Of a DNA stretch of 64,000 nucleotides, positions 1 to 64,000 are shown in pieces. The stretch is from contig BCGQ01000006.1 in the NCBI GenBank assembly GCA_001599355.1, positions 496,001 to 560,000 of the forward strand, read 5' to 3'. Origin of the DNA: Nakazawaea peltata. Taxonomy: Eukaryota > Ascomycota > Pichiomycetes > Alaninales > Pachysolenaceae. The notes beneath the pieces were generated by a model, which saw only the letters and a list, made by a program, of their open reading frames with translations, ran no database searches and was not told the DNA's origin. The stretch's first letter is position 1. The number at the start of each line of letters is the position of its first letter. Both the position numbers and the translations under genes were made by a program.

Positions 1-326
1 TCACCTGCAGACTTGGGTGTCGTCCGTCGTGTCATTTGTTTCTCAGGCCGATGCATGATCTCTGATGACACAAGTAACATGAACGAGGGGCCGTATGCCC
101 TAGTTATTTTGTGGGGACGAATCAGAAAACAATGTCACAGTTCTCAATTAGTGCTAATTAGGTTTTATATTTTTTTTTTTTGGTATCCCCTTGTGAAATA
201 TAAATTCTAGCGATATTGCCCTATTTACATATCATATCCTCAATTTCAACAGTTAATACCAAGTATTAAGACTCGCTAATTAATACCTGTCTAACAGAAA
301 ATAAATATAAAAAATACTTGCACAAG
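1..326. other. Left edge and HGT1 upstream region
   Basis: No gene is supported here. A short open frame near the left edge begins with TTG and looks like noise. The stretch carries a poly-T run near 170-181 and becomes AT-rich towards the transporter start, as expected for a yeast promoter and leader. I see no clear TATA box. Confidence 0.6.
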
Positions 327-1943
327 ATGAGAGGTAAAGGTACTAATCGTTTGTCAGACTACTACGACAAGTGGCCAAAAACATATAATATTTACTCTAT
401 CGCTGCTATTGCTACCGTTGGAGGTTTATTGTTCGGTTTCGATATTTCCTCTGTTTCTTCTTTTGTTTCTCAAAAGGACTATGTTGAGTTTTTCCACCAT
501 CCTTCCAGTCTTGCCCAAGGTGGTATTACCCTGGCCATGGCTGGAGGTTCGTTCGTTGCTTCTTTGATCAACCCATTTATCACTGATCCTTTAGGTCGTC
601 GTGTTTCGATGCAGTTGGCTTCTTTGTTATGGATGATTGGTCTGCTGGTCCAGAGTTCTTCTAGAAACCAAGCCCAGTTGATTATCGGTCGTTTCATTTC
701 TGGTTTGGGTATCGGTGTTCTGACATCTACCATTCCTTCTTACTGTTCTGAGGTTGCTCCAAAGCGTAGCAGAGGTTTGATTGGATGTCTTTTCCAATGG
801 GCTGTCGCTTGGGGTATCATGATCATGTTCTTCATTGGTTATGGTTGTTCTCAAATTGTCGGAACTGCCTCTTTCAGAACTGCTTGGGCTCTTCAAATTG
901 TCCCAGGTTTGCTTTTGTTCTTCGGTATTGTTTTCTTGCCTGAATCTCCTCGTTGGTTGGCTAACCATGGTAGATGGGATGAGCTGGAGTACATCGTTGG
1001 ACAAGTTAATGCTAAGGGTGACATGACTAACAAAGATGTCATCATTGAATTGGAAGAAATCAAAGAGCAGGTTCTCATTGATGAACAATCCGGTGCCGTT
1101 TCCTACTTAGAATTATTCAACAAGAGAAACATTACCAGAACTATGGTTGGTGTTTCTGCTCAAACGTGGCAACAATTATGTGGTATGAACGTTATGATGT
1201 ACTATATCGTTTATATTTTCGAGATGGCTGGTGTCACTGGTAACACTAACTTGGTTGCTTCTTCTATTCAATACGTCTTGATGACTGTTATGACTGTTCC
1301 ATCTTTCTTCTTGATCGACAGAATCGGTAGAAGACCATTGTTATTGATCGGTAGTGTTCTTATGTGTACCTGGTTGTTTGCCGTCGCTGGTTTGTTGGCC
1401 AACTACTCGTACCCAGTTAGTGATGTCGATGGTAACTCCAACATCACTATTCTGATTCCAACTTCAAGTAAGGCTGCCTCCCATGCCGTTATTGCTTGTT
1501 CATACCTTTTCGTTTGTTCTTTCTCTCCAACATGGGGTCCAGTTATTTGGTTGTACAACTCTGAGATTTTCCCAACTGTTCAAAGAGCCAAGGCAAACGG
1601 TCTTACAACTGCCACCAACTGGATTTTCAACTTTGCTTTGGCCATGTTCGTCCCATCTCTGTTCAAGAACATTACTTGGAAGACTTATATCATCTTTGGT
1701 GTTTTCTGTGTCTTCATGACTTTCCAAGTCTACTTCACCTTCCCAGAGACCAAGGGTAAGACCTTGGAAGAGATCACTCAAATTTGGGACGAGAAGATTC
1801 CAGCTTGGAAATCTGCTTCTTATGTTCCAGAAATGCCAGTCGGTCTCGACGACGACAAGGAGACAACTCAGCACAAGGAAGATGCTTCTTCTATCGAATC
1901 CAATGCCGAGGACAACGAGAAGCCTACTGCTCAAAATGTCTAA
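327..1943 (+). CDS. HGT1: High-affinity hexose (glucose) transporter, MFS sugar porter
   Basis: Plasma-membrane glucose/H+ or facilitated sugar uptake protein of the major facilitator superfamily, 538 residues, the usual size. The chosen start is the ATG at 327; an upstream in-frame TTG at 318 is not a credible start. Twelve membrane spans are visible, with sugar-porter signatures DPLGRR after span 2, PESPRWL before the central loop, DRIGRRP in the second half and PETKGKTLEEI near the C-terminus. The segment WQQLCGMNVMMYYIVYIF matches, from memory, Kluyveromyces lactis Hgt1 closely. CTG codons at 642, 645 and 1659 give MIG-AA-VQSS and FVPS-A-FKN, where the family has Ala. The tail is acidic and hydrophilic. 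Function is inferred from family; the exact sugar is not proven. Confidence 0.93.
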   Translation: MRGKGTNRLSDYYDKWPKTYNIYSIAAIATVGGLLFGFDISSVSSFVSQKDYVEFFHHPSSLAQGGITLAMAGGSFVASLINPFITDPLGRRVSMQLASLLWMIGLLVQSSSRNQAQLIIGRFISGLGIGVLTSTIPSYCSEVAPKRSRGLIGCLFQWAVAWGIMIMFFIGYGCSQIVGTASFRTAWALQIVPGLLLFFGIVFLPESPRWLANHGRWDELEYIVGQVNAKGDMTNKDVIIELEEIKEQVLIDEQSGAVSYLELFNKRNITRTMVGVSAQTWQQLCGMNVMMYYIVYIFEMAGVTGNTNLVASSIQYVLMTVMTVPSFFLIDRIGRRPLLLIGSVLMCTWLFAVAGLLANYSYPVSDVDGNSNITILIPTSSKAASHAVIACSYLFVCSFSPTWGPVIWLYNSEIFPTVQRAKANGLTTATNWIFNFALAMFVPSLFKNITWKTYIIFGVFCVFMTFQVYFTFPETKGKTLEEITQIWDEKIPAWKSASYVPEMPVGLDDDKETTQHKEDASSIESNAEDNEKPTAQNV

Positions 1944-2232
1944 TGGGATTCAACTTGTTCAATTGATTTTTTAGTATCCCCTGTGGTCCTCTTCTTAGTC
2001 ACGCTTAAGAATCACCCCCAATTTGATCTCCTAATTGGGTATTTTGTCGCGCACCATGCAACTTTTTCTCCCCCTAAGAGACGATGAGCAGAAATGTTCA
2101 GGGCTTGAAGGGGACTGGAGGTTTATATGGGTATATAAAATAATATACGATGAAGTTGGAAACTACATATATCAAATTCTACGTAGAAGTGTATTAATAT
2201 TGATTCTATTTTATTGTGACCAGCACATTTTC

Positions 2233-2589
2233 TTAAACAGAAAGCAGTTTTATAATATCGGACTCTGAGTTGGACCATTCAATCTTTAAATTCTTTCCAA
2301 ATACAATGTCATTCTGTAGAGACCTCATGGCTATTCCTGCATCTGTGACACTGGTGAACAGAACATGCAGTTGACCTCTCATTTTTGGCGACTTAACAAG
2401 TGTAATATCTATCACCTCTCCATAAGTGGAGAATAAAATATAGAGCTGTTCTTTGAGCATTTGTTTGTTAAACTTGTCATTCAAATTCTTTATATACAAG
2501 GTGTGGCATGGTTTTGGTTCTAATTTCTGTTTCTTCGAAGCTGGTTCTTGTGAACCTTCTTCAAGAGGTCTGCTTGCTTTAGTAGGCAT
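2233..2589 (-). CDS. MSL1: U2 snRNP protein B''-like (U1A/U2B'' family), single RRM
   Basis: Spliceosome component that binds a U2 snRNA stem-loop; yeast Msl1 is the reduced, single-RRM member of the U1A/U2B'' family. The protein is 118 residues (yeast Msl1 is about 111). One RRM fills residues about 30-113, with RNP2 LYIKNL and RNP1 MRGQLHVLF. The order TLYIKNLNDKF, then KMRGQ, then SDSDII-like SESDIIKLL closely follows human U1A/U2B''. The start is the ATG at 2589; a longer frame would need GTG. It converges on HGT1, with 289 bases between the ends. Family assignment is firm; U2 rather than U1 is inferred from the small size and single RRM. Confidence 0.85.
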   Translation of the reverse strand: MPTKASRPLEEGSQEPASKKQKLEPKPCHTLYIKNLNDKFNKQMLKEQLYILFSTYGEVIDITLVKSPKMRGQLHVLFTSVTDAGIAMRSLQNDIVFGKNLKIEWSNSESDIIKLLSV

Positions 2590-3195
2590 CTCCAAACTGT
2601 ACACCTTCAGTGTAAACCATCAGTGTAAAGCTTGTGTTTTTTTTTCTAAAAATTCTCAATTTTTTTTTCTCCGTCTTGAGCAACTTTTTCTCCTTTATTT
2701 AAGCTTCTCGTACTTGAGTCAATAATTTCTCCTAATTGTACTGTAAAATTTCTCCTTTCGTTAGGTTTCTCGTACTAAAATTTCTCCTCCATACTTTCGT
2801 GTGCATGACCTCACTGCATTGATTTATCAAAAACTTCTCCGTTTTGGCGATACTCAGGGGAAGATAACCAAAGATATTCTTGGATATCGGACAGAAGAAG
2901 CATCGAACGATCACAACTTTTTACCCACTCCATCTACATCCCAATCCGCTACAAGGGCACCAGCCACACAACATTAATCATTTCATTCACCACCCTCCTC
3001 TCCCCCTTACCTCCCTCAACATCACCTGAAAAATCAGGAGAAATTTTGTTCATTTTTTCCCTAATTTTCTCAATTTCCACCCTCATTTTATTTCCTCTCC
3101 AATTTTATCTCTTCTGTGTGTTATCGAAAGGGGGCTCAATATTTTTTATTGTGCATTTGCGGCGGTATCATTAGAGAAGACTCAATTGCGTGGAA
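2590..3195. other. Divergent intergenic region MSL1 / Myb-like gene
   Basis: This divergent promoter is rich in TTCTCC elements: at least six between 2655 and 2840, plus an inverted copy near 3035. It also contains an ATG-less open stretch (2765-2977, listed separately) and a CGGCGGT element at 3160-3166, thirty bases before the Myb-like ATG. The stretch 2980-3120 is pyrimidine-rich. Confidence 0.5.
2765..2977 (+). other. Possible coding exon or gene relic, 70 codons, no ATG
   Basis: The frame is open from just after a TAG (2762-2764) to a TAA (2975-2977). Its translation looks protein-like, with a probable helical segment HDLTALIYQKLLRFGDTQGK followed by ITKDILGY and a Ser/Thr/Pro-rich tail. 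No ATG lies in frame, and none occurs between 2590 and 2764, so a simple upstream first exon is not visible. The preceding TTCGTTAG could be a 3' splice site, but no TACTAAC branch point was found. It could be a terminal exon, a non-AUG gene, a relic or chance. I do not recognise the protein. Confidence 0.2.
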
Positions 3196-4782
3196 ATGTC
3201 ATCATTTGGTATCCCTCAGATGGACCAGATGATGTCTTCGAATCAACAGCGCCTGCTGCTGCTGGCGCTGCTGCTGGTTCTGGATTTACAACAGTCACAA
3301 CTGGACGCCTCGTCGATAATCGCCCATCAATTACAACATCAAAATGGGAATCTGCCTCCCGACTCACTGCTGGTGCTGCTGGTTCTGCATCAGGTTCTGC
3401 TGGCTCAGCTGCTGCTGGCCCATCGCAATCAAGATCTGACTGGTTCAAGGGACCCATCTCCCACCGTCAATGGTCTGTCTCCACGATCTCTGGATGATCT
3501 GCCAGATATCAAATCTGATGATGTTGTCGAAGACACAAAGAATTCTAGGTATGTAAGCAGAAAACCATACACTGAAGAGGAAGTGTTTGCATTGATCGAT
3601 CTGTTCGCCAAATTCTCCTCGAATGGGTTGAATTTGAAGCAGAGGTTTACAAAGAATGGGCTGGCCAAGACTTTGAATTCTCTTATTGCTGAAGAAATGT
3701 GCCTGAGATTCCCGAATTCTTTGAAAGTGTTCGATAAGGAGAATATCCGTAAGAAGTTGGATGAGATTAGGATCGAGTACATGGTCTTCAGATACTTATT
3801 ATACAAGAGTTCAGGGTTTGGATGGTTGGTAAGTGAGGGAAGATTTAATATGGAATATTCAAACTTGGATTTCTACAGGACTCAATATTTGGAAATGGGA
3901 GGTCAATTGAATGGTAAATCTGATACGTTCAAGAAGTTGATGAAACATGGTAACTTCTATCTTTATCATTATCATGAATTGATTGGAAGGAACACTCATT
4001 TTGGTCTTGAATTTGATAAGAACCATGCTCAGTCTGTTGTCAGTATGGAGAATGATATGATACCACCACAACAACTGCCGTCGCCTCCTCTGTCTAATGG
4101 AGCAACACTGAGATCTCCAACTCATGGACGTCAAAGGCAACCAAAGACAAATAATATGTCACCTAATTCCGCAGTTGGTACATCAGTTAACCCACTGAAT
4201 ATCCCAGCTCAACAACAAGCCAATGGAAATGGTGTAGTGAATGTTGGTAAGATGTCTAAACAGCAACAACAACAGCAAGCCCTGGCTCTGGCTCAACAAC
4301 TGCAGCAACTGCAAGTGCTGGCTCTGGCTCAACAACAGCTGCTGCAACAACAGGCTCAAGCCCAAGCTCAAGCCCAAGCTCAAGCCCAAGCTCAAGCCCA
4401 AGCTCAAGCCCAAGCACAAGCACAAGCACAAGCCCAAGCTCAAGCGCAACAACAACAGGCCCTACAACAAGCTCTGAAAAGATCATTCACAAATGCCTTT
4501 GATTATAACAGAATCTCGGCAGCGGCAGCCCTGGCCGTAGCATCAAACGATCGTCCTCCGACTCACCATCAACCTCCACCTATCCCATCTCATTTCCCAA
4601 CCTCGACCTTAGAGGATGAGCTATTGATGGAATTCGCAATGCAATTGAACGCAGATGAACCAAACGTGTTCAAATTCAACAAAATTTGTGAGTTGATCGA
4701 GAAATATCGCGTAGTGAGAAGGCTCCTACTCTCGAGTAATTACGATTACGAATATAAAAAGAGATGCTTGAGGCAATTCTAA
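3196..4782 (+). CDS. Myb/SANT-like DNA-binding protein with Gln-Ala repeat tract
   Basis: Probable transcription regulator of 528 residues. The ATG at 3196 gives MSSFGIPQMDQMM; the longer frame begins with GTG. Residues about 121-245 resemble a Myb/SANT-like domain (Myb_DNA-bind_3 type), with the acidic-aromatic opening KPYTEEEVFALIDLF, a basic middle helix and the family's closing KSSGFGW. Residues 386-417 are sixteen perfect Gln-Ala pairs, flanked by Q/A-rich sequence. The N-terminal 100 residues are dense in CTG; read as Leu they form false hydrophobic runs, read as Ala they form a low-complexity Ala/Gln/Ser linker that fits the rest of the protein. A basic ending, KKRCLRQF, closes it. DNA binding is inferred from the domain; targets and exact orthologue are unknown to me. 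Confidence 0.75.
   Translation: MSSFGIPQMDQMMSSNQQRLLLLALLLVLDLQQSQLDASSIIAHQLQHQNGNLPPDSLLVLLVLHQVLLAQLLLAHRNQDLTGSRDPSPTVNGLSPRSLDDLPDIKSDDVVEDTKNSRYVSRKPYTEEEVFALIDLFAKFSSNGLNLKQRFTKNGLAKTLNSLIAEEMCLRFPNSLKVFDKENIRKKLDEIRIEYMVFRYLLYKSSGFGWLVSEGRFNMEYSNLDFYRTQYLEMGGQLNGKSDTFKKLMKHGNFYLYHYHELIGRNTHFGLEFDKNHAQSVVSMENDMIPPQQLPSPPLSNGATLRSPTHGRQRQPKTNNMSPNSAVGTSVNPLNIPAQQQANGNGVVNVGKMSKQQQQQQALALAQQLQQLQVLALAQQQLLQQQAQAQAQAQAQAQAQAQAQAQAQAQAQAQAQAQQQQALQQALKRSFTNAFDYNRISAAAALAVASNDRPPTHHQPPPIPSHFPTSTLEDELLMEFAMQLNADEPNVFKFNKICELIEKYRVVRRLLLSSNYDYEYKKRCLRQF
4351..4446 (+). repeat. CAR-GCN hexanucleotide repeat coding for (Gln-Ala)16
   Basis: An almost perfect array of CAA/CAG alternating with GCT/GCC/GCA/GCG, in frame within the Myb-like gene, encodes sixteen Gln-Ala pairs. 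Upstream CTG codons at matching alternate positions (CTG-GCT and CAA-CTG) fit the same Gln/Ala pattern only if CTG is Ala. Such arrays are length-variable by slippage. Confidence 0.9.
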
Positions 4783-5813
4783 TGGTGCTTATGTAAATTT
4801 TAGTTCAGCTCTTTATATATTTCAGTTAATAGATTTTAGAATCGATCATATTCTACTCCTCTCCACCATAAATTCATGGTCAGACTAGGGAAAAAGTATC
4901 ATTTTCGGCTAGACGCAGCAAAGAGATCTGGTTGGGTAGCTTTGAAGGTTGAATAAAGTTAGGTAATTGTGCATAAAACGTTGTGACAAAGACACGGCAC
5001 ATGGAGATCACAGAATTGTGGTGAGCATGAGATTTGTGTATTCTTTAGTTTGAGTTGTCTGAGTTCTCACCTGTTCTCACCTGTTCTCTCCACCTTCAGC
5101 TTATGGACCGGTCTAATGCGCTAATGCGCTAATGCGTTAATGCGGCAGCTAAAAATACCTGCGGAAGTAATGCGGCAACTAAAAACTTAAGCTGCGAGGG
5201 GTCTTTTTGTCGTGGACACACTACTTCCCAAATAGGAAGTCGGAGAAGGAAGAACGTGGAACAATCGGAACTGATAAAACGTCGAGTTTACCCTAAAATC
5301 TTCTGATAATCGATCATCAAGGTCAACTAAACGTCCAAACCTCACTTCAACCCTTAACTAAGCCCCAACTACTCTCCCCATCTCTTTTAGCCTCCCCCTC
5401 CCCCAACTCTCTCCTCCTTTGCTACTACTCAATTGAGTAATTTTTCCTGAACAAAGCGAAAAAATATCAAAAAGAAAAAAAAATAGAGAAAAAAAGGAAA
5501 AAGTAGACGGAGAACGCTATACAAACAAATAGATAGGAGAGCACTGGAGGTCAGATACGCTGGATTGCACATAATACGAGTATTTAAGCAGTTGGATATC
5601 GACTTTCAAGTACTGTGATTTGGAATTTGGTGGCATTATATAGAGACTCTACATTTTTATCATCAGCGTGTGACCAAACATTTCTCACTAGTTAGTCAAC
5701 CTTAAAGCATTGGAATATTGATGGGAGTATCGCATTAAATCACATCATATCAATCCTATTTCATCCCAGGATATTACAGACCCGCTTTATCATCTCATTT
5801 TAGATATCATACC
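4783..5813. other. Intergenic region upstream of PSR1
   Basis: About 1 kb without a supported gene. It contains an 8-bp tandem repeat (5113-5144), a nearby duplicated segment AATGCGGCARCTAAAAA (from about 5139 and 5169), an MCM1-like box at 5227-5236, a pyrimidine-rich run (5345-5420) and an A-rich purine tract (5456-5515). The last 300 bases look like a long 5' leader for PSR1. Confidence 0.55.
5113..5144 (+). repeat. Tandem 8-mer CTAATGCG, four copies
   Basis: Three perfect CTAATGCG units are followed by one TTAATGCG. The last unit runs into a short duplicated segment, giving a compact repeat cluster in the PSR1 upstream region. Confidence 0.85.
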
Positions 5814-7001
5814 ATGTCATTTGTATCTTCGTTATTGTGCTGTTTTGGCGGCGGTGCTGATGACGGAGCACATGAAAATACCGTGAGATCCAACCGAGAC
5901 CCTAAAAGGCTATCCCCGGCTCAATCGAATATACAGAAATCATTAGCAGCATCTATCAGTCATGCGCCTCATGCGAAAGTGGATCCAAATCTGAAACCTG
6001 CCCTGACTTCTTCAAGTAAAGTTAGTGGGTCTGCCGCTGCATCAAACTCAAAGACTACACTGCTGCCAGCCTCTAAGGTTGTCATTGATGGAGTCGAAAC
6101 AACTTACAAAGATTCCAGTGATAGTTCAAAAGATACGCAATCGCTTAATGTTCACGATGAGACCACCATAATCGATGCTTCTGAGGATTCGGAAGGACCT
6201 AACCTGGACAAAAGAAACCTTCGACAATCTCGCACTTTGAATGATGACAGCACAGGACATATCGCAGACAATGAACAGGATGACGCAGATTTCAGTCTGC
6301 AGCAAACAGAACGTAACTCCAACTATTCAACATCTACATCTTCATCTCAAAACAATGCAGCCGATAGAGACTCGGAGGAGTACCTCGACTACGAAAAGGA
6401 ACAAGAACTTGACTTGACTCATTTCCAACCAGGACAAAGTTTCACCGAATCTGGATGGTTATTAAATCCTGCCGTTGGCGAATTACTGAAAAGAAAATGT
6501 CTTATATTGGATTTAGACGAAACCTTGGTGCATTCTTCTTTCAAATACGTCAGACAACTGGATTTCGTAATACCTGTTGAAATAGAGGGCCAAGTACACA
6601 ACGTTTATGTGATCAAAAGACCAGGTGTCGATGAGTTTTTGAGAAAAGTATCCGAATGGTACGAGGTCGTCGTATTCACTGCTAGTGTCTCCCGTTACGG
6701 TGATCCATTATTAGATATACTCGATAAAGAACGGACAATTCATCATAGATTATTCAGAGATTCTTGTTACAACTACCAAGGAAACTACATCAAGAACCTC
6801 TCACAACTTGGTCGTGACTTGAAGGATGTTATCATCATCGATAACTCCCCTGCCAGTTATATCTTTCATCCGCTGCATGCAGTTCCAATCAGTAGTTGGT
6901 TCAGTGATACTCATGATTGTGAATTACTCGACATCCTTCCACTTCTCAAAGATCTTAGTACTATCGATGATGTGAGAATGAGTTTGGATATCAATTTATA
7001 G
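5814..7001 (+). CDS. PSR1: Psr1/Psr2-type plasma-membrane phosphatase (HAD/FCP1-like)
   Basis: Protein phosphatase of 395 residues in the CTD-phosphatase-like HAD family; in S. cerevisiae Psr1/Psr2 sit at the plasma membrane and act in sodium and general stress response with Whi2. The N-terminus [10 protein letters not shown] keeps the two cysteines (9 and 10) that are palmitoylated in Psr1. Residues about 30-200 are a Ser/Asp-rich linker. The catalytic domain begins at [16 protein letters not shown], with the nucleophile/acid pair D233 and D235 in DLDET, then [26 protein letters not shown] and [13 protein letters not shown]. This C-terminal half is nearly identical in pattern to Psr1. Residue 2 is Ser, so N-myristoylation seen in MG-starting relatives is not expected. 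It is transcribed towards SOF1. Confidence 0.93.
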
Positions 7002-7083
7002 TCTCGCTTCACCATGCTCAGATTTTATTTCTTTGGGTTGATTTCAGTTCATCAAATGTTACAAATTAATAAATATTTTATTG

Positions 7084-8475
7084 TTATTTATCATCATTAA
7101 AAGCTTGTCCCATAACATGTTTCTCTCTTTCACTCTTGAATGGAATAGAACCTTTCTTAGAATGTCTTCTTTCGTTGTTCTCTCTTCTCTTAAGACTCTC
7201 GATCTCAATCCTCTTGATCTCAGCTGCCTTCTTAACCACAATTGGAACATGTCTGTGTCTCGAGATACGTTTGATTTCAGGCATGTTCTGGAATCTTTCT
7301 TTCAATTTCTCATCGTATTCCAATTTAGCTCTCATTCTAGACGATTTAGCACCAGATCTCTCACTCAGTTTAGATCTCCAAAGTCTTACATTTCCATCGT
7401 CAGATCCACTGAGAACATACTTGGAATCCATAGAAAACTTGACAACGAAGACATGTTGCATACGTTTTGTATGGTAAATATCACGAGAATGACCTTTTCT
7501 GACATCGAATAATCTGATGGTCTTATCATAGGATCCGGTGACGATTTCTTGACCAGTAGGAGAGAAATCAACGTCCATTACAGCGGAGACATGATCTTTG
7601 AATACATTGATCGATCTCTTCAAGTTACGCATATCCCAGTAGTAACAGTTATGATCTTCTGAAGCAGTGACAAAATTGAACAGTTCCATAGGATTCCACA
7701 GCACACAATTCGATCTTAAACTTGTCTTAACTTTTTGAGTAGGAGTATTTGTTCTCAAATCATACAATATTATACTGTTGTCAGAACCTGTAGACAGAAT
7801 GACGTCTGTCTCGGTCATATTGAACTTGACAGAGGTGACATTATCAGCACCCCAAGATAAGTTCGAGATAGGTTTAGATCTTTGCATATCCCATAATTCG
7901 ATTTCTGCACCACCAGTGACAAATGAACCATTAGATCTATGATGATCAACGGTCTTAAAAGCATGTTCTCCAATCCATGTCTTAACTAAACCTTTACTTG
8001 AGATGGCATCATGGTCGAAATCTTCTGAAATATTTTGTCCATAATTCGACTCATTTGAAACATCCCAAAGCTTAATAGTCTTATCATCTCCACTAGAAAG
8101 TAATCTGTTACTTTGTGGTGTCACTACTAACCCGGTGACCATGCCATAATGCAGTTTATATGAGTAAGTTTCTTCACGAGAGGTCAAATCCCAATACTTA
8201 ATGAACCCTTCACCATCTCCTGTGGCAGTCTTGTTGACCACTTTCATGTTCTTCAGAATCAGATACACTCCGTCTCTATGACCACGTCCCAATTGGCCAA
8301 TAAATGGCTGGGCAAACATCCTTTCCATCTTAGTGGCATTTAACAGTTTGGTGTATTCACGAGCCCTTTCGAAGGGGTGTAAGGAGGGGTCCAAATTCCT
8401 GGGCAACAGTGATTCCTGGGTATTTCTGACCGGCACATAAGTGTCGGAGGATCTACTGATCGTTTTAATCTTCAT
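7084..8475 (-). CDS. SOF1: Sof1, WD40 protein of the U3 snoRNP / SSU processome
   Basis: Nucleolar 18S rRNA-processing factor, 463 residues (S. cerevisiae Sof1 is 489). The N-terminus MKIKTISRSSDTYVPVR and the following NLDPSLHPFERAREY are hallmarks of the Sof1/DCAF13 family. Seven WD-type repeats run through residues about 60-370; clear ones end in IKLWDVS, IELWDMQ, IILYDLR, YYWDMR, IRLFDVR and VRLWRSK. A highly basic tail (residues 375-463) is typical and contains ERFQNMPEIKRISRHRHVP. It shares a 115-bp divergent promoter with the 27K-like gene; that promoter holds RRPE-like A/T elements expected for ribosome-biogenesis genes. Confidence 0.95.
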   Translation of the reverse strand: MKIKTISRSSDTYVPVRNTQESLLPRNLDPSLHPFERAREYTKLLNATKMERMFAQPFIGQLGRGHRDGVYLILKNMKVVNKTATGDGEGFIKYWDLTSREETYSYKLHYGMVTGLVVTPQSNRLLSSGDDKTIKLWDVSNESNYGQNISEDFDHDAISSKGLVKTWIGEHAFKTVDHHRSNGSFVTGGAEIELWDMQRSKPISNLSWGADNVTSVKFNMTETDVILSTGSDNSIILYDLRTNTPTQKVKTSLRSNCVLWNPMELFNFVTASEDHNCYYWDMRNLKRSINVFKDHVSAVMDVDFSPTGQEIVTGSYDKTIRLFDVRKGHSRDIYHTKRMQHVFVVKFSMDSKYVLSGSDDGNVRLWRSKLSERSGAKSSRMRAKLEYDEKLKERFQNMPEIKRISRHRHVPIVVKKAAEIKRIEIESLKRRENNERRHSKKGSIPFKSEREKHVMGQAFNDDK

Positions 8476-8532
8476 TTTATCGTTTCCGAGGGTCTCGTCA
8501 ATCCAGTCGATGCCTTAGCGCTGCTCTTCTCT

Positions 8533-8564
8533 AAAATTTTTTTATGCGAAGAGGAAAAATTTTT
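8533..8564. promoter_or_regulatory. RRPE-like elements in SOF1 promoter
   Basis: Two A-run/T-run elements, AAAATTTTTTT at 8533-8543 and AAAAATTTTT at 8555-8564, lie 58-90 bases before the SOF1 ATG. They resemble the rRNA-processing element (core TGAAAAATTTT) common before yeast ribosome-biogenesis genes. No perfect PAC core was found. Confidence 0.4.
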
Positions 8565-8590
8565 AAGAAATTCTAAGGAAAATTTCTTTT

Positions 8591-9208
8591 ATGCTCTGGT
8601 TTTATTTGATTTATTTGACCCCTTTAGAGATGAGAAGAGGAGAGGAGAAAGAGGGGAGGAGATTGAGACGAGTTGAAGGTGAGGAAGTGATGAGTGGGAA
8701 GAAGATTCAGATCAATATCGGCAAGAACCGAGATAGAAGTCCGGTGAGAAATGAATCTGTGGAGTATCGAGAACGTGAGCCAGTGGCGCGTTTGAATACC
8801 ACCCACCATCAACAAGTCAACCGTATAGAGGCCAGTGAGACAGGTGATGGAAATGAAGTAGAGAAGGTGAAAAAGACAGATCTGGGTATTAATAAGGAAA
8901 AAACACCCCCATTAGACGTCAATTCTACACCACTGCGCGGTAGAAGTAAAAATATCACACGAGCCGAACCGGAAACTCAAGTCATGGTGGATCCAGATAT
9001 GCTGCTGATGATGGGGTTCGGTGGGTTTGGGTCTACGAAGAATAAAAAAGTCGAAGGTTCCAACGTTTATGGAGCTCTGCAACTGAAGAAATCAGAGTAT
9101 CGTCAATATATGAATAGAGATAAAGGGTTCAACCGTTCGTTATCACCTACAGCTCAAGAGAAGAAGGAACTACGACACCAAAAGGCGTTGAAGAAATCGT
9201 CTAAATGA
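8591..9208 (+). CDS. U4/U6.U5 tri-snRNP 27 kDa (SNRNP27)-like splicing protein
   Basis: Splicing factor whose C-terminal block MMGFGGFGSTKNKKVEG, then EYRQYMNRDKGFNR, is the diagnostic SNRNP27 (27K, RY-1) motif of the tri-snRNP. The N-terminal part is charged and Ser/Arg-containing, as in the human protein. The longest ATG frame starts at 8591 (205 residues), but its first 12 residues are oddly hydrophobic for a nuclear protein; ATGs at 8630 and 8690 (MSGKKIQINIGKN) are good alternatives. Two CTG codons in the conserved region give VYGA-A-Q-A-KKSEYRQ, where relatives have Ala-rich sequence. I recall no S. cerevisiae counterpart. It converges on IPI3 with only 19 bases between. Confidence 0.85.
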   Translation: MLWFYLIYLTPLEMRRGEEKEGRRLRRVEGEEVMSGKKIQINIGKNRDRSPVRNESVEYREREPVARLNTTHHQQVNRIEASETGDGNEVEKVKKTDLGINKEKTPPLDVNSTPLRGRSKNITRAEPETQVMVDPDMLLMMGFGGFGSTKNKKVEGSNVYGALQLKKSEYRQYMNRDKGFNRSLSPTAQEKKELRHQKALKKSSK

Positions 9209-9227
9209 TAGTTTAATGTTCTTATAA

Positions 9228-10673
9228 TTATTTCTGTGAAAGTAAAGTTGTATGCTCTTTGTACAATTGTTCGTGAATTTCTCTTAATTCGGAGTATCCT
9301 TTAGTCAATTTCAGTACTTGGGATTCCAATTCCAGGATCTTTTGTTTATCGGCAGCATTGGAGTTTCCAGTAGTAGTTGGGTCTGAAACTGATATCACAG
9401 TAGAGTTGACAGACCCGATATCGGCAAATACTAATTCTTCCAGTTTCAGATCATCGATATATTGTTGTAAGTTGAATGAGGATGGCTGGGAAGAAGTGTT
9501 GGAGGTCAACTTGAAAACTTCATGCTTAGATAAATCATCTTCAGAAGCCAAAACACGTTTCAATACTGGGAAAGGAGGCATCAGTTGCAATTGAGCAGTT
9601 TGAGTCTTCTTGTCGTTATCCTCATTAATGAGGAAACAGTGAATTCCAGTGATACCAAAAGGTTGTTCTTTGAACTTCTTCAAATTTTGTCTTGTAGCTA
9701 CGTCACTTAAGTAGATATGACCTTTGGAGTCTCCAGAACAAATATAAGAACCATCAATACTTAACAGTAACAGAGTAACTTTGGCTCCTTGATGATGAAC
9801 AAAAGTAGACTTGAGTTCTGGGTCCAGAGGAACAGTCACAATATGATTGGATCCACCAATGACTTTCTCTAATAATCTAGTCTGTGGATTTACTTGATAT
9901 AATGGGAACAGAGTAATGGAACCGGAATCGGTAGCAGATCCGAAATATACGACTCTTTCAGCCAGATCAACGACAAAACACTCGACTGGTTCTGGACACA
10001 CAATTGTAGTAAGTAATTGTTTAGAAGCTAAATGATAACATCTAATAGTAGAGTCCTGAGAGCTGGAATAAATCTTAACATCAGTTAACAATCCCTTAGA
10101 GATTTGAATATCACTGATACTAAGAGTATGATCATTGAATATGGCATATGGTTTAGCATTAGTAGACAGAGCAGATAACAAATCCAAAGTTCTCCAAACA
10201 ACGACCCTACTATCGGAAGAACCAGACACAAGGAACTCCCCGTTGGCTGAAAATCTCAAGACTGTGATCAGTTGATAATGAATCTCTTTAACTTGTAATA
10301 ATAAACCAGAATTCAATTCCCAAATGTAAACTTTACCAGATTTAGAAGCTCCGGCAAGAAACCAAGAATCTTTAGTGTGATGCTGATGTGAACAGGAGGT
10401 CAAACATACAACCTCCTCCGGGATAGGGACTCTTAACTCAGGTGCCTCTTTCCCATAGGCATATACATGCAATAACAGCTTATTTGGACATGCACTCACA
10501 AGTCTTCCACCTTGAACTCCTCCAAGAAATGTATACCCATTTTTATTCAGACAACACTGTCTGTAAGACTGAAAACTTCTAGAGTTATGCAATGAAGCAG
10601 CCATAGCAATGGACCCATTCTGAGTCTTATCTCCAGGTTTCCCCTCAGAAACATAAAACAATCCTTCATCCAT
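9228..10673 (-). CDS. IPI3: Ipi3, WD40 subunit of the Rix1/Ipi complex
   Basis: Pre-60S ribosome maturation factor (ITS2 processing, Rix1-Ipi1-Ipi3 complex; also linked to replication licensing), 481 residues. WD-type repeats are recognisable at VYIWELNSG, FSANGEFLVSGSSDSRVVVW, IYSSSQDSTIRCYHLAS and ICSGDSKGHIYLSD, covering roughly residues 40-330. The C-terminal 40 residues (KILELESQVLKLTKGYSELR) form a short coiled coil, as in Ipi3. The N-terminal EGLFYVSEG agrees with the family. RRPE and PAC cores stand 80-123 bases upstream, supporting co-regulation with other ribosome-biogenesis genes. The start is the ATG at 10673. Confidence 0.9.
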   Translation of the reverse strand: MDEGLFYVSEGKPGDKTQNGSIAMAASLHNSRSFQSYRQCCLNKNGYTFLGGVQGGRLVSACPNKLLLHVYAYGKEAPELRVPIPEEVVCLTSCSHQHHTKDSWFLAGASKSGKVYIWELNSGLLLQVKEIHYQLITVLRFSANGEFLVSGSSDSRVVVWRTLDLLSALSTNAKPYAIFNDHTLSISDIQISKGLLTDVKIYSSSQDSTIRCYHLASKQLLTTIVCPEPVECFVVDLAERVVYFGSATDSGSITLFPLYQVNPQTRLLEKVIGGSNHIVTVPLDPELKSTFVHHQGAKVTLLLLSIDGSYICSGDSKGHIYLSDVATRQNLKKFKEQPFGITGIHCFLINEDNDKKTQTAQLQLMPPFPVLKRVLASEDDLSKHEVFKLTSNTSSQPSSFNLQQYIDDLKLEELVFADIGSVNSTVISVSDPTTTGNSNAADKQKILELESQVLKLTKGYSELREIHEQLYKEHTTLLSQK

Positions 10674-10752
10674 CGTAAAACCCTTTCTTTATCGCCCTTC
10701 TACTGGTCTGTACTTGCGTTCTTTCTACCTCTTCAGCCTCTTCTCCCCTAAC

Positions 10753-10796
10753 TGAAAAATTTGTTAAAAAATTTTTTTTTGCTTGGACCCGATGAG
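10753..10796. promoter_or_regulatory. RRPE and PAC-core pair upstream of IPI3
   Basis: TGAAAAATTT at 10753-10762 matches the RRPE consensus, a second A6T9 block follows at 10766-10780, and a GATGAG PAC core lies at 10791-10796. The pairing and the distance to the IPI3 ATG (80-123 bases) are classic for yeast ribosome-biogenesis promoters. The region lies between divergent IPI3 and ENV9; regulation of IPI3 is the natural reading. Confidence 0.55.
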
Positions 10797-10921
10797 CCCT
10801 CGGGGCAGAAAATGAAAGGGGTGAGCGAGCTGAGCGAGCTGAGCAAAGGGAGCGATCGGATCTGAAATTTTACGCGTTAAAAGACAAGCTGGTCGAGAAA
10901 GAGGTACCGTTTAAACTCATC

Positions 10922-12202
10922 ATGCCTATTCATATCCTTGGAACTTTGATAGTAGAAGGGACAGATGGAATCCCCGGTTGGGATTATATCAAAACTTATG
11001 TCCCGCCTTTAGTCGCCTTAGTGGCGCTGAAGTTGTACTTTGGTGGAGTGGCCAATACTTGGGAGCGTGATTTGCATGGGAAAGTGTATTTGATGACCGG
11101 AGCTACTTCGGGACTTGGCCGTCTGTTGCTGTTGGAGTTACTGAAACGTGGATCTCAGTTGATTTTCTTGACTTCCCAGTCCCTGGAGAAAAACCCATGG
11201 TTAGTCGAGTTCGTAGACGATATTAGAGAGAAGAGTGATAATATTCTTATATATTCTGAGGTTTGTGACTTGAATTCGTTATACAGCATTAGAAAATTCC
11301 TGACTAAGTGGTTGGATAATAGTCCTCCTAGGAGATTGGATGGTGTTATTTGTCTTGCTGGTGAGAGTTTACCTTCTGGTTATGATAGACAGCTTTCTGA
11401 AGATGGAGTAGAGAGACATATGGCGATCAATTATTTGGGTCATTATCATTTGTTGACTTTATTATCGCCTCTGTTGAGGGTTCAACCTCTGGATAGAGAT
11501 GTTTTTGTCTTGTTAAACACATGTAATTCACAACTGATTGGTGATGTTAACAGTAAAGATTTGTTATGGAATGAGAGAAAATATCCTTCAAGACAACCTT
11601 GGAAAGTCTTTGGTACATCTAAGTTGATGTTAAGTATGTTTGGACTTGAATTTCAGAAAAGATTACTTCAAGAACCTAGAAAAGATGGTCTGCCATCTAA
11701 GGTAAGAGTAGAGATGATCAATCCTGGATTTATGAGATCACCTTCCACTAGAAGAGTGTTGAGTTTTGGTTCCATCTTCGGTTTACTCTTGTATTTAATT
11801 TTATATCCTATTTGGTTTGTATTTTTGAAGACTTGTGAGCAGGGCTCTCAAACTTTCCTTCATGTCTTGCTGAACCCTGTTTACCAAGAATTAAGAGGTG
11901 GTAACTTCCTTAATAACAATAGCATTTATAAACCACTGAGGAAAGAATTGAATGATGACCAATTATTGAAGGAAGTTTATGATCTGACAGCCAAGGAGAT
12001 TGAAATATTGGAGAAACATTCTCTGATTCAAAGAAATAAGTTGAAGAAGAAGAGTAAAATTGAGGAATTGGATAGTGAAGAACCTGATCATAGAGTTAAC
12101 GATGCTGTTCCATTATTCCCTGATGGAAATACGAAATCCACTGCCACGTCAACAGTAACAGCAAAGAAGAGAACTACTAAAAAGAAGAGTAAAAAGGCTT
12201 AA
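10922..12202 (+). CDS. ENV9: Env9-like short-chain dehydrogenase, membrane-anchored
   Basis: Oxidoreductase of the SDR superfamily, 426 residues; S. cerevisiae Env9 is a lipid-droplet protein linked to vacuole morphology. A hydrophobic stretch at residues about 27-42 anchors it. The nucleotide-binding motif is TGATSGLGR, followed with CTG as Ala by A-L-A-LEL-A-KRGSQ, the standard SDR helix. NYLGHYH and NTCNSQ follow. The expected YxxxK reads F230-G-T-S-K234, so the catalytic Tyr is replaced by Phe (codon TTT at 11609), which questions normal reductase chemistry. A second hydrophobic segment lies at about 277-300, and the tail from about 375 is Lys-rich and longer than I recall for Env9. It converges on the aldo-keto reductase gene. 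Confidence 0.8.
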   Translation: MPIHILGTLIVEGTDGIPGWDYIKTYVPPLVALVALKLYFGGVANTWERDLHGKVYLMTGATSGLGRLLLLELLKRGSQLIFLTSQSLEKNPWLVEFVDDIREKSDNILIYSEVCDLNSLYSIRKFLTKWLDNSPPRRLDGVICLAGESLPSGYDRQLSEDGVERHMAINYLGHYHLLTLLSPLLRVQPLDRDVFVLLNTCNSQLIGDVNSKDLLWNERKYPSRQPWKVFGTSKLMLSMFGLEFQKRLLQEPRKDGLPSKVRVEMINPGFMRSPSTRRVLSFGSIFGLLLYLILYPIWFVFLKTCEQGSQTFLHVLLNPVYQELRGGNFLNNNSIYKPLRKELNDDQLLKEVYDLTAKEIEILEKHSLIQRNKLKKKSKIEELDSEEPDHRVNDAVPLFPDGNTKSTATSTVTAKKRTTKKKSKKA

Positions 12203-12267
12203 ATATTCTCATTTATAGATTAAATATTCATCTCTAGTCAATTTGGCACAGTAAATTCACTCGTAGA

Positions 12268-13140
12268 TTAAGGCAGAGAAGCAATTGGATCCCACCAAGC
12301 AGCACATGGCTCATAAGCTTCGTCATGAGTCAAGAAATCAATATCCTCTTGCGACATCTCAAATTGGTCCAGAGCCAAGTTCTCAACCATTCTACTTTCA
12401 GTAACAGTCTTTGGCAAAGTAATAAATCCCTTCGGAAGTGACCAGTTGATAAGAATTTGGCCTGGAGTGACATTGTACTTCTTAGCAAGCAGAACCAAAT
12501 CTGGGTCACCAAGCTTGATTCCTCTAGTCAAAGGTGAATAAGCTTGGAGCAGGATATCTTTGGATCTACAATACTCGACCAAATCTTTACGAGTTAACCA
12601 TGGGTGTAATTCAATTTGGTTGACAGCTGGTTTGATCTTGTAACCTTCCCAATTAAGTAACAATTCAATATGTCTTTCGGCAAAATTGGAAACACCAATG
12701 GATCTGATATTACCGGAGGCTACTTGGTCTTGAATCAGTGCATAACTCCACAAAATAACATCGTTGTTAGGTAATGGAGCATGGACTAAGTACAAGTCAA
12801 TATAACCAAGGTATTCTTTAACACGGTCAATAGATTTTTGGACCTCAGATTTGGCGCTTTCGGCATCGGTGATGTCCTGGAATCTAACTTTGGAGGTGTA
12901 GAAAATATCAGAACGCTTAATCTCTGGGTGTGATTTCAAGAAGTCACTGATTCCCTTAGCTGTCTCTTCTTCATTGTTATAAAATTGAGCAGAGTCGATA
13001 TGTCTGTATCCCTTTTCTAACAGCTTGTAGACAACGTCCGAGGTACTTTCGGTCAGAGTTTCAAAAACTCCCAAACCAATAGCTGGGATGGAGAAACCAG
13101 AGTTCAATTTGATCAAAGCGTTTGGAGTAATTTTTACCAT
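12268..13140 (-). CDS. Aldo-keto reductase (YJR096W / YDL124W type)
   Basis: NADPH-dependent aldo-keto reductase of 290 residues, the normal length for a single TIM-barrel AKR. The catalytic tetrad is intact: D49 and Y54 in HIDSAQFYNN, K84 in YTSK, H120 in LVHAP. The cofactor-side motif LPKTVTESR near residue 240 and the family signature GVSNFAERHIELLL are present. From memory the protein follows yeast YJR096W over its whole length, including the end DEAYEP. A TATAAATA box sits 60 bases upstream of the ATG, suggesting inducible expression. The natural substrate cannot be read from sequence; xylose or 2-methylbutyraldehyde-type activities are known in relatives. Confidence 0.9.
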   Translation of the reverse strand: MVKITPNALIKLNSGFSIPAIGLGVFETLTESTSDVVYKLLEKGYRHIDSAQFYNNEEETAKGISDFLKSHPEIKRSDIFYTSKVRFQDITDAESAKSEVQKSIDRVKEYLGYIDLYLVHAPLPNNDVILWSYALIQDQVASGNIRSIGVSNFAERHIELLLNWEGYKIKPAVNQIELHPWLTRKDLVEYCRSKDILLQAYSPLTRGIKLGDPDLVLLAKKYNVTPGQILINWSLPKGFITLPKTVTESRMVENLALDQFEMSQEDIDFLTHDEAYEPCAAWWDPIASLP

Positions 13141-13199
13141 TGTAATGTGTTGATTTAGAATGAGGAGATCACTTTGAGATTAGAAGGGGGTGTTATGTC

Positions 13200-13207
13200 T
13201 ATTTATA
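13200..13207 (-). promoter_or_regulatory. TATA box of the aldo-keto reductase gene
   Basis: TATAAATA on the minus strand, 60 bases before the ATG at 13140, in a GC-richer setting. This is a consensus TATA element of the kind seen at inducible stress and metabolism genes. Confidence 0.6.
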
Positions 13208-13594
13208 TTGGAAGCACCGGATTGGAGATTCGGATGCATCCAGCTGCGGGTGGCAATTTAATCTCAATCAAAGATAAAGATCGAGTGGATCCGAGACTGC
13301 AGTGCCAACTTAATTTAAGTCATGTTCAACGGCATAATGTTTGCAGGGTTTAAATTGACTTAAAAAAAGAAATCAACTCCATGTAATTACCAGCGGTTCC
13401 AAGCGAAAAAATCAGTACTATTCACAGTGTGTTAATTATTTGGCGAAAGCCGTATTTGTAAGCAAAAACAAAGCTGACAAACTGTTAATAGGGAGAAAAT
13501 AATAGAGGAAGTGCCAAGTATTGAAATTAGGTACAAAACTTTAGTGAAACGAGGAGATCGCTTTTCTCGCTGTGGAATATACCTTAACCGAGAG

Positions 13595-13618
13595 TGTACT
13601 AGGAATTCCGCTAGTACA
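13595..13618. repeat. Perfect 8-bp inverted repeat with 8-nt spacer
   Basis: TGTACTAG (13595-13602) and CTAGTACA (13611-13618) are perfect reverse complements around the spacer GAATTCCG. It could be a dimeric regulator site or a small hairpin. No neighbouring gene end suggests a terminator. Confidence 0.7.
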
Positions 13619-14332
13619 ATGCAAAAGCTTCAAAGTAGTAGAGAGTTGTAGAAATATGACTTACTACAACAGACATATCCGTTAGAGTTTGTCGATGAGA
13701 TAAACTCAAGCTAATCGATGCAGCCCGAAAGTGCTTACTATAAGTATTGGTGTTATGATGTGTAAATTGATAGTTTGCTCTCATAGTGCGCCGGGATAAA
13801 TTGATCTGCCTCGGGATATTTTGTGTGCCTTGCTTCCGATCACTTGCCCTATTTTATTGGCTGTCGCATATCCGATAAGGTCGTGTTTTTTGCTCAGGTT
13901 ATCTAATCGGGTATACTATGTAAAGTAGATGCCGTTGATGTGAATCACAAACAATTCAATTTCCTAAACAATCACCATCTACTAGATCAGCACTTGAACA
14001 ACTTTTCTGTAATCTCTCATCTTCCACCTCCTCCTCGTCTTAACCTCGGTCCACTCAATTAGTCCACTCAAATAGTCCACTCAAATGCCCTCGTCATGCC
14101 CCCAAACAACACATGGAAAAAATCAAAATCTCCCGCGCCTGCCATCCAATTCCTCCACCAAAATCTTATCTTATCACTTTTTACGGGTACTTTTTCACAG
14201 AAAAGCCGGTTAGAAAAACAGTAAAAATAGTGAGCAGTAATAAGCATCCAACAGAAGTAGAGACCAAGTGGAGATCCTAAGTATTTGCCCGACGAGCTAG
14301 ACCCGCATCATCATTTCTGAATCTCGCCCCGA

Positions 14333-16858
14333 ATGTCTGAAGCTTCTGATCCTCCTCAAGAGCAATCCTCATCCATGTCGACATCCGCTGCCCCGGCTAA
14401 GATGTCGTCTTTATCCAAATTAATCAATGAACAAAAGCAGGACAACAAGCCGGTGACCAAACCATCCAACTTGACTTTAAATTTGAATGAAGCTGCCAAC
14501 GGCTCCTCCTCGAGTGACCAGATCATCACCACCACCGTCTCCATAGAAGGCGTTTCACCCTCAGAAGAAGATATCGACCCAACCGACGGCGGTAACATTA
14601 TAAAAATGCGTGAAGGTGATAGTGAGGAGGAAGACAGTCCCTTGGGTGTTGTCATTCCTTCAAGGGCTGGTGACGGTTCATCTGCTAACGGCGCTCGTCA
14701 AAACTCGGCCGCTCCTCCAATTAGACCCCCAATTTCTCCAAGATTTGTCCGTCACCAATCGGTTTCTTCTTTCGGCGGAGAATACAGCAGATCTTTATCA
14801 TCATCGATCCCATATTCGGCACCTGGTGGTCGTAACTCCAATTCTGGTGCCCTGAATGGCAACGGAAACGGCTCTAACAGTGGTTCCTACAATAACTCGT
14901 ACATGCCAAACCTTTCCAATGGTGCGCCAATTCAAAGTATTAACATTTCTTCACCAAACATCACCTCTTTGAACGATATCGAACCAAGATTTGTCATCTC
15001 CAAACAAAAAATAGCCCAAGTTCACCTGGCCAATGCTGCAGAGAAGGAGAAAGAGAAATTGCAACTGATGAACCACCATCTTCCTCCAAGCTCATCTTCG
15101 TTGAGTAGATCTTCGTCATATTCTAGCATGTCTGGGTTCTTTTCGAGATCCAGAAAGTCATCGGTGGTGACTGGCTTCACAGCTACCGAGTTGACTTCGC
15201 CTACTCTGGCTTACTCCAATTCATTCCAGTCATCTTCCATGACTAATGGTACTAGTGATCATTACGGACATAGCCCTTCATCTACATCTTCTCAAGAATC
15301 TGGAGGTCAAATCCATCCTCTTTCCACTAGACATTCTTCTATGGCCGATTTGAAGAGATTTTTCAAAAGAAACACTCTGTATTCTTCATCTCCTGCTCGT
15401 ACTTCCCAGTTATCAATGGGAATCAAGCAACTGCTGCAACAACAGCCATCACCTTCTGGTTCTCAGCAACCAACTCCAACCACTTCAGCAGCTCAACAAA
15501 TTCCACTGTCTTCGGGATCTGCCTCATCTTCAAATGGTGTCGTGTACAATACTAATGGTAATGGAATCGTGTACAATAACTCATCCACTTCATTATCCAA
15601 CCAAGCAGGTGTTATTCAAGTCCCATCTTCCTCGGCTACTTCCTCAAGAAGAAACACTTACTATGCCAGCAACCCAACTGTATCCACAAGTTATGGATCC
15701 CTGATCAGTCAGCCTTTCACTATGTCGGTTGGTGGGAATAACACCCCTCAAATTCCATTTTCCAAGAGATATGGAAAGTTTGGAGAAAACTTGGGTGCTG
15801 GAGCTGGTGGATCTGTTAAATTGGTCAAACGTCTTGCCGATAAGAAGGTGTTTGCCGTCAAAGAATTCAGAGCTAAATATAACCACGAGACAAAGAGAGA
15901 CTATACTAAAAAGATCACAGCAGAATACTGTGTTGGGTCCACTTTGAAGCACCCAAATATTATCGAAACCGTCGAGATCTCATATGAAAATGAACGTGTA
16001 TTACAAGTTATGGAATACTGTGACTATGATTTGTTTGCAATTGTCATGTCAAATAAAATGACCACCGAAGAAGTCAATTGTTGTTTCAAACAAATTCTTA
16101 ACGGTATCAATTACTTACATTCCATGGGACTTCTGCATCGTGACTTGAAGTTGGATAACTGTGTTGTTGCTAAGAATGGTATTGTAAAGATTATTGATTT
16201 TGGATCGGCAGTAGTATTCAACTACCCTCTCTCGAACACCTTGATTGAGGCCCAAGGTATCGTTGGATCTGATCCTTATTTAGCCCCAGAAGTATGTGTA
16301 TTTAACAAATATGACCCAAGACCAGTCGATGTTTGGTCACTGCTGATTATTTATTGTTGCATGGTGTTGAAAAAGTTCCCATGGAAGGTTCCAAAACTCA
16401 CGGATCTGAGTTTCAAGATGTTCTCAACAAGAGAGGAAGGTGCTACTTTGAATGAATTATTGAAACGTACCCCATCCCCACCTCTGTATGATGAGGCTAC
16501 TTCGGACTCATTTACCAGTATGAAAAAAGATATGATGGCTACTATCGATGATGAGCCTGAGAAGGAGAAGAGTGAATCGGATGGTAAGGCACACACATCT
16601 CAATTGACTGGTCTGAAGAGATTATTGAATGCCTTGCCAGAGGTTTGTAGACCATTGATCGGTAGAATGGTGGATCTTGCTCCACTGTGTCGTATCACGA
16701 TCGAAGATTGTTTCAATGACCCATGGTTAAGTTCACTTGAAATGTGTGATATTGTCGAAGGTAAACTCATTTGCCTGTCTGATCATGAACATACTCAAGT
16801 CGACCAATCCGTTGCTCATATCGCAATGTTAGAGAAGAACAAGCCTAAAAAGAAATAA
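14333..16858 (+). CDS. Hal5/Sat4-type serine/threonine protein kinase
   Basis: Protein kinase of 841 residues from the fungal Hal5/Sat4/Npr1 group, which regulates nutrient and potassium transporters at the plasma membrane. Residues 1-470 are a long Ser/Thr/Asn-rich regulatory region. The kinase domain starts near 476 with KRYGKFGENLGAGAGGSV, then FAVKEF (ATP lysine), H602-R-D604 in HRDLKLDN, D622-F-G and YLAPEV. CTG at 16133 gives HSMGL-A-HRDLKLDN, and CTG CTG at 16340-16345 gives VDVWS-AA-IIYCCM; both match the family only with Ala. The insert before LPEVCRPLIGRM and the segment APACRITIEDC are also family-like. Length is nearer Hal5 (855) than Sat4 (603), so the exact paralogue is left open. 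Confidence 0.9.
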   Translation: MSEASDPPQEQSSSMSTSAAPAKMSSLSKLINEQKQDNKPVTKPSNLTLNLNEAANGSSSSDQIITTTVSIEGVSPSEEDIDPTDGGNIIKMREGDSEEEDSPLGVVIPSRAGDGSSANGARQNSAAPPIRPPISPRFVRHQSVSSFGGEYSRSLSSSIPYSAPGGRNSNSGALNGNGNGSNSGSYNNSYMPNLSNGAPIQSINISSPNITSLNDIEPRFVISKQKIAQVHLANAAEKEKEKLQLMNHHLPPSSSSLSRSSSYSSMSGFFSRSRKSSVVTGFTATELTSPTLAYSNSFQSSSMTNGTSDHYGHSPSSTSSQESGGQIHPLSTRHSSMADLKRFFKRNTLYSSSPARTSQLSMGIKQLLQQQPSPSGSQQPTPTTSAAQQIPLSSGSASSSNGVVYNTNGNGIVYNNSSTSLSNQAGVIQVPSSSATSSRRNTYYASNPTVSTSYGSLISQPFTMSVGGNNTPQIPFSKRYGKFGENLGAGAGGSVKLVKRLADKKVFAVKEFRAKYNHETKRDYTKKITAEYCVGSTLKHPNIIETVEISYENERVLQVMEYCDYDLFAIVMSNKMTTEEVNCCFKQILNGINYLHSMGLLHRDLKLDNCVVAKNGIVKIIDFGSAVVFNYPLSNTLIEAQGIVGSDPYLAPEVCVFNKYDPRPVDVWSLLIIYCCMVLKKFPWKVPKLTDLSFKMFSTREEGATLNELLKRTPSPPLYDEATSDSFTSMKKDMMATIDDEPEKEKSESDGKAHTSQLTGLKRLLNALPEVCRPLIGRMVDLAPLCRITIEDCFNDPWLSSLEMCDIVEGKLICLSDHEHTQVDQSVAHIAMLEKNKPKKK

Positions 16859-16941
16859 AACAAGTAAAAGAATACCATAAAAGTTTAATGTTGACTACTG
16901 TAGACTAAATTCATGTTCAGTTCATGTTCATTATATACAGG

Positions 16942-17382
16942 TCATGGGATAACGTTGATGCCCATACTTTTGGCAGTGTTTATCACGCTCTTGCAAATAT
17001 CTTCCAATTCTAATTTAGCATGTCTTGAATCACTTTGCTTGATCTTAGCGATCTCATAAATATGCTTTAAAGAGAGGTCCAGTACTGTTGGCTTTCCGGC
17101 ACCTACTTCGGCGGCACCTTTTTCTAATTGCAGCAGACGTAATAGCAAGTACCCAGTAGGTGGTGATTTCACTTCGAATGTGAAAGAACGATCTGGTCTT
17201 ACTGTGATTAACGCTGGGATAGGTACTCCTGGCTCGTAAGAGGCGGTTCTGGCGTTGAATTCTTTACAGAAATCAATCAGTTTTACACCTTTGGAACCCA
17301 AAGCAGGACCAACTGGTGGAGTAGGAGCAGCTTGACCGGCACCAACAATTAATTTGATCAAAGTATTCTTGGTGGCTGACAT
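16942..17382 (-). CDS. MRPL19: Mitochondrial large-subunit ribosomal protein uL11m
   Basis: Mitochondrial ribosomal protein of the L11 family, 146 residues (yeast MrpL19 is 158), part of the GTPase-associated centre. Nearly the whole protein is L11: [20 protein letters not shown] at residues 11-30, [10 protein letters not shown], then [19 protein letters not shown] at residues 83 and 84 gives YLLLR-AA-QLEKGA, lining up with the bacterial LLKKAAG, and CTG at residue 35 gives GVK-A-IDFC, as I recall for MrpL19. No long presequence is seen, which is normal because yeast L11m has an internal or very short targeting signal. It converges on the kinase gene (83 bases between). Confidence 0.95.
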
Positions 17383-17668
17383 GATTGGTGCTCTAGTTAT
17401 CGGTTACTTCCATTTGTTAGGAGGGAGATTTTGACCTCGAAAATTTTTTTGATATTAGGGGATTTAGGTGATATTGCACGACTTTAAGATAACCAAAGGT
17501 AGTGCGTGGAAGATCAATATGTTTCAATAAGGTTCCCCGATTATCAGAAAAGAAGTGGTGTCCAATGGTAGTGCACAATATAACAATATCTCTATCAGGT
17601 TATATCATACCCCGATATACTAAACATATTGAAATAGGGGTTAAGTGACTATTGGGTGATTGAATAAA

Positions 17669-18499
17669 ATGAAACCTACTGACTATGTTATGAGCCTTGA
17701 ACAGGCTGAGGAATATGAATCCAGACTCGAATTCCAACTGATGGGGTATGTCACAGCCCAAGTCATACTTCATACTATTAATGGTACTGCTACAGATCTG
17801 GTCTTGCCTATTGTTGGAGGAAACTTTTCGAGTAAAACTGAAGGAGTACAAGTTGAGAAACTGAGATATGATTTGATTCCTGACATCAATTGCTCTTTGA
17901 AAATGATGGATTTCGGTTGTGGTCCCGGTCTTGTTAGCAAATTGATCTCTCAAAAGTTATCGGGTAACTATGAGATTTGTGGAGTCGATGTTTCGGAGCC
18001 TCTGATAGCATTTTACAATGAAAAGTTTAAACAGAATGATAACATTCATAGTTTGACAGCTGATTTGGTATCGTCAACTAGTGATGACTTGGAAAAAGGT
18101 TCTTTTGATTTGATATTTTCTGCACTTGTATTCCATCATCTTGAGGGGGGAGTTGAAAAACTTCTTTTGAATTTTCTCAATTTATTGAAACCTGGGGGGA
18201 AACTCGTTATTATTGAATTCTTCAACCCTGGAGAATATTTAGATCCAAAAACAGTAGTCGCAGGACATCATAGTTCTTTCTCTAGAAATCAGTTACTTGA
18301 AATTCTTTCAAAAGAGGGGTTCACTAATCTCACTGGATTTACATGTGCTGAGTTCAATTGGATGGCATCACAATCTCTTATCAAAAACCATGGATCACCC
18401 GAATTGGCTAAACAAATACTGGAGAAAAATCCAGACCCTGAATCTAAATTCTTAATGCCTACTAAAATCAATTACATAACTGCAACTAAGCCTACTTAA
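17669..18499 (+). CDS. Class I SAM-dependent methyltransferase
   Basis: Small soluble methyltransferase of 276 residues, substrate unknown. Motif I is MMDFGCGPGLVS (residues about 90-101), the acidic end of beta 2 is ICGVDVSE, motif II/III is FDLIFSALVFHHLE, and LKPGGKLVIIEFF is the post-III motif, all in the order of the Methyltransf_11/25 fold. The ATG at 17669 is preferred; the longer frame begins with TTG nine bases upstream. The N-terminal 70 residues resemble the cap region of fungal small-molecule methyltransferases. It is divergent from MRPL19 and ends 36 bases from the convergent UBP10-like stop. I do not recognise a specific orthologue. Confidence 0.8.
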   Translation: MKPTDYVMSLEQAEEYESRLEFQLMGYVTAQVILHTINGTATDLVLPIVGGNFSSKTEGVQVEKLRYDLIPDINCSLKMMDFGCGPGLVSKLISQKLSGNYEICGVDVSEPLIAFYNEKFKQNDNIHSLTADLVSSTSDDLEKGSFDLIFSALVFHHLEGGVEKLLLNFLNLLKPGGKLVIIEFFNPGEYLDPKTVVAGHHSSFSRNQLLEILSKEGFTNLTGFTCAEFNWMASQSLIKNHGSPELAKQILEKNPDPESKFLMPTKINYITATKPT

Positions 18500-18535
18500 A
18501 TTAACTACAATTAAGCTTATTTAAATGTATTGACA

Positions 18536-20656
18536 TTATTTCTTGTGACGTTTAGTAGATGAGCCAGAAGAACCAGACTTTCTCTTGTTCTTATTATTAT
18601 TATCATCAGCATTAGCCCAATTCTTTTGAGTGGACTTGTGAGAAAGTCTGGTATAAACCATGAAATATGCACTAGTATTCTTTAACACCAGCAGTTCACT
18701 GGTCTGATTAATATATTCATCATCATAAGTAGCCCAAGTACCATCTGGTTGTCTGCAATGCAGGATATAATGGCCAGAACTGACCGATCTTCCTTCATGT
18801 ACCACGACAGAAGTTAATCTGTATCTGGTTGGTTCTTTATTAACGGTGAAATTAGTTAAATCCAAAGTGGAAGGGAAAGAAACACCAGTCTTTAACTTAC
18901 TACTTGAAGTTCCATTAAATCTGAATCTCTTCAAATGAATCAGCAAAGTTTCTGGTGATCTCTTTATCTTATTATGTTTAATGGCATTTGTACGTTGTTT
19001 ACATTTCTCGCAGATATACCCACTGGTCTCTTTCTTATCGGTCTTGATCAATTCGGGACTGAAAAAGTCATAAAGTGATTTTTTGATCGAGTATTTTTTA
19101 CTCCTCAATTCGTCATCATCTTCGTCTTCCGATTTCTTTCTTTTGTTGTCCAAATTTAAACTTAAATCGTAAAATTCTTGCTCAGTTTTGGAAACATGAC
19201 CACATTTCTTACAAGAAACTGACTGATCTAATAAACCACCAAATATATCATAGATAATACTTTCATTCAATTTGACACCTTTTGGAGTCGAATCTTCTTG
19301 CATTCTACTCATTAAAGACATGAAATATTCATGAGAATCCTCTTGTTGCCATTCAGACATCATACAGTTGATATCTTCTAATCTACGAATTAATTTACGA
19401 GGGTTGATCATTGTGATCTTACGACCCGAATCGTTATCTAATTGCCAAATCTTGGCACTCGTATCGGCAAAAGTTTTGGTCACTGAAGTGTTGGAAATGG
19501 TATCCGAAAGCTTATTATTATGCACGTCTCTGAGATAATGTTGAATCAGAGGAATATGAATGAACAGCTGTATCAGTGCGTTCATATAACACGTGACTCC
19601 TTGATTTACCAACCCTAAAGGATTTTTTTTCAATTTTTTCAAATCTCTCCAATTTTTGTAGATTCTATTGGAGTTATTAGATCCTCTATCGTTGTACAGT
19701 TCATCGATTTGGAAGAAGTCGGAATCTGGTAAATAAGCGGAAACTGTAGATGTCAGCACATCACCGACGATGGACTCTTTAGTGGTGTCATTCTCTTCTG
19801 GCGATGTTGGTGGAGTTGAGCTTGGCTTGTCATCTGCTTCTGGGGTTGGAGATAATGATTTCAAGCTTTTCTTTTTAGATATATCACTTTCTTCTAATTC
19901 TTCTTTTTCTGAATTTAATGTGTGATGACCTAATTCTAATGAAGAATCGGAAGCGACAGAATCGGCGTCAGAATCGGAATCACGATCAGAATCAGCCTCC
20001 TCCGAGTCATCGGATTCATCTTCGTCTTCTTCTTCTTCCTCATCTTGCTCATAATCATCATCATCACTCTCATCGTCATCCATCTGAATCTCAGGTGTCA
20101 GTTGTGCACTAGCTTCCACTGTAGTCTCTCTGCTCTCTTCTACACTAACAACCTCAAAATTACCATCTTCCTCATCCAGAGTCTGGTAATCCTCACCAGA
20201 AGAAACAGACGCAGAGTCGTCATTGCTGATTTCAGTCTGCTTCAATGCTTGTTCATGTTTCTGCTTCAATTTCTGTAAATGCTTAAGCTGCTTCTTCTCC
20301 AATTTTGTAGGGAATCGTTTACCTGTGTAAGCAGCCACCAGCTCAGCAATGGATTTGGGCTTAGATTTCATGTCTTCTGCCCGCTGGTGTTGTTGATGCT
20401 GAGATGATGCCGAAGATCCTTCTTGGTGTGCCGAAGTATTTTGTCCTTCTACGTCACTGTGCGAGAATGCGGAAAAAGATGCAAAAGATGATGGGGCAGG
20501 GGACGCGGATGGGGCCTTGAAAGTACGATATGAAGATGGGCGTACACTGCTGTTGATGTCGGAGCTCTTGGCTTTCACAAACGTTAATGGATCTCCTAAG
20601 AGCCTTTCTACAAGTGGGTTCTGATTCTTCTTATTTTGCTGCTCTCCTCGCAACAT
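18536..20656 (-). CDS. UBP10: Ubp10/Dot4-like ubiquitin-specific protease
   Basis: Deubiquitinase of the USP family, 706 residues; yeast Ubp10 removes ubiquitin from histone H2B and acts in silencing and the nucleolus. Residues 1-300 are disordered and strongly acidic (Asp/Glu/Ser runs at about 190-240), as in Ubp10. The catalytic core begins at NPLGLVNQGVTCYMN with nucleophile C356. Zinc-binding pairs CKKCG and CEKCK follow, and the His box is SSGHYILH (H629), then YDDEYI. With CTG as Ala the Cys box reads CYMN-A-A-IQ-A-FIHIP-A-IQHY, matching my memory of Ubp10. The tail is basic. Ubp10 rather than another USP is inferred from the acidic N-terminus and the Cys box. Confidence 0.82.
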   Translation of the reverse strand: MLRGEQQNKKNQNPLVERLLGDPLTFVKAKSSDINSSVRPSSYRTFKAPSASPAPSSFASFSAFSHSDVEGQNTSAHQEGSSASSQHQQHQRAEDMKSKPKSIAELVAAYTGKRFPTKLEKKQLKHLQKLKQKHEQALKQTEISNDDSASVSSGEDYQTLDEEDGNFEVVSVEESRETTVEASAQLTPEIQMDDDESDDDDYEQDEEEEEDEDESDDSEEADSDRDSDSDADSVASDSSLELGHHTLNSEKEELEESDISKKKSLKSLSPTPEADDKPSSTPPTSPEENDTTKESIVGDVLTSTVSAYLPDSDFFQIDELYNDRGSNNSNRIYKNWRDLKKLKKNPLGLVNQGVTCYMNALIQLFIHIPLIQHYLRDVHNNKLSDTISNTSVTKTFADTSAKIWQLDNDSGRKITMINPRKLIRRLEDINCMMSEWQQEDSHEYFMSLMSRMQEDSTPKGVKLNESIIYDIFGGLLDQSVSCKKCGHVSKTEQEFYDLSLNLDNKRKKSEDEDDDELRSKKYSIKKSLYDFFSPELIKTDKKETSGYICEKCKQRTNAIKHNKIKRSPETLLIHLKRFRFNGTSSSKLKTGVSFPSTLDLTNFTVNKEPTRYRLTSVVVHEGRSVSSGHYILHCRQPDGTWATYDDEYINQTSELLVLKNTSAYFMVYTRLSHKSTQKNWANADDNNNKNKRKSGSSGSSTKRHKK

Positions 20657-20790
20657 GGCTCTGATTTTTTACAAATCAACTATATTTTTTCCTTGGTTTA
20701 ACGCAATTCAAATAAATAGCAGAGGAATTGACATGGATGGGAAAAAAGAGAGGAAAAAAAAAACAGAAAAAGAAAAGAAAAAAAAACGCA

Positions 20791-20802
20791 GAAAAATTTT
20801 TT
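20791..20802. promoter_or_regulatory. RRPE-like element between UBP10-like gene and SWT21
   Basis: GAAAAATTTTTT lies in the 213-bp divergent promoter next to a long A/G-rich tract (20744-20790). It resembles the RRPE core; Ubp10 has nucleolar roles, so regulation of that gene is possible but not shown. Confidence 0.3.
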
Positions 20803-20869
20803 GGTTTCGATTAGAAAATTTTGCAGATCAAACTTTGATTACTGTTTAGGGAAGGTACTGTGATAGGAA

Positions 20870-22045
20870 ATGTGTAGGAGTGATGGGGGTGAGCGAGGGG
20901 GTGAGGAAGGGGGTGATAAGATGGAGGAGCAGAGAGATGATGAGTCTGGAAGACACGACACAACAATACCCAGAATTGGAGCAGTATTCAAGGATCAAGA
21001 ACATGGAAATTTAACATTTCCTCGTTCTGTTGAATGGACAAATGATGGTAAACATATTATTTCTATTCATGATGATTTTAAGGTGAGGGTTTTTAATATT
21101 GAAGGGCAAGAATATGGGGAGGGCGACAGCATGGAACAGGAAAGTTGTAAGGAATCTATGAATCCAATTGAGTCTCAATCTTTGAACACTTTAGATACCT
21201 CAATTTCTTGTATCTCCTTCCCCTCGTCAATTCAAGCCCATTCCATTAACCCCTCCTTCTCATCTCTGCCCTACTCTCAAACAATGTTAGTTTCTAGGAG
21301 GGGAATTCCTATCAACCTTGTGGATCTCTCTGACAACGGGGTTATTCGAGCATTTAATTTTGAAGACAACACCCGTCATAAAGCCCGACTGGATCTGAGC
21401 CTGATTCAATTTTTAAAAGATGAACCACAATGCTTCTTACTGGCGTCCTTCTCTCAACTAAGTCTTTTTAATATCGAACGTAAAGATCTGGTTATGAGTT
21501 ACTATTTTAACAGAGAATTCCAGACATCAGCTATGTGTTCTCTACGAAACTCTTGTATAGCTGTAGGTTCATTCACTAATAATCTCGCACTTTTTGATCC
21601 TTACAGCAACTCGATTACCCATTGGTCTCATTTGGACTCAATTGGGGGTGTCATGCAAATTTTAGAGTCGAATAATTCAAATCTCTTATACATTGTGGGA
21701 AGGGAAGCGAATTATATTCCTATTTTAGACTTGAGAATGGGGTTACGGCAGAGTGGATCTCTAAGAAGTTGGGATCACGTTCAGTCTGATACAGCTAATA
21801 AGAATCAAAGATTATACTGTGATATTTCTTCATCTTTTGTCGCACCTGGACCCCAAGGGACAATTCAAGTATGGGAGGACTCAGAATTAGGAATTGATTG
21901 TGATCCAGATCTTTTGAGTCTTGATCAGTCGTCAGATCCTGTAACTGGTGTTCTGTTCAGCTCATCTGGTACTCTATGTACTACTTCTGGATCTAGATTT
22001 AATTCATCAAATTGCAAGATTTCATTATATAATTATATGCATTAG
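20870..22045 (+). CDS. SWT21: Swt21-like WD40 protein (WRAP53/TCAB1 family)
   Basis: WD40 protein of 391 residues that I assign to the Swt21/WRAP53 family; in S. cerevisiae Swt21 (357 residues) associates with pre-mRNA splicing factors. The matching blocks are FPRSVEWTNDGKHIIS near residue 50, IAVGSFTNNLALFD in the middle, GGVMQIL and a late VTGVLFSSSGTLCTTSG with the ending CKISLYNY. The first ATG (20870) gives a Gly/Glu-rich lead-in; the ATG at 20921 (MEEQRDDESG) is a reasonable alternative start. Its stop codon overlaps the stop of RRI1 on the other strand by four bases. The nearby MSL1 and 27K genes are also splicing-related, but I see no sign they are co-regulated. Confidence 0.75.
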   Translation: MCRSDGGERGGEEGGDKMEEQRDDESGRHDTTIPRIGAVFKDQEHGNLTFPRSVEWTNDGKHIISIHDDFKVRVFNIEGQEYGEGDSMEQESCKESMNPIESQSLNTLDTSISCISFPSSIQAHSINPSFSSLPYSQTMLVSRRGIPINLVDLSDNGVIRAFNFEDNTRHKARLDLSLIQFLKDEPQCFLLASFSQLSLFNIERKDLVMSYYFNREFQTSAMCSLRNSCIAVGSFTNNLALFDPYSNSITHWSHLDSIGGVMQILESNNSNLLYIVGREANYIPILDLRMGLRQSGSLRSWDHVQSDTANKNQRLYCDISSSFVAPGPQGTIQVWEDSELGIDCDPDLLSLDQSSDPVTGVLFSSSGTLCTTSGSRFNSSNCKISLYNYMH

Positions 22046-23478
22046 TTTGACTCATTTGACATTCCGAATAAATTCCGTTGAAGTTGAATATTCAAAAGCC
22101 TTGATAAGTTCAGGACAGCTATCTCACCTCCTTCGGCCTCAATCTCCGTGAGTTGTTGCACATTAAATATACCTGACATTTCCTTCCAGAGAGCCTTACG
22201 ACGTTCTGCCGATAAGAGAGAGGCGAGTCTTTTAGTCTTCTGTTCTTCAGTTTCCTCGATTTCTTCATTCTCTTGTACATTTTCTTCTTTCTTTTCATCT
22301 TCTACCTCAACATCACTGGCATCTTGAAGTGAAGTCAATTCCTCAACTTCACTCTCGGAATTCTGATCGGATGATGATCCGGATATGCCCACAGAAGACG
22401 AGATTTCGGAGTTTTCGTTTCCTTGCGTCTTAGGCTGTGTTTTACGATATCCATTATTAACCACTACACTCGGTAATTTCTGATCATGCAATTTCCTGGC
22501 AATCCCAAGAATCTTATTCAGTTCCAGACTGTCTAGCTTCGGATTGGATTGACCTTTTTTCAATAATTCTCGTTCAGACCCAACTGTAATATGGTTTTTC
22601 AATAAAGAAGATTGCAAGATATTCTGATCAGTTAGAGTCTTGTATATCCTAACATTGAGAGAATAATACTTGTCATGATGTACACCGTAATCTCTTGACT
22701 TCCCTTGATCTGTCTTCCTTTGATGACTTATAGTCGAATTATCCGGGATAGTTCTGAAGGCTCCGATTTCCAATCTCTGAGAATGTACTGTTCTTTCGGG
22801 ATCTACAACGATCAGTAAATATGGATCCTGGAATTGTTGATTCAACTCCTGTGTAGCCACATCGATACCACTAAGCCAGCACCCATAACCTGGATGAGAA
22901 TGATACCATCCCACAATGTTCTCCCGACGTCCTGTCTGTTTCAAAGTATCTAAATATTGTACCATAAACTCGTACAGTTCACTCTGAGCATTAACCCTTG
23001 TCTCGGTTCCTTGTACTGGCAAGGGATAACAATCCATTACCACTATGCAATTCAGGAATACCTTACCAGTTAGCATTCCCATGATCTCAATGGAGCCACC
23101 AGATCTCGCATGTGTACTCATTTTCATCAGCAGTAACGATGATACATATGCCGTTTGGAAGTATTGAGGATCAGATTTCCATGGCCGGGTCAGTAAAACC
23201 ACAGAATCCGAGTCTTGCTGGTGAATAAACTGAGCAATCTCTTGTTCAGACATATCAGAAAACAGATGTGGGATCTCATCGTCGGGAATAGAGTCTGGAT
23301 CACCAAAAGGTCCGCCAGCTGTGGCGTTCTCGCTATGATTCTGAGACCCCCGGAGATAATCATGTGGAAGCAGTACCAATTCTTTATCCAGTTTCAGTTG
23401 TTCGATTCGTCTGGTGACTATTTGTGATACATCATATGCCAATTGACATATTGACAGAGTTTGAGGTTGATTGGACAT
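22042..23478 (-). CDS. RRI1: COP9 signalosome subunit 5 (Csn5/Rri1), JAMM isopeptidase
   Basis: Catalytic subunit of the COP9 signalosome, removing Nedd8/Rub1 from cullins; 478 residues. The MPN+ domain covers about 105-260. The zinc site is complete: E131 in SIEIMG, H193 and H195 in WYHSHPGYGCWLSGID, D206. KMSTHARSGG and VDPERT are family signatures. CTG CTG gives SSL-AA-MKM just before STHARSGG, close to the Ala-rich helix of human CSN5. The C-terminal third contains a Ser/Glu-rich acidic insert (about 355-415) and a final helical region. The 3' end overlaps SWT21 by four bases, so the two convergent genes have no spacer. Confidence 0.93.
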   Translation of the reverse strand: MSNQPQTLSICQLAYDVSQIVTRRIEQLKLDKELVLLPHDYLRGSQNHSENATAGGPFGDPDSIPDDEIPHLFSDMSEQEIAQFIHQQDSDSVVLLTRPWKSDPQYFQTAYVSSLLLMKMSTHARSGGSIEIMGMLTGKVFLNCIVVMDCYPLPVQGTETRVNAQSELYEFMVQYLDTLKQTGRRENIVGWYHSHPGYGCWLSGIDVATQELNQQFQDPYLLIVVDPERTVHSQRLEIGAFRTIPDNSTISHQRKTDQGKSRDYGVHHDKYYSLNVRIYKTLTDQNILQSSLLKNHITVGSERELLKKGQSNPKLDSLELNKILGIARKLHDQKLPSVVVNNGYRKTQPKTQGNENSEISSSVGISGSSSDQNSESEVEELTSLQDASDVEVEDEKKEENVQENEEIEETEEQKTKRLASLLSAERRKALWKEMSGIFNVQQLTEIEAEGGEIAVLNLSRLLNIQLQRNLFGMSNESN

Positions 23479-23769
23479 TGCTCTGCATCAACGGTAGGTT
23501 GATGGCGTGGTGGAGGTGCTTGATGAAGTAGGGATGGAATTAATTCGTAGATTGCTGAGATTGGAAGGGAAGAAAAAAAGGGGTGGAGGGGGAGCGAAAG
23601 GGGGGAAATCTGGAAGGAAAAGGGGTGATGCACAGGGTGATGGCAGAGGAGAGGAAAAGAAAGAGGGCGGAAGAGAAAAGAAGTGTGAAAAGAGAACTTC
23701 AAAAAGAAAGGATGGGAGGGGATGGGCGGAGTTTAGTGAAGATGCAGTCTGGTGAGGCAGAAAGATCTT
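23479..23769. other. Purine-rich spacer upstream of RRI1
   Basis: The segment 23555-23750 is very rich in A and G on the + strand. It yields several overlapping open frames of Arg/Lys/Gly/Glu that are composition artefacts. It is the RRI1 promoter and the 3' flank of the RRM gene. Confidence 0.5.
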
Positions 23770-24783
23770 TCACTTAGCTCTTATCATTTCACTTTCAATC
23801 TCAGGAGACGTCATCATATCACTCTCATTTGTTTCTGACATCTGGAATGAATTAGTAAATGATGATTTCCTCGATTCCGGGTCTTTAGATTTCCGTTTAG
23901 GAAAGATAGGTGGGGGTGCTAAGACGAAATCTGGTTTGGTCGAACATTTGAATCGAATTGTTCTAGAATTACCCACTTTTATAACTGTTGAAAGGAATGG
24001 ATGATTGTTTTCTGATTGGATCGCCGTTACTGCTGATTCTTTAGTTTCAAATTTGATAATAGCCAATTTCTTCTTAGGCATTGGGATAAGATCAAGGAAT
24101 AAGATATTCCCATAGACAGAAAATCTCCTTAAAATATCACATCTAGTGACGTGTAATCCCAAATTGAAGACCCCAATAGTGCATTCATCATCAGAATTCT
24201 TGAGATCTACTTCTGTATTTTGAACCCATTGCACTTTATATTGTGAAGATTTAGTTAAAGCACTAAACAGTTGTACTGCATCTTGTCTATAAACAAATCT
24301 CCCAAACCATGCAGTATGAGATTTGTATTTTGATCTTGAGAGAGTAAAATCGGAACCAACTAAATTCTCAATTTGACCAAACTTCCCTAAAATATGCAGA
24401 GCTTCTTGTTCCCTCATCCCTATTCCATCCGATCTACAAATATACACAGTTCTGTTTACTTTAGCCATTTCGCAACGAACAGGTCGTCCATTAACAATAG
24501 CGCCATTACCCTTGATAAGAGCTTCTTGTGCCTCTGTCTCATTCGAATACTGTACAAATGCATACGGATGCTCATAAACATCCCTCAATACTTTAACGCT
24601 AAGTAAAAACCCCCATTGCGCAAAAAGCGCCGCAAGACTTCCACAGAGTGACTTATCAGTATCACCTACATTGAGACTTGCAACAAATAAACAAGCTGAA
24701 GGTCGAGGCCTCGGCCATTTGGATTTCTCAGGTTCCATCAATTTTCCAATTTTACTATTACCTCCTATTGTTACCATCTCCAT
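23770..24783 (-). CDS. Rim4-like RRM RNA-binding protein
   Basis: RNA-binding protein of 337 residues with two or three RRM units. The first RRM is at residues about 30-108: ACLFVASLNVG as RNP2, HPYAFVQYSN as RNP1, then GRPVRCEMAKVNRTVYIC, a linkage I associate with fungal Rim4, a meiotic translational regulator. A second, degenerate RRM follows (about 112-190), and a third at 200-285 with TIGVFNLG and KKLAIIKFET. The tail is Ser/Lys-rich. The start is the ATG at 24783, with a second ATG two codons later. The Rim4 link comes from motif memory only, so no symbol is given. It shares a 285-bp divergent promoter with a zinc-cluster factor. Confidence 0.7.
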   Translation of the reverse strand: MEMVTIGGNSKIGKLMEPEKSKWPRPRPSACLFVASLNVGDTDKSLCGSLAALFAQWGFLLSVKVLRDVYEHPYAFVQYSNETEAQEALIKGNGAIVNGRPVRCEMAKVNRTVYICRSDGIGMREQEALHILGKFGQIENLVGSDFTLSRSKYKSHTAWFGRFVYRQDAVQLFSALTKSSQYKVQWVQNTEVDLKNSDDECTIGVFNLGLHVTRCDILRRFSVYGNILFLDLIPMPKKKLAIIKFETKESAVTAIQSENNHPFLSTVIKVGNSRTIRFKCSTKPDFVLAPPPIFPKRKSKDPESRKSSFTNSFQMSETNESDMMTSPEIESEMIRAK

Positions 24784-24846
24784 TCAATTCCCCATATAAA
24801 ATTTATATACCTCATTTGTGTCAAAAGTACTAACACACTCTAAAAT

Positions 24847-24856
24847 CCCAAATAGG
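24847..24856. promoter_or_regulatory. MCM1-like box CCCAAATAGG
   Basis: The site fits the Mcm1 consensus CCYWWWNNGG and lies in the divergent promoter of the Rim4-like and zinc-cluster genes. The same 13-mer CCCAAATAGGAAG occurs at 5227 upstream of PSR1. Confidence 0.3.
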
Positions 24857-25068
24857 AAGGTGCGCTGAAGTGCGGCAATTATTTTTGAGTGCTCGGCAAC
24901 TATAACTCATTACTCATATTGAAAGTTAGTCGACTTCAGAGCAAGGCTACGGAGTTTGGAGATCCAGATATTAGTCTGAGGGAATAAAAGCTGTTGATAT
25001 CACGAGTTTCGTTTCAAATTTGAAATTCTTGTGTTGCTCCTTGTGTTTCTCCATACCCAAAGTAAGAG

Positions 25069-27873
25069 ATGGTGGTCGATATTGGATCGTCTTCAAATAC
25101 TTCACCAGATGATATGAATCATTCTGATGGACATGATCATAAGAGGATCCGCAGAGTTGCAAAGGCGTGTATTCGTTGTCATTCTAGGAAGGTGAAATGT
25201 GATGGGCAAGTACCGTGTTCTCGCTGTGTCAAAGAGCGGAAGTCTTGTGAATTCGAGAAGGAACCAAAGCCAAGAAGACCTCGTAGAACTAAGGCTGAAA
25301 TTTTGCTGGAAAGAGAGATGAAATCTAATCTGGAAAGGTCTAGTTTGCTTGTGTCATTGGGGCAACCACCGGCTAATAGGTTTTTAGCGGAGAAAATGGC
25401 GGTAAATCAACCGAAACTGCTGGATGATTCGACTACTCCCGATTTGATAGCCGCATCTATTCTTCAACAAGCATCGTACAAGAGGCAAGCTAATCATACC
25501 GACTCTCTTACGAAATCTCGTTGTTTGTCTCATCCCTCTAATCTTTCCCAACTTTCCTTCACCATTTTCTCTCCAAGAGGTTTAAGATGGTTAATACAAC
25601 AGCTTAAACTTGGAGATGAAAAAGAGTCATATAAACTAGTCCGTGCGTTCCAAGCTGCTCTGTTCTTCTTCCATAGAGCATATAATGGCCTGCTTTCTGT
25701 TTGGATCGAACCTGTTTTCGAATTGACTCCATTACCAGGCGAGGCCTGTTGTGCCTCTTTAACTCTGCACTATTTCGAAGGCCCATTCCCCTTCTCTTCT
25801 ATAGTTTCTCAGGATTATATCGAAGGGCTTCTTGATAGATATTTCAAGCTGCCTGTTTCTAAAGATCACCTTCCCCTTGGATATTCGGAATTGATGATCT
25901 TAAACCTTATTGTGTTACTCGGGATTTTAACCAAAGCCGAAAGAAGACTGAGATCTCCAGAAGGAACTTTCTTCAGTTATACACAAGAGGAGTTATTTAA
26001 AGTGCAAGATCAGATCATCAAGAATGTGATTTACCTTTACCAGAGAATCATGGTCACCGGCGATGGTATCGTTGGTGTCACTCTGTTGTTACTTTTGATC
26101 CAGTATTCTCAATTTTTACCTCTGAGAACAAACTCTTATTATATGTTGATATCTACAGCTGTACGGTTTGCCCAAGAAATGGGTTTACATAGAAGAGAAC
26201 TGTATTATTCACTTTCTTTGGGTGAAGCCAAACAACATGTCATGCTGTGGTGGGCCTGTTATTATTATGATAAGTTATATTGTTTAGTCTCTGGTAAACC
26301 TCCAATTATTAATGATGAAGATGTCTCGGCAATTTATCCAGCCGATGTGGTAAAAGCCGGACTTTATTTGAATAGCTCGGGATCCAAACCCGATGAATTG
26401 TTGAATTCCGTAATCATGATGGTCAAATCTCCTTCTAGCTCCACTTTATTACAAGATATTAGAGATACGGATCTTCGTCAAGTTCCATCTCAAAATATCG
26501 AGAATATCATTCTTAAGTTATTCCCCCTTCCAACTGCCGAGATTACCAGATTGACGGCATTCTTATTGACAGAATTAACAAGAATCGGGTCCAAGCTTTT
26601 CAAACAATTCTTGTCTCCAGGAATAGCTTCATTACCTCATAATATGGCTGATCATCTTCTGAAACTTGAAGAATTAAATCAGGATTTAGAAGCTTGGGTG
26701 TTAACTGTACCAAATTCGATAAGACCTTGGAAGGATATCGACCGTGCTGAGTTGGGAATTCTGATTGATAACATTTACATCAACCAAGAGTTAACTTTCT
26801 TACATCTTTCCTATTATAATATGGTGATGTTATTGAATAAACTGGCCACCACTTCATTCTTACAAGAACGTCACATTATTGACTCGAAAATGAATGTTAA
26901 TTTGAAGAAGGCCTCATATTTAAGGGCATCTCGTGCTGCTGTTAAGACTTTAGAATTATCTACAAAAGCCTACGAATTAAGTCCAGGAGGTCTCAGATTC
27001 CTGTTCCGGATCATGAAATTCCCATTGAATGCGATTTTAATGTTGTTCTCATATTGTCTTGTTGACCCATCACCTGAGAGTGTCGAAAACTATACAGAAT
27101 TGATTGTTAGATCGGTAAGAGAGTTCTCCAATTTCAAAAAACAAGTCACCGACGAGCAATGGCCCCAATATACTCCGTTATATACGTTGTTATCTTTGAT
27201 TCTGTTGATGGTGGCCAAATTATGCCGGGAGAAACGTGGAACCTACGATATTTTCGAAGATAGCGACTTAAATGATTTTATCAACTTAGTAGAGAGGGAA
27301 GTTGCCAATTGGAAGCCTTTTGACAGCAAGATTGAGTGCCCAATGAGAAATGATGTGTATACATTAAATCACGCATCCAAAATTGTACCCCCATTGTTCA
27401 GCTGCGCTAATATTAACGGAGTCCATGGAAAATTCATCACTCCAGATCTGGACTCTGTAAGTGTCAGGACTAGTACCAATTCGGAGTCCCCGTCCGGCTT
27501 AGGGCCTAATAATAATTTGCCTGCGTTTTTCTTAAAAACGGAGCAAACTGGTGCTGGAATTAGGGGTAATTTTATGAACCCACTGAACCAGGGGAATATG
27601 CCACTGGTGGCCCCGTCAATTCCAACAACAAATTCAGTTGATTCGGTCCCACCATCCACGGCAGAGCCATTATCATCGGCTACTCAGTTTTTAGATGCTC
27701 TTCAGTCCAACATAGATGATAATTTCTTATTTGAAAATTTAGAATTCCAAGATAATGGTTATTTATATCAGAATATGTTCAATTTGCCATATACGTTTAT
27801 AGATAATAAGTCGAGGTATGACATTCCAGGTACTCCTGGGTTGGGTGAGGATAGTTATTTTGGGGGGAAATGA
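25069..27873 (+). CDS. Zn2Cys6 zinc-cluster transcription factor
   Basis: Fungal binuclear-cluster transcription factor of 934 residues. The cluster is C34-x2-C37-x6-C44-x5-C50-x2-C53-x6-C60 (ACIRCHSRKVKCDGQVPCSR), followed by a basic linker KEPKPRRPRRTKAE. A fungal-specific middle homology region spans about 220-640, with the typical RFAQEMGLHRRE block followed by HVMLWWACYYYDKLYC. The C-terminal 150 residues are Asn/Pro/Ser-rich and probably hold the activation domain. The start is the ATG at 25069. The regulated genes cannot be read from the sequence, and I do not recognise a specific orthologue. It shares its promoter with the Rim4-like gene and converges on GPA2. Confidence 0.9.
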   Translation: MVVDIGSSSNTSPDDMNHSDGHDHKRIRRVAKACIRCHSRKVKCDGQVPCSRCVKERKSCEFEKEPKPRRPRRTKAEILLEREMKSNLERSSLLVSLGQPPANRFLAEKMAVNQPKLLDDSTTPDLIAASILQQASYKRQANHTDSLTKSRCLSHPSNLSQLSFTIFSPRGLRWLIQQLKLGDEKESYKLVRAFQAALFFFHRAYNGLLSVWIEPVFELTPLPGEACCASLTLHYFEGPFPFSSIVSQDYIEGLLDRYFKLPVSKDHLPLGYSELMILNLIVLLGILTKAERRLRSPEGTFFSYTQEELFKVQDQIIKNVIYLYQRIMVTGDGIVGVTLLLLLIQYSQFLPLRTNSYYMLISTAVRFAQEMGLHRRELYYSLSLGEAKQHVMLWWACYYYDKLYCLVSGKPPIINDEDVSAIYPADVVKAGLYLNSSGSKPDELLNSVIMMVKSPSSSTLLQDIRDTDLRQVPSQNIENIILKLFPLPTAEITRLTAFLLTELTRIGSKLFKQFLSPGIASLPHNMADHLLKLEELNQDLEAWVLTVPNSIRPWKDIDRAELGILIDNIYINQELTFLHLSYYNMVMLLNKLATTSFLQERHIIDSKMNVNLKKASYLRASRAAVKTLELSTKAYELSPGGLRFLFRIMKFPLNAILMLFSYCLVDPSPESVENYTELIVRSVREFSNFKKQVTDEQWPQYTPLYTLLSLILLMVAKLCREKRGTYDIFEDSDLNDFINLVEREVANWKPFDSKIECPMRNDVYTLNHASKIVPPLFSCANINGVHGKFITPDLDSVSVRTSTNSESPSGLGPNNNLPAFFLKTEQTGAGIRGNFMNPLNQGNMPLVAPSIPTTNSVDSVPPSTAEPLSSATQFLDALQSNIDDNFLFENLEFQDNGYLYQNMFNLPYTFIDNKSRYDIPGTPGLGEDSYFGGK

Positions 27874-28167
27874 AGTGAAGGTGATTATTTATAAGTTTAA
27901 TTTATTATGGTATATGAAGTTGAGTAGATTATGTGTGTAGTCAAAATTGTACTGGGCTGATAAAGATACTGCGGCTCTTGTCTGGTGTCTGGTCTGGTCT
28001 AGAATCTGGTACCTGGGTCCGATAGCTGGTTCCGATACAATATCTGTTAAATAGTAGAAGATATTCCGAACAATTAGGAATAAAGTCGTGCACAAATTCC
28101 CAAAGCATACATAATCCTACTACATCCTCTAAACTCTCTTTAGTCCATCGATAGTCATACATTATAC

Positions 28168-29475
28168 TTATAAAATACCAGTATCTCTCAAAGAATTCTC
28201 CAAAATAGTCTCCTTGACAGCTACAAATACCAATCTAATATTCGAAGTATCAATGGCTTGGGTCACATGTGGATAAACATTCAATTGAGCTCTGTTCAAT
28301 TGGGTGAATCTCCATAAAATATACTTGGCTGCCTTATTGATATCGTTACCTCCAGTATAATCTGGGAAAAACTTCTCCAAAGGAGATGACGACAATTTTT
28401 CCAGGAACACATCGATCTTATTCAAGAATAATACAACCGAAGTTCTAGTGAACCATCTAGAATTGACGACAGAGTCAAACAATTTCAAAGACTCTTCCAA
28501 TCTGTTTTGAGTAGACTCTTCCAACAAGACTTGATCATATTCAGACAAGGCAACACAGAACATAATCAAGGTGACGTTATCGAAACAGTGGATCCACTTC
28601 TTACGTTCACTTCTTTGTCCACCCACATCAAACATATGAATACGCATATTGCCCATATAGAAAACGGTTTCAAAGATACCAGAAGTTTGCTTTCTGGTTC
28701 TTAAAGCATCTGTTACAGATGGCAAATAATCTGGATCGCAGATTCTGTCCACATTTTCAAAGAAATATTTGGCCGAATCCATCAAATAAAAGTCTGTTCT
28801 ATGTTCCAGGATCAACTTGTCGATTACAGGATCCTTACACAACATCGACACTTTAGCAGAGACTTCTTGGTCAATATGTTCATTTACATCCATTGGAGCC
28901 TCCAGCTGGATAATGAGCTCCAAATCTTGGTCATCTAACTCATCTAATTCAGATACCAAATTAAATTCACGTAACAGTTTACTGACAGCAATGGCACAAT
29001 CCAAAACATTTTTGTAGACAAATGGTCGAAGGTCACGTAATTCTTTCTCACTGAATCCATTTTGATGAATGATCTTAATCTGCTTGATAACTGTGGATTT
29101 CCCACTTTCACCAGAACCTAATAATAACATTTTAATTTCTTGTTTGGACTGATCCTCTCCATCTGTAGCGCCCTGGACACCATTTGCCGAAGTTGAAGCA
29201 ACCGCGGTCGATTGACCTGAACCATTTTGCAGCGATGAAGGCGGTCCGGCAAAAATATCAGCATCACTATGTCCTCCTGATCCATTTACTACACCATCAC
29301 CTTTACCAGATCCCATATTATTGGCGGTCAGGGCATCATCAGAACCGTGGCTATCGTCACTGGCGCTATAATGTTGCTTCAGCAGCAGCAGTGCTTGCAC
29401 GTTAGCGCTTGTACGTTTGGTGGCATCGCCCACCTTCTCATTCAAGTTAGCTTCCTTAGATGCTCCACAACCCAT
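28168..29475 (-). CDS. GPA2: Gpa2, heterotrimeric G-protein alpha subunit (nutrient sensing)
   Basis: G-alpha subunit of 435 residues that couples glucose sensing to cAMP in yeasts. MGC at the N-terminus supplies the myristoylation Gly2 and palmitoylation Cys3. Residues 10-112 are a low-complexity extension, as in Gpa2; its CTG run reads VQA-AAAA-KQHY. P-loop GSGESGKS is 120-127, switch II DVGGQ is 283-287 with catalytic Q287, NKID is 352-355. The phrases [26 protein letters not shown] plus [14 protein letters not shown], and [14 protein letters not shown] identify Gpa2 rather than the pheromone-pathway Gpa1. The TCAT-equivalent loop reads TQAID. The 3' end faces the zinc-cluster gene. Confidence 0.93.
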
Positions 29476-29766
29476 GATTCAGCTTTCTTTGATCACTGAT
29501 CAATAACGAACTATTACATTAATCAGATAATTCCAATTTAAAAAGAAACTTTTGAAGCTCGCAAAGCGAGAGCAAAAACGACCCGAAACGGTTCTCGCTT
29601 GCAGAACAAGGTCGTGCATAAACTACAGAATTACGCAATTACATGGAAAGGTAGTGTACAAAGGGTAAATTTCTATTTGTGTCGATTAGGAGGGTCACTT
29701 GGGGGAAATTGGGGGTACTTTGGGGTAACTTGGGTGTACCTTGGGATAACTAAAGACAAATCATAC

Positions 29767-30873
29767 TTATGGTACAAAACAAACCTTTCTCACTTTATGT
29801 TGGTCAAAAAGTTCATATCCTCTCAGCAGCTCATCAAGAGGAAGTGTGCAATCAATAAAACCATCGAATTTTGAAGCAACTTTCTTAAAGATTTCAAGAG
29901 ATTCAGGATATAAAGCTTGAGCAGGACAACGACCAAATTCGATAGTGACATTTTTATAATAACATTCGAGTCCATTGAAAGGAATATTACCATGTTGATA
30001 ACCAATTGAAGAGATGAATCCACTACGACGAACAAGATCGAAAGAAGTCTTAAGTGCAGCTTCCGAACCTACCACTTCCAATACAGCATCTGGACCTCTT
30101 CCATCGGTCACTTCCAGTAAAACTTTAGGGATTTCCAGAGCATCTTTTTCGAAATCTAAAACACGGTCAGCTCCAAAGCTAGCAGCCATTTCCATTCTTT
30201 CTGGAACATTATCAACGGCATATAAATTCTTCACTCCTAACAGTTTAGCGGAAGCAATTGCACATAATCCAACTGGTCCACAACCCAATTGTAAAATGGT
30301 CATTTCTTCAGGTTTTAAAACACCATTGAAAAACTTCAAAATATTTTTGATTCCAAAATATCCAGTGGTGAAAATATCTGACATTAATAACATAGTTTGA
30401 TCATCGACTCCTTCAACAGCTGGTTTATGGTGTAAAGTGTGATCCAGATAAGGAATTCTACAATACTCAGCTTGACCTCCATCTAATTCGGCCGTACCAA
30501 ATGGATGGGAATGAGGACATTTACTGGTATAACCATGCTCACAGAACCAACATTCACCACATTGAATCGTGAAAGTTGATAAAACATCATCTCCAACTTT
30601 GAAATTCTTGACACCTTCACCGACTGCAACTACATCCCCAATAAATTCATGACCCATAGTATGATTAGAATCGGGCCTTGAAAATTTCACTTTCCCCCTA
30701 TAAGTGTGCAATTCAGTACCACATAATCCAGCCAGTCTCACTTTAATTATAGCATCCTTAGGACTCATAAGTTTTGGAACCAGTCTCTGTTCAACAACAA
30801 TATTACGAGGACCTTTAAAAACCACGGCCCTCATTAACTGAGGCAACTCAGTCATAATCCTAGTTGCAGGCAT
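29767..30873 (-). CDS. Zinc-dependent medium-chain alcohol dehydrogenase
   Basis: MDR-family zinc dehydrogenase of 368 residues, NAD(P)-dependent, cytosolic by lack of a presequence. Catalytic zinc ligands lie in GLCGTELHTYRG (Cys) and MGHEFIG (His-Glu). The structural zinc loop is CGECWFCEHGYTSKC with all four cysteines. The Rossmann motif is LGCGPVGLC, with VDNVPERME after beta 2, suggesting NAD preference (acidic residue). The family includes threonine-, formaldehyde- and sorbitol-dehydrogenase-like enzymes; the substrate cannot be fixed from sequence. The start is the ATG at 30873; a second ATG is seven codons in. It is in tandem with GPA2 (291-base gap) and WHI3. Confidence 0.88.
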   Translation of the reverse strand: MPATRIMTELPQLMRAVVFKGPRNIVVEQRLVPKLMSPKDAIIKVRLAGLCGTELHTYRGKVKFSRPDSNHTMGHEFIGDVVAVGEGVKNFKVGDDVLSTFTIQCGECWFCEHGYTSKCPHSHPFGTAELDGGQAEYCRIPYLDHTLHHKPAVEGVDDQTMLLMSDIFTTGYFGIKNILKFFNGVLKPEEMTILQLGCGPVGLCAIASAKLLGVKNLYAVDNVPERMEMAASFGADRVLDFEKDALEIPKVLLEVTDGRGPDAVLEVVGSEAALKTSFDLVRRSGFISSIGYQHGNIPFNGLECYYKNVTIEFGRCPAQALYPESLEIFKKVASKFDGFIDCTLPLDELLRGYELFDQHKVRKVCFVP

Positions 30874-31355
30874 TTTTCTCTATTCAAATCAACTCAATCT
30901 CTTCACCGCAAATAATCTCGCTCCACCACCCCATTTATATGCCTCAAACCCCTCATCACCTCCCCCTCTGACTATTCCTCGAGTCATGATTCTTCCCCTT
31001 CTTTTGCTCTTTACCCCACGCATATTTCTTTTTTCCCTCAAAAAGAGCATCTGCGCCAGCGGAAATGGCTCGCCGGGCAAACTTAGGCGGCAATATACGC
31101 AGCAATAGCCTACAATTGCCATATAATAAACCTACGGGGCCAATCGCCAAGAAAAGACAAACAAACGTAAATGTTATTGATACAAAAAATAAGAGCCGGT
31201 TCGGCTATCACAATAAAAAAAATGTCGAGTCGGAAAAATATAGAGTCAAATGTATATGAAAGAAACCATGATAAGCTTATAATGGGGGTTAAAACATAAC
31301 AGTAGTCGTTTTGTATAGATAAATTTTTTAGGGTTTTTTTAGGCTACTGATTTTT
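30874..31355. other. Intergenic region ADH / WHI3 (tandem)
   Basis: This is the ADH promoter and the WHI3 3' flank. It contains pyrimidine-rich and A-rich stretches and short open frames without ATG context or known motifs. I see nothing else of note. Confidence 0.5.
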
Positions 31356-33296
31356 CTAGTATGCATAGTTGTATCTCTGACCCTTTCCGGAGTTGTTACC
31401 AACCATATTAGAAGAAGTAGCAGGGGAGCCTCCATTTCTTTGAGGGCCTCTTACTCCTAATGGGTTTTTACTGAAACTCAATCTAATACCTTTACCACCG
31501 TTTAAATTTCTGTTAGGTAATGGCTTACCGTATAATTCCAGTAACAGTCTCGTCAGTAACAGTACATCTTCAAATTCCACGAAGCACATTGGTCCATGAT
31601 TATGATTCGAAGACGAATTGCTGTTTGCGCCAGAAGACAGTTTAGTACGGAACGATAATCTGCGGAAACCTTGTTGAGGTTGGAAAAGAGCACGGAGTTC
31701 CAGCTCAGACAGGTCTGGTGGTAAATTACCAACATACAACGTATTACAAGGTGGGTTTTGATCCAGCGGATTCACAGGCAGAGGAACACGCAGAAGTAAT
31801 GATAACTCAGGAATATCAGCAATACCAGACATTTGCAGCAGTTGTGAACCAGAAGGAGCAGTTCCTGATGATCCAGAACCTGTGGCCGGTTGTTGTTGAG
31901 ACTGAGAAGTAGATCCTTGTCCCAGCGATTGTGGAGCACTTTGCTGTTGAGTTGGAGTGATTGGCTTATTACCAACAACAGGTGAGATTTGGGAAGGCAG
32001 CAGCTGCAGTTGTTGTTGTGGTTGTTGTTGTGGAACCAGCGATTGTTGTGGTTGCTGTTGCTGTTGAAGTTGTGGTTGTGAAGTTGGAACCAGCTGTTGC
32101 ATTGGCAGCTTTTGTTGTTGCTGTTGCTGTGGAGGCAAATAAAATGCAGATGCCCTTCTTCTATCCCAGTCAGATTGCGGCTGTGGAGGTTGTTGTGGAG
32201 CAGATTGCAGCAGTTGTGGTTGTTGTTGCAGTTGTCCATTGACCAACCCACCAGCACCAGGAATTGAACCAGAATGAGATCCCCATCTAACCAATTGATC
32301 ATATTCTCTAGCATCGTTCTGCAGTTCCATCATCAACAAAGATTTTCCAGCCATCATGTCTGGCATCTGTGGAGATGTCAAGGAATTAGATGGTTGTTGT
32401 TGTTGAGGTTGTTGCATTGGAATTTGCTGAGCTTGAGATGGAGGCAGTTGCAGAAGTTGTGGAATTTGATGCTGAGACGGAAGTTGTTGCAGTTGAGATG
32501 ACAGAGTTCCCATAATCGGTGACCCATTGGTAGTAGATACACCACCAGCAACGTTGAAAGGATCATTGAAAAGGAAACGAGATTTTTGAGTCACAATAGA
32601 CGGTCTCTTATTAAATCCTGAAACATCTGGCATAGATGGGTTTAAAGATGGAGATGGAACAATTGAATTGGCTGAATTTGTGAGCAGTAAGATATCATCA
32701 ACTTCAGTAATGACAAAGCTTGAATTTGGACCAAAGATTTGCTTATGGTTCAATAATGAAGCAACCGACTGAGCTGAGATAGCCGATTGGAAAGACGCCA
32801 CAATAACTGGAACATATTGCTCATCAGATGGCCCAGCAACTCCATTTGTGCTATTATTCATTAAAGTATTATTGTTGGAGGATGCAGATGTGGAAGCTGA
32901 GGGCACAGGAGGTTGAATTTCTCCGGTGGATGAAGTAGCCGAAGATGGTTCATGCAAACCGTTTAAACCCAAATTAAAAGTCTCATGTTGAATTTCGACA
33001 TTTACCAAATCATTAGATAAGGCAAAAATAGCATAAGCTTCTCTCAAAGTTATATCGATTGGTACATTTCTAATTCTCAACTTGTAACTTTGCATAGCAT
33101 GAAGTCCATTAGAAAGTGATAAGTTCATCATTGAACTAGTGAGACCAGTATTCAAATTACCTAAATTCATGCTGTTTCTGAAACTGGATAACTGAGTTGG
33201 ATCATTAGAAGCTCCTGCTCCGTGTAGAAGGTTCTGATTACCGTTGTCAAAAGATTGTTTTAGTATGTCTGACGCGCTTGCTAATGGGGATGACAT
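31356..33296 (-). CDS. WHI3: Whi3-type RNA-binding protein with poly-Q regions
   Basis: RNA-binding regulator of 646 residues; Whi3 binds CLN3 and other mRNAs, controls cell size and forms condensates through its poly-Q region. The N-terminal region has the conserved [20 protein letters not shown] block (about 71-90), shared with Whi3/Whi4. Residues about 265-470 are Gln-rich with runs up to eight. The C-terminal RRM (about 518-620) has [12 protein letters not shown] as RNP2 and MCFVEFEDV as RNP1. CTG codons after RNP1 give V-A-L-A-TR-A-L-A-ELYG, where S. cerevisiae has an Ala-rich helix ending ATRALAELYG; this is strong evidence for CTG=Ala. A 1.7-kb upstream region separates it from CLPP. 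Confidence 0.92.
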
Positions 33297-33844
33297 TTCA
33301 ATGATACCAAATCACAATGAAGCATAAAAAATCAATTGATTGTGATTGTGGGATTGCTGCTGACGATAAAACAGTTGCAAATGCAGATGATGATGATGAT
33401 GAAACGGTTGGATGACAAAGTAACAAAAAGCGAAACTTGAAGATGAAAAATAGAGAGAAATAAAACTTGAATGCAAACAGAGATTAATATTCACCTAACG
33501 ATAGCGCCAATATATTAATTAATCCTGTGACTCGGTACGACTTCTCCTATGAATCGAAATGAAAGAAATGACTGTTCTCAATGTGTTTATAATCGGTTGG
33601 TATTATATATTCAATGATAATAATACTTATATAAAAGAAAAAAAGTAATCGAAAAAGATGCTTCTGTTTTATAAAAAAAAAAACAGGAAATAAAAATAAC
33701 CCAAGTAGGGAAATAGGATATTTGGAGAATTAATTTTGTAAATGAACAACGAAAGTAAAAAAAAGTGCAAAGAAGATGCAAAAATACTAGGTAATTTTTT
33801 TTTTCTCCTGCATCATTTCTTGTTTAAGTGGCAAAAGGCAATTT

Positions 33845-33941
33845 TTTGGAGAAGATTTTGATTAATTTTCTCCGTCGTGCATGACCAAAAGGGTCTGGAT
33901 TGGGAAAATTTCCTTAATCTGCATTCAAAATCTTCTCCAAA
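33845..33941. repeat. 17-bp perfect inverted repeat, 63-nt spacer
   Basis: TTTGGAGAAGATTTTGA (33845-33861) is the exact reverse complement of 33925-33941. The spacer can add further weak pairing near both arms (ATTAA with TTAAT; AATTTTC with GAAAATT). It could be a structured RNA, a short terminal-inverted-repeat element, or paired regulator sites. Confidence 0.85.
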
Positions 33942-34150
33942 CTCGCCTTGAGTGGGGAGCAGTAGGGGAAGAAAAATTTTCTCTGCTTCTAGCTTAAGTC
34001 CTTTATTGTTTCAAAAAGTACCCTGTGGATTGGGTTAGTTGGGGACGTGGGGAAGAGAATTCAGGGGAGAGGCTGTCAGATACCAGATCTTCCTTACACG
34101 TTGTAATACTCAATTGGCTGGCTACAGGACCATGGATTCATTGCAAACAC

Positions 34151-34180
34151 TGCAAACTTCTACAAACTTCTACAAACTTC
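34151..34180 (+). repeat. Tandem 10-mer TACAAACTTC, three copies
   Basis: One diverged unit (TGCAAACTTC) and two perfect TACAAACTTC units. The array has no visible coding role. Confidence 0.85.
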
Positions 34181-34680
34181 CTAGTTCCCTCCTGACACTG
34201 ACTCCAACATTTAGTTATAGACCATTTTACGTAAGCCTAACTTTTTGTATTTTTTCCCAAAAGGGTAAAAAACATTACACTATAAAGATTTATCTAAGAG
34301 TGTAGATAAAAAAATATGCGTCCTAGATTTTATTATCGTGTCATAAACATCGAGATCGGAGGTTCTATACGAATTGAAGATCAGAGCTATGTTCAGTCGT
34401 CGACACTTGTGAAAGGAATTTAATTTGAGAAATCTAATCCTCTTCTCTTACTACTGATTCTCTCTTAATTATGATAGTCTTTACATAATGCACAGATCAG
34501 GACCAGTCAATGAAAAATATCACATAAAAGCAGGGTAACAAAATATAAACACGGTTACAAAACACAGCGACCAGACCGTGACCAGCTCGGTGTCTATATT
34601 TTGTTGCCGTACTTCCTTAAGTTACCAATTTTCAATCATGGCTGCTAATCTTTGCAGCACTCTACACTCTAATGCATCTC

Positions 34681-34854
34681 TTATTTAAAATCTTCCCATT
34701 TTACTTTAAGGACGTAATCGTTGTGAGGGCCCCTAAATCTTTTGAGACATTCTGCCAATTTAATATTTATCTCCCGGTCCAATAATCTGCCATTAATATT
34801 GACCCGATATATTCCCTTTTCACTAAAACGAATTTCTGCATCTAGTACACGACC
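34681..34854 (-). other. Possible terminal exon or relic, 57 codons, no ATG
   Basis: The minus-strand frame is open from GGT at 34854 to TAA at 34681-34683. Its translation is protein-like, with charged, amphipathic blocks: DAEIRFSEKGIYRVNINGR, then LLDREINIKLAECLKRF and the ending VLKVKWEDFK. There is no in-frame ATG, and no TACTAAC branch point upstream was found. A terminal exon, a decayed gene or chance are all possible. I do not recognise it. Confidence 0.18.
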
Positions 34855-34981
34855 TCATTTATCCCCTTCTCTGCTTTATCTGCTCCGATATCTACAGCTT
34901 TGCATATTCTAAGCGCGGTTTAAAAGTGTGTCAAAGTGTGGGGGTCGACTCAATACGAAGGAGTATCATTCCATATACACA

Positions 34982-35620
34982 ATGTACCGAAACATGATAT
35001 TCAAGCGACTGTTTTCTTTGCATGCTCTCCCAATTCCATCTTCTCCGCAGGTAATGGCCGGAGCCACTACTGACATATTCTCAAAATTATTAAGCGAGCG
35101 CATCATCTACCTTGCTGGTCCCATAGAAGATTCGTTGGCCACTTCGATTACTCTGCAATTACTTTATTTGGAGAGTCAGTCCATCACCAAACCTATACAT
35201 GTGTACATAAATTCGCCTGGAGGTTCAATTACTTCTGGATTACTGATTTATGACACGATTCAATACATTAAACTGCCTGTATCTACGGTTTGTCTAGGGC
35301 AACTGTGCTCCATGGCTTCATTATTGCTAAGTGCGGGCAAAACAGGTAGACGATTGATACTTCCAAACTCGATAATCATGATCCATCAACCTTCTGGAGG
35401 GTTCAAAGGTCAACTGTCTGATATCGAGATTCATGCTAATCATATTCTTAATACTAAGAAGAAAATCGTATCATTATACCAAAAGCATATGTCACCTACA
35501 TTGACATCGAATGATATATCTAAATTATTAGAGAGGGATAAGTTTTTAGATGCTCATGAACTGGTTGAATTGGGGTTGGCTGATAAAGTTTTAACTACAA
35601 GAAATGGGGAACTGTCATAG
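34982..35620 (+). CDS. CLPP: Mitochondrial ClpP protease
   Basis: Proteolytic subunit of the Clp protease, 212 residues from the ATG at 34982; the longer frame begins with GTG. The first 20 residues (MYRNMIFKRLFSLHALPIPS) are basic and amphipathic, a mitochondrial presequence. The catalytic triad is complete: S110 in GQACSMAS, H135 in MIHQPSGG, D186 in ERDKF. VYINSPGGS, LLLSAGKTGRR and the ending EAVELGLADKVLTTRN are ClpP hallmarks. CTG at 35303 and 35561 yields GQ-A-CSMAS and HE-A-VELG, both Ala in ClpP. S. cerevisiae has lost ClpP, so its presence is notable; a ClpX partner should be encoded elsewhere. The stop is 8 bases from the convergent TPR gene. Confidence 0.93.
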   Translation: MYRNMIFKRLFSLHALPIPSSPQVMAGATTDIFSKLLSERIIYLAGPIEDSLATSITLQLLYLESQSITKPIHVYINSPGGSITSGLLIYDTIQYIKLPVSTVCLGQLCSMASLLLSAGKTGRRLILPNSIIMIHQPSGGFKGQLSDIEIHANHILNTKKKIVSLYQKHMSPTLTSNDISKLLERDKFLDAHELVELGLADKVLTTRNGELS

Positions 35621-35628
35621 TAATAAAA

Positions 35629-36666
35629 TTATTTTAAGAATTGACTGATTAAGTTACTGATACCTTGAGAGGATCCACCGTAGTTACCACCGTAGTTACC
35701 TTGACCACCTTGACCACCTTGGCCACCTTGTTGGTTCAAGACACCCATTAATTCACTCATTAAAGCTCCTCCTCCACCGCTTTGTTGGCCGTAACCACTT
35801 TGTTGGCCATAACCACTCTGTTGGCCATAACCACTTTGCTGACCATACCCACCTTGCTGACCGTAACTACCTTGCTGGCCCTGTTGACCATATCCTCCCA
35901 GAGATCCACCCAACATAGAAGCTAATTGACCTAATCCACCAGCACTTCCACCAGAAGATTGTCCACCAAGCATTGAACTTAATTGACCAATATTGAAACC
36001 TCCGGAAGATTGACCATAGCCTCCAGATGAGGATTGACCATAACCACCAGATCCACCTTGAGAACCTCCAAGCATAGACAAAACACTAGCAACATTAAAT
36101 CCACCAGAAGACCCACCTCCTGAAGAAAATCCCGAACCTGATGATGCTCCCATAATACTAGACAACAATTGTAATTTACCTAACCCACTAGCACCAGATC
36201 CTGAACTCATAGAGCTTAAAAGCAATGAACTCAATCCTCTATCGTTTTGTTGATCGATTTGAGCACTTTGTTCGTCCATGTTGTTACAAACATGTTTAGA
36301 GATCTCCTCAGTCAATATATGAACCTGTTGCTCAATCTCTGGTGAAGGGTTCAGTCTCATTGCATTGGACAAGTGTTGAGTAGCCTCCTGATAGTCGTTC
36401 ATTTCTACACAAATCTTACCTAACAAGTATTCGGCTTCATAATCGTGTTGATTAAGTTGGACAGCTTGTGAAAGAGTACGTCTGGCCGATTGCAAGTCCT
36501 TCAATTGGTACTGCAGTAATCCAAGATGAGAGTAATATTTACCTTCATTTGATAAGATGGAGATGGCTCTTGAGAAGTTTTCCAGGGCCCTTTCTGGGTT
36601 ACCCATTTGGATATCTTTCTCACCTCTCAAATTGTAGTGTTCCAGTTCTTCTCTTTGTTGAGACAT
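35629..36666 (-). CDS. TPR protein with Gly/Ser/Tyr/Gln-rich prion-like tail
   Basis: Protein of 345 residues that I cannot assign to a named family. Residues about 8-109 form three TPR units; with CTG read as Ala the second has LGLAQYQLKD, a canonical TPR helix. Residues about 150-345 are low-complexity, with GYGQQS repeated four times in tandem, like FUS-type prion-like domains. Short hydrophobic beads are spaced through the glycine region: LLSSIMG, VLSMLGG, QLSSMLGG, QLASMLGG, ELMGVLNQ and NLISQFLK. TPR domains often dock Hsp70/Hsp90, and Sgt2-like co-chaperones have hydrophobic tails, so a chaperone or condensate role is possible but inferred. No signal peptide or membrane span is seen. 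Confidence 0.8.
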   Translation of the reverse strand: MSQQREELEHYNLRGEKDIQMGNPERALENFSRAISILSNEGKYYSHLGLLQYQLKDLQSARRTLSQAVQLNQHDYEAEYLLGKICVEMNDYQEATQHLSNAMRLNPSPEIEQQVHILTEEISKHVCNNMDEQSAQIDQQNDRGLSSLLLSSMSSGSGASGLGKLQLLSSIMGASSGSGFSSGGGSSGGFNVASVLSMLGGSQGGSGGYGQSSSGGYGQSSGGFNIGQLSSMLGGQSSGGSAGGLGQLASMLGGSLGGYGQQGQQGSYGQQGGYGQQSGYGQQSGYGQQSGYGQQSGGGGALMSELMGVLNQQGGQGGQGGQGNYGGNYGGSSQGISNLISQFLK

Positions 36667-37221
36667 GATGATGATGGGGGGTTTATGGGATGTATAAGCG
36701 GTGAACAGTGATAGATGTGACCTGAAATTTGGTTTATTGGGGGCTGATTTGGTTTCCTGATGGGGTATTACCGAAAGAGGGAATTGAGAGGGGAGAACGA
36801 GAAAGTCGTCGCTGCTAGTCTAGACTTTAGTGGAAATGACGCAGTGATGCAGGAAAGGGCACAAAGGACATTCGAGGGAAAGGGCAGGAATAGAAAGTAG
36901 ATGAAGGTAGTGAAATGAGGTAAGGTGGGGGTTTGATTGTGAAGATGGAATTGTGTTTGAAGTGGATTCGCTTATGATTGCTTATATCCGGAATGGGTAA
37001 TCTGATACTGAACCACGGGATATTTCCTTATCCTCTTCTTCTCTACCTCTCTCCTCTATCCTTCCTGCCCTTCCTGCCCTTCCTGCCCTTCCTGCCCTGC
37101 CCCGTAACGCTCACAAAAAATTAATCGACGCGTCCCCCTTTAATTAACCAAAACAGAAGAAAAATTCAACCTTAAAAATCATCCAGTTAACATCATTGAT
37201 CGGATCGTGAATAACCATACA
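36667..37221. other. Divergent intergenic region TPR gene / SHS1
   Basis: About 550 bases containing a 9-mer tandem repeat at 37061-37096 in a pyrimidine-rich tract, with an AT-rich leader before SHS1. Nothing else was recognised. Confidence 0.5.
37061..37096 (+). repeat. Tandem 9-mer CTTCCTGCC, four copies
   Basis: Four perfect copies followed by a partial CTGCC, within a polypyrimidine tract 125 bases before the SHS1 ATG. Confidence 0.9.
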
Positions 37222-38898
37222 ATGACTGTTGCTTCGTTAGCCAGACGTAAGAGAGATGCCAAAAGAGGTATCAAGTTCACCATCATGTTATGTGGTGAAT
37301 CAGGCACGGGTAAGACCACCTTTGTCAACTCTCTTTTGGAGCAGAACATTATGCCCCATAAATACACCAAGACTGACTTAGCCGGCGGTGAAATGAAGAG
37401 AACTTTGACGTTCAGTAACATCAATGGAACTGATATCTCTGATTTTGAGAGACAATTTCACCCAAACTCGGTCCATTATGAACCAGGAATCTCTATCACC
37501 GAGACCAACGTTGAGATTTATGACGAAGATGATGACTCCAAATTGTTATTAACTGTAATTGATACACCTGGTTTTGGAGACAACTTGGATAATGATGTAT
37601 GTTTCAAGGAGATTTCCCAATATTTGGAGCAACAATTTGACACCGTTTTAGCTGAAGAAACCAGAGTCAAGAGAAATCCAAGATTTGAAGATCCAAGAAT
37701 TCACGTCTTGTTGTACTTCATCACACCAACCGGTCATGGATTAAGGGAATTGGATGTAGAACTGATGAGACAATTGTCCAAATACTGTAATGTTATTCCA
37801 ATCATTGGTAGAGCTGATAGTTTTACCGAGACAGAATTGAAGAATTTCAAGAAGAATATTTTATATGATATTGAGAAATTTAACATTCCTATTTTCCAAT
37901 TTAGTTATGATGAGGAAGAAGATGACGAGGAAACCATTGAAGAGAACAAATTCTTAGCTTCTTTGCAACCATTCTCTGTCATTACATCTGAGGAAGTTGT
38001 TGATAGTGATAATGGAGAGAAGATAAGAGTCAGATCATATCCATGGGGTCAAATAGATATCAATGATCTGAAATACAGTGATTTCCCATATTTGAAGAAC
38101 GTATTATTGGGATCTCATTTACAAGAATTGAAGGAATTGACACATGATTATCTTTATGAGACTTATAGAACGGAGAAGTTATCACAATTTTCGGGTCTTA
38201 GTCCTGAGCCAGAATCTACTGGACGTACGGCATCTTCTAGCATTTCTAGAGGTGGATCAAGTGGCCCAAGTACTACAACTGGTATGGGTATTACAGCAGG
38301 TGATAGAGAACCTCCATCATTAAGTAATTTAGCCGAATTGATTGGTCTGAATGAAGAACCCGAGGCCACCCCAACTGCACCTTCCACACCTCGTGCTCCA
38401 TACAAACCAAAATCCATGCTTTTGTCCGATGATGCCACATCAGTCAAATCTGCATCAACAGTAAGACCGGAACCAATTTCGAAGAACTCTGTTCCAAGTA
38501 CTCCAAAATCTTCTCTGCCTACCGAATCTGTTGCTGAATCTCCATTATCAAATGTTTATTCCCCAGATCCAAATTCTCATCCTAACAAATCTCAATTGCG
38601 TAAAATTTCCGAAACTATTCCTTATTTAATTGACCAGAGAAATCAATTATTGAAGCAGAAGAAATTGGAAGAAAAAGAGGAAAAGACAGTCAAGTTGTTT
38701 GCTAGTAGAGCAGCCGAATTGGAGAGAAAGGCAGCTGAGTTAAAGGCTAAACAGAAGCAGTTGGAGGAGATTTTGAAACTGAAGGCTGGAGGACTCAACA
38801 ATTCGGAGGAGCTGTCCACTGGATTGCAACATTCAGCTTCTATAATTAGAAAGGAAGAGACCTTGACAGATCTTCATTCTATTGTTAGTAGTAGATAG
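37222..38898 (+). CDS. SHS1: Septin Shs1/Sep7
   Basis: Septin of 558 residues (S. cerevisiae Shs1 is 551), a component of bud-neck filaments. The ATG at 37222 gives MTVASLARRKRDAKRG, a basic phosphoinositide-binding lead-in; the longer frame starts with GTG. The GTPase domain has the P-loop GESGTGKT at 25-32, DTPGFGDNLD (G3) and the septin element VHLLYFI-like IHVLLYFITPTGHGL. ENKFLASLQPFSVITSEE is specific for the Shs1 branch in my memory. A Ser/Pro-rich segment (about 320-460) is followed by a coiled coil (about 465-525, KKLEEKEEKTVKLFASRAAE). The canonical G4 motif is replaced by GRAD, as in the Shs1/Cdc11 group. Confidence 0.9.
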   Translation: MTVASLARRKRDAKRGIKFTIMLCGESGTGKTTFVNSLLEQNIMPHKYTKTDLAGGEMKRTLTFSNINGTDISDFERQFHPNSVHYEPGISITETNVEIYDEDDDSKLLLTVIDTPGFGDNLDNDVCFKEISQYLEQQFDTVLAEETRVKRNPRFEDPRIHVLLYFITPTGHGLRELDVELMRQLSKYCNVIPIIGRADSFTETELKNFKKNILYDIEKFNIPIFQFSYDEEEDDEETIEENKFLASLQPFSVITSEEVVDSDNGEKIRVRSYPWGQIDINDLKYSDFPYLKNVLLGSHLQELKELTHDYLYETYRTEKLSQFSGLSPEPESTGRTASSSISRGGSSGPSTTTGMGITAGDREPPSLSNLAELIGLNEEPEATPTAPSTPRAPYKPKSMLLSDDATSVKSASTVRPEPISKNSVPSTPKSSLPTESVAESPLSNVYSPDPNSHPNKSQLRKISETIPYLIDQRNQLLKQKKLEEKEEKTVKLFASRAAELERKAAELKAKQKQLEEILKLKAGGLNNSEELSTGLQHSASIIRKEETLTDLHSIVSSR

Positions 38899-38965
38899 TC
38901 AATAAATAAATGGCTTTGAAACTAGTAAGAAAAAGTAAATTGTAGTTTGTTTTGTATGAGCAGAA

Positions 38966-38986
38966 GTGAGACGAGACGAGACGAGA
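38966..38986 (+). repeat. GAGAC pentamer repeat
   Basis: About four tandem GAGAC units lie in the short spacer between SHS1 and NNR1. No function is visible. Confidence 0.6.
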
Positions 38987-39047
38987 GTTTGTGATCAGCA
39001 GTTAGTGATCAGGATATCTTATTGGAGTCAACTGGAGTATAGTGAAG

Positions 39048-39764
39048 ATGAGCTTCAAGGTATTAGTTTCCAAAACGGCCGCTGCATTGGACCAAGAATT
39101 GATGTCCACTAATGGTTACACTTTAGAGCAATTGATGGAATTAGCAGGGTTAAGTGTTGCTCAGCTGATTTATAAAGAGTATCCACCGAAGGAATATACA
39201 AAAGTTTTGGTGATCTCGGGATCAGGAAATAATGGAGGAGACGGTTTAGTAGCTGCTAGACATTTGAAATTATTTGGATATGTTCCAAAGGTTTATTATC
39301 CGAAGCCAAATCAAAAAGTTGAATTCTTTGGACGGTTGACGACTCAGCTCGGGAATTTTGGAATTGAAATGGTGACTGAAGAAATTGGGAAATCAGAATT
39401 GAGACAATTGATACAATCGAACGATGTCATTGTCGATTCCATGTTTGGATTTTCTTTCAGACCCCCAATGAGAGAACCATATGGTAGTATTTTAGATGAA
39501 GTCATTGCCGTTCAAGGTAAGAAAAAAATTGTTAGTGTGGATGTTCCTACGGGATGGGATGTTGATAATGGACCAATTAGTGAGAAATATTTGAGGCCTG
39601 ATGTTTTAGTTAGTTTGACAGCTCCTAAGCCTTGTTCTGTGAAGGCTGATTTTGAGTTTAGTCATTATTTAGGTGGGAGGTTTATTAGTGAGGAAGTATC
39701 TAAAAAATGGGATTTCCAAGTCCCTGAATATCCTGGGGTAGATCAGGTGGTTAAATTAAGATAG
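39048..39764 (+). CDS. NNR1: NAD(P)H-hydrate epimerase (AIBP/YjeF-N type)
   Basis: Metabolite-repair enzyme that interconverts the R and S forms of damaged NAD(P)HX; 238 residues, matching yeast Nnr1 (246). The ATG at 39048 is preferred over an upstream GTG. YjeF-N signatures are LMELAGLSVAQ (residues about 30-40), GSGNNGGDGLVAARHL, DSMFGFSF and VDVPTGWDV. CTG at 39165 gives VAQ-A-IYKEYPP, where the family has Ala. The protein is a single epimerase domain without the dehydratase fusion found in bacteria. It is downstream of and co-directional with SHS1. Confidence 0.93.
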   Translation: MSFKVLVSKTAAALDQELMSTNGYTLEQLMELAGLSVAQLIYKEYPPKEYTKVLVISGSGNNGGDGLVAARHLKLFGYVPKVYYPKPNQKVEFFGRLTTQLGNFGIEMVTEEIGKSELRQLIQSNDVIVDSMFGFSFRPPMREPYGSILDEVIAVQGKKKIVSVDVPTGWDVDNGPISEKYLRPDVLVSLTAPKPCSVKADFEFSHYLGGRFISEEVSKKWDFQVPEYPGVDQVVKLR

Positions 39765-39935
39765 GGTGTATAGTATAATGGATGTGGGATGTTGATATGG
39801 TGAGAGGGAAGTAGGGATGTTGAGATAGGGCGAGATGTGGTTAGAGAGAGAGTGGCGGGGTAGATATTTGGTGGTCGGGTAGATCTAGTGTGGTGTACTA
39901 AGAGTTGTGAGTGGTGTGAGTGCTCTGAGTTCTGT

Positions 39936-40058
39936 GGGGAAGAAGGAGGAAAGGAAAAAGAAGGGGGAGCAGAGGAATAAGAAGAGAAGAGGGAGGAAGG
40001 AAAAGGAAGAGAAGAGGCAAGGAAGGTAGGGAAGAAGAAAAAGGAAGATGAGGGAAAA
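39936..40058 (+). repeat. Near-pure polypurine tract
   Basis: About 120 bases are nearly all A and G, broken by only about five or six pyrimidines. Tracts of this kind can form triplex DNA or exclude nucleosomes; none of the open frames here is credible. Confidence 0.7.
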
Positions 40059-40300
40059 CACAGGGCGCAAAGGGTGAAGGAGGAAGGACCGAAATAGGAT
40101 ACGCTATAAATCTATAGGACCAACAACTCTGAAATTCCTACAAATTCATACAAACTACTAATATCTCACTTGATTGATATATCCAACCTTCAATTCCTCA
40201 CCCGAATTATATCATGACCCCTCTTACCACCTCAACTTTCCCCTACTCCCCTCTCTTTCCCCCCCTCTTTCCCCACTTCTTCTCCCCTTATTCTATGTAG

Positions 40301-40346
40301 TATTTCTTTGTACTATTTCTTTGTACTATTTCTTTGTACTATTTCC
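40301..40346 (+). repeat. Tandem 13-mer TATTTCTTTGTAC, 3.5 copies
   Basis: Three perfect copies (40301-40339) and a partial fourth (TATTTCC). It is noncoding and lies 350 bases before PSY2. Confidence 0.92.
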
Positions 40347-40677
40347 CTATCAATATCAGGGGTAATCACAAGACTGCGCAGCTTCAAGGCTGTTTCAAAC
40401 AGCAGAAATAGGGGTTAAATAGTGGGTGAAATCCTACTGTATTCCAGTCAGTAATTTCTTATTCCGATCTGTCGATTCCTATCTCTCCAATCTTGTCCAT
40501 CCTCCAGTTTTCAGCCACTCCCTTGCCAGCTCCCCTTGCCAGCTCCCCTTAACAGTGCCTAAACGAGCCCCCCGTAACATCTCATCCTCACGCGTTCCCA
40601 ACCCTCCCAAAACCGAACGAAAATAAAAAATCTACGCAAACGAATAAAAACCGGTACCGGACTGGAACAAACACAAC

Positions 40678-40687
40678 TTAACCGCCG
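40678..40687 (+). promoter_or_regulatory. TTAACCGCCG element before PSY2
   Basis: This 10-mer ends eight bases before the PSY2 ATG. The same 10-mer occurs close to the starts of NPL3 (46889) and TIF35 (60348). Confidence 0.4.
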
Positions 40688-40695
40688 ATACAAAG

Positions 40696-42990
40696 ATGAA
40701 CCCAATCACCCCTAGGAGGGTGAAAGTTTATATATTGAATGGTGATGATTGGGTAGATAACGGAACTGGATATTGTACCGGTGAAATAGACGAGAAAAAC
40801 AGCGTGCCCTTTTTCATCGTCCGCAATGAACTCGATGAATCTGACATCATATTGAAACTGTATATTGAGGGGACGACTCAATACCAACAACAACAGGAGA
40901 CATTGATTGTGTGGACGGACGAGTTGGGTCGTGATATCCTGTTGAGTTTCCAGGAACCCAACGGATGCTCGTCTCTTTGTGATTTCTTGATAGAATGTTT
41001 CCAACATTACCAGCCGAATATTTCATTAGTACTGGTCATTTCAAATAGTGGGGGTGACGGGGGAAGTGGCGATGTGACAGAGTTGATCGTGGGTCCTGTT
41101 GAAATGCCACCTTTCCCTTCTACTAAGAACCTCACTTTACAACATATTCTGGAGATTTTGAATCAGGGTGCTTCATCTACTTACAGTAAAGATCAAATTG
41201 CTAATTATATTTTGGATAATGATTACGTTCAAAAATTGGTCGATGTGTTCGATAAATGTGAGCTGCAACACAAGTTGGCCAGCTTACACTTTCTTTGTGA
41301 TATCATCAAGATCCTTTTCATGTACAGTAACACACAGATTATTGAACTGTTATTAAGTGACGACAATATCATGGGAGTGGTGGGAATTTTGGAGTACGAT
41401 CCAGAATATCCGCAGCATAAATCAAATCACAGAGAGTATCTTTCGGACGAGTCCAAGTTTAAAGAGATTATACCAATTGAAGACGTTAAGATAAAGCTGA
41501 AAATCAAGTCCACTTTCAAGCTTCAATTTCTTAAAGATGTTGTTCTACTGAAGTTGATAGATGATGCCACTTTCAATTTGATCCAGACTTTGATTTATTT
41601 CAATCAGTTTGACGTGATAAAATTCTTACAAGAACCCAATGGATATATGGAGAAATTATTTGATCTCTATGACAGCACTGAAGATCTTCAAAATAAAAGA
41701 GACGGGGTACGAATGTTACACCAATTTGTATTAATAGCCAAGACATTGCAAATGAACCAGAAATCAGAATTCTATCGAAGTCTTGTTAGCAAAGGATTGT
41801 TCAAGATGATTCATTTCTCACTTAAAGATACTTCAACTAGTGTTCGAGTCTTGTGTACCGAGTTAATTGTTTCGATTATCGAGCATGATGTGACATTATT
41901 GAATGACGAGAATAAACCAAAGTCAGATAAGATTAAAGATGGAACCGATTTATCCAATGATATGAATTTGATTCTCTTATTAACGAGATTACTCATTGAA
42001 GAGAAGGATATTGGATTGAAATTACAACTGTTTGAACTGATCAAAGTATTATTAGATCCTTGGAATGCTATGAACTCATCTAATGGAGCAGGACACGATG
42101 ACGACGATTTTGATGAGGATGATGATTCTCATCATCGTGCTTTCAATGAAGAGGAATTGAAGCTCAATGATTCCAAGAATCGACATGACCATTCTTCCGA
42201 AGAGATTTCAAGCTATATCACGAGTTTCTACAAGATTATCCTGCCTGAATTATTCGATCCACTTATTAAATTGGCTACATCAGAAGATGTTATTGAAACA
42301 GGTATTGTCGAAGGTGTTATCGATAGTGGATCTGTTTATGATTCGGTATTATTCCAACATTTGTGTGAATTGGTGGATTTTTGTTCTTTCAACCACGATA
42401 AAAGTGAATCTCGTACTTTCTTCTTAGAGAATCACGTTTTAAAAGGATTGAAAAACCTTGTTCATAAATCATTCAAGACTCAACTACGTCTTCTGCTGAT
42501 TCGTTCGATCAAGTCTATAATCTCTATGGATGATGAATTATATATTGAGTACATTGTGAAGAATGATGTGTTGAAGTATATTGATCAGTTTGATTTAAGT
42601 TCGAATTCTCTTCTGACATCTACTGTGTTGTCCATTGTTGAATTGGATGAGTCCAATAAAGACAAAAGTTCCACTCGAATTTTACAGTACATCAAGAAGT
42701 TAATCGATTATGATGAGCTTTGTGCTACAAATGGCGATACCGAGACGGAAACAGAGAACGATCATAGCGGAGCTAATGAGGCTCTGGATGAGAAAAGTGT
42801 CTTTGAGACTGATGGTGAGGATGAAGAGGAGGATGAGGATGAATCAAATACGACTCGGCCTCTGAAAATGCAGAGCATTGATAATACTTTCACCAATAAA
42901 TTAAAGCGTGAAGTATCGGCGACTTCACTGGCTCCACTGAAGAAAAAGAAGATAAAGTGGGTGAAGAAACTCTTTAATAAGAAAGTGTAA
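40696..42990 (+). CDS. PSY2: Psy2, regulatory subunit 3 of protein phosphatase 4
   Basis: PP4 regulatory subunit (SMEK/PP4R3 family) that directs Pph3 to targets such as Rad53 and gamma-H2A in DNA damage recovery; 764 residues (S. cerevisiae 858). Residues 1-105 form the EVH1/PH-like domain: RRVKVYILNGDDWVDNGTGY, then LIVWTDELGRDILLSF. The SMK-1 region begins near LQHILEILNQGASSTYSKDQ and includes YVQKLVDVFDKCE, and armadillo-like helices continue to about 690. Acidic patches are at about 470-485 and 715-725; the C-terminal KKKKIKWVKKLFNKK is a probable nuclear localisation signal. The start is the ATG at 40696. Confidence 0.93.
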   Translation: MNPITPRRVKVYILNGDDWVDNGTGYCTGEIDEKNSVPFFIVRNELDESDIILKLYIEGTTQYQQQQETLIVWTDELGRDILLSFQEPNGCSSLCDFLIECFQHYQPNISLVLVISNSGGDGGSGDVTELIVGPVEMPPFPSTKNLTLQHILEILNQGASSTYSKDQIANYILDNDYVQKLVDVFDKCELQHKLASLHFLCDIIKILFMYSNTQIIELLLSDDNIMGVVGILEYDPEYPQHKSNHREYLSDESKFKEIIPIEDVKIKLKIKSTFKLQFLKDVVLLKLIDDATFNLIQTLIYFNQFDVIKFLQEPNGYMEKLFDLYDSTEDLQNKRDGVRMLHQFVLIAKTLQMNQKSEFYRSLVSKGLFKMIHFSLKDTSTSVRVLCTELIVSIIEHDVTLLNDENKPKSDKIKDGTDLSNDMNLILLLTRLLIEEKDIGLKLQLFELIKVLLDPWNAMNSSNGAGHDDDDFDEDDDSHHRAFNEEELKLNDSKNRHDHSSEEISSYITSFYKIILPELFDPLIKLATSEDVIETGIVEGVIDSGSVYDSVLFQHLCELVDFCSFNHDKSESRTFFLENHVLKGLKNLVHKSFKTQLRLLLIRSIKSIISMDDELYIEYIVKNDVLKYIDQFDLSSNSLLTSTVLSIVELDESNKDKSSTRILQYIKKLIDYDELCATNGDTETETENDHSGANEALDEKSVFETDGEDEEEDEDESNTTRPLKMQSIDNTFTNKLKREVSATSLAPLKKKKIKWVKKLFNKKV

Positions 42991-43044
42991 TTTAATTTGT
43001 ATGAAATTATGATATGTGGTTTCAGTACCATACTCGAAGACTAT

Positions 43045-43074
43045 TGTAGAGCACTGTAGAGCACTGTAGAGCAC
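43045..43074 (+). repeat. Tandem 10-mer TGTAGAGCAC, three copies
   Basis: Three perfect copies just after the PSY2 stop codon. The array may affect the 3' UTR but no role is evident. Confidence 0.9.
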
Positions 43075-43288
43075 TCTTTTGAATTCAGCTGAATTCATGT
43101 GACTTCGTTTGAGTTTCTGACTGTCACGTCATCCTCCCCTCTTTGCCTAGTAAATTTCCCTTCTTTGCATGTGCATTTCGTGGGGAAAATGCGCATGGGG
43201 AAAATAAATCGACCCGAGGCTTTAAGAGAATATAAAAGGGGAGAGGTAGCGAGAAGAGGGAAATCAGAAGAGATTGAGAAGCAATAAG

Positions 43289-44161
43289 ATGGAAAAATTT
43301 AGTGTTGAGAAGTTTCTTAGTGAGACTAGTTTTAAACCGGGGTTGTTTGAAGGTAAAGTGGTGTTTGTGACCGGGGGTGCCGGAACTATATGTAGACGTC
43401 AAGTGGAGGTGCTTGTACTGTTGGGATGTGATCTGGCAATTATTGGAAGAAATCCCGAGAAGACTCAGAAAGCAGCAGAAGAAATCAATGGGTTGTGTCA
43501 TGGAAGACGTTGTATTGGAATTGGAAATGTTGACGTACGTAAAATGGATGACTTAGTTAAGGCTGTCAAAATTACGGTGCAGACTTTGGGCAGGATCGAC
43601 CTTGTCATTGCGGGGGCTGCGGGGAACTTCCTTGCAGATTTCGGTAGATTATCACCAAATGCATTCAAATCGGTAATCGATATAGATTTACTTGGAAGCT
43701 TCAATACGGTAAAGCTGTGCTTTGAGGAATTGAAAAAGAATAAAGGCTCGATCTTATTTGTGAGTGCTACTTTACATTATAGTGGATTCCCATACCAGGC
43801 CCATGTTTCTGCTCTGAAAGCTGGAGTGGATCTGCTCTCTGCCAATTTGCTGGTGGAATTAGGAACAATTGGAATTCGTAGTAATTGTATTGCTCCAGGT
43901 CTGATTCTGCTGACCGAAGGAATTAATCGTCTTCTGAAAAACCAAGAAAGGCTGTGGAAAAAGACACCTTTACAGAGATTAGGCAATGTCAATGATATTG
44001 CCAAACTGACGGCTTGGATTTTCAGTCCAGATGCTTCATTCATTACAGGAACGATCCAAGTAGTCGACGGAGGTCTTTGGCATCTTGGCCCCTTGTCTTC
44101 AGTTGAAGATTACCCTGATAATATTCAGGCAGATTTGCTTAAGAATCGTTCCAAGTTATAG
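43289..44161 (+). CDS. SPS19: Peroxisomal 2,4-dienoyl-CoA reductase Sps19
   Basis: Auxiliary beta-oxidation enzyme that reduces 2,4-dienoyl-CoA; 290 residues from the ATG at 43289 (an upstream TTG is not used). The C-terminus is SKL, a perfect PTS1. The SDR nucleotide motif is VTGGAGTICRRQ, followed by IGRNPEKTQKAAEEING. Three CTG codons (43814, 43832, 43850) give HVSA-A-KAGVD-A-LSANL-A-VELG, the exact family pattern only with Ala; NDIAK-A-TAWIFSPDASF follows. IRSNCIAPG is the family signature. The position of the usual SDR Tyr is non-canonical, as is normal for dienoyl-CoA reductases. It lies between PSY2 and GCS1, all on the + strand. Confidence 0.95.
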   Translation: MEKFSVEKFLSETSFKPGLFEGKVVFVTGGAGTICRRQVEVLVLLGCDLAIIGRNPEKTQKAAEEINGLCHGRRCIGIGNVDVRKMDDLVKAVKITVQTLGRIDLVIAGAAGNFLADFGRLSPNAFKSVIDIDLLGSFNTVKLCFEELKKNKGSILFVSATLHYSGFPYQAHVSALKAGVDLLSANLLVELGTIGIRSNCIAPGLILLTEGINRLLKNQERLWKKTPLQRLGNVNDIAKLTAWIFSPDASFITGTIQVVDGGLWHLGPLSSVEDYPDNIQADLLKNRSKL

Positions 44162-44484
44162 GTAATTGCCTAAATAAGTAATCAAAGGGGTGACCGCCTC
44201 GATAATGAATAAATGTATTTACAGAGTAAGCTTGGTAGGCTCTGATGTTCGATATTAAAGTACGTTCTGATATCTGAGGAGCTTCTTGAATATCGCTGAC
44301 TCGCACTGACCCTCGCTTCCCTCTCCTTCCTCTCCTTCCCTTCTATCCCTCCTCCTATCTCATCCAGACCAAAATCCTCCCTACATTTTCAAATAAATCA
44401 GAAATTAGAAGGAAAAAATCAAAACAGCACCGAAAACAACAGCGGTTACCAGTTAGAACCACCAAAGTAAAGAGATAGATCAAG
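44162..44484. other. SPS19-GCS1 spacer
   Basis: This is the GCS1 promoter and leader. A pyrimidine-rich run lies at 44310-44380, followed by an A-rich segment. I see nothing else. Confidence 0.45.
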
Positions 44485-45588
44485 ATGTCATCGGATTGGA
44501 CGGTTGATCCGAATCAAAGAAAGAAGTTATTGAAGTTACAGAAGACGGGAGCCAACAAAAAATGCTTCGATTGTGGTGTTCCTAACCCACAGTGGGCATC
44601 TCCTAAGTTCGGTATTTTCATCTGTCTTGAATGTGCCGGAATTCACAGAGGTTTAGGAGTACACATTTCGTTTGTTAGATCGATCACTATGGATCAATTC
44701 AAGGATGAGGAAGTCAAACGTATGGAGTTGGGTGGTAACGAGAATTGTCTGCTGTATTTTGAATCCAACGGTGTTGATTTGAAGTTGCCGCTGAAACTGA
44801 AATTTGACAATTACGTTGCCTCCGATTATAAGGAAAAATTGACTTGTGAGGTTGAAGGTACTGAGTTTGTTCCTAAGGATCATTCTGGTGAATCTTTGCC
44901 AACTGCAGGAAGTGCTTCGTCGTCCCATGCTTCATCGCTGTCACTGACTCCTGTTCCACAGCAACAACCTGGCTCTCAATTCCAAAAGAACCAACTGCTG
45001 ATAAATAATGGTGGTCAAAAGCTGAAGAATGAGGAATATTTCGCTTCTTTAGGTGCTAGAAATGACTCCAGACCTGCTGATTTGCCTCCTTCTCAAGGTG
45101 GTAAATACGCCGGTTTCGGTAATACCCCTCTGCCTCAGTCTGGTGCTGCTGGTCAAAATAGATCTTCTTTATCTGGCTTCACCATGGATCTGTTACAAAC
45201 TGACCCATTGGGCACTTTAACCAAAGGTTGGGGTCTCTTTTCTTCTACTGTTCTGAAATCCGTACATGAAGTCAATGAGCAAGTCATCAAACCAAATATC
45301 GCTACTTTACAAGAGAAAGATTTATCCAGTGAACTGAGAAGAGCTATGTTACAATTTGGACAAAAGATCAATGAAACTACTTCTTATTTACAACAAAAGC
45401 AGGATCAAGAAAATAAATACGGACAATTGTTCAGTGGGTTAGGCGAAGAATCTGCCGAACCTGTTCCTAATGCATTTGGTATGTCCAGACCAGCTCAAAG
45501 ATCTAAATATCAAGGTATTGGTGGAGGAGCTTCCAAGTTTTCCAAGTCTTCTAAAGATGAAGAGGAGGAAAAATGGGATAACTTCTGA
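44485..45588 (+). CDS. GCS1: Gcs1-type ARF GTPase-activating protein
   Basis: ARF-GAP that drives GTP hydrolysis on Arf1 in Golgi-ER and post-Golgi traffic; 367 residues (S. cerevisiae Gcs1 352). The zinc finger is C27-x2-C30-x16-C47-x2-C50 ([17 protein letters not shown]), with the arginine finger R55 in [15 protein letters not shown]. The ArfGAP domain ends near [12 protein letters not shown] codons give ENC-AA-YFES and LP-A-K-A-KFDNYV. The C-terminal half contains an ALPS-like amphipathic stretch ([20 protein letters not shown], about 253-272) that senses curved membranes in ArfGAP1/Gcs1. The acidic-aromatic end EEEEKWDNF is a family feature. Confidence 0.94.
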
Positions 45589-45908
45589 GCAAATTAGACT
45601 TTTTATAGTATAAATTCAAGCCTTCATTTCAAAACCATGTAGAACATGCCAAATGATGCAAATACTTTTGCATCACTTCGAATATTCTAATAGCTTTTTG
45701 ATGACTTACTTCTATGTTGAACACCTGTGTTGAATCATGGTTGAATCCCAATGTTTCTTCGTGCAATTGATAAATAGATGGATGGACATAAAGACCCTAT
45801 TGATTGAAATTTTGGTTTAATAAAAAATGGAAAAGAAATAAAAAAATACACTAATTGATACAATATACCTAATGATAAACTTTGATTGCTTCCTTATTCT
45901 TTGATACT
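45589..45908. other. GCS1-NPL3 convergent 3' spacer
   Basis: About 320 AT-rich bases with no gene. The A-rich and T-rich stretches may hold polyadenylation signals for both genes. Confidence 0.45.
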
Positions 45909-46856
45909 CTAATATCTCTCTGGGGATCTGTCTCTTCTGTCGTAGTCTCTTGGTTCTCTCTCATATCTGTCGGCACCTCTGTCACCTCTGTCATAAGAGT
46001 CACGACCTCCTCTGAATCCATCTCTGTCACCGTAGTAATCGTCTCTACCACGGAATCCACCACGGAATCCACCTCTTGGACGGAAATCACCATCTCTGTC
46101 TCTGTACTCTCTGTCTCTGAAACCACCACGGCCTCCACGGAATCCACCTCTTGGACCTCCGCGGAATCCGCCACGGAATCCGCCTCTTGGGCCTCCACGA
46201 CCTCCACGGAAACCACCGCCAAATCTTCTTGGTGGTGGAACGTATTCAGAGGTGTCAATTTCCAGATCCAAAGTGGCTCCATCCAAAGTAGATCCGTTAA
46301 TCTTGGCGACAGAGTCTTCTAATTCTTCTTGGGAGCCGAATTCCAAATGACCGAGACGTTCGTAATCAACTCTGACAAAGGTTGGCATAACACCGGTGAT
46401 CTCCTTAACGTGATCCTTCAACTCTTGCCAAGCAGCACTCTCTGGCAAACCACGGACAATAGCTCTGTATAAACCTCTAGTAGATGGCTTAACTTCCTTG
46501 TGCTTAGCAAATTCGATTTCCAAACGAGTACCAAACTTCTCAACACCGTTCAAAGTGTTAAGAGCAGTTTGAGCATCTTCTGGGTTCTCAAATTCAACAA
46601 AAGCGTAACCACGTAAGATGGTGACAGGCTTGATTGGACCGATTGGAGAGAAAATGTCATCTAACTCTTGTGGTTGGACATCTAAAGGTAATGGTCTGAC
46701 AAACAATTGAACATTTGAGAGGGCTGGGCCTTGAGCTGGAGCAGCTGGAGAGTCGGCTTGGATTGGCTCTGGCGATTGAGCTGGCAGTTCTTCTTGGAAC
46801 TGTTCTGGAACCTGTTCTGGGACTTGTTCTGGTACCTCTGGGGCTTCTGAAGACAT
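45909..46856 (-). CDS. NPL3: Npl3-type SR/RGG mRNP protein
   Basis: Shuttling mRNA-binding protein acting in mRNA export, splicing and transcription elongation; 315 residues (S. cerevisiae 414). Residues 1-45 are Pro/Glu/Gln-rich. RRM1 (about 49-118) has VQLFVRPLP and GYAFVEFEN; RRM2 (about 128-203) has AIVRGLP and SAAWQELKD, the SWQDLKD-like signature of Npl3/SR proteins. From about 213 the protein is an RGG domain with many FRGG units, then DR/ER repeats ending in RSPERY, with few SR dipeptides. The reading frames opposite the RGG region are shadows. A TTAACCGCCG element lies 33 bases upstream. Confidence 0.93.
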   Translation of the reverse strand: MSSEAPEVPEQVPEQVPEQFQEELPAQSPEPIQADSPAAPAQGPALSNVQLFVRPLPLDVQPQELDDIFSPIGPIKPVTILRGYAFVEFENPEDAQTALNTLNGVEKFGTRLEIEFAKHKEVKPSTRGLYRAIVRGLPESAAWQELKDHVKEITGVMPTFVRVDYERLGHLEFGSQEELEDSVAKINGSTLDGATLDLEIDTSEYVPPPRRFGGGFRGGRGGPRGGFRGGFRGGPRGGFRGGRGGFRDREYRDRDGDFRPRGGFRGGFRGRDDYYGDRDGFRGGRDSYDRGDRGADRYEREPRDYDRRDRSPERY

Positions 46857-46888
46857 TTTAAGTGATGGATTAATCTACTTGTAACTTA

Positions 46889-46898
46889 TTAACCGCCG
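46889..46898 (+). promoter_or_regulatory. TTAACCGCCG element before NPL3
   Basis: Exact copy of the 10-mer at 40678 and 60348, 33 bases upstream of the NPL3 ATG (gene on the minus strand, so the sense reading is CGGCGGTTAA). Confidence 0.4.
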
Positions 46899-47607
46899 TA
46901 ATATTAAAGGGAGGCTAATAAAAAAAATAAGAGAAGGCAAATTTTTCCTCGTGCTGAAGTAGTGTACGAAAAATCAATGTTTGAGCTGAAAGTGTTACCC
47001 TGCCTGGTCGTGTAGCAATCTAAGGAACTACCAAGGGACGGCTTACAATCCAGGGTACCATCCAAGGGAGTAATGCATGAGAGACCATCATTGCTCGTTT
47101 CACAATATCGATCTCAGGGGCTCGTTACGTCACATGAACTAGGCTCAGCAACACAGCGCCTCGTTGTTCTAGTCAACCAAACGCTTAAAGGCAGTGAGAG
47201 AAGAAAATTTAGAGAAAAAAAGAAACGTTCACTTTGCTTCTTGCTACTGAAATGGGCGAAATTGCACAGCGTTAAGCTGCGATGAGCTTTCTGTTTTGGG
47301 AAAGAAACAAACTTTAATAAGGGCCTTGGTGGGGATGGCTTGGAAAGTGAAGGAGGGAAGTTGAGAAGGGCTCAGAAGTTAACGGTGGTGAGATGGTGCT
47401 TGGGTACCGTTCTATATGGTCTCTGTGACCCAAGATCTCTCTGAAATCTATCTCCTGCTAAATTTTAACTAATGTCTCATCTTTAATTAATACCTGAAAA
47501 TTTTAATTAGGTAAACAAGCAAAAGCAAAACAAAAAATCCTTCATGCATAGTGCCAAATAAACAGAGATGCACCATGAATTTCATCTTTCTGTCAAAATG
47601 AACAAAC

Positions 47608-47615
47608 TATAAATA
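47608..47615 (+). promoter_or_regulatory. TATA box of SUR7-type gene
   Basis: TATAAATA 63 bases before the ATG at 47678, a consensus TATA element. Confidence 0.55.
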
Positions 47616-47677
47616 AAGGGGACAATCTCAGTATTGCTATGAATTGTAGTTGAGTAAACTGTGTAAATTGATCAAAA

Positions 47678-48727
47678 ATGAAGAACGGTTCTACTAAGAG
47701 AAAGCTTCTCACTTTCATTCCATTATTTTTCTTGCTGGGTTCTGCCCTTTTGATGTTCTTCCTCTTGTTGTCAGGACTGAGTTCGTCATCTTCCACTTTA
47801 CAAAACTTTTTCTGGTTGAAGGCTGATACTTCAGACTTTGGTGGTAATTATTCCAGAACCAAATGGACTAACTACAGATTATGTGACGCTAGTGATGTCA
47901 AGGAGTGTGGAAATTCTCAAGCTGCTTTACCAATTTCTCCAAAGGATAACTTTGGATCTTCCTCCAAATTGCCAAACGATTTCATTAAGAATAGAAACCA
48001 ATACTACTATGAAAGTAGAGGTGCTTGGCTGCTTTTGGTGCTTGGTCTTTTCTTCACTTTTATCTCCTTTTTGATTAGTGTCCCAAGTTGCTGCTCATCT
48101 TCTAGTATTTTCTTGAGTATCACATCTATTGTATGTGTTTTGCTGTTTGTTTGTACTGCAGTCTCTGCTCTGTTATATACTCATATCACCACTAAGCTGA
48201 AGAATGCCTTCGAGAAGGGAGGTTATGATCTGAGTGTCGGAAAGAAGTCAATGGCTTTCATTTGGACTGCTGTTTTGTTATTAGCTGCTTCTTCTCTCTT
48301 CACTGTATTCTTGGGATGTTGCCAATTCACCGTCAACAGAGTCAAGGGCCGTAATAGAAGAAGAGAACTGAAGTTGCAACTGCAACAAGAGAAGGATACT
48401 GTTTCTAGCAACAATTTCTCAGAAGATGATGCTACCTACATGAATACCAATAACAATAACTACGAACTGAACCAAACTTCTAAAGCTAATGTTCCATTCT
48501 GGAAGAAATTCGGTGGTAAGACCACAGCTGCTGGTGCTGGTGCTGGTGTAGCTGCTGGTACCGCTGGTACCGCTGCTTATGATCAGTCAATTGATACCGT
48601 ACCTCAACAAACCAGTCAATCCTCAAAGGTAAATTTCTTCAGAGTTCGTAATACCAAGGACTCCGCTCCAGTCACTACTGCTTCCGAAAATTACGGAAAG
48701 CAAAGAACTGATACCATCGATGTATAA
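47678..48727 (+). CDS. SUR7: Sur7/Fmp45-family eisosome (MCC) membrane protein
   Basis: Four-span plasma-membrane protein of eisosome-associated MCC patches, 349 residues. Spans lie at about 10-31, 113-136, 143-166 and 194-217. The first extracellular loop has the family pattern WTNYRLCDASDVKECGNSQA with paired cysteines. The cytosolic C-terminus is long, Gln/Asn-rich, with an Ala/Gly run near 283-300. The S. cerevisiae paralogues Sur7, Fmp45 and Ynl194c are about 300 residues; which one this corresponds to is not certain, so the symbol marks the family. The start is the ATG at 47678 with a TATA box 63 bases upstream. Confidence 0.85.
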   Translation: MKNGSTKRKLLTFIPLFFLLGSALLMFFLLLSGLSSSSSTLQNFFWLKADTSDFGGNYSRTKWTNYRLCDASDVKECGNSQAALPISPKDNFGSSSKLPNDFIKNRNQYYYESRGAWLLLVLGLFFTFISFLISVPSCCSSSSIFLSITSIVCVLLFVCTAVSALLYTHITTKLKNAFEKGGYDLSVGKKSMAFIWTAVLLLAASSLFTVFLGCCQFTVNRVKGRNRRRELKLQLQQEKDTVSSNNFSEDDATYMNTNNNNYELNQTSKANVPFWKKFGGKTTAAGAGAGVAAGTAGTAAYDQSIDTVPQQTSQSSKVNFFRVRNTKDSAPVTTASENYGKQRTDTIDV

Positions 48728-49656
48728 TTAATTGGCTACGTAATTTTTTTCAAAGTTTAATTTTTCAACCGTAGAGATGAGGGGTGTAAACTGACTATAG
48801 GCTATCCTTTAACTAGTAGAACAATCTGGATCACTCGTTTTGGGGGTGTAAAATTACATAAGCCACGATGCAAGCGAAAAAGTGTAGCAAAGTTGATTTT
48901 CCCGTCCAACCGAACTTTTTAGGAGAAAAAAAATGAGTGAGCAGGGGAGTCGTGTAAGAGTGAAAGAAAATTTTACCCCGGATTTTATGACAGATTGCTT
49001 TAGTCAGGAAGAGGAAGGAAATAAAAGTGGGGTGGAATTCTATGAATGAGGGATTTATGGACAAATGGCTTGATAGTTTAATTGTATCAGTTGTAGATTG
49101 TATTGTGATAAGGCCCGGGAGTTTTCTGGTAGTTAGATAACCCAAGATTGCTCTATACACCATCTTTCCGGGGTGAAATATCACACCACAAACGGATGAT
49201 ATTTCTTTTTTCGCAACTGGCTCTCCAGTTTATTGTTGAGTTCTGGGGTGAAAATATTGTTCTGAGCCTCTCAAAAACTAAGGTATCCTGCATTTTATCA
49301 CTTAAATCAAGTAAATGACCATCTGAAAAAGATGACCGGGGCGGTTTTTTGTTCTTTTTTTTTCGTTTTTTTGAGTAAACGATCTGGAAAGGCTTGAAGA
49401 TCCGAACCATTCAGTCACATTCCAAAAAATGAATAAAAGAAAACTTCCATAACTCCATGGTTTGTATGGATAAGCTTGAAAAAAGTAAGATTATGTCAAA
49501 AAATTGTGCACCTGCAGTGACTGAGCCTATACAATTTTTTATAATACAAATCGTTTAGCTCAAAATATATATAGGAAGCGACACCCCCTCTGGAATCCGG
49601 GGAAACGCTGTAGTCGTAATTGACATTTATTTATTTACTATTTATTATTATGCATC
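48728..49656. other. Intergenic region upstream of Cat8/Sip4-like gene
   Basis: About 930 bases with no supported gene. The region is AT-rich, with a T-rich run at 49345-49370 and the TATATATA element at 49566-49573. A long regulated promoter is plausible for a carbon-source regulator. Confidence 0.5.
49566..49573 (+). promoter_or_regulatory. TATA element of Cat8/Sip4-like gene
   Basis: TATATATA, 84-91 bases upstream of the ATG at 49657. Confidence 0.45.
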
Positions 49657-52275
49657 ATGTCTTTGGAAGAGAATAAGAAGTGGGATATCATTAAAACTGA
49701 TAACGGGAAGCAGCGTATCTCACAACTGTGTGATCGTTGTTGTACCAAGAAGATTAAATGTGATGGTAAGCCGGGAGCTTGTTCCAATTGCTTGAAGATT
49801 GGTTTTTTCTGTAAAACAACTGATAAATTGAAAAGATCTTCTTTCCCAAAGGGTTATACAAAGACTTTGGAGAAACAGGTGATTGAGTTGGAATTGGAGA
49901 ATAACAAAATAAAGATGGAATTGGAGGAGATGAAGAGACGTTTACAGAACTCATCTGGTATTATGCAACCAATTACTGCTAGTAATCCTATTTTGGATGA
50001 TATTAATTCTGTTATGAATGCTTCCGATAGGGATGATGATTTCTTCAACTTCAGTACTGATTTCTTCAATACTGAGGAGCAATTACAACTCATTCCTAAG
50101 CAGGAATTGCATCATGATTATCTTGGATTTGACCAGTTGAAGCAAACCAATTTTGCCGATTACTTGGCCCTGTCGCATAATATTGAAATCGCGGTCGATA
50201 AGTCGCAAATTCTGGAGGAGTCACGTGACTTCAACGAATTACTCCTCAAATATATCAAACCTCTCTTGAATAAAGATCCAAATATCAAGGATTCCTTGTT
50301 CAATGAGAATAAGATTGATAATTTGATCTCGAAATTCTTCAAGAATTTCAACAAATTGATCCCTATCTTGGATTTCAAGAAATTTTGCAATCAATATTTG
50401 AACTTTGTCAATAAATTTGATATTGAAAGCTTGAAATTACAAGGAGGTCAAGGATATAACTTCAACTCGGATGAGAGAGTGTTCATTTTAAAGTTGATGC
50501 TCATTGTAAAATTCAACTTCAATAACACATCCATATTTAACAAACCAAACTCGTTTGACTATATGATTTTCGATTTTTCGTCTTTCATGGAATGGGTCAA
50601 AGATATTAATTTTGTAAAACCGTCGATTGACAACCTTGAGCTCTTGTTATTGTTATTATCATATCTTTATCATTTTGAGATCCCATTTGAGACGGCTAAG
50701 ACTCTGAAGTATAACGATTGGTGCTACGAGTTGTTGTCTCTTTCTTTGCATTATATCAACTCTATGGGATTAAATATCAATAATGAGAATGTAATCAGCC
50801 CGGCCTCTGAAGACAAGGAATCTCTTATTACTTATCAGCTTATCAGGTTGAAATTGTACTGGAGTTTCAGAGTTTTGTTACGTTCCATTAAGATTGAATT
50901 TAACTACACTTTCAAGAATTTGAAGATGATGAAGGAGTTATTTAAACCTGATACTTTGGAGTCCGTTTATGTATTTGAGGATTCTTTAAAGTACACTTCT
51001 CATTTATTGAATTTGATCAAACTTATCCCTATCAATTTCACTGAATTGACGACATTTGAGAAGCAAAAAGTCGAGCTTGATTTGGATCAATGGTTTGAAC
51101 AATTCCAATCTTGCCTCAAAGATACTCCCGAGGATAAAATTGAAGAAGATACTACTCCATGGGAGTTACTGTCTATGTATTATTACTATAAATTTGCGAT
51201 CAACAAGTCTTGTGCTGCTGATATTATAGTTAATGGATATAAGAGATTATACCAAGTTATGAGTTATGTGAAGAAACCAAAGGTGTCTCGTGGCCGTAAA
51301 AAGAGAGGATATCATGAGATGATGGAGAAGTTAAAGCTGAACTCTAGTAATGGAAATGGAGAAGAAATCATTCGGATGATGAGTAAATTGGATTCTTTGA
51401 GTCAATATGAAGTTGACTTGATTAATGATCAGCTCAGTGGCATTTCTGCCGTCTTTATAAACTTATTAATGGTTGCATGTTTGCATGAGGTCAGTAGTAG
51501 ACCAGAATCAGCTTCAGAATTGAAAATCCATGATATTTACATGGTTTTAAATATTGGTCTTGCGGGCAAGACAGCATTACAACATCTGTTGCTTGAAGGA
51601 ATTGCTTCTAAATTTGATATTGTTCTTCCAGCATTGGTCATTTGTAAAGATGAGATTTCTCCTGTCAAGTCCGAGTGTTCTCCATTGTCAGTTACTTCAC
51701 CAAATGCCATCGCAAATTCGAAGACAATTGATATTTCGAAAGAATTCAATGATTTGCATGATTCTTTCATTATCCATGCTCCTGCTTCACCTACTAATTC
51801 CATACTGACTACGGCTACTAATTCTGAATTCTCTTATAACATGTCCAGAAATTCATCTATTTCGACTAATTCGATGTTCATGTCAAGAACACCTTCTTTG
51901 AAGCAACATGCTGTCGAAAGATCAAAGAAAATGAGACGTACTTCGTCTCTTGATGGCGTAGTTAGTGATGTAGATGACGATTTAGTCGAGGAAAATGGTG
52001 GTAAAGTAAGAGTTGAATCATTATTCAGTCATATGAATAGACTGTCTACGATGGCACCACCTTCGAGTCATCCTGTGGCCCAGATTTCCTCTCAAAATGA
52101 AAAGGATGTTCTGGAGACTGATATTTCTATGGATGTTACTCTGAATTTATCACCTCTGAAAATATTCAGAGAGGAAGACTCTATTAATTTAGGTTACTCG
52201 TCTCATTTCCAAATGTACAAGGATGATGATGATCTCTTACGTCTTAAGCAGCGTCTTTTAAATTTTAGCAAATAA
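49657..52275 (+). CDS. Cat8/Sip4-like Zn2Cys6 transcription factor
   Basis: Zinc-cluster factor of 872 residues. The cluster is C25-x2-C28-x6-C35-x6-C42-x2-C45-x6-C52. CTG at 49726 gives RISQ-A-CDRCC, and the following KIGFFCKTTDKLKRSSFPKG then YTKTLEKQVIELELEN matches the Cat8/Sip4 pattern (cluster, SDKL, PKGYTESLE, coiled coil) that activates gluconeogenic genes through CSRE sites. The fungal middle homology region is at about 215-530. The cluster is diverged: CDRCR is CDRCC and the usual GKRP is GKPG, so DNA specificity may differ. The C-terminal third is Ser/Asn-rich with a late acidic helix. Assignment to the Cat8/Sip4 group is by motif memory. Confidence 0.8.
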   Translation: MSLEENKKWDIIKTDNGKQRISQLCDRCCTKKIKCDGKPGACSNCLKIGFFCKTTDKLKRSSFPKGYTKTLEKQVIELELENNKIKMELEEMKRRLQNSSGIMQPITASNPILDDINSVMNASDRDDDFFNFSTDFFNTEEQLQLIPKQELHHDYLGFDQLKQTNFADYLALSHNIEIAVDKSQILEESRDFNELLLKYIKPLLNKDPNIKDSLFNENKIDNLISKFFKNFNKLIPILDFKKFCNQYLNFVNKFDIESLKLQGGQGYNFNSDERVFILKLMLIVKFNFNNTSIFNKPNSFDYMIFDFSSFMEWVKDINFVKPSIDNLELLLLLLSYLYHFEIPFETAKTLKYNDWCYELLSLSLHYINSMGLNINNENVISPASEDKESLITYQLIRLKLYWSFRVLLRSIKIEFNYTFKNLKMMKELFKPDTLESVYVFEDSLKYTSHLLNLIKLIPINFTELTTFEKQKVELDLDQWFEQFQSCLKDTPEDKIEEDTTPWELLSMYYYYKFAINKSCAADIIVNGYKRLYQVMSYVKKPKVSRGRKKRGYHEMMEKLKLNSSNGNGEEIIRMMSKLDSLSQYEVDLINDQLSGISAVFINLLMVACLHEVSSRPESASELKIHDIYMVLNIGLAGKTALQHLLLEGIASKFDIVLPALVICKDEISPVKSECSPLSVTSPNAIANSKTIDISKEFNDLHDSFIIHAPASPTNSILTTATNSEFSYNMSRNSSISTNSMFMSRTPSLKQHAVERSKKMRRTSSLDGVVSDVDDDLVEENGGKVRVESLFSHMNRLSTMAPPSSHPVAQISSQNEKDVLETDISMDVTLNLSPLKIFREEDSINLGYSSHFQMYKDDDDLLRLKQRLLNFSK

Positions 52276-53937
52276 ATATTCTATGATTATGCCCTTTCCA
52301 ACCTTGTAGTCCAAGCCCCAACTAGGATTTATATTTTCAAAACATGGCAATGGGGAATGCAGTCACAAGACTAAATGTCGAAAGAAGAAACATTACTAAA
52401 TTTAGATCACCCCCTTCTAAGGACACTGCATGAGCGCAGAAATTTAGTATGTACTTTTTTCCTGCCTTGTGGGGCTTGGTCAATTTTAGTCTAATTTGTA
52501 AATAATAGAGAGCAAATAAGGTTAAGCTTTTTAGGAGAAATCTTGACGAGGTCTAGAGATGTGGATGAGGAAAAGGAGTAGGTTTGAGGTTGGATCTGAA
52601 AGGTGTAGTGACAAATAGCAAATAGGTGGAGGTAGTAATATGTGGCAATAGTTGGCAACAGTGGGCAATAGTTGGCACCAATAGTTAACATCAATAGGTA
52701 TGAAGCCATAAGGCAGAGTTATTAGAGTAGACTAACGGGGCTTAACTAAGATACTTGTATCGAAATATGATGTAAGATTTGAAAATTTACTGGCAGTTGA
52801 GTGCAATAACGATGGATTGTTTCTCTTCTGAATATTTTAGGAAAGACATCGTACTACTCTAAAAAGGGTAATAAAAACAGACAGGTATTGAGGCAATTCT
52901 TTGAAAATAGAGAGCTATGCATGGCTTCAGAAAGTACAAAAAGTTGACCAGAGCTTGAAAATACCATGTGTTCAAATAGATTAGACTAGAAGTGAAATTC
53001 GTCGCACGAGGGTAATTTCAAATATTGGTCTTCTGAGCACTTGTTCGCTAGATAAAATGCAAGATTAGTCCTGCCGGCCTTATCTCAATTGGATCAAAAC
53101 CTCACTTTAACCCTCGTGCTATCAGTTTGTTGTAATGCAGACTGAAATACTTTAAAATTCAGACTAAATTATCTAAAAAGTCTGTTTGCCCTTTTGTATA
53201 AGCCATCATAGCGCGCTTTTGCCCTTCTTAGAATTCGTACTATTTTTTTATTTTTATTGTGTCAAAAAAAAAAAAAAAGGAAAGCTAATATAGTCTAATT
53301 AGAGGAAACACGTGCGATATAGAAGCCTGGATTAAACCTTGCCATCTAAGATGTATACTTTTTACAAAGTATGAAGTATAGATATGGGATCTCTTTTAGA
53401 TATCCTTTTCCAATAATCTGAGAGCTATACATCTATGAGTCCCTCTATGTCTATGGTTAAACATATTACCGCTATAAATATACCCTGTCTCAACTATTAC
53501 TACAGTCAAATTATAGTATTTATTTGGGACTAAATGTGAACTTAAACTTTATAGTATATTTTTTAAATGTAAAAAAATACTATAGGTGCAGCACAGTAGG
53601 GTGAAAACAGAAAAAAGGGCGCACATATTTTTTGTAATCTCTTCGCCCAACCTTTTCGTATCGCCCAAGTCTTGGGACTATTACTTGATGCACAAGAGGA
53701 TAGCGATGTTGGAACAGCTGACAAGGACCGAAGAAGAGAATTCCTAAAACGGATCCACAAACAAAGTCCCGCCCATGGTGAATCGCGTCAAGTCAAACAA
53801 AAAGCGAAAAACTGGTGCATATCGAAGCATAATTAGTTGCTTAACGTACATTTCTAAAATATCTATATATATTTGTAGAGGTCCTAATTTTCCGATGGTT
53901 TTGTAAACGAAGACAGGGAATATCTAATAACAGCACG
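52276..53937. other. Large intergenic region upstream of first Mnn2-type gene
   Basis: About 1.66 kb with no ATG gene. It contains a 20-bp-period repeat (GGCAATAGTTGGCA at 52644 and 52664), a CACGTG E-box at 53309-53314, an A15 run near 53264, and an ATG-less open stretch (53600-53836). No tRNA or LTR signals were seen. Confidence 0.5.
53600..53836 (+). other. Possible relic or exon, 78 codons, no ATG
   Basis: An open frame between a TAG (53597-53599) and a TAG (53834-53836). The translation has a hydrophobic helix (FRIAQVLGLLLDAQ) then a charged, Lys/Arg-rich part (DKDRRREFLKRIHKQSPAHG). No in-frame ATG was seen. A chance open frame is a real possibility at this length. The opposite-strand frame here is judged a shadow. 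Confidence 0.12.
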
Positions 53938-55689
53938 ATGGGTTCACCAAGGTTGTCGAAGATTGTGATCTTATCGGTCACACTCTTGATCACTATGACG
54001 GTTTTCTATAACACCTTGATAAAATATGATGATGAGAGTTCTAGGGCCATTATCTCCAAGACCCAAACTACTATAAATAACATGGTCCCTGAGACTGTAA
54101 AGGGATCTCTTGGTTTTGGTTCAAAGAGTGGTTCCACTGCTGAGGATCAAACTGAAGAGATCAACACCTCTTTGAGAGCTTATGATTACGCTGATGTCAG
54201 AAATTTCACTGCTCAAGTTATGCATTTGGTTGATGAGTTCAGACCAAGAAAGAAGGCAGGAAAGAAACACGGTGAGGAGTGTACTTTGGAAACTTTGAGA
54301 ATTGATCCAGATTATGAGGGACCTGTCTATTCCAAGGATTACCTTTCCAAGTGTCTTATGATCAACTATGACACCTTTGAGGATTTGAAGGCCAAACATA
54401 AGAGCTTTGTCGACAACTTACCTTTGAGATTCCCACCAGGAATGTTCGAGGGAAGAGGTATTGTCATGGTTGGTGGTTCTAAGTATACTATGTTGGGATA
54501 CTTGGTGATCCGTATCTTGCGTGAGAGAGGTACAGAATTGCCTATCGAGGTGTTCATGCCTCCAGATGCTAGAGAAAACTACTACTGTGAGAACATCTTG
54601 CCTCAATACAATGCTAAATGTATTAGGTTGAACAGAATCATGGATCAAGAAAGAATTGATCAGTTGGATATCAAGGGATACCAATTGAAATCTTTACTGT
54701 TCATGCTGTCCAGTTTCGATGAGATGTTATATATTGATAGTGATAACTATCCTCTTTTCGATGTCGAGCCAATCTTTGAAGAGGCACCTTTCACCACCCA
54801 TGGAATGATTCTTTGGCCTGATTTCTGGAGACGTGCTACTTCGCCTCTGTTTTATGATATTGCAGGACTTGAGTTAGGTCCACAAGTAAGATTTGGAGTC
54901 GATACCGTCACCAACCCACTGATCTTCAAGATGATGGACTTGGATTTGGATTCTCAAGTAAGTATGCATGATAGAGAGAATGCCATTCCTGATGGAACTG
55001 GAGAAAGTTCGTGTATTTTCATGAAGAAAAACACCCATTTGAAGACCATGTTGTTAAGTATGTACTACAACGTATATGGACCAGAGAATTATTACTCCTT
55101 GCTTTCTCAAGACACTTTCGGAGAAGGTGATAAGGAAACTTTTGGAGCTCTGCTGGTTCTGGTTGGTGAGCCATATTGGCAAGTTAAGACCAGATCTCAA
55201 CCTGGTGGAGCTCTCTTACATACAGGTAAGAGACCAAGATCAACCACCATGTTGCAATACAACCCAATCACAGATTACAAGATTTACCAAGAATTATACG
55301 AGATGTTGCATTCAGCCAAACAAGATTCCTACGATAAATCAAGAGTCCCAGAGTACTATAACTCTCATAATAAGAACATCTCATTTGTGCATTACAATTT
55401 AGGAAAGTTGGAGCCTTTAGGTATGATCGGCTGGAACCGTAGATATGGGTATGACTTGACTGATATTGGATTTGATTTCGAGTTAAGAAACGTTGAGTTA
55501 ATGGTGGAAATGTTCTGTGCCCCAGAAGGAAGTGGTCGTGTCGAGTACGATTATATTGGTACTGAGGATAGACAGAAGGATCTGTGTAGGGAGAGTAAGA
55601 ATTTACGTGAGAGAATGTCCCTGACCAAAGATAAAGTTATCACCAATAAGCTGGACTTGGACAAATTGGAACCATTCTCTAACATTTGA
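53938..55689 (+). CDS. Mnn2/Mnn5-type alpha-1,2-mannosyltransferase (GT71), copy 1
   Basis: Golgi type II glycosyltransferase of 583 residues that adds alpha-1,2 mannose branches to N-glycan outer chains. A short cytosolic tail is followed by one membrane anchor (about 8-26). The luminal domain has CTLETLRIDPDYEGPVYSKD, GRGIVMVGGSKY, then KSL-A-FM-A-SSFDEMLYID with CTG as Ala. The metal-binding DxD is D267-S-D269 in YIDSDNYPLF. WPDFWRRATSPLFY and GEGDKETF are GT71 signatures, and an HYN block (FVHYNLGK) lies near 485. It is followed by a close paralogue in the same orientation. Mnn2 and Mnn5 cannot be separated from sequence alone. Confidence 0.88.
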   Translation: MGSPRLSKIVILSVTLLITMTVFYNTLIKYDDESSRAIISKTQTTINNMVPETVKGSLGFGSKSGSTAEDQTEEINTSLRAYDYADVRNFTAQVMHLVDEFRPRKKAGKKHGEECTLETLRIDPDYEGPVYSKDYLSKCLMINYDTFEDLKAKHKSFVDNLPLRFPPGMFEGRGIVMVGGSKYTMLGYLVIRILRERGTELPIEVFMPPDARENYYCENILPQYNAKCIRLNRIMDQERIDQLDIKGYQLKSLLFMLSSFDEMLYIDSDNYPLFDVEPIFEEAPFTTHGMILWPDFWRRATSPLFYDIAGLELGPQVRFGVDTVTNPLIFKMMDLDLDSQVSMHDRENAIPDGTGESSCIFMKKNTHLKTMLLSMYYNVYGPENYYSLLSQDTFGEGDKETFGALLVLVGEPYWQVKTRSQPGGALLHTGKRPRSTTMLQYNPITDYKIYQELYEMLHSAKQDSYDKSRVPEYYNSHNKNISFVHYNLGKLEPLGMIGWNRRYGYDLTDIGFDFELRNVELMVEMFCAPEGSGRVEYDYIGTEDRQKDLCRESKNLRERMSLTKDKVITNKLDLDKLEPFSNI

Positions 55690-56640
55690 GTTTATATAAT
55701 ATAATATAATTTGCAATACCATATATTTAAAGATAGTGCATAGTTTATTATTGTCGTGTGGCTTGAGACAAGTAGGACTTGTGCTCCATTGCTTGATTAG
55801 ACCAAAATCGACAATGAAACAGAGAGTTAGGCCCGTCTGACAGCGATCTGGAATCTTCATTGTGATGTAGCCATGTGAGTACCTACAGATAAGGGCTGAA
55901 TCTGATGGTTGAGCCACCACGTTTTCTGACGACCCCCTTTTTGAGTTTCTTTTTTCGCTGAGCACATGTGAGCTGCAGGAGGGAGCACATGGGCTGTGGT
56001 TGAGGGTTAAAAGGGGTGAGTTAAGAAAAGGTGAGGAATTCAGTAAACCGATGGATGGTGTGGATGGAAGCAGATGGAAAGCAGCTGCAATACAGACGTG
56101 ATACAGAAGTAATACAGAAGAGCTCGATACGAGGTGCAAATTAGTGTGAGTGCAAATGGACTGGCTCAGATTTCAATAAACTGTTAATTTTCCCAAACCC
56201 CCCGTGCTCAATCGGGTAATGCGCAATAAGAAATATGTACATTCGAATTACATATTTGCCCATATTTTTTGCTGCGTGTAGGGCCATCCCCTTTATTACA
56301 TCCAGATCCACCTCGAACTAAACCTAAAGCTAGTGTGATTTAGCGGCATTTCCTCGTTTTACTGAGAGCCCAAGACATGATTCTAAAAGTGGTTCCTTTT
56401 TATTTTGGTCTTGCTGAACATTTGCAAGACACCCGCAGGATCAGACTGAATTCTTCTTGGTAATCCTAAAATTTTCCCCTTTGTCGCATCTCCCTTGCAA
56501 TATCGTATAAATATCAAGGTCTCGCCTTATTTATACTTTAAACGAGGTATACATATTTACTTGACTCTTTAGGTGCAGTGAAGTGTGAAGGACTGCTGGT
56601 TATTTCTTCATCTCACTCGTAAACTTTACAATCTGACAAG
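55690..56640. other. Spacer between the two Mnn2-type genes
   Basis: About 950 bases with no supported gene. The TATA element of the second gene is at 56506-56513. The opposite-strand open frames near 55603-56139 have no recognisable features. Confidence 0.5.
56506..56513 (+). promoter_or_regulatory. TATA box of second Mnn2-type gene
   Basis: TATAAATA about 130 bases before the ATG at 56641; a second TTTATA stretch lies some 20 bases further on. Confidence 0.5.
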
Positions 56641-58428
56641 ATGAAGGTTTCTTTCCAAAATAACAGATACATCAAGTTCTTGGTGATGAGCAGTTTTGTA
56701 TCCTGCTTCCTCTTCTTCGTCAATATAAGTGTCGGATTCGATGGACTGAAGGATAAAATTGGGCAAGGTACCAACAACATATACAAGCCGGTGGCATCTA
56801 TTGTACAATCGCTGACAGGATTTTCTGGTGATAGTAATATTGAAGAAGAATATGTCAAAGGGGATGCTCCACCAGCTTCAATCCCAACTGGTGTTTCCCA
56901 ATCTTCTCCTAAGAAAGGTGGAACCACTTTGGTCGAACAAACACCTGCCTACCAAATTAAACAATTTTGGAGTGGCATGGTTGAAAAGATCCATACTTTA
57001 TCCCCTCCAGCTAACATTAAGACTTATGCTAATAGACCAAAAGAATGTACTTTGGAGACCAATTTGATCGACCCTGTCTATGATGGACATGTCTACTCTG
57101 AAGAATTCTTGAATAATTGTATGAACTTGAACTACAAGGAATACAAGACTTTAATAGATTTGCATAAAGAATTTGCAGAGTCATTGCCAGAGAACTATGG
57201 TTCTGAGATCGCCAATAGTTATTATCAAGGAGAAGGTATCGTTATGATTGGGGGTGGTAAATACTCTGTCATGACTTCGTTGGTTATCCAAATCTTGAGA
57301 GATGCCGGTACTACACTTCCTATTGAAGTTATGATTCCATACGATTCTCAAGATCCAGATTTCTGTAACAAGTTGACCAAGATGAATGCCAAATGTATTG
57401 ATCCAATCATTAGCAAGCAACAATGGAACTCTCTGGGTATTACTGGATTCCAGATCAAGATTGTTTCATTACTTTCATCCTCTTTCCGTCATGTTTTGTA
57501 TTTGGATAGTGATAATTATCCATTGCTCAACTTGGACAATATCTTCCAAAGTGAGATCTACCAAAAGACCGGTTTCATCTCTTGGCCAGATTTCTGGAGA
57601 CGTTCCACATCTCCTCTGTTCTATAATATTGTTGGCAAGCAAGTTGGAGAGAGAGTCAGAAACAATATTGACTCTATTTCTCCTCCTTCTAAGTATGTCA
57701 ACGAGAAGGACTCATTATTCACCGAAGTTCAATTCCATGACAGACTGGGCACTCTTCCAGATGGTTCTTCCGAACTGTCTGTATTGATGTTTGACAAGTT
57801 GAAGCATCTGCAAACATTGATGTTGAGTTTCTATTACAATTACAATGGTCCTAACGTTTACTACTACTTGTTGACTCAAGGAAACTTTGGAGAAGGTGAC
57901 AAGGAGACCTTTGTTGCTCTGGCTCATGCATTGGACAAACCATACTATCAATTAAAGACTAAACCTCATGTCGGTGGTGAGTTATTGTACGGAGGTAAAC
58001 AGCCAAGAGGTTGTTCTATGATCCAGTTCGACTTCATCAAGGATTACGAGTTATACCTTGAACTGGAACGTAAATTCGGTGTCAATGCCACCGAACCTCA
58101 AGAAGGAGAGTACTCAATCCAAGACGTTGCCGATCACTTCAATAAACAAAATGACAAGCCTCTGTTCTTACACTACAATTTAGGAAAGATGGACCCTAAG
58201 AATTTGGCTCCATTTGAACAAAGAAGATTCGGATTCGATTTACGTAAAGTTGGTTACGACTTCGAATTCAAGAACATGGAAATGATGCATATGTTCATCT
58301 GTTCTTCAACCGATAAGAAGATTGAGTTTGGATATTTGAAGGGACAAGATACCTCTGCCATTTGTAACCATCTTCAACAAATCATGACTAAATTGGGGGA
58401 AACAAGTGATAAGGTGATAATGCATTAG
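56641..58428 (+). CDS. Mnn2/Mnn5-type alpha-1,2-mannosyltransferase (GT71), copy 2
   Basis: Paralogue of the preceding gene, 595 residues, same topology: cytosolic tail, one anchor (about 12-31), luminal catalytic domain. It has CTLETNLIDPVYDGHVYSEE, GEGIVMIGGGKYSVM and a metal-binding D289-S-D291 in YLDSDNYPLL. WPDFWRRSTSPLFYN, GEGDKETFVALAHALDKPYY and FLHYNLGK correspond block for block to copy 1, with moderate divergence outside them and an extra insert near residues 345-360. This indicates an old tandem duplication with both copies apparently intact. Differences in acceptor use between copies are possible but unproven. Confidence 0.88.
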   Translation: MKVSFQNNRYIKFLVMSSFVSCFLFFVNISVGFDGLKDKIGQGTNNIYKPVASIVQSLTGFSGDSNIEEEYVKGDAPPASIPTGVSQSSPKKGGTTLVEQTPAYQIKQFWSGMVEKIHTLSPPANIKTYANRPKECTLETNLIDPVYDGHVYSEEFLNNCMNLNYKEYKTLIDLHKEFAESLPENYGSEIANSYYQGEGIVMIGGGKYSVMTSLVIQILRDAGTTLPIEVMIPYDSQDPDFCNKLTKMNAKCIDPIISKQQWNSLGITGFQIKIVSLLSSSFRHVLYLDSDNYPLLNLDNIFQSEIYQKTGFISWPDFWRRSTSPLFYNIVGKQVGERVRNNIDSISPPSKYVNEKDSLFTEVQFHDRLGTLPDGSSELSVLMFDKLKHLQTLMLSFYYNYNGPNVYYYLLTQGNFGEGDKETFVALAHALDKPYYQLKTKPHVGGELLYGGKQPRGCSMIQFDFIKDYELYLELERKFGVNATEPQEGEYSIQDVADHFNKQNDKPLFLHYNLGKMDPKNLAPFEQRRFGFDLRKVGYDFEFKNMEMMHMFICSSTDKKIEFGYLKGQDTSAICNHLQQIMTKLGETSDKVIMH

Positions 58429-58529
58429 TTTGGTACATTCATTAGTAATATTATAATTGGTTTTAAAAGATGTAGAGTAGGTAGTAAATTCGTCTTATCG
58501 GTAGTGTCACGAAATATGTATTTCAAGGG

Positions 58530-58605
58530 GTTAAGTTTACATATTTTTCATCCCCAAATATTTCTAAATATTTTTATATATTTTTATATATTTTATATAT
58601 ATTTT
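58530..58605. promoter_or_regulatory. AT-rich promoter segment before BNA7
   Basis: Very AT-rich with three near-tandem TTTTTATATA units at about 58571-58600; TATA-like sequences end about 40 bases before the BNA7 ATG. An MCM1-like box (CCCAATTAGG, 58610-58619) follows. Confidence 0.4.
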
Positions 58606-58641
58606 CATTCCCAATTAGGAAGACTATAGGACTAATCACCA

Positions 58642-59391
58642 ATGCCTACTATTCATCAGTATGGTTCCCATTCAAGGGAAGTGATTGTTGATTATACTCC
58701 TGAAGTGTCCAATGAAGAGGCGTTAGTGTTTATACATGGCGGATTATGGAGAGACCCCAATAACACTTATCTGGATTGGGACAAGTTTGCCGACAAAGTT
58801 AGACTGGATCTGAAAAGTAGTCTTATCAAAGTTTACTCGGCCGATTATGATGTATCTTTGGAGCTGAAGCATCCGAAGCATGTCGAAAGTATGGTAAAGC
58901 TGCTCAATTACATCTACGAATCTGATAATATCAAGAAAGTCAAGTTGGTAGGTCACAGTTGCGGAGCCACCTTGATCATTCAACTTTTCAATGCTAATCA
59001 ATTCACCGATATTCCATTAAAGGTGGAAATTTCCAATGTTGGACTATTGGATGGTATCTACGATATGGTTGATTTGGTTAGTGAGTATGAAGAGATTTCT
59101 CCATATCTTGAAGAGTCTTTCGATATGAAAGAATTGGTGTCAACTACAGCCTGTTCTATGACAAACCCAGACCTATCTGGATGGGACAAGTTGGCCGAGG
59201 GCAAGAACTTGATCGTCCAGAGCACTTCAGACGAATTATTAAGTCCAAGACAAACAGACAACTTTATAAAATGGACTACAAACAAGAATCTTCAAAATAA
59301 ATTCCAAATCATGAGACAAGATTTCGGATTACATAACCAAGTTTATATAAATGACCGAGTAGTTGAACTAATAATAAATGTGATGTTTTAA
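58642..59391 (+). CDS. BNA7: Bna7 kynurenine formamidase
   Basis: Second enzyme of the kynurenine route to NAD+, hydrolysing N-formylkynurenine; 249 residues (yeast Bna7 261). The alpha/beta-hydrolase oxyanion motif is HGGLW at 32-36, the nucleophile is S106 in VGHSCGAT, and SDELLSPRQT then FGLHNQVY supply the acidic and His residues as in Bna7. The middle has LLDGIYDMVDLVSEY, matching the yeast LLDGIYSLKELL block. The start is the ATG at 58642. The stop codon overlaps by four bases with the TIF35 stop on the opposite strand (59388-59391). Confidence 0.92.
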   Translation: MPTIHQYGSHSREVIVDYTPEVSNEEALVFIHGGLWRDPNNTYLDWDKFADKVRLDLKSSLIKVYSADYDVSLELKHPKHVESMVKLLNYIYESDNIKKVKLVGHSCGATLIIQLFNANQFTDIPLKVEISNVGLLDGIYDMVDLVSEYEEISPYLEESFDMKELVSTTACSMTNPDLSGWDKLAEGKNLIVQSTSDELLSPRQTDNFIKWTTNKNLQNKFQIMRQDFGLHNQVYINDRVVELIINVMF

Positions 59392-60310
59392 TTACGTCTT
59401 TGTTTGGAGAATTCCACCTTCAAAATCAAGGATCTGAAACCCTTACCATCGAATCTCTCCATACATTGTTGAGCGATACCTGAACTTGAGAATTCGACAT
59501 AGGCGAAACCTCTGGATCTTCCGGTCTCTCTGTTTCTTACAATGGTCATTCTATGGATGTATGGACTGAAGGCACGTAACAAGTCGGACAAATCATCTTC
59601 ATCGACGTTCTCATTAAGTTGGGAGAATCTCAAAGTGGTGGATTCTTCCTCTTCATCCTTCTTAGCACTTTCATCTTCAAGACCCAGGTTCATCAACTTC
59701 TTTCTCAAATGAGGTGGGACGTAACCAGATCTACCAGCATCACCACCGGCACCAGCACCAGAGTCGCCTCCTAAGCCAGCACCAGCACCGGCATCGGTCT
59801 CGGCGGCATCTGGCTTGAAGCCCAATTGCTCCTTGAATGGACACTTAGAGGTATAATGCAGACCACCACAGGCTCTACATTTGATGGAGGCGGTCAGGTT
59901 CTTCAGCAGCTCTTCCTTTTGTTTCAGTAACTCCAGTTTCTCGGCATTCTTCCATTCAACACCCAATCTTAAGTATACCGCGTCACCAACTTGCGTTGTT
60001 CTGATATCTGGTCCAGGTTTAGAGTTTGATTCTTCACCAAATTTGGCCCATCTTTTTCTGGCTGCCACACTTGGGTGTACTTTCTCAATCAACTTCACTT
60101 CTTTGATCTTTTGGGTGACCTTCACCTTCTTATTTTGGTCATTATATCTATAGGTAACTATTGTCTTTGTTCCATCTTCGTTGTCAATGATCTGTGGGGA
60201 AGGGAGATCATCCTCGTCAGCCCAACTTTTTCCTCTAAACATAGTAGTTAGTATTTGAAAATCACCGGAAGCTCACGATTACACGGTATCTTCACTTACA
60301 CGTCAGCCAT
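59388..60310 (-). CDS. TIF35: eIF3g (Tif35), two exons
   Basis: Subunit g of translation initiation factor 3, promoting scanning and reinitiation. I annotate exon 1 as 60300-60310 and exon 2 as 59388-60234, joined across a 65-nt intron; the spliced product is 285 residues and starts MADVGKSWADEDD. The unspliced frame would start MFRGKSWADEDD at an ATG lying between the branch point and the 3' splice site. A CCHC-type zinc knuckle (CRACGGLHYTSKC) is near residue 126, a Gly/Ala-rich linker follows, and the C-terminal RRM (about 200-283) has TTLRFSQLN and RGFAYVEFSS. TVSWADE-like N-termini are typical of eIF3g. RRPE and TTAACCGCCG elements precede it. Confidence 0.9.
60235..60299 (-). other. Predicted 65-nt intron in TIF35
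   Basis: On the minus strand: 5' splice site GTAAGT (60299-60294), perfect branch sequence TACTAAC (60253-60247), 3' splice site TTTAG ending at 60235. Splicing joins ATGGCTGACGT to the body in frame. All three canonical signals together are very unlikely by chance; not experimentally shown. Confidence 0.85.
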
Positions 60311-60347
60311 ATTGAATGCTATTGATCTTTGACTCCTTTAAAGTTGG

Positions 60348-60357
60348 TTAACCGCCG
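60348..60357 (+). promoter_or_regulatory. TTAACCGCCG element before TIF35
   Basis: Third exact copy of the 10-mer, 38 bases before the spliced TIF35 ATG (60310); minus-strand sense reading is CGGCGGTTAA. Confidence 0.4.
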
Positions 60358-60377
60358 CTTAAAAATTTATATTTTGT

Positions 60378-60389
60378 TGAAAAATTTTC
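60378..60389. promoter_or_regulatory. RRPE-type element of TIF35
   Basis: TGAAAAATTTTC contains the exact RRPE core, 68-79 bases upstream of the TIF35 ATG. It fits co-regulation of translation genes. Confidence 0.45.
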
Positions 60390-60716
60390 TTAGCCTGATT
60401 GGGAAATTGGGGGTGCACGACTAAGGAGAGATGAGATACATTAAGGGAGCAGATGGCACTCAAGGAGAACGAGAACCAAGGAAGCCATGGGGATGTCGGG
60501 GAGAGCCGGGGAGAGCCGGGGGAGCTGGAGAGTCAAGGGATCAGAGATCGGATAGAGATCCAGAGTAGCGAAATTCCTATCCCGAATCAAGAATTAACCC
60601 AGATACTATTGAAAATTTCTCTCTTGTATCTACATATTCCCATATTCTCATATTCCCATATTTCTACACTACCTAAAATAACATCATATTCACTACTTAT
60701 TCATAACTAAAGCTAC

Positions 60717-61655
60717 CTACTCCTCACCACGTAAAGCTCTCATAACAGCAGGTCTTCTCATCATATGTTTTGTCCATTTATATACCTCTGGATATTCAAC
60801 CTTCAAATTAATACCAATCCGATCTACTACATTATTCCATGGTACAAAACTCAAATCCAGAATAGTCAGTCTATCTCCGACAAGCCATACAGGGTAATCG
60901 AAGTATCTGCTTTGAGACAATGGGGTCGTTCCAGCACTATACAGAGCCAGGTTCTCTGAATCTAATTCCATGATCAACAGCTCTCTTTTCTCCAGTAAAG
61001 TCATCTCGATCACTCCATAAACACGGCGTACCTCATCGGTGTATCTTTCAACGGCACTAGGAACACTTTGAGAATGGAAATAACGGAAATGCAACAGTTG
61101 CCCAATCATAGGAGCATGGCCACTTACTTGATAAAACAAAAATGAGTTGATTTTACTTTGCTCAGCAATATCATTAGACCAAATCTCACATTCTCCATTC
61201 TCTCGAAGATATTTAGATACAAGATATAACGTGATCAGCCCAGATTCCCAAATACTTGTCTGGCCATTTGAATGGTCGATCAACAGAGGTACACGAGCAT
61301 TTGGATTGATCTGGACAAATTCGGGAGCACGTTGTTCCCCCTGGTTGAAATCAAGAAACAAAGTATTGTAGTCGTAGTTCAATTCGGACAATATAATCAG
61401 TACTTTAAAACCATTGGGCAGCGAACGATGACTGAACAAGGTGAATCCGTCTTGTGGAATGTTATTGAAAAACTGTGAAATTCTAGATGACTGTTGAGGA
61501 TGCTGCTGTTGGAGTTGAGACTCCAACTGTTTACTGCTCTCTGAGCCTTCTCCTCCGCCATGCAAATGTACCGATCGTAAGCCAGCTGAGAGATTCGAAA
61601 TAGTACGCTGTTCTTGCTGTTGTTGTAGCACCTGATTGTTTATTAGGTTGGACAT
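60717..61655 (-). CDS. URE2: Ure2 nitrogen catabolite repression regulator (GST-like)
   Basis: GST-fold regulator that holds the GATA factor Gln3 in the cytoplasm under good nitrogen supply; in S. cerevisiae it forms the [URE3] prion. It has 312 residues (S. cerevisiae 354). The N-terminal 60 residues are Gln-rich (QQQQEQ, QLQQQHPQQ) but short and poor in Asn. The GST domain starts near 70 (GFTLFSHRSLPNGFKV). CTG codons at residues 140, 187, 221, 226, 236, 238 and 266 fall on Ala in the S. cerevisiae sequence as I recall it (SG-A-I, IGQ-A-LHFRYF, EN-A-A-A-YSAG); residue 263 falls on Leu. NVVDRIGINLK and HMMRRPAVMRALRGE are near-identical to yeast Ure2. Confidence 0.95.
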   Translation of the reverse strand: MSNLINNQVLQQQQEQRTISNLSAGLRSVHLHGGGEGSESSKQLESQLQQQHPQQSSRISQFFNNIPQDGFTLFSHRSLPNGFKVLIILSELNYDYNTLFLDFNQGEQRAPEFVQINPNARVPLLIDHSNGQTSIWESGLITLYLVSKYLRENGECEIWSNDIAEQSKINSFLFYQVSGHAPMIGQLLHFRYFHSQSVPSAVERYTDEVRRVYGVIEMTLLEKRELLIMELDSENLALYSAGTTPLSQSRYFDYPVWLVGDRLTILDLSFVPWNNVVDRIGINLKVEYPEVYKWTKHMMRRPAVMRALRGEE

Positions 61656-62519
61656 GGTGATTCGATAGGGTATAGTCTAAGTAGTTGACCCTTGTTTAAC
61701 AAACTCTTTACAACTCCCAGCTTAAGTTTAGTTGAGACAGGAAAAATTTTCGACACGCACTGTGGAGTTGTGTAGTTAATTTGTGTAGTTAATTTAGTAT
61801 GGCATTGGGATGGGGCAGGAGGTGTGGGGCTGGGGCAGAATAGTAAGAGGGGTCGATTGGTAGGCGGTAGAGGAGCAGAGAATTGGCAGTGGAGTGGTGG
61901 GGTAGGAGAGTAGGGGAGGAGTGGAGGAGTGGAGGAGTGGAGCAGTGGAGCAGTGGAGTGGAGTTCGGAAGGGTGGTGGTTTGTAGTGCCTTGTAGTGCA
62001 ATTCTTTGTAGTGCTTTTTCAATATCAATGACCTACCTTTGGTAACCCGTGCCGCCTACAGATTTGCCCTTTTTTCCCTTCATTTCCCCTTCTTTTTCCT
62101 CTTCGCTCATGCCCTTCTCCTTCATTCTCCGCCTGCGGCATTGTCACATTTAGATCTGTATCACGTCTTCACTACATCTTCACCAGATCCAAACTACAAT
62201 GTGCGTGATCAATAACACTACATGAGATTCACAGCTTCACGTCCCTGAATTATCCTAAACTTAATGATCTAATTCCTTTCACGGGCCGGTTTTTCGGCGG
62301 GTCCACTTGAGACAATTGCATGATGACATGTCCACATTAGGAAATACTAAGCGACACACAGAAATACTGACCAAATTCGTAAAATGCTCATTCCAAATTA
62401 ATAAAATGCTATGGAAAAATACCCTCTCAACCACGTGACCATTTCCATCAACTACTCATCACTCACTATACTGAAGTTGCCTACAAATCGTAATTTCACA
62501 TTTATCTTGTTCTTATACA
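61656..62519. other. Intergenic region URE2 / nucleoporin
   Basis: About 860 bases with no supported gene. It has G-rich runs, an 8-mer tandem repeat at 61915-61954, a pyrimidine-rich stretch (62070-62130) and a CACGTGAC E-box near 62433. Confidence 0.5.
61915..61954 (+). repeat. Tandem 8-mer GGAGGAGT / GGAGCAGT, five copies
   Basis: Three GGAGGAGT units followed by two GGAGCAGT units in a G-rich upstream region of URE2. Confidence 0.85.
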
Positions 62520-64000
62520 TTACAAAGGATCCGACTCGAATACCCACGACCCACTAACCGGATCATAACTAACAAACTTAGTGTTAGGAATATGCTTCAA
62601 TCTTCTAACATGTTTCTTAACTAATTCATGCTTAGGATCCAAGATGGGTTTATTGGTTTCTCTTTCAATCGGATAACAATTCTCTAAAGTGATCCTCTTA
62701 CGAACATTTAATCCTTCTCCCTTTCCTGGTTTAATGTCTTCATATGGATAAACTACCAGTTGTTTATTATCGATCCAACAAATTTCACTGATGATTTTCT
62801 CGAAAGAAGGCAATGAAGTCAAATCGACAGGGTCCAAAAATTCAATCTTACCTTGGTTTTCACGCCCAATGACGAAATTAGACACAGACTTAAGATCCAG
62901 AGGTGAGTAATTGTCAAGCTGCTTCTCGCTTGGTTCAAACCAATATCCTTGAGAATAAATATCCTGTTCAATATCCGAGTCTTGAGTCAGATCCAGACTT
63001 AAGATTTGATCCGATTTTCCATTTCCATTTTCTTTTTCTTGTAATAATTCTGGACTGGCACTTTCAGAACTACTCTTAATTTGTCTCTTTGGTGTGACCA
63101 ACCCATCATCACTTGAATCTGGTTCAATCTTAGTACTTGATTTACTCATAATAAGTTTCTTTAAATGCAGATCATCTGGTTGGAAAATAGATGAACTTAA
63201 AATCGCATCATTAACCTTTTTACTGTTAGTGTCTTTTGAAGAAGAACTAGAGGAAGACGATGACTGTTCTTCGTATGAACTAGCACTAACAATTGGAAGA
63301 GAAGTTGGAAGAATCAACTTCTTTTTATTACCGTTAGTAATATCTGCCAAACCACCCTTTGAACTAATCACACCAGAGTCATTGACTTGGAATAACGGTT
63401 TGTATTTCAACCTATAAAGAGAAGTCAAAGTGACCTTCTTCTTTGGACCCTTGGCAGGTCCGCTCAAAGGTGTAGCCACAGGTTGTAATTGACCGTTAGT
63501 TTGTTGAGGAGGCAGAGTGATGCTTGAGAATAACTGACTTGTTCCATATGGATTATTAGCCAGCAGTAATTGTTGTTGATTTGGTTGTTGTTGAGCTTGG
63601 GATTGACCACCAAGTTGTAAACTATTACCACCGAAGAGACCTCCTCCGGTATTCAATCCATTATTGGCATTGGTGGAACTAGTACCAAATAATCCACCAG
63701 AAGCAGCTGGCTTACTACCGAATAAACCGCCAGAATTGGCTGTAGAAGAATTGGTATTACCAAATAATGAACCAGATGTTCCAGAGGAAGCTCCATTGGA
63801 GGTAGTGTTACCGAACAAACTTCCTGAAGCGTTTGGTGCTTGAGTGGAACCACTGGAACCACCAAATAATCCACCAGGAGCGGCTGGTTTAGCTCCAAAT
63901 AAACCTCCAGACGTTCCACCGGAGGCACTACCGAATAAATTTCCAGAAGTTCCAGAAGCTTGAGCAGTTCCATTGGTAGCTCCGAACATTCCTCCAGAAG
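62520..64000 (-). CDS. GLFG nucleoporin (Nup100/Nup116/Nup98 family), 5' end outside window
   Basis: Nuclear pore FG-repeat protein; 493 codons are visible and the frame is open through the right edge, so the N-terminus lies outside. The part seen starts with GLFG-type repeats spaced by Ser/Thr/Gly/Asn linkers (GGLFGAKP, GGLFGGSS, GSLFGN), followed by a linker with a KKKVTLTSLYRL segment and a Ser-rich stretch. The C-terminal 155 residues match the Nup98 autoproteolytic fold: GYWFEPSEKQLDNYSPLDL, VIGRENQGKIEFLDPVDLT, RKRITLENCYPIER and FVSYDPVSGSWVF. It ends ESDPL without an HFS cleavage site, favouring Nup100/Nup116 over Nup145. Which of the two is undecided. Confidence 0.88.
   Translation of the reverse strand, partial: SGGMFGATNGTAQASGTSGNLFGSASGGTSGGLFGAKPAAPGGLFGGSSGSTQAPNASGSLFGNTTSNGASSGTSGSLFGNTNSSTANSGGLFGSKPAASGGLFGTSSTNANNGLNTGGGLFGGNSLQLGGQSQAQQQPNQQQLLLANNPYGTSQLFSSITLPPQQTNGQLQPVATPLSGPAKGPKKKVTLTSLYRLKYKPLFQVNDSGVISSKGGLADITNGNKKKLILPTSLPIVSASSYEEQSSSSSSSSSKDTNSKKVNDAILSSSIFQPDDLHLKKLIMSKSSTKIEPDSSDDGLVTPKRQIKSSSESASPELLQEKENGNGKSDQILSLDLTQDSDIEQDIYSQGYWFEPSEKQLDNYSPLDLKSVSNFVIGRENQGKIEFLDPVDLTSLPSFEKIISEICWIDNKQLVVYPYEDIKPGKGEGLNVRKRITLENCYPIERETNKPILDPKHELVKKHVRRLKHIPNTKFVSYDPVSGSWVFESDPL

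Follow-up and report, generated by a model that had tools for sequence, protein, structure and literature searches.

According to an excerpt of PMC5951914, the only nuclear sense-to-sense codon reassignments described are those of CUG in budding yeasts. One such code, the CUG-Ala code (NCBI table 26) of Pachysolen, Nakazawaea and Peterozyma, has been known since 2016, and the excerpt bears out the statement of the initial annotation that it occurs in Pachysolen and relatives; for this Ala clade it also derives the tRNA with a CAG anticodon from a tRNA-Ala gene and gives an argument based on the anticodon. In the CUG-Ser1 and CUG-Ser2 codes (table 12; Serinales, Ascoideales), the same codon leaves leucine by the same type of mechanism. 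For the code-changing clades taken together, CUG is described in the excerpt as relatively rare and located at poorly aligned sites.

The DNA analysed here, a single stretch of 64,000 bases hereafter called the window, resembles the CUG-Ala code in that CUG occurs on Ala columns and on no conserved Leu column, and in that the other Leu codons are unchanged where they could be tested (TTA, TTG and CTT). It departs from the picture drawn in that part of PMC5951914, as CTG makes up a third of its alanines and is frequent in conserved domains. Together, the masked columns, the Pfam totals, the orthologues and the Leu columns free of CTG indicate that the window is almost certainly budding-yeast nuclear DNA in which CUG is translated as alanine, as the initial annotation had proposed. 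This proposal was tabulated in three ways, on overlapping gene sets and with codon controls, and alanine came out each time; the opposite outcome, a predominance of Leu or Ser columns at CTG, was not found.

Thirty-six gene models without internal stops, spanning 47,599 bases of the window, contain 376 CTG among 15,869 codons (2.4% of the total, and 34% of the codons for Ala). The model at 2233-2586 begins upstream of its ATG, that of uL11m begins 7 codons upstream of its ATG in the codon counts and in the masked-column analyses, and the last one (62520-63998) is truncated by the window end. All 13 coordinates listed in the initial annotation correspond to CTG codons in frame with the gene named. 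A selection of these genes is presented in Table 1.

Table 1. Genes of the window with their CTG codons and, in bits, the Pfam scores obtained when CTG is read as Ala/Ser/Leu
Gene	Position	Strand	CTG codons	Pfam score or other match
Hexose transporter	327..1943	+	7 (incl. 642, 645, 1659)	Sugar_tr 374.9/370.9/364.8
Gln/Ala-rich protein	3196..4782	+	41	matches no Pfam family
SOF1 orthologue	7084..8475	-	9	orthologue Ala at 7/9, Gln 1, Cys 1
Env9-like SDR	10922..12202	+	14	adh_short 51.5/44.8/40.1
Aldo-keto reductase	12268..13140	-	7	131.7/125.0/119.8
Hal5/Sat4-like kinase	14333..16858	+	17 (incl. 16133, 16340, 16343)	Pkinase 166.8/166.1/163.9
Mitochondrial uL11m	16942..17382	-	4	Ribosomal_L11 84.5/77.2/76.3
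Ubp10-like ubiquitin hydrolase	18536..20656	-	12	UCH 210.7/209.2/203.3
Whi3-like RRM protein	31356..33296	-	28	RRM_1 44.8/36.4/31.6
ClpP protease subunit	34982..35620	+	8	238.9/228.7/219.1
Psy2 / PP4R3	40696..42990	+	18	PP4R3 463.8/453.3/447.9
Sps19-like dienoyl-CoA reductase / SDR	43289..44161	+	12 (incl. 43814, 43832, 43850)	adh_short_C2 143.6/133.6/125.7
SUR7/PalI family	47678..48727	+	10	165.2/154.3/155.0
Zinc-cluster factor	49657..52275	+	12	Zn_clus 33.1/31.5/29.9
Mannosyl_trans3 glycosyltransferase	53938..55689	+	10	229.4/221.9/214.5
Ure2-like protein	60717..61655	-	11	GST_N 67.0/61.1/61.2; GST_C 56.3/48.8/48.5

In frame, CTG represents 2.37% of codons versus 1.14% of the triplets in intergenic DNA (both strands), while GCG goes the opposite way (0.25% versus 0.51%). 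Base composition or a general preference for G-ending codons was considered as the source of the CTG excess and rejected, because such a preference fails to explain a rise of CTG together with a fall of GCG. CTA is rare (26 of the 1304 Leu codons other than CTG), a feature that an excerpt of PMC11540330 presents as general in Saccharomycotina. In 29 genes, the CTG share of Ala codons was 38% inside Pfam domains versus 30% outside, with domain ranges set by hand from the Pfam output, some of them merged, and with non-independent codons that make any p value nominal.

Thirty proteins, namely all models except those at 2233-2586, 8591-9208, 20870-22045, 23770-24783, 45909-46856 and 62520-63998, were scored against Pfam with CTG read as Ala, Ser or Leu. 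Ala was the sole best reading in 29 of 36 domain scores and tied in two. The totals favoured Ala by 124.9 bits over Ser and by 235.9 bits over Leu, these sums counting one hand-chosen family per domain and omitting overlapping families, some of which score better with Leu or Ser: MFS_1 in the transporter, PK_Tyr_Ser-Thr in the kinase, Say1_Mug180 in 58642-59391, several TPR models, and THOC3 in Ipi3. Ser won four times, with margins of 0.1 to 1.2 bits, in 5814-7001, in the Fungal_trans domain of 25069-27873, in 44485-45588 and in 56641-58428, and Leu won once, in the TPR gene at 35629-36666 (TPR_2, 51.1 versus 47.5).

A similar order emerged when CTG was masked as X in seven proteins aligned to bacterial loci, which provided 52 CTG columns: Ala was the best residue, with a lead of 22.0 bits over Ser and 50.1 bits over Leu. 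A majority residue was present in 31 of these columns (Ala in 16, Leu in one, any other residue in at most three), leaving 36 of the 52 without an Ala majority. When control codons were masked singly, their own amino acid was recovered in 46 of 53 cases and the seven misses were small (0.1 to 3.9 bits). TTA, TTG and CTT each pointed to Leu and are thus still leucine codons; CTC, with 7 columns only, placed Leu 0.4 bits below the best residue, and the 3 columns available for CTA, one of which has Leu in 74 of 80 sequences, are thin evidence but gave no sign of a reading other than Leu. As judged from these alignments, CTG behaves like one more alanine codon, a fifth, and leucine keeps TTA, TTG and CTT.

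In a second masking, Ala, Leu and Ser codons were all hidden and the best of the three residues was taken for each column. The Ala/Leu/Ser counts were 23/7/11 for CTG (41 columns) and 44/7/25 for GCN (76 columns), which do not differ significantly (p 0.43), as opposed to 7/90/15 for the other Leu codons (112 columns; p 9e-14 against CTG) and 26/10/50 for Ser codons (86 columns; p 0.004 against CTG). Columns that are at least 80% Leu held TTG 8 times, TTA 7, CTT 4 and CTA once, together with eight non-Leu codons, but never CTG. This absence next to 20 other Leu codons, together with the bit deficits of Leu in both analyses, makes it vanishingly improbable that CUG is ordinary leucine and fits Ala columns by chance, even though Leu gave the best TPR_2 score and suits one transporter site and partly another (see below).

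Serine came second in the masked columns, as it also did when GCT, GCC or GCA was masked, and this rank, with its four narrow Pfam wins, is what a serine reading (table 12, Ser1 or Ser2 clade) has in its favour. Such a reading is nevertheless extremely improbable: in contrast with the CUG-Ser1 and CUG-Ser2 codes, serine is rejected here by both bit totals, no CTG occurs at columns that are at least 80% Ser, and Ser lies opposite CTG at only 2 of 39 sites in yeast-type orthologues.

The alanine reading is best illustrated by ClpP, in which CTG 35153, 35303, 35414 and 35561 fall on near-invariant Ala (residues 58, 108, 145 and 194), found in 80, 80, 78 and 77 of 80 bacterial ClpP, respectively, and in each of the five alignments shown. 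The remaining CTG residues (10, 88, 98 and 211) lie opposite Ala/Gly/Ser, Pro/Cys or variable positions. Sites 35303 and 35561 are decisive in favour of Ala, but the earlier statement that neither Leu nor Ser fits is too strong for several single sites. The serine located two residues after one of these alanines is the active-site serine. Under the standard code this near-invariant Ala would be miscalled and, more generally, 2.4% of residues would be wrong, so that table 26 is required for gene prediction here. A literature search found no publication on ClpP loss in yeast.

Elsewhere, the tandem CTG of uL11m (residues 83-84) had been described as Ala positions. Of the 27 bacterial L11 sequences compared, 22 and 15 do carry Ala at these two residues; at residue 35, 21 have Ile and 5 have Ala, and at residue 101, 15 have Gly and 10 have Ala. 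By eye, the best chain has Ala at residues 35 and 83, Leu at 84 and Gly at 101. For Sps19, the domain score favours Ala as anticipated but two of the columns singled out do not (Ser 15 and Ala 14 at 43814; Gly in 23 of 30 bacterial homologues at 43832). The kinase codons were read correctly, with a weak Ala preference, and Nnr1 39165 discriminates poorly, Ala being ahead of Leu by 128.1 to 127.9. Transporter sites 645 and 1659 had been taken for Ala sites, but the PDB homologues shown carry Leu in all four alignments at 645, and Met in three and Leu in one at 1659. CTG 49726 of the zinc-cluster factor adjoins the first Cys.

Four proteins (Ure2, SOF1, Tif35 and Ipi3) were compared with yeast-type orthologues, in which Ala faces CTG at 18 of 39 sites and GCN at 34 of 62, while Leu lies opposite the Leu codons at 61 of 96. 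Ala is found at none of the seven CTG sites of Tif35 and at one of 12 in Ipi3, two stretches of which contain six CTG, none on Ala. For Ure2, the initial annotation counted Ala at seven of eight CTG; there are 11, of which 10 face Ala in the best PDB Ure2 chain and one faces Leu, at residue 263.

That residue and Sps19 residue 222 (Leu in 11 of 30) are among the CTG on Leu-like columns that an ambiguous CUG, mostly Ala and to a small extent Leu or Ser, would explain. Leu-like columns are somewhat commoner for CTG than for GCN after full masking (7/41 versus 7/76, p 0.24), as are Leu-like sites in the orthologues (3/39 versus 3/62, p 0.67), but neither difference is significant. Both PcUre2p chains shown have Ala at residue 263, and an excerpt of PMC8645108 gives CUG as more than 99% Ala in Pachysolen. 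Ambiguous decoding is therefore highly improbable, although low-level misincorporation at CUG may occur.

GCN codons adjoin CTG in 43 of 376 cases versus 79 of 1304 for the other Leu codons (p 0.0007; p 0.011 after dropping two Gln/Ala-rich genes). Ser codons have GCN neighbours equally often (178 of 1576), which suits the serine reading as well, and since adjacency fails to separate CTG from Ser codons it is weak evidence. CTG is most often preceded by CTG and CAA, and the eight codons commonest in that place show no fixed context, for instance CAG. In the Gln/Ala-rich gene, Ala runs mix CTG with GCT, GCC and GCG (four CTG, GCG, then three CTG; or GCC CTG GCT CTG GCT), which also argues against ordinary leucine.

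At columns that are at least 80% Ala, CTG accounts for 10 of the 27 codons that are CTG or GCN, about equal to its share elsewhere (34%). No single base change converts any GCN codon to CTG. Its adoption seems to have been general, beyond mere tolerance at loose sites, and this usage pattern bears on the end stage of such code changes. CUG might even have become a translationally preferred Ala codon of the lineage, a tentative idea that is still likelier than an independent second reassignment.

No tRNA gene was found in the window by ARAGORN or by Rfam at the gathering threshold. From the literature, CUG would be decoded by a tRNA-Ala whose anticodon changed to CAG, presumably charged by alanyl-tRNA synthetase because this enzyme does not rely on the anticodon; the ancestral tRNA-Leu(CAG) would have been lost. 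The most likely placement of the species is within Alaninales, the CUG-Ala order of Pachysolen, Nakazawaea and Peterozyma; a yeast outside this order, with a second and independent Leu-to-Ala change of CUG, is very improbable. The known CUG-Ala clade accounts for the data at no cost by comparison. Finally, the G+C content of the window (0.37 to 0.41, by 8-kb step) is close to the 42.3% that an excerpt of PMC10106607 gives for Nakazawaea ambrosiae, which can be taken as a hint only.

Thirty-six gene models were built across the window under translation table 26 and none of them contains an internal stop. They total 15,869 codons, 376 of which are CTG (0.0237), and the 13 coordinates that the initial annotation had named all carry CTG in the correct frame. 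Gene names rest on Pfam or PDB matches where such exist, the remaining ones being those of that annotation or background assignments.

CTG acts as an Ala codon in this window. The proposal that CTG falls on Ala columns in many genes was confirmed by a column test, by summed Pfam scores and by yeast-type orthologues, and the assignment of the organism to the CUG-Ala yeasts is supported. In the column test, seven proteins with CTG masked as X were compared by tblastn with bacterial loci, namely ClpP (80 homologues), the Sps19-like protein (30), Ure2 (7), the ribosomal protein uL11m (27), an aldo-keto reductase (4), an alcohol dehydrogenase (10) and a hexose transporter (1). At the 52 CTG columns the best of the 20 amino acids was Ala, with a lead of 22.0 bits over Ser, 30.5 over Thr and 50.1 over Leu. 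As a control, each other codon with at least six columns was hidden in turn (53 codons, a further seven having too few columns); the proper amino acid was recovered for 46, and the seven misses were small (0.1 to 3.9 bits). A majority residue was present in 31 of the 52 CTG columns: Ala in 16, Thr and Ser in 3 each, Gly and Ile in 2 each, and Pro, Val, Phe, Tyr and Leu in one each. When all Ala, Leu and Ser codons were hidden and the best of the three residues was scored, the Ala/Leu/Ser split was 23/7/11 for CTG (41 columns), which did not differ significantly from the 44/7/25 of the GCN codons (76 columns; p 0.43) but differed from the 7/90/15 of the other Leu codons (112 columns; p 9e-14) and the 26/10/50 of the Ser codons (86 columns; p 0.004). 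CTG was absent from the columns in which Leu reaches 80% or more, where 20 Leu codons occur; in columns where Ala reaches that level there are 10 CTG and 17 GCN codons.

Pfam scans with CTG translated as Ala, as Ser and as Leu covered 30 of the 36 proteins; no family was found for the Gln/Ala-rich gene at 3196-4782. Retaining one family per domain gave 36 scores, in which Ala was sole best in 29, tied with Ser in one and with both rivals in another. Ser was best in four, by at most 1.2 bits, and Leu in one (TPR_2 in 35629-36666, by 3.6 bits); the summed lead of Ala was 124.9 bits over Ser and 235.9 over Leu. Some of the omitted overlapping families favour Leu over Ala, including MFS_1 in the transporter (94.3 vs 91.4), PK_Tyr_Ser-Thr (84.6 vs 83.8), Say1_Mug180 (27.5 vs 25.4) and several TPR models, and THOC3 in Ipi3 favours Ser (70.8 vs 63.9).

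Ten proteins were also searched against PDB with CTG hidden, and sites were tabulated for the four with a yeast-type best chain (Ure2, Sof1, Ipi3 and eIF3g), which we take to be that of S. cerevisiae. The 39 aligned CTG sites face Ala 18 times, Thr 4, Leu and Glu 3 each, Gln, Ser, Pro and Cys 2 each, and Asp, Val and a gap once each. Ala is found at 10/11 sites in Ure2, 7/9 in Sof1, 1/12 in Ipi3 and 0/7 in eIF3g. Matches to the proper residue were 34/62 for GCN, 61/96 for the other Leu codons and 57/129 for Ser codons, and the Ala share at CTG and GCN did not differ significantly (p 0.42).

The case for Ala rests on this summed evidence and not on every single site. Among the sites initially cited as Ala positions, those of ClpP (35303 and 35561; Ala in 80/80 and 77/80 bacterial homologues), the CTG pair of uL11m (22/27 and 15/27) and Sps19 43850 (26/30) are decisive, and Pfam scores lean to Ala for Whi3, Env9, Ubp10 and the zinc cluster. 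For Nnr1 39165 (Ala 128.1 vs Leu 127.9) and the Hal5 kinase (Ala 166.8 vs Ser 166.1) the Pfam preference for Ala is too slight to decide. Two other Sps19 columns are not decisive either, 43814 being divided between Ser (15/30) and Ala (14/30) and 43832 having Gly in 23/30. Two sites of the transporter HGT1 were not upheld: in the four PDB alignments listed, none of them with a fungal transporter, 645 faces Leu throughout and 1659 faces Met in three and Leu in one.

First reported from Pachysolen in 2016 and later extended to Nakazawaea and Peterozyma (PMC5951914), the CUG-Ala code is not new; NCBI taxonomy places a single family, Pachysolenaceae, in the order Alaninales. For 453 of the 462 yeast species in a Codetta survey, the meaning found for CUG agrees with the known clades (PMC8629427). 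According to PMC5951914, the tRNA of the Ala clade, with anticodon CAG, arose by mutation of a tRNA-Ala gene, and CUG could be reassigned to Ala or Ser because the alanyl- and seryl-tRNA synthetases, alone among these enzymes, have no requirement for particular anticodon bases. By analogy, CUG would be read here by such a mutated tRNA-Ala; no tRNA gene was found within the 64,000-nt window.

CTG is the most frequent of the 1106 Ala codons (376, next to GCT 360, GCC 205, GCA 126 and GCG 39). Without two Gln/Ala-rich genes it represents 0.0209 of codons and 307/958 Ala codons, second to GCT (324), so that its first rank depends on these genes whereas its share of about one-third does not. Within Pfam domains CTG accounts for 38.2% of Ala codons (166/435), compared with 29.6% outside them (141/477; 29 genes, nominal Fisher p 0.006). 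Conversion of GCG to CTG takes two base changes, and conversion of any other GCN codon takes more; the occurrence of CTG at near-invariant Ala positions would thus imply double changes, or passage via Val (GTG) or Pro (CCG). This usage differs from the general statement that CUG is relatively rare and located at poorly aligned sites, made for the code-changing clades together (PMC5951914), and no more is claimed. The CTG frequency also exceeds the means of 0.003 to 0.006 reported for three GAL genes in species with a code change (PMC8084343), although published averages pool all reassigned clades. CTG avoidance is described for Serinales and Ascoideales in PMC11540330, where usage was computed for Alaninales too, and the pattern may be a known property of that order. 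A search of open-licence papers, covering titles and the start of abstracts, returned no report of it; its added interest is modest. CTA is nearly absent from the whole window (26 codons, 0.16% in frame vs 1.46% of intergenic triplets). A weak tRNA-Leu(UAG), otherwise a possible competitor for CUG, would fit this scarcity; CTA is generally unpreferred across the subphylum (PMC11540330).

A GCN codon adjoins CTG in 43/376 cases, more commonly than the other Leu codons (79/1304) but no more than Ser codons (178/1576). Excluding the two Gln/Ala-rich genes, Ser follows 13.8% of GCN vs 6.2% of CTG codons, and Lys 6.9% vs 10.7%, differences to which the excess of CTG inside domains may contribute. 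In the gene at 3196-4782, Ala runs combine CTG with GCT, GCC and GCG (e.g. four CTG, GCG, three CTG). A (Gln-Ala)n tract of this gene, at 4354-4449, contains the 12-base tandem repeat GCTCAAGCCCAA, itself written with GCN, and the Ala runs upstream of it include CTG.

Additional features of the window
Feature	Position	Strand	Source
ClpP gene, complete	34982-35620	+	
Mannosyl_trans3 glycosyltransferase genes, neighbouring pair	53938-55689 and 56641-58428	both +	Pfam
Convergent pair, 3' ends overlapping by four bases	58642-59391 / 59388-60242	+ / -	gene models
Convergent pair, 3' ends overlapping by four bases	20870-22045 / 22042-23478	+ / -	gene models

The presence of ClpP in a budding yeast was also observed, S. 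cerevisiae having none to our knowledge. In the list of 80 bacterial loci, the first 24 entries come from Wolbachia and other Alphaproteobacteria (50-62% identity), in line with expectation for the mitochondrial type. Finally, the two Mannosyl_trans3 genes likely represent a tandem duplication.
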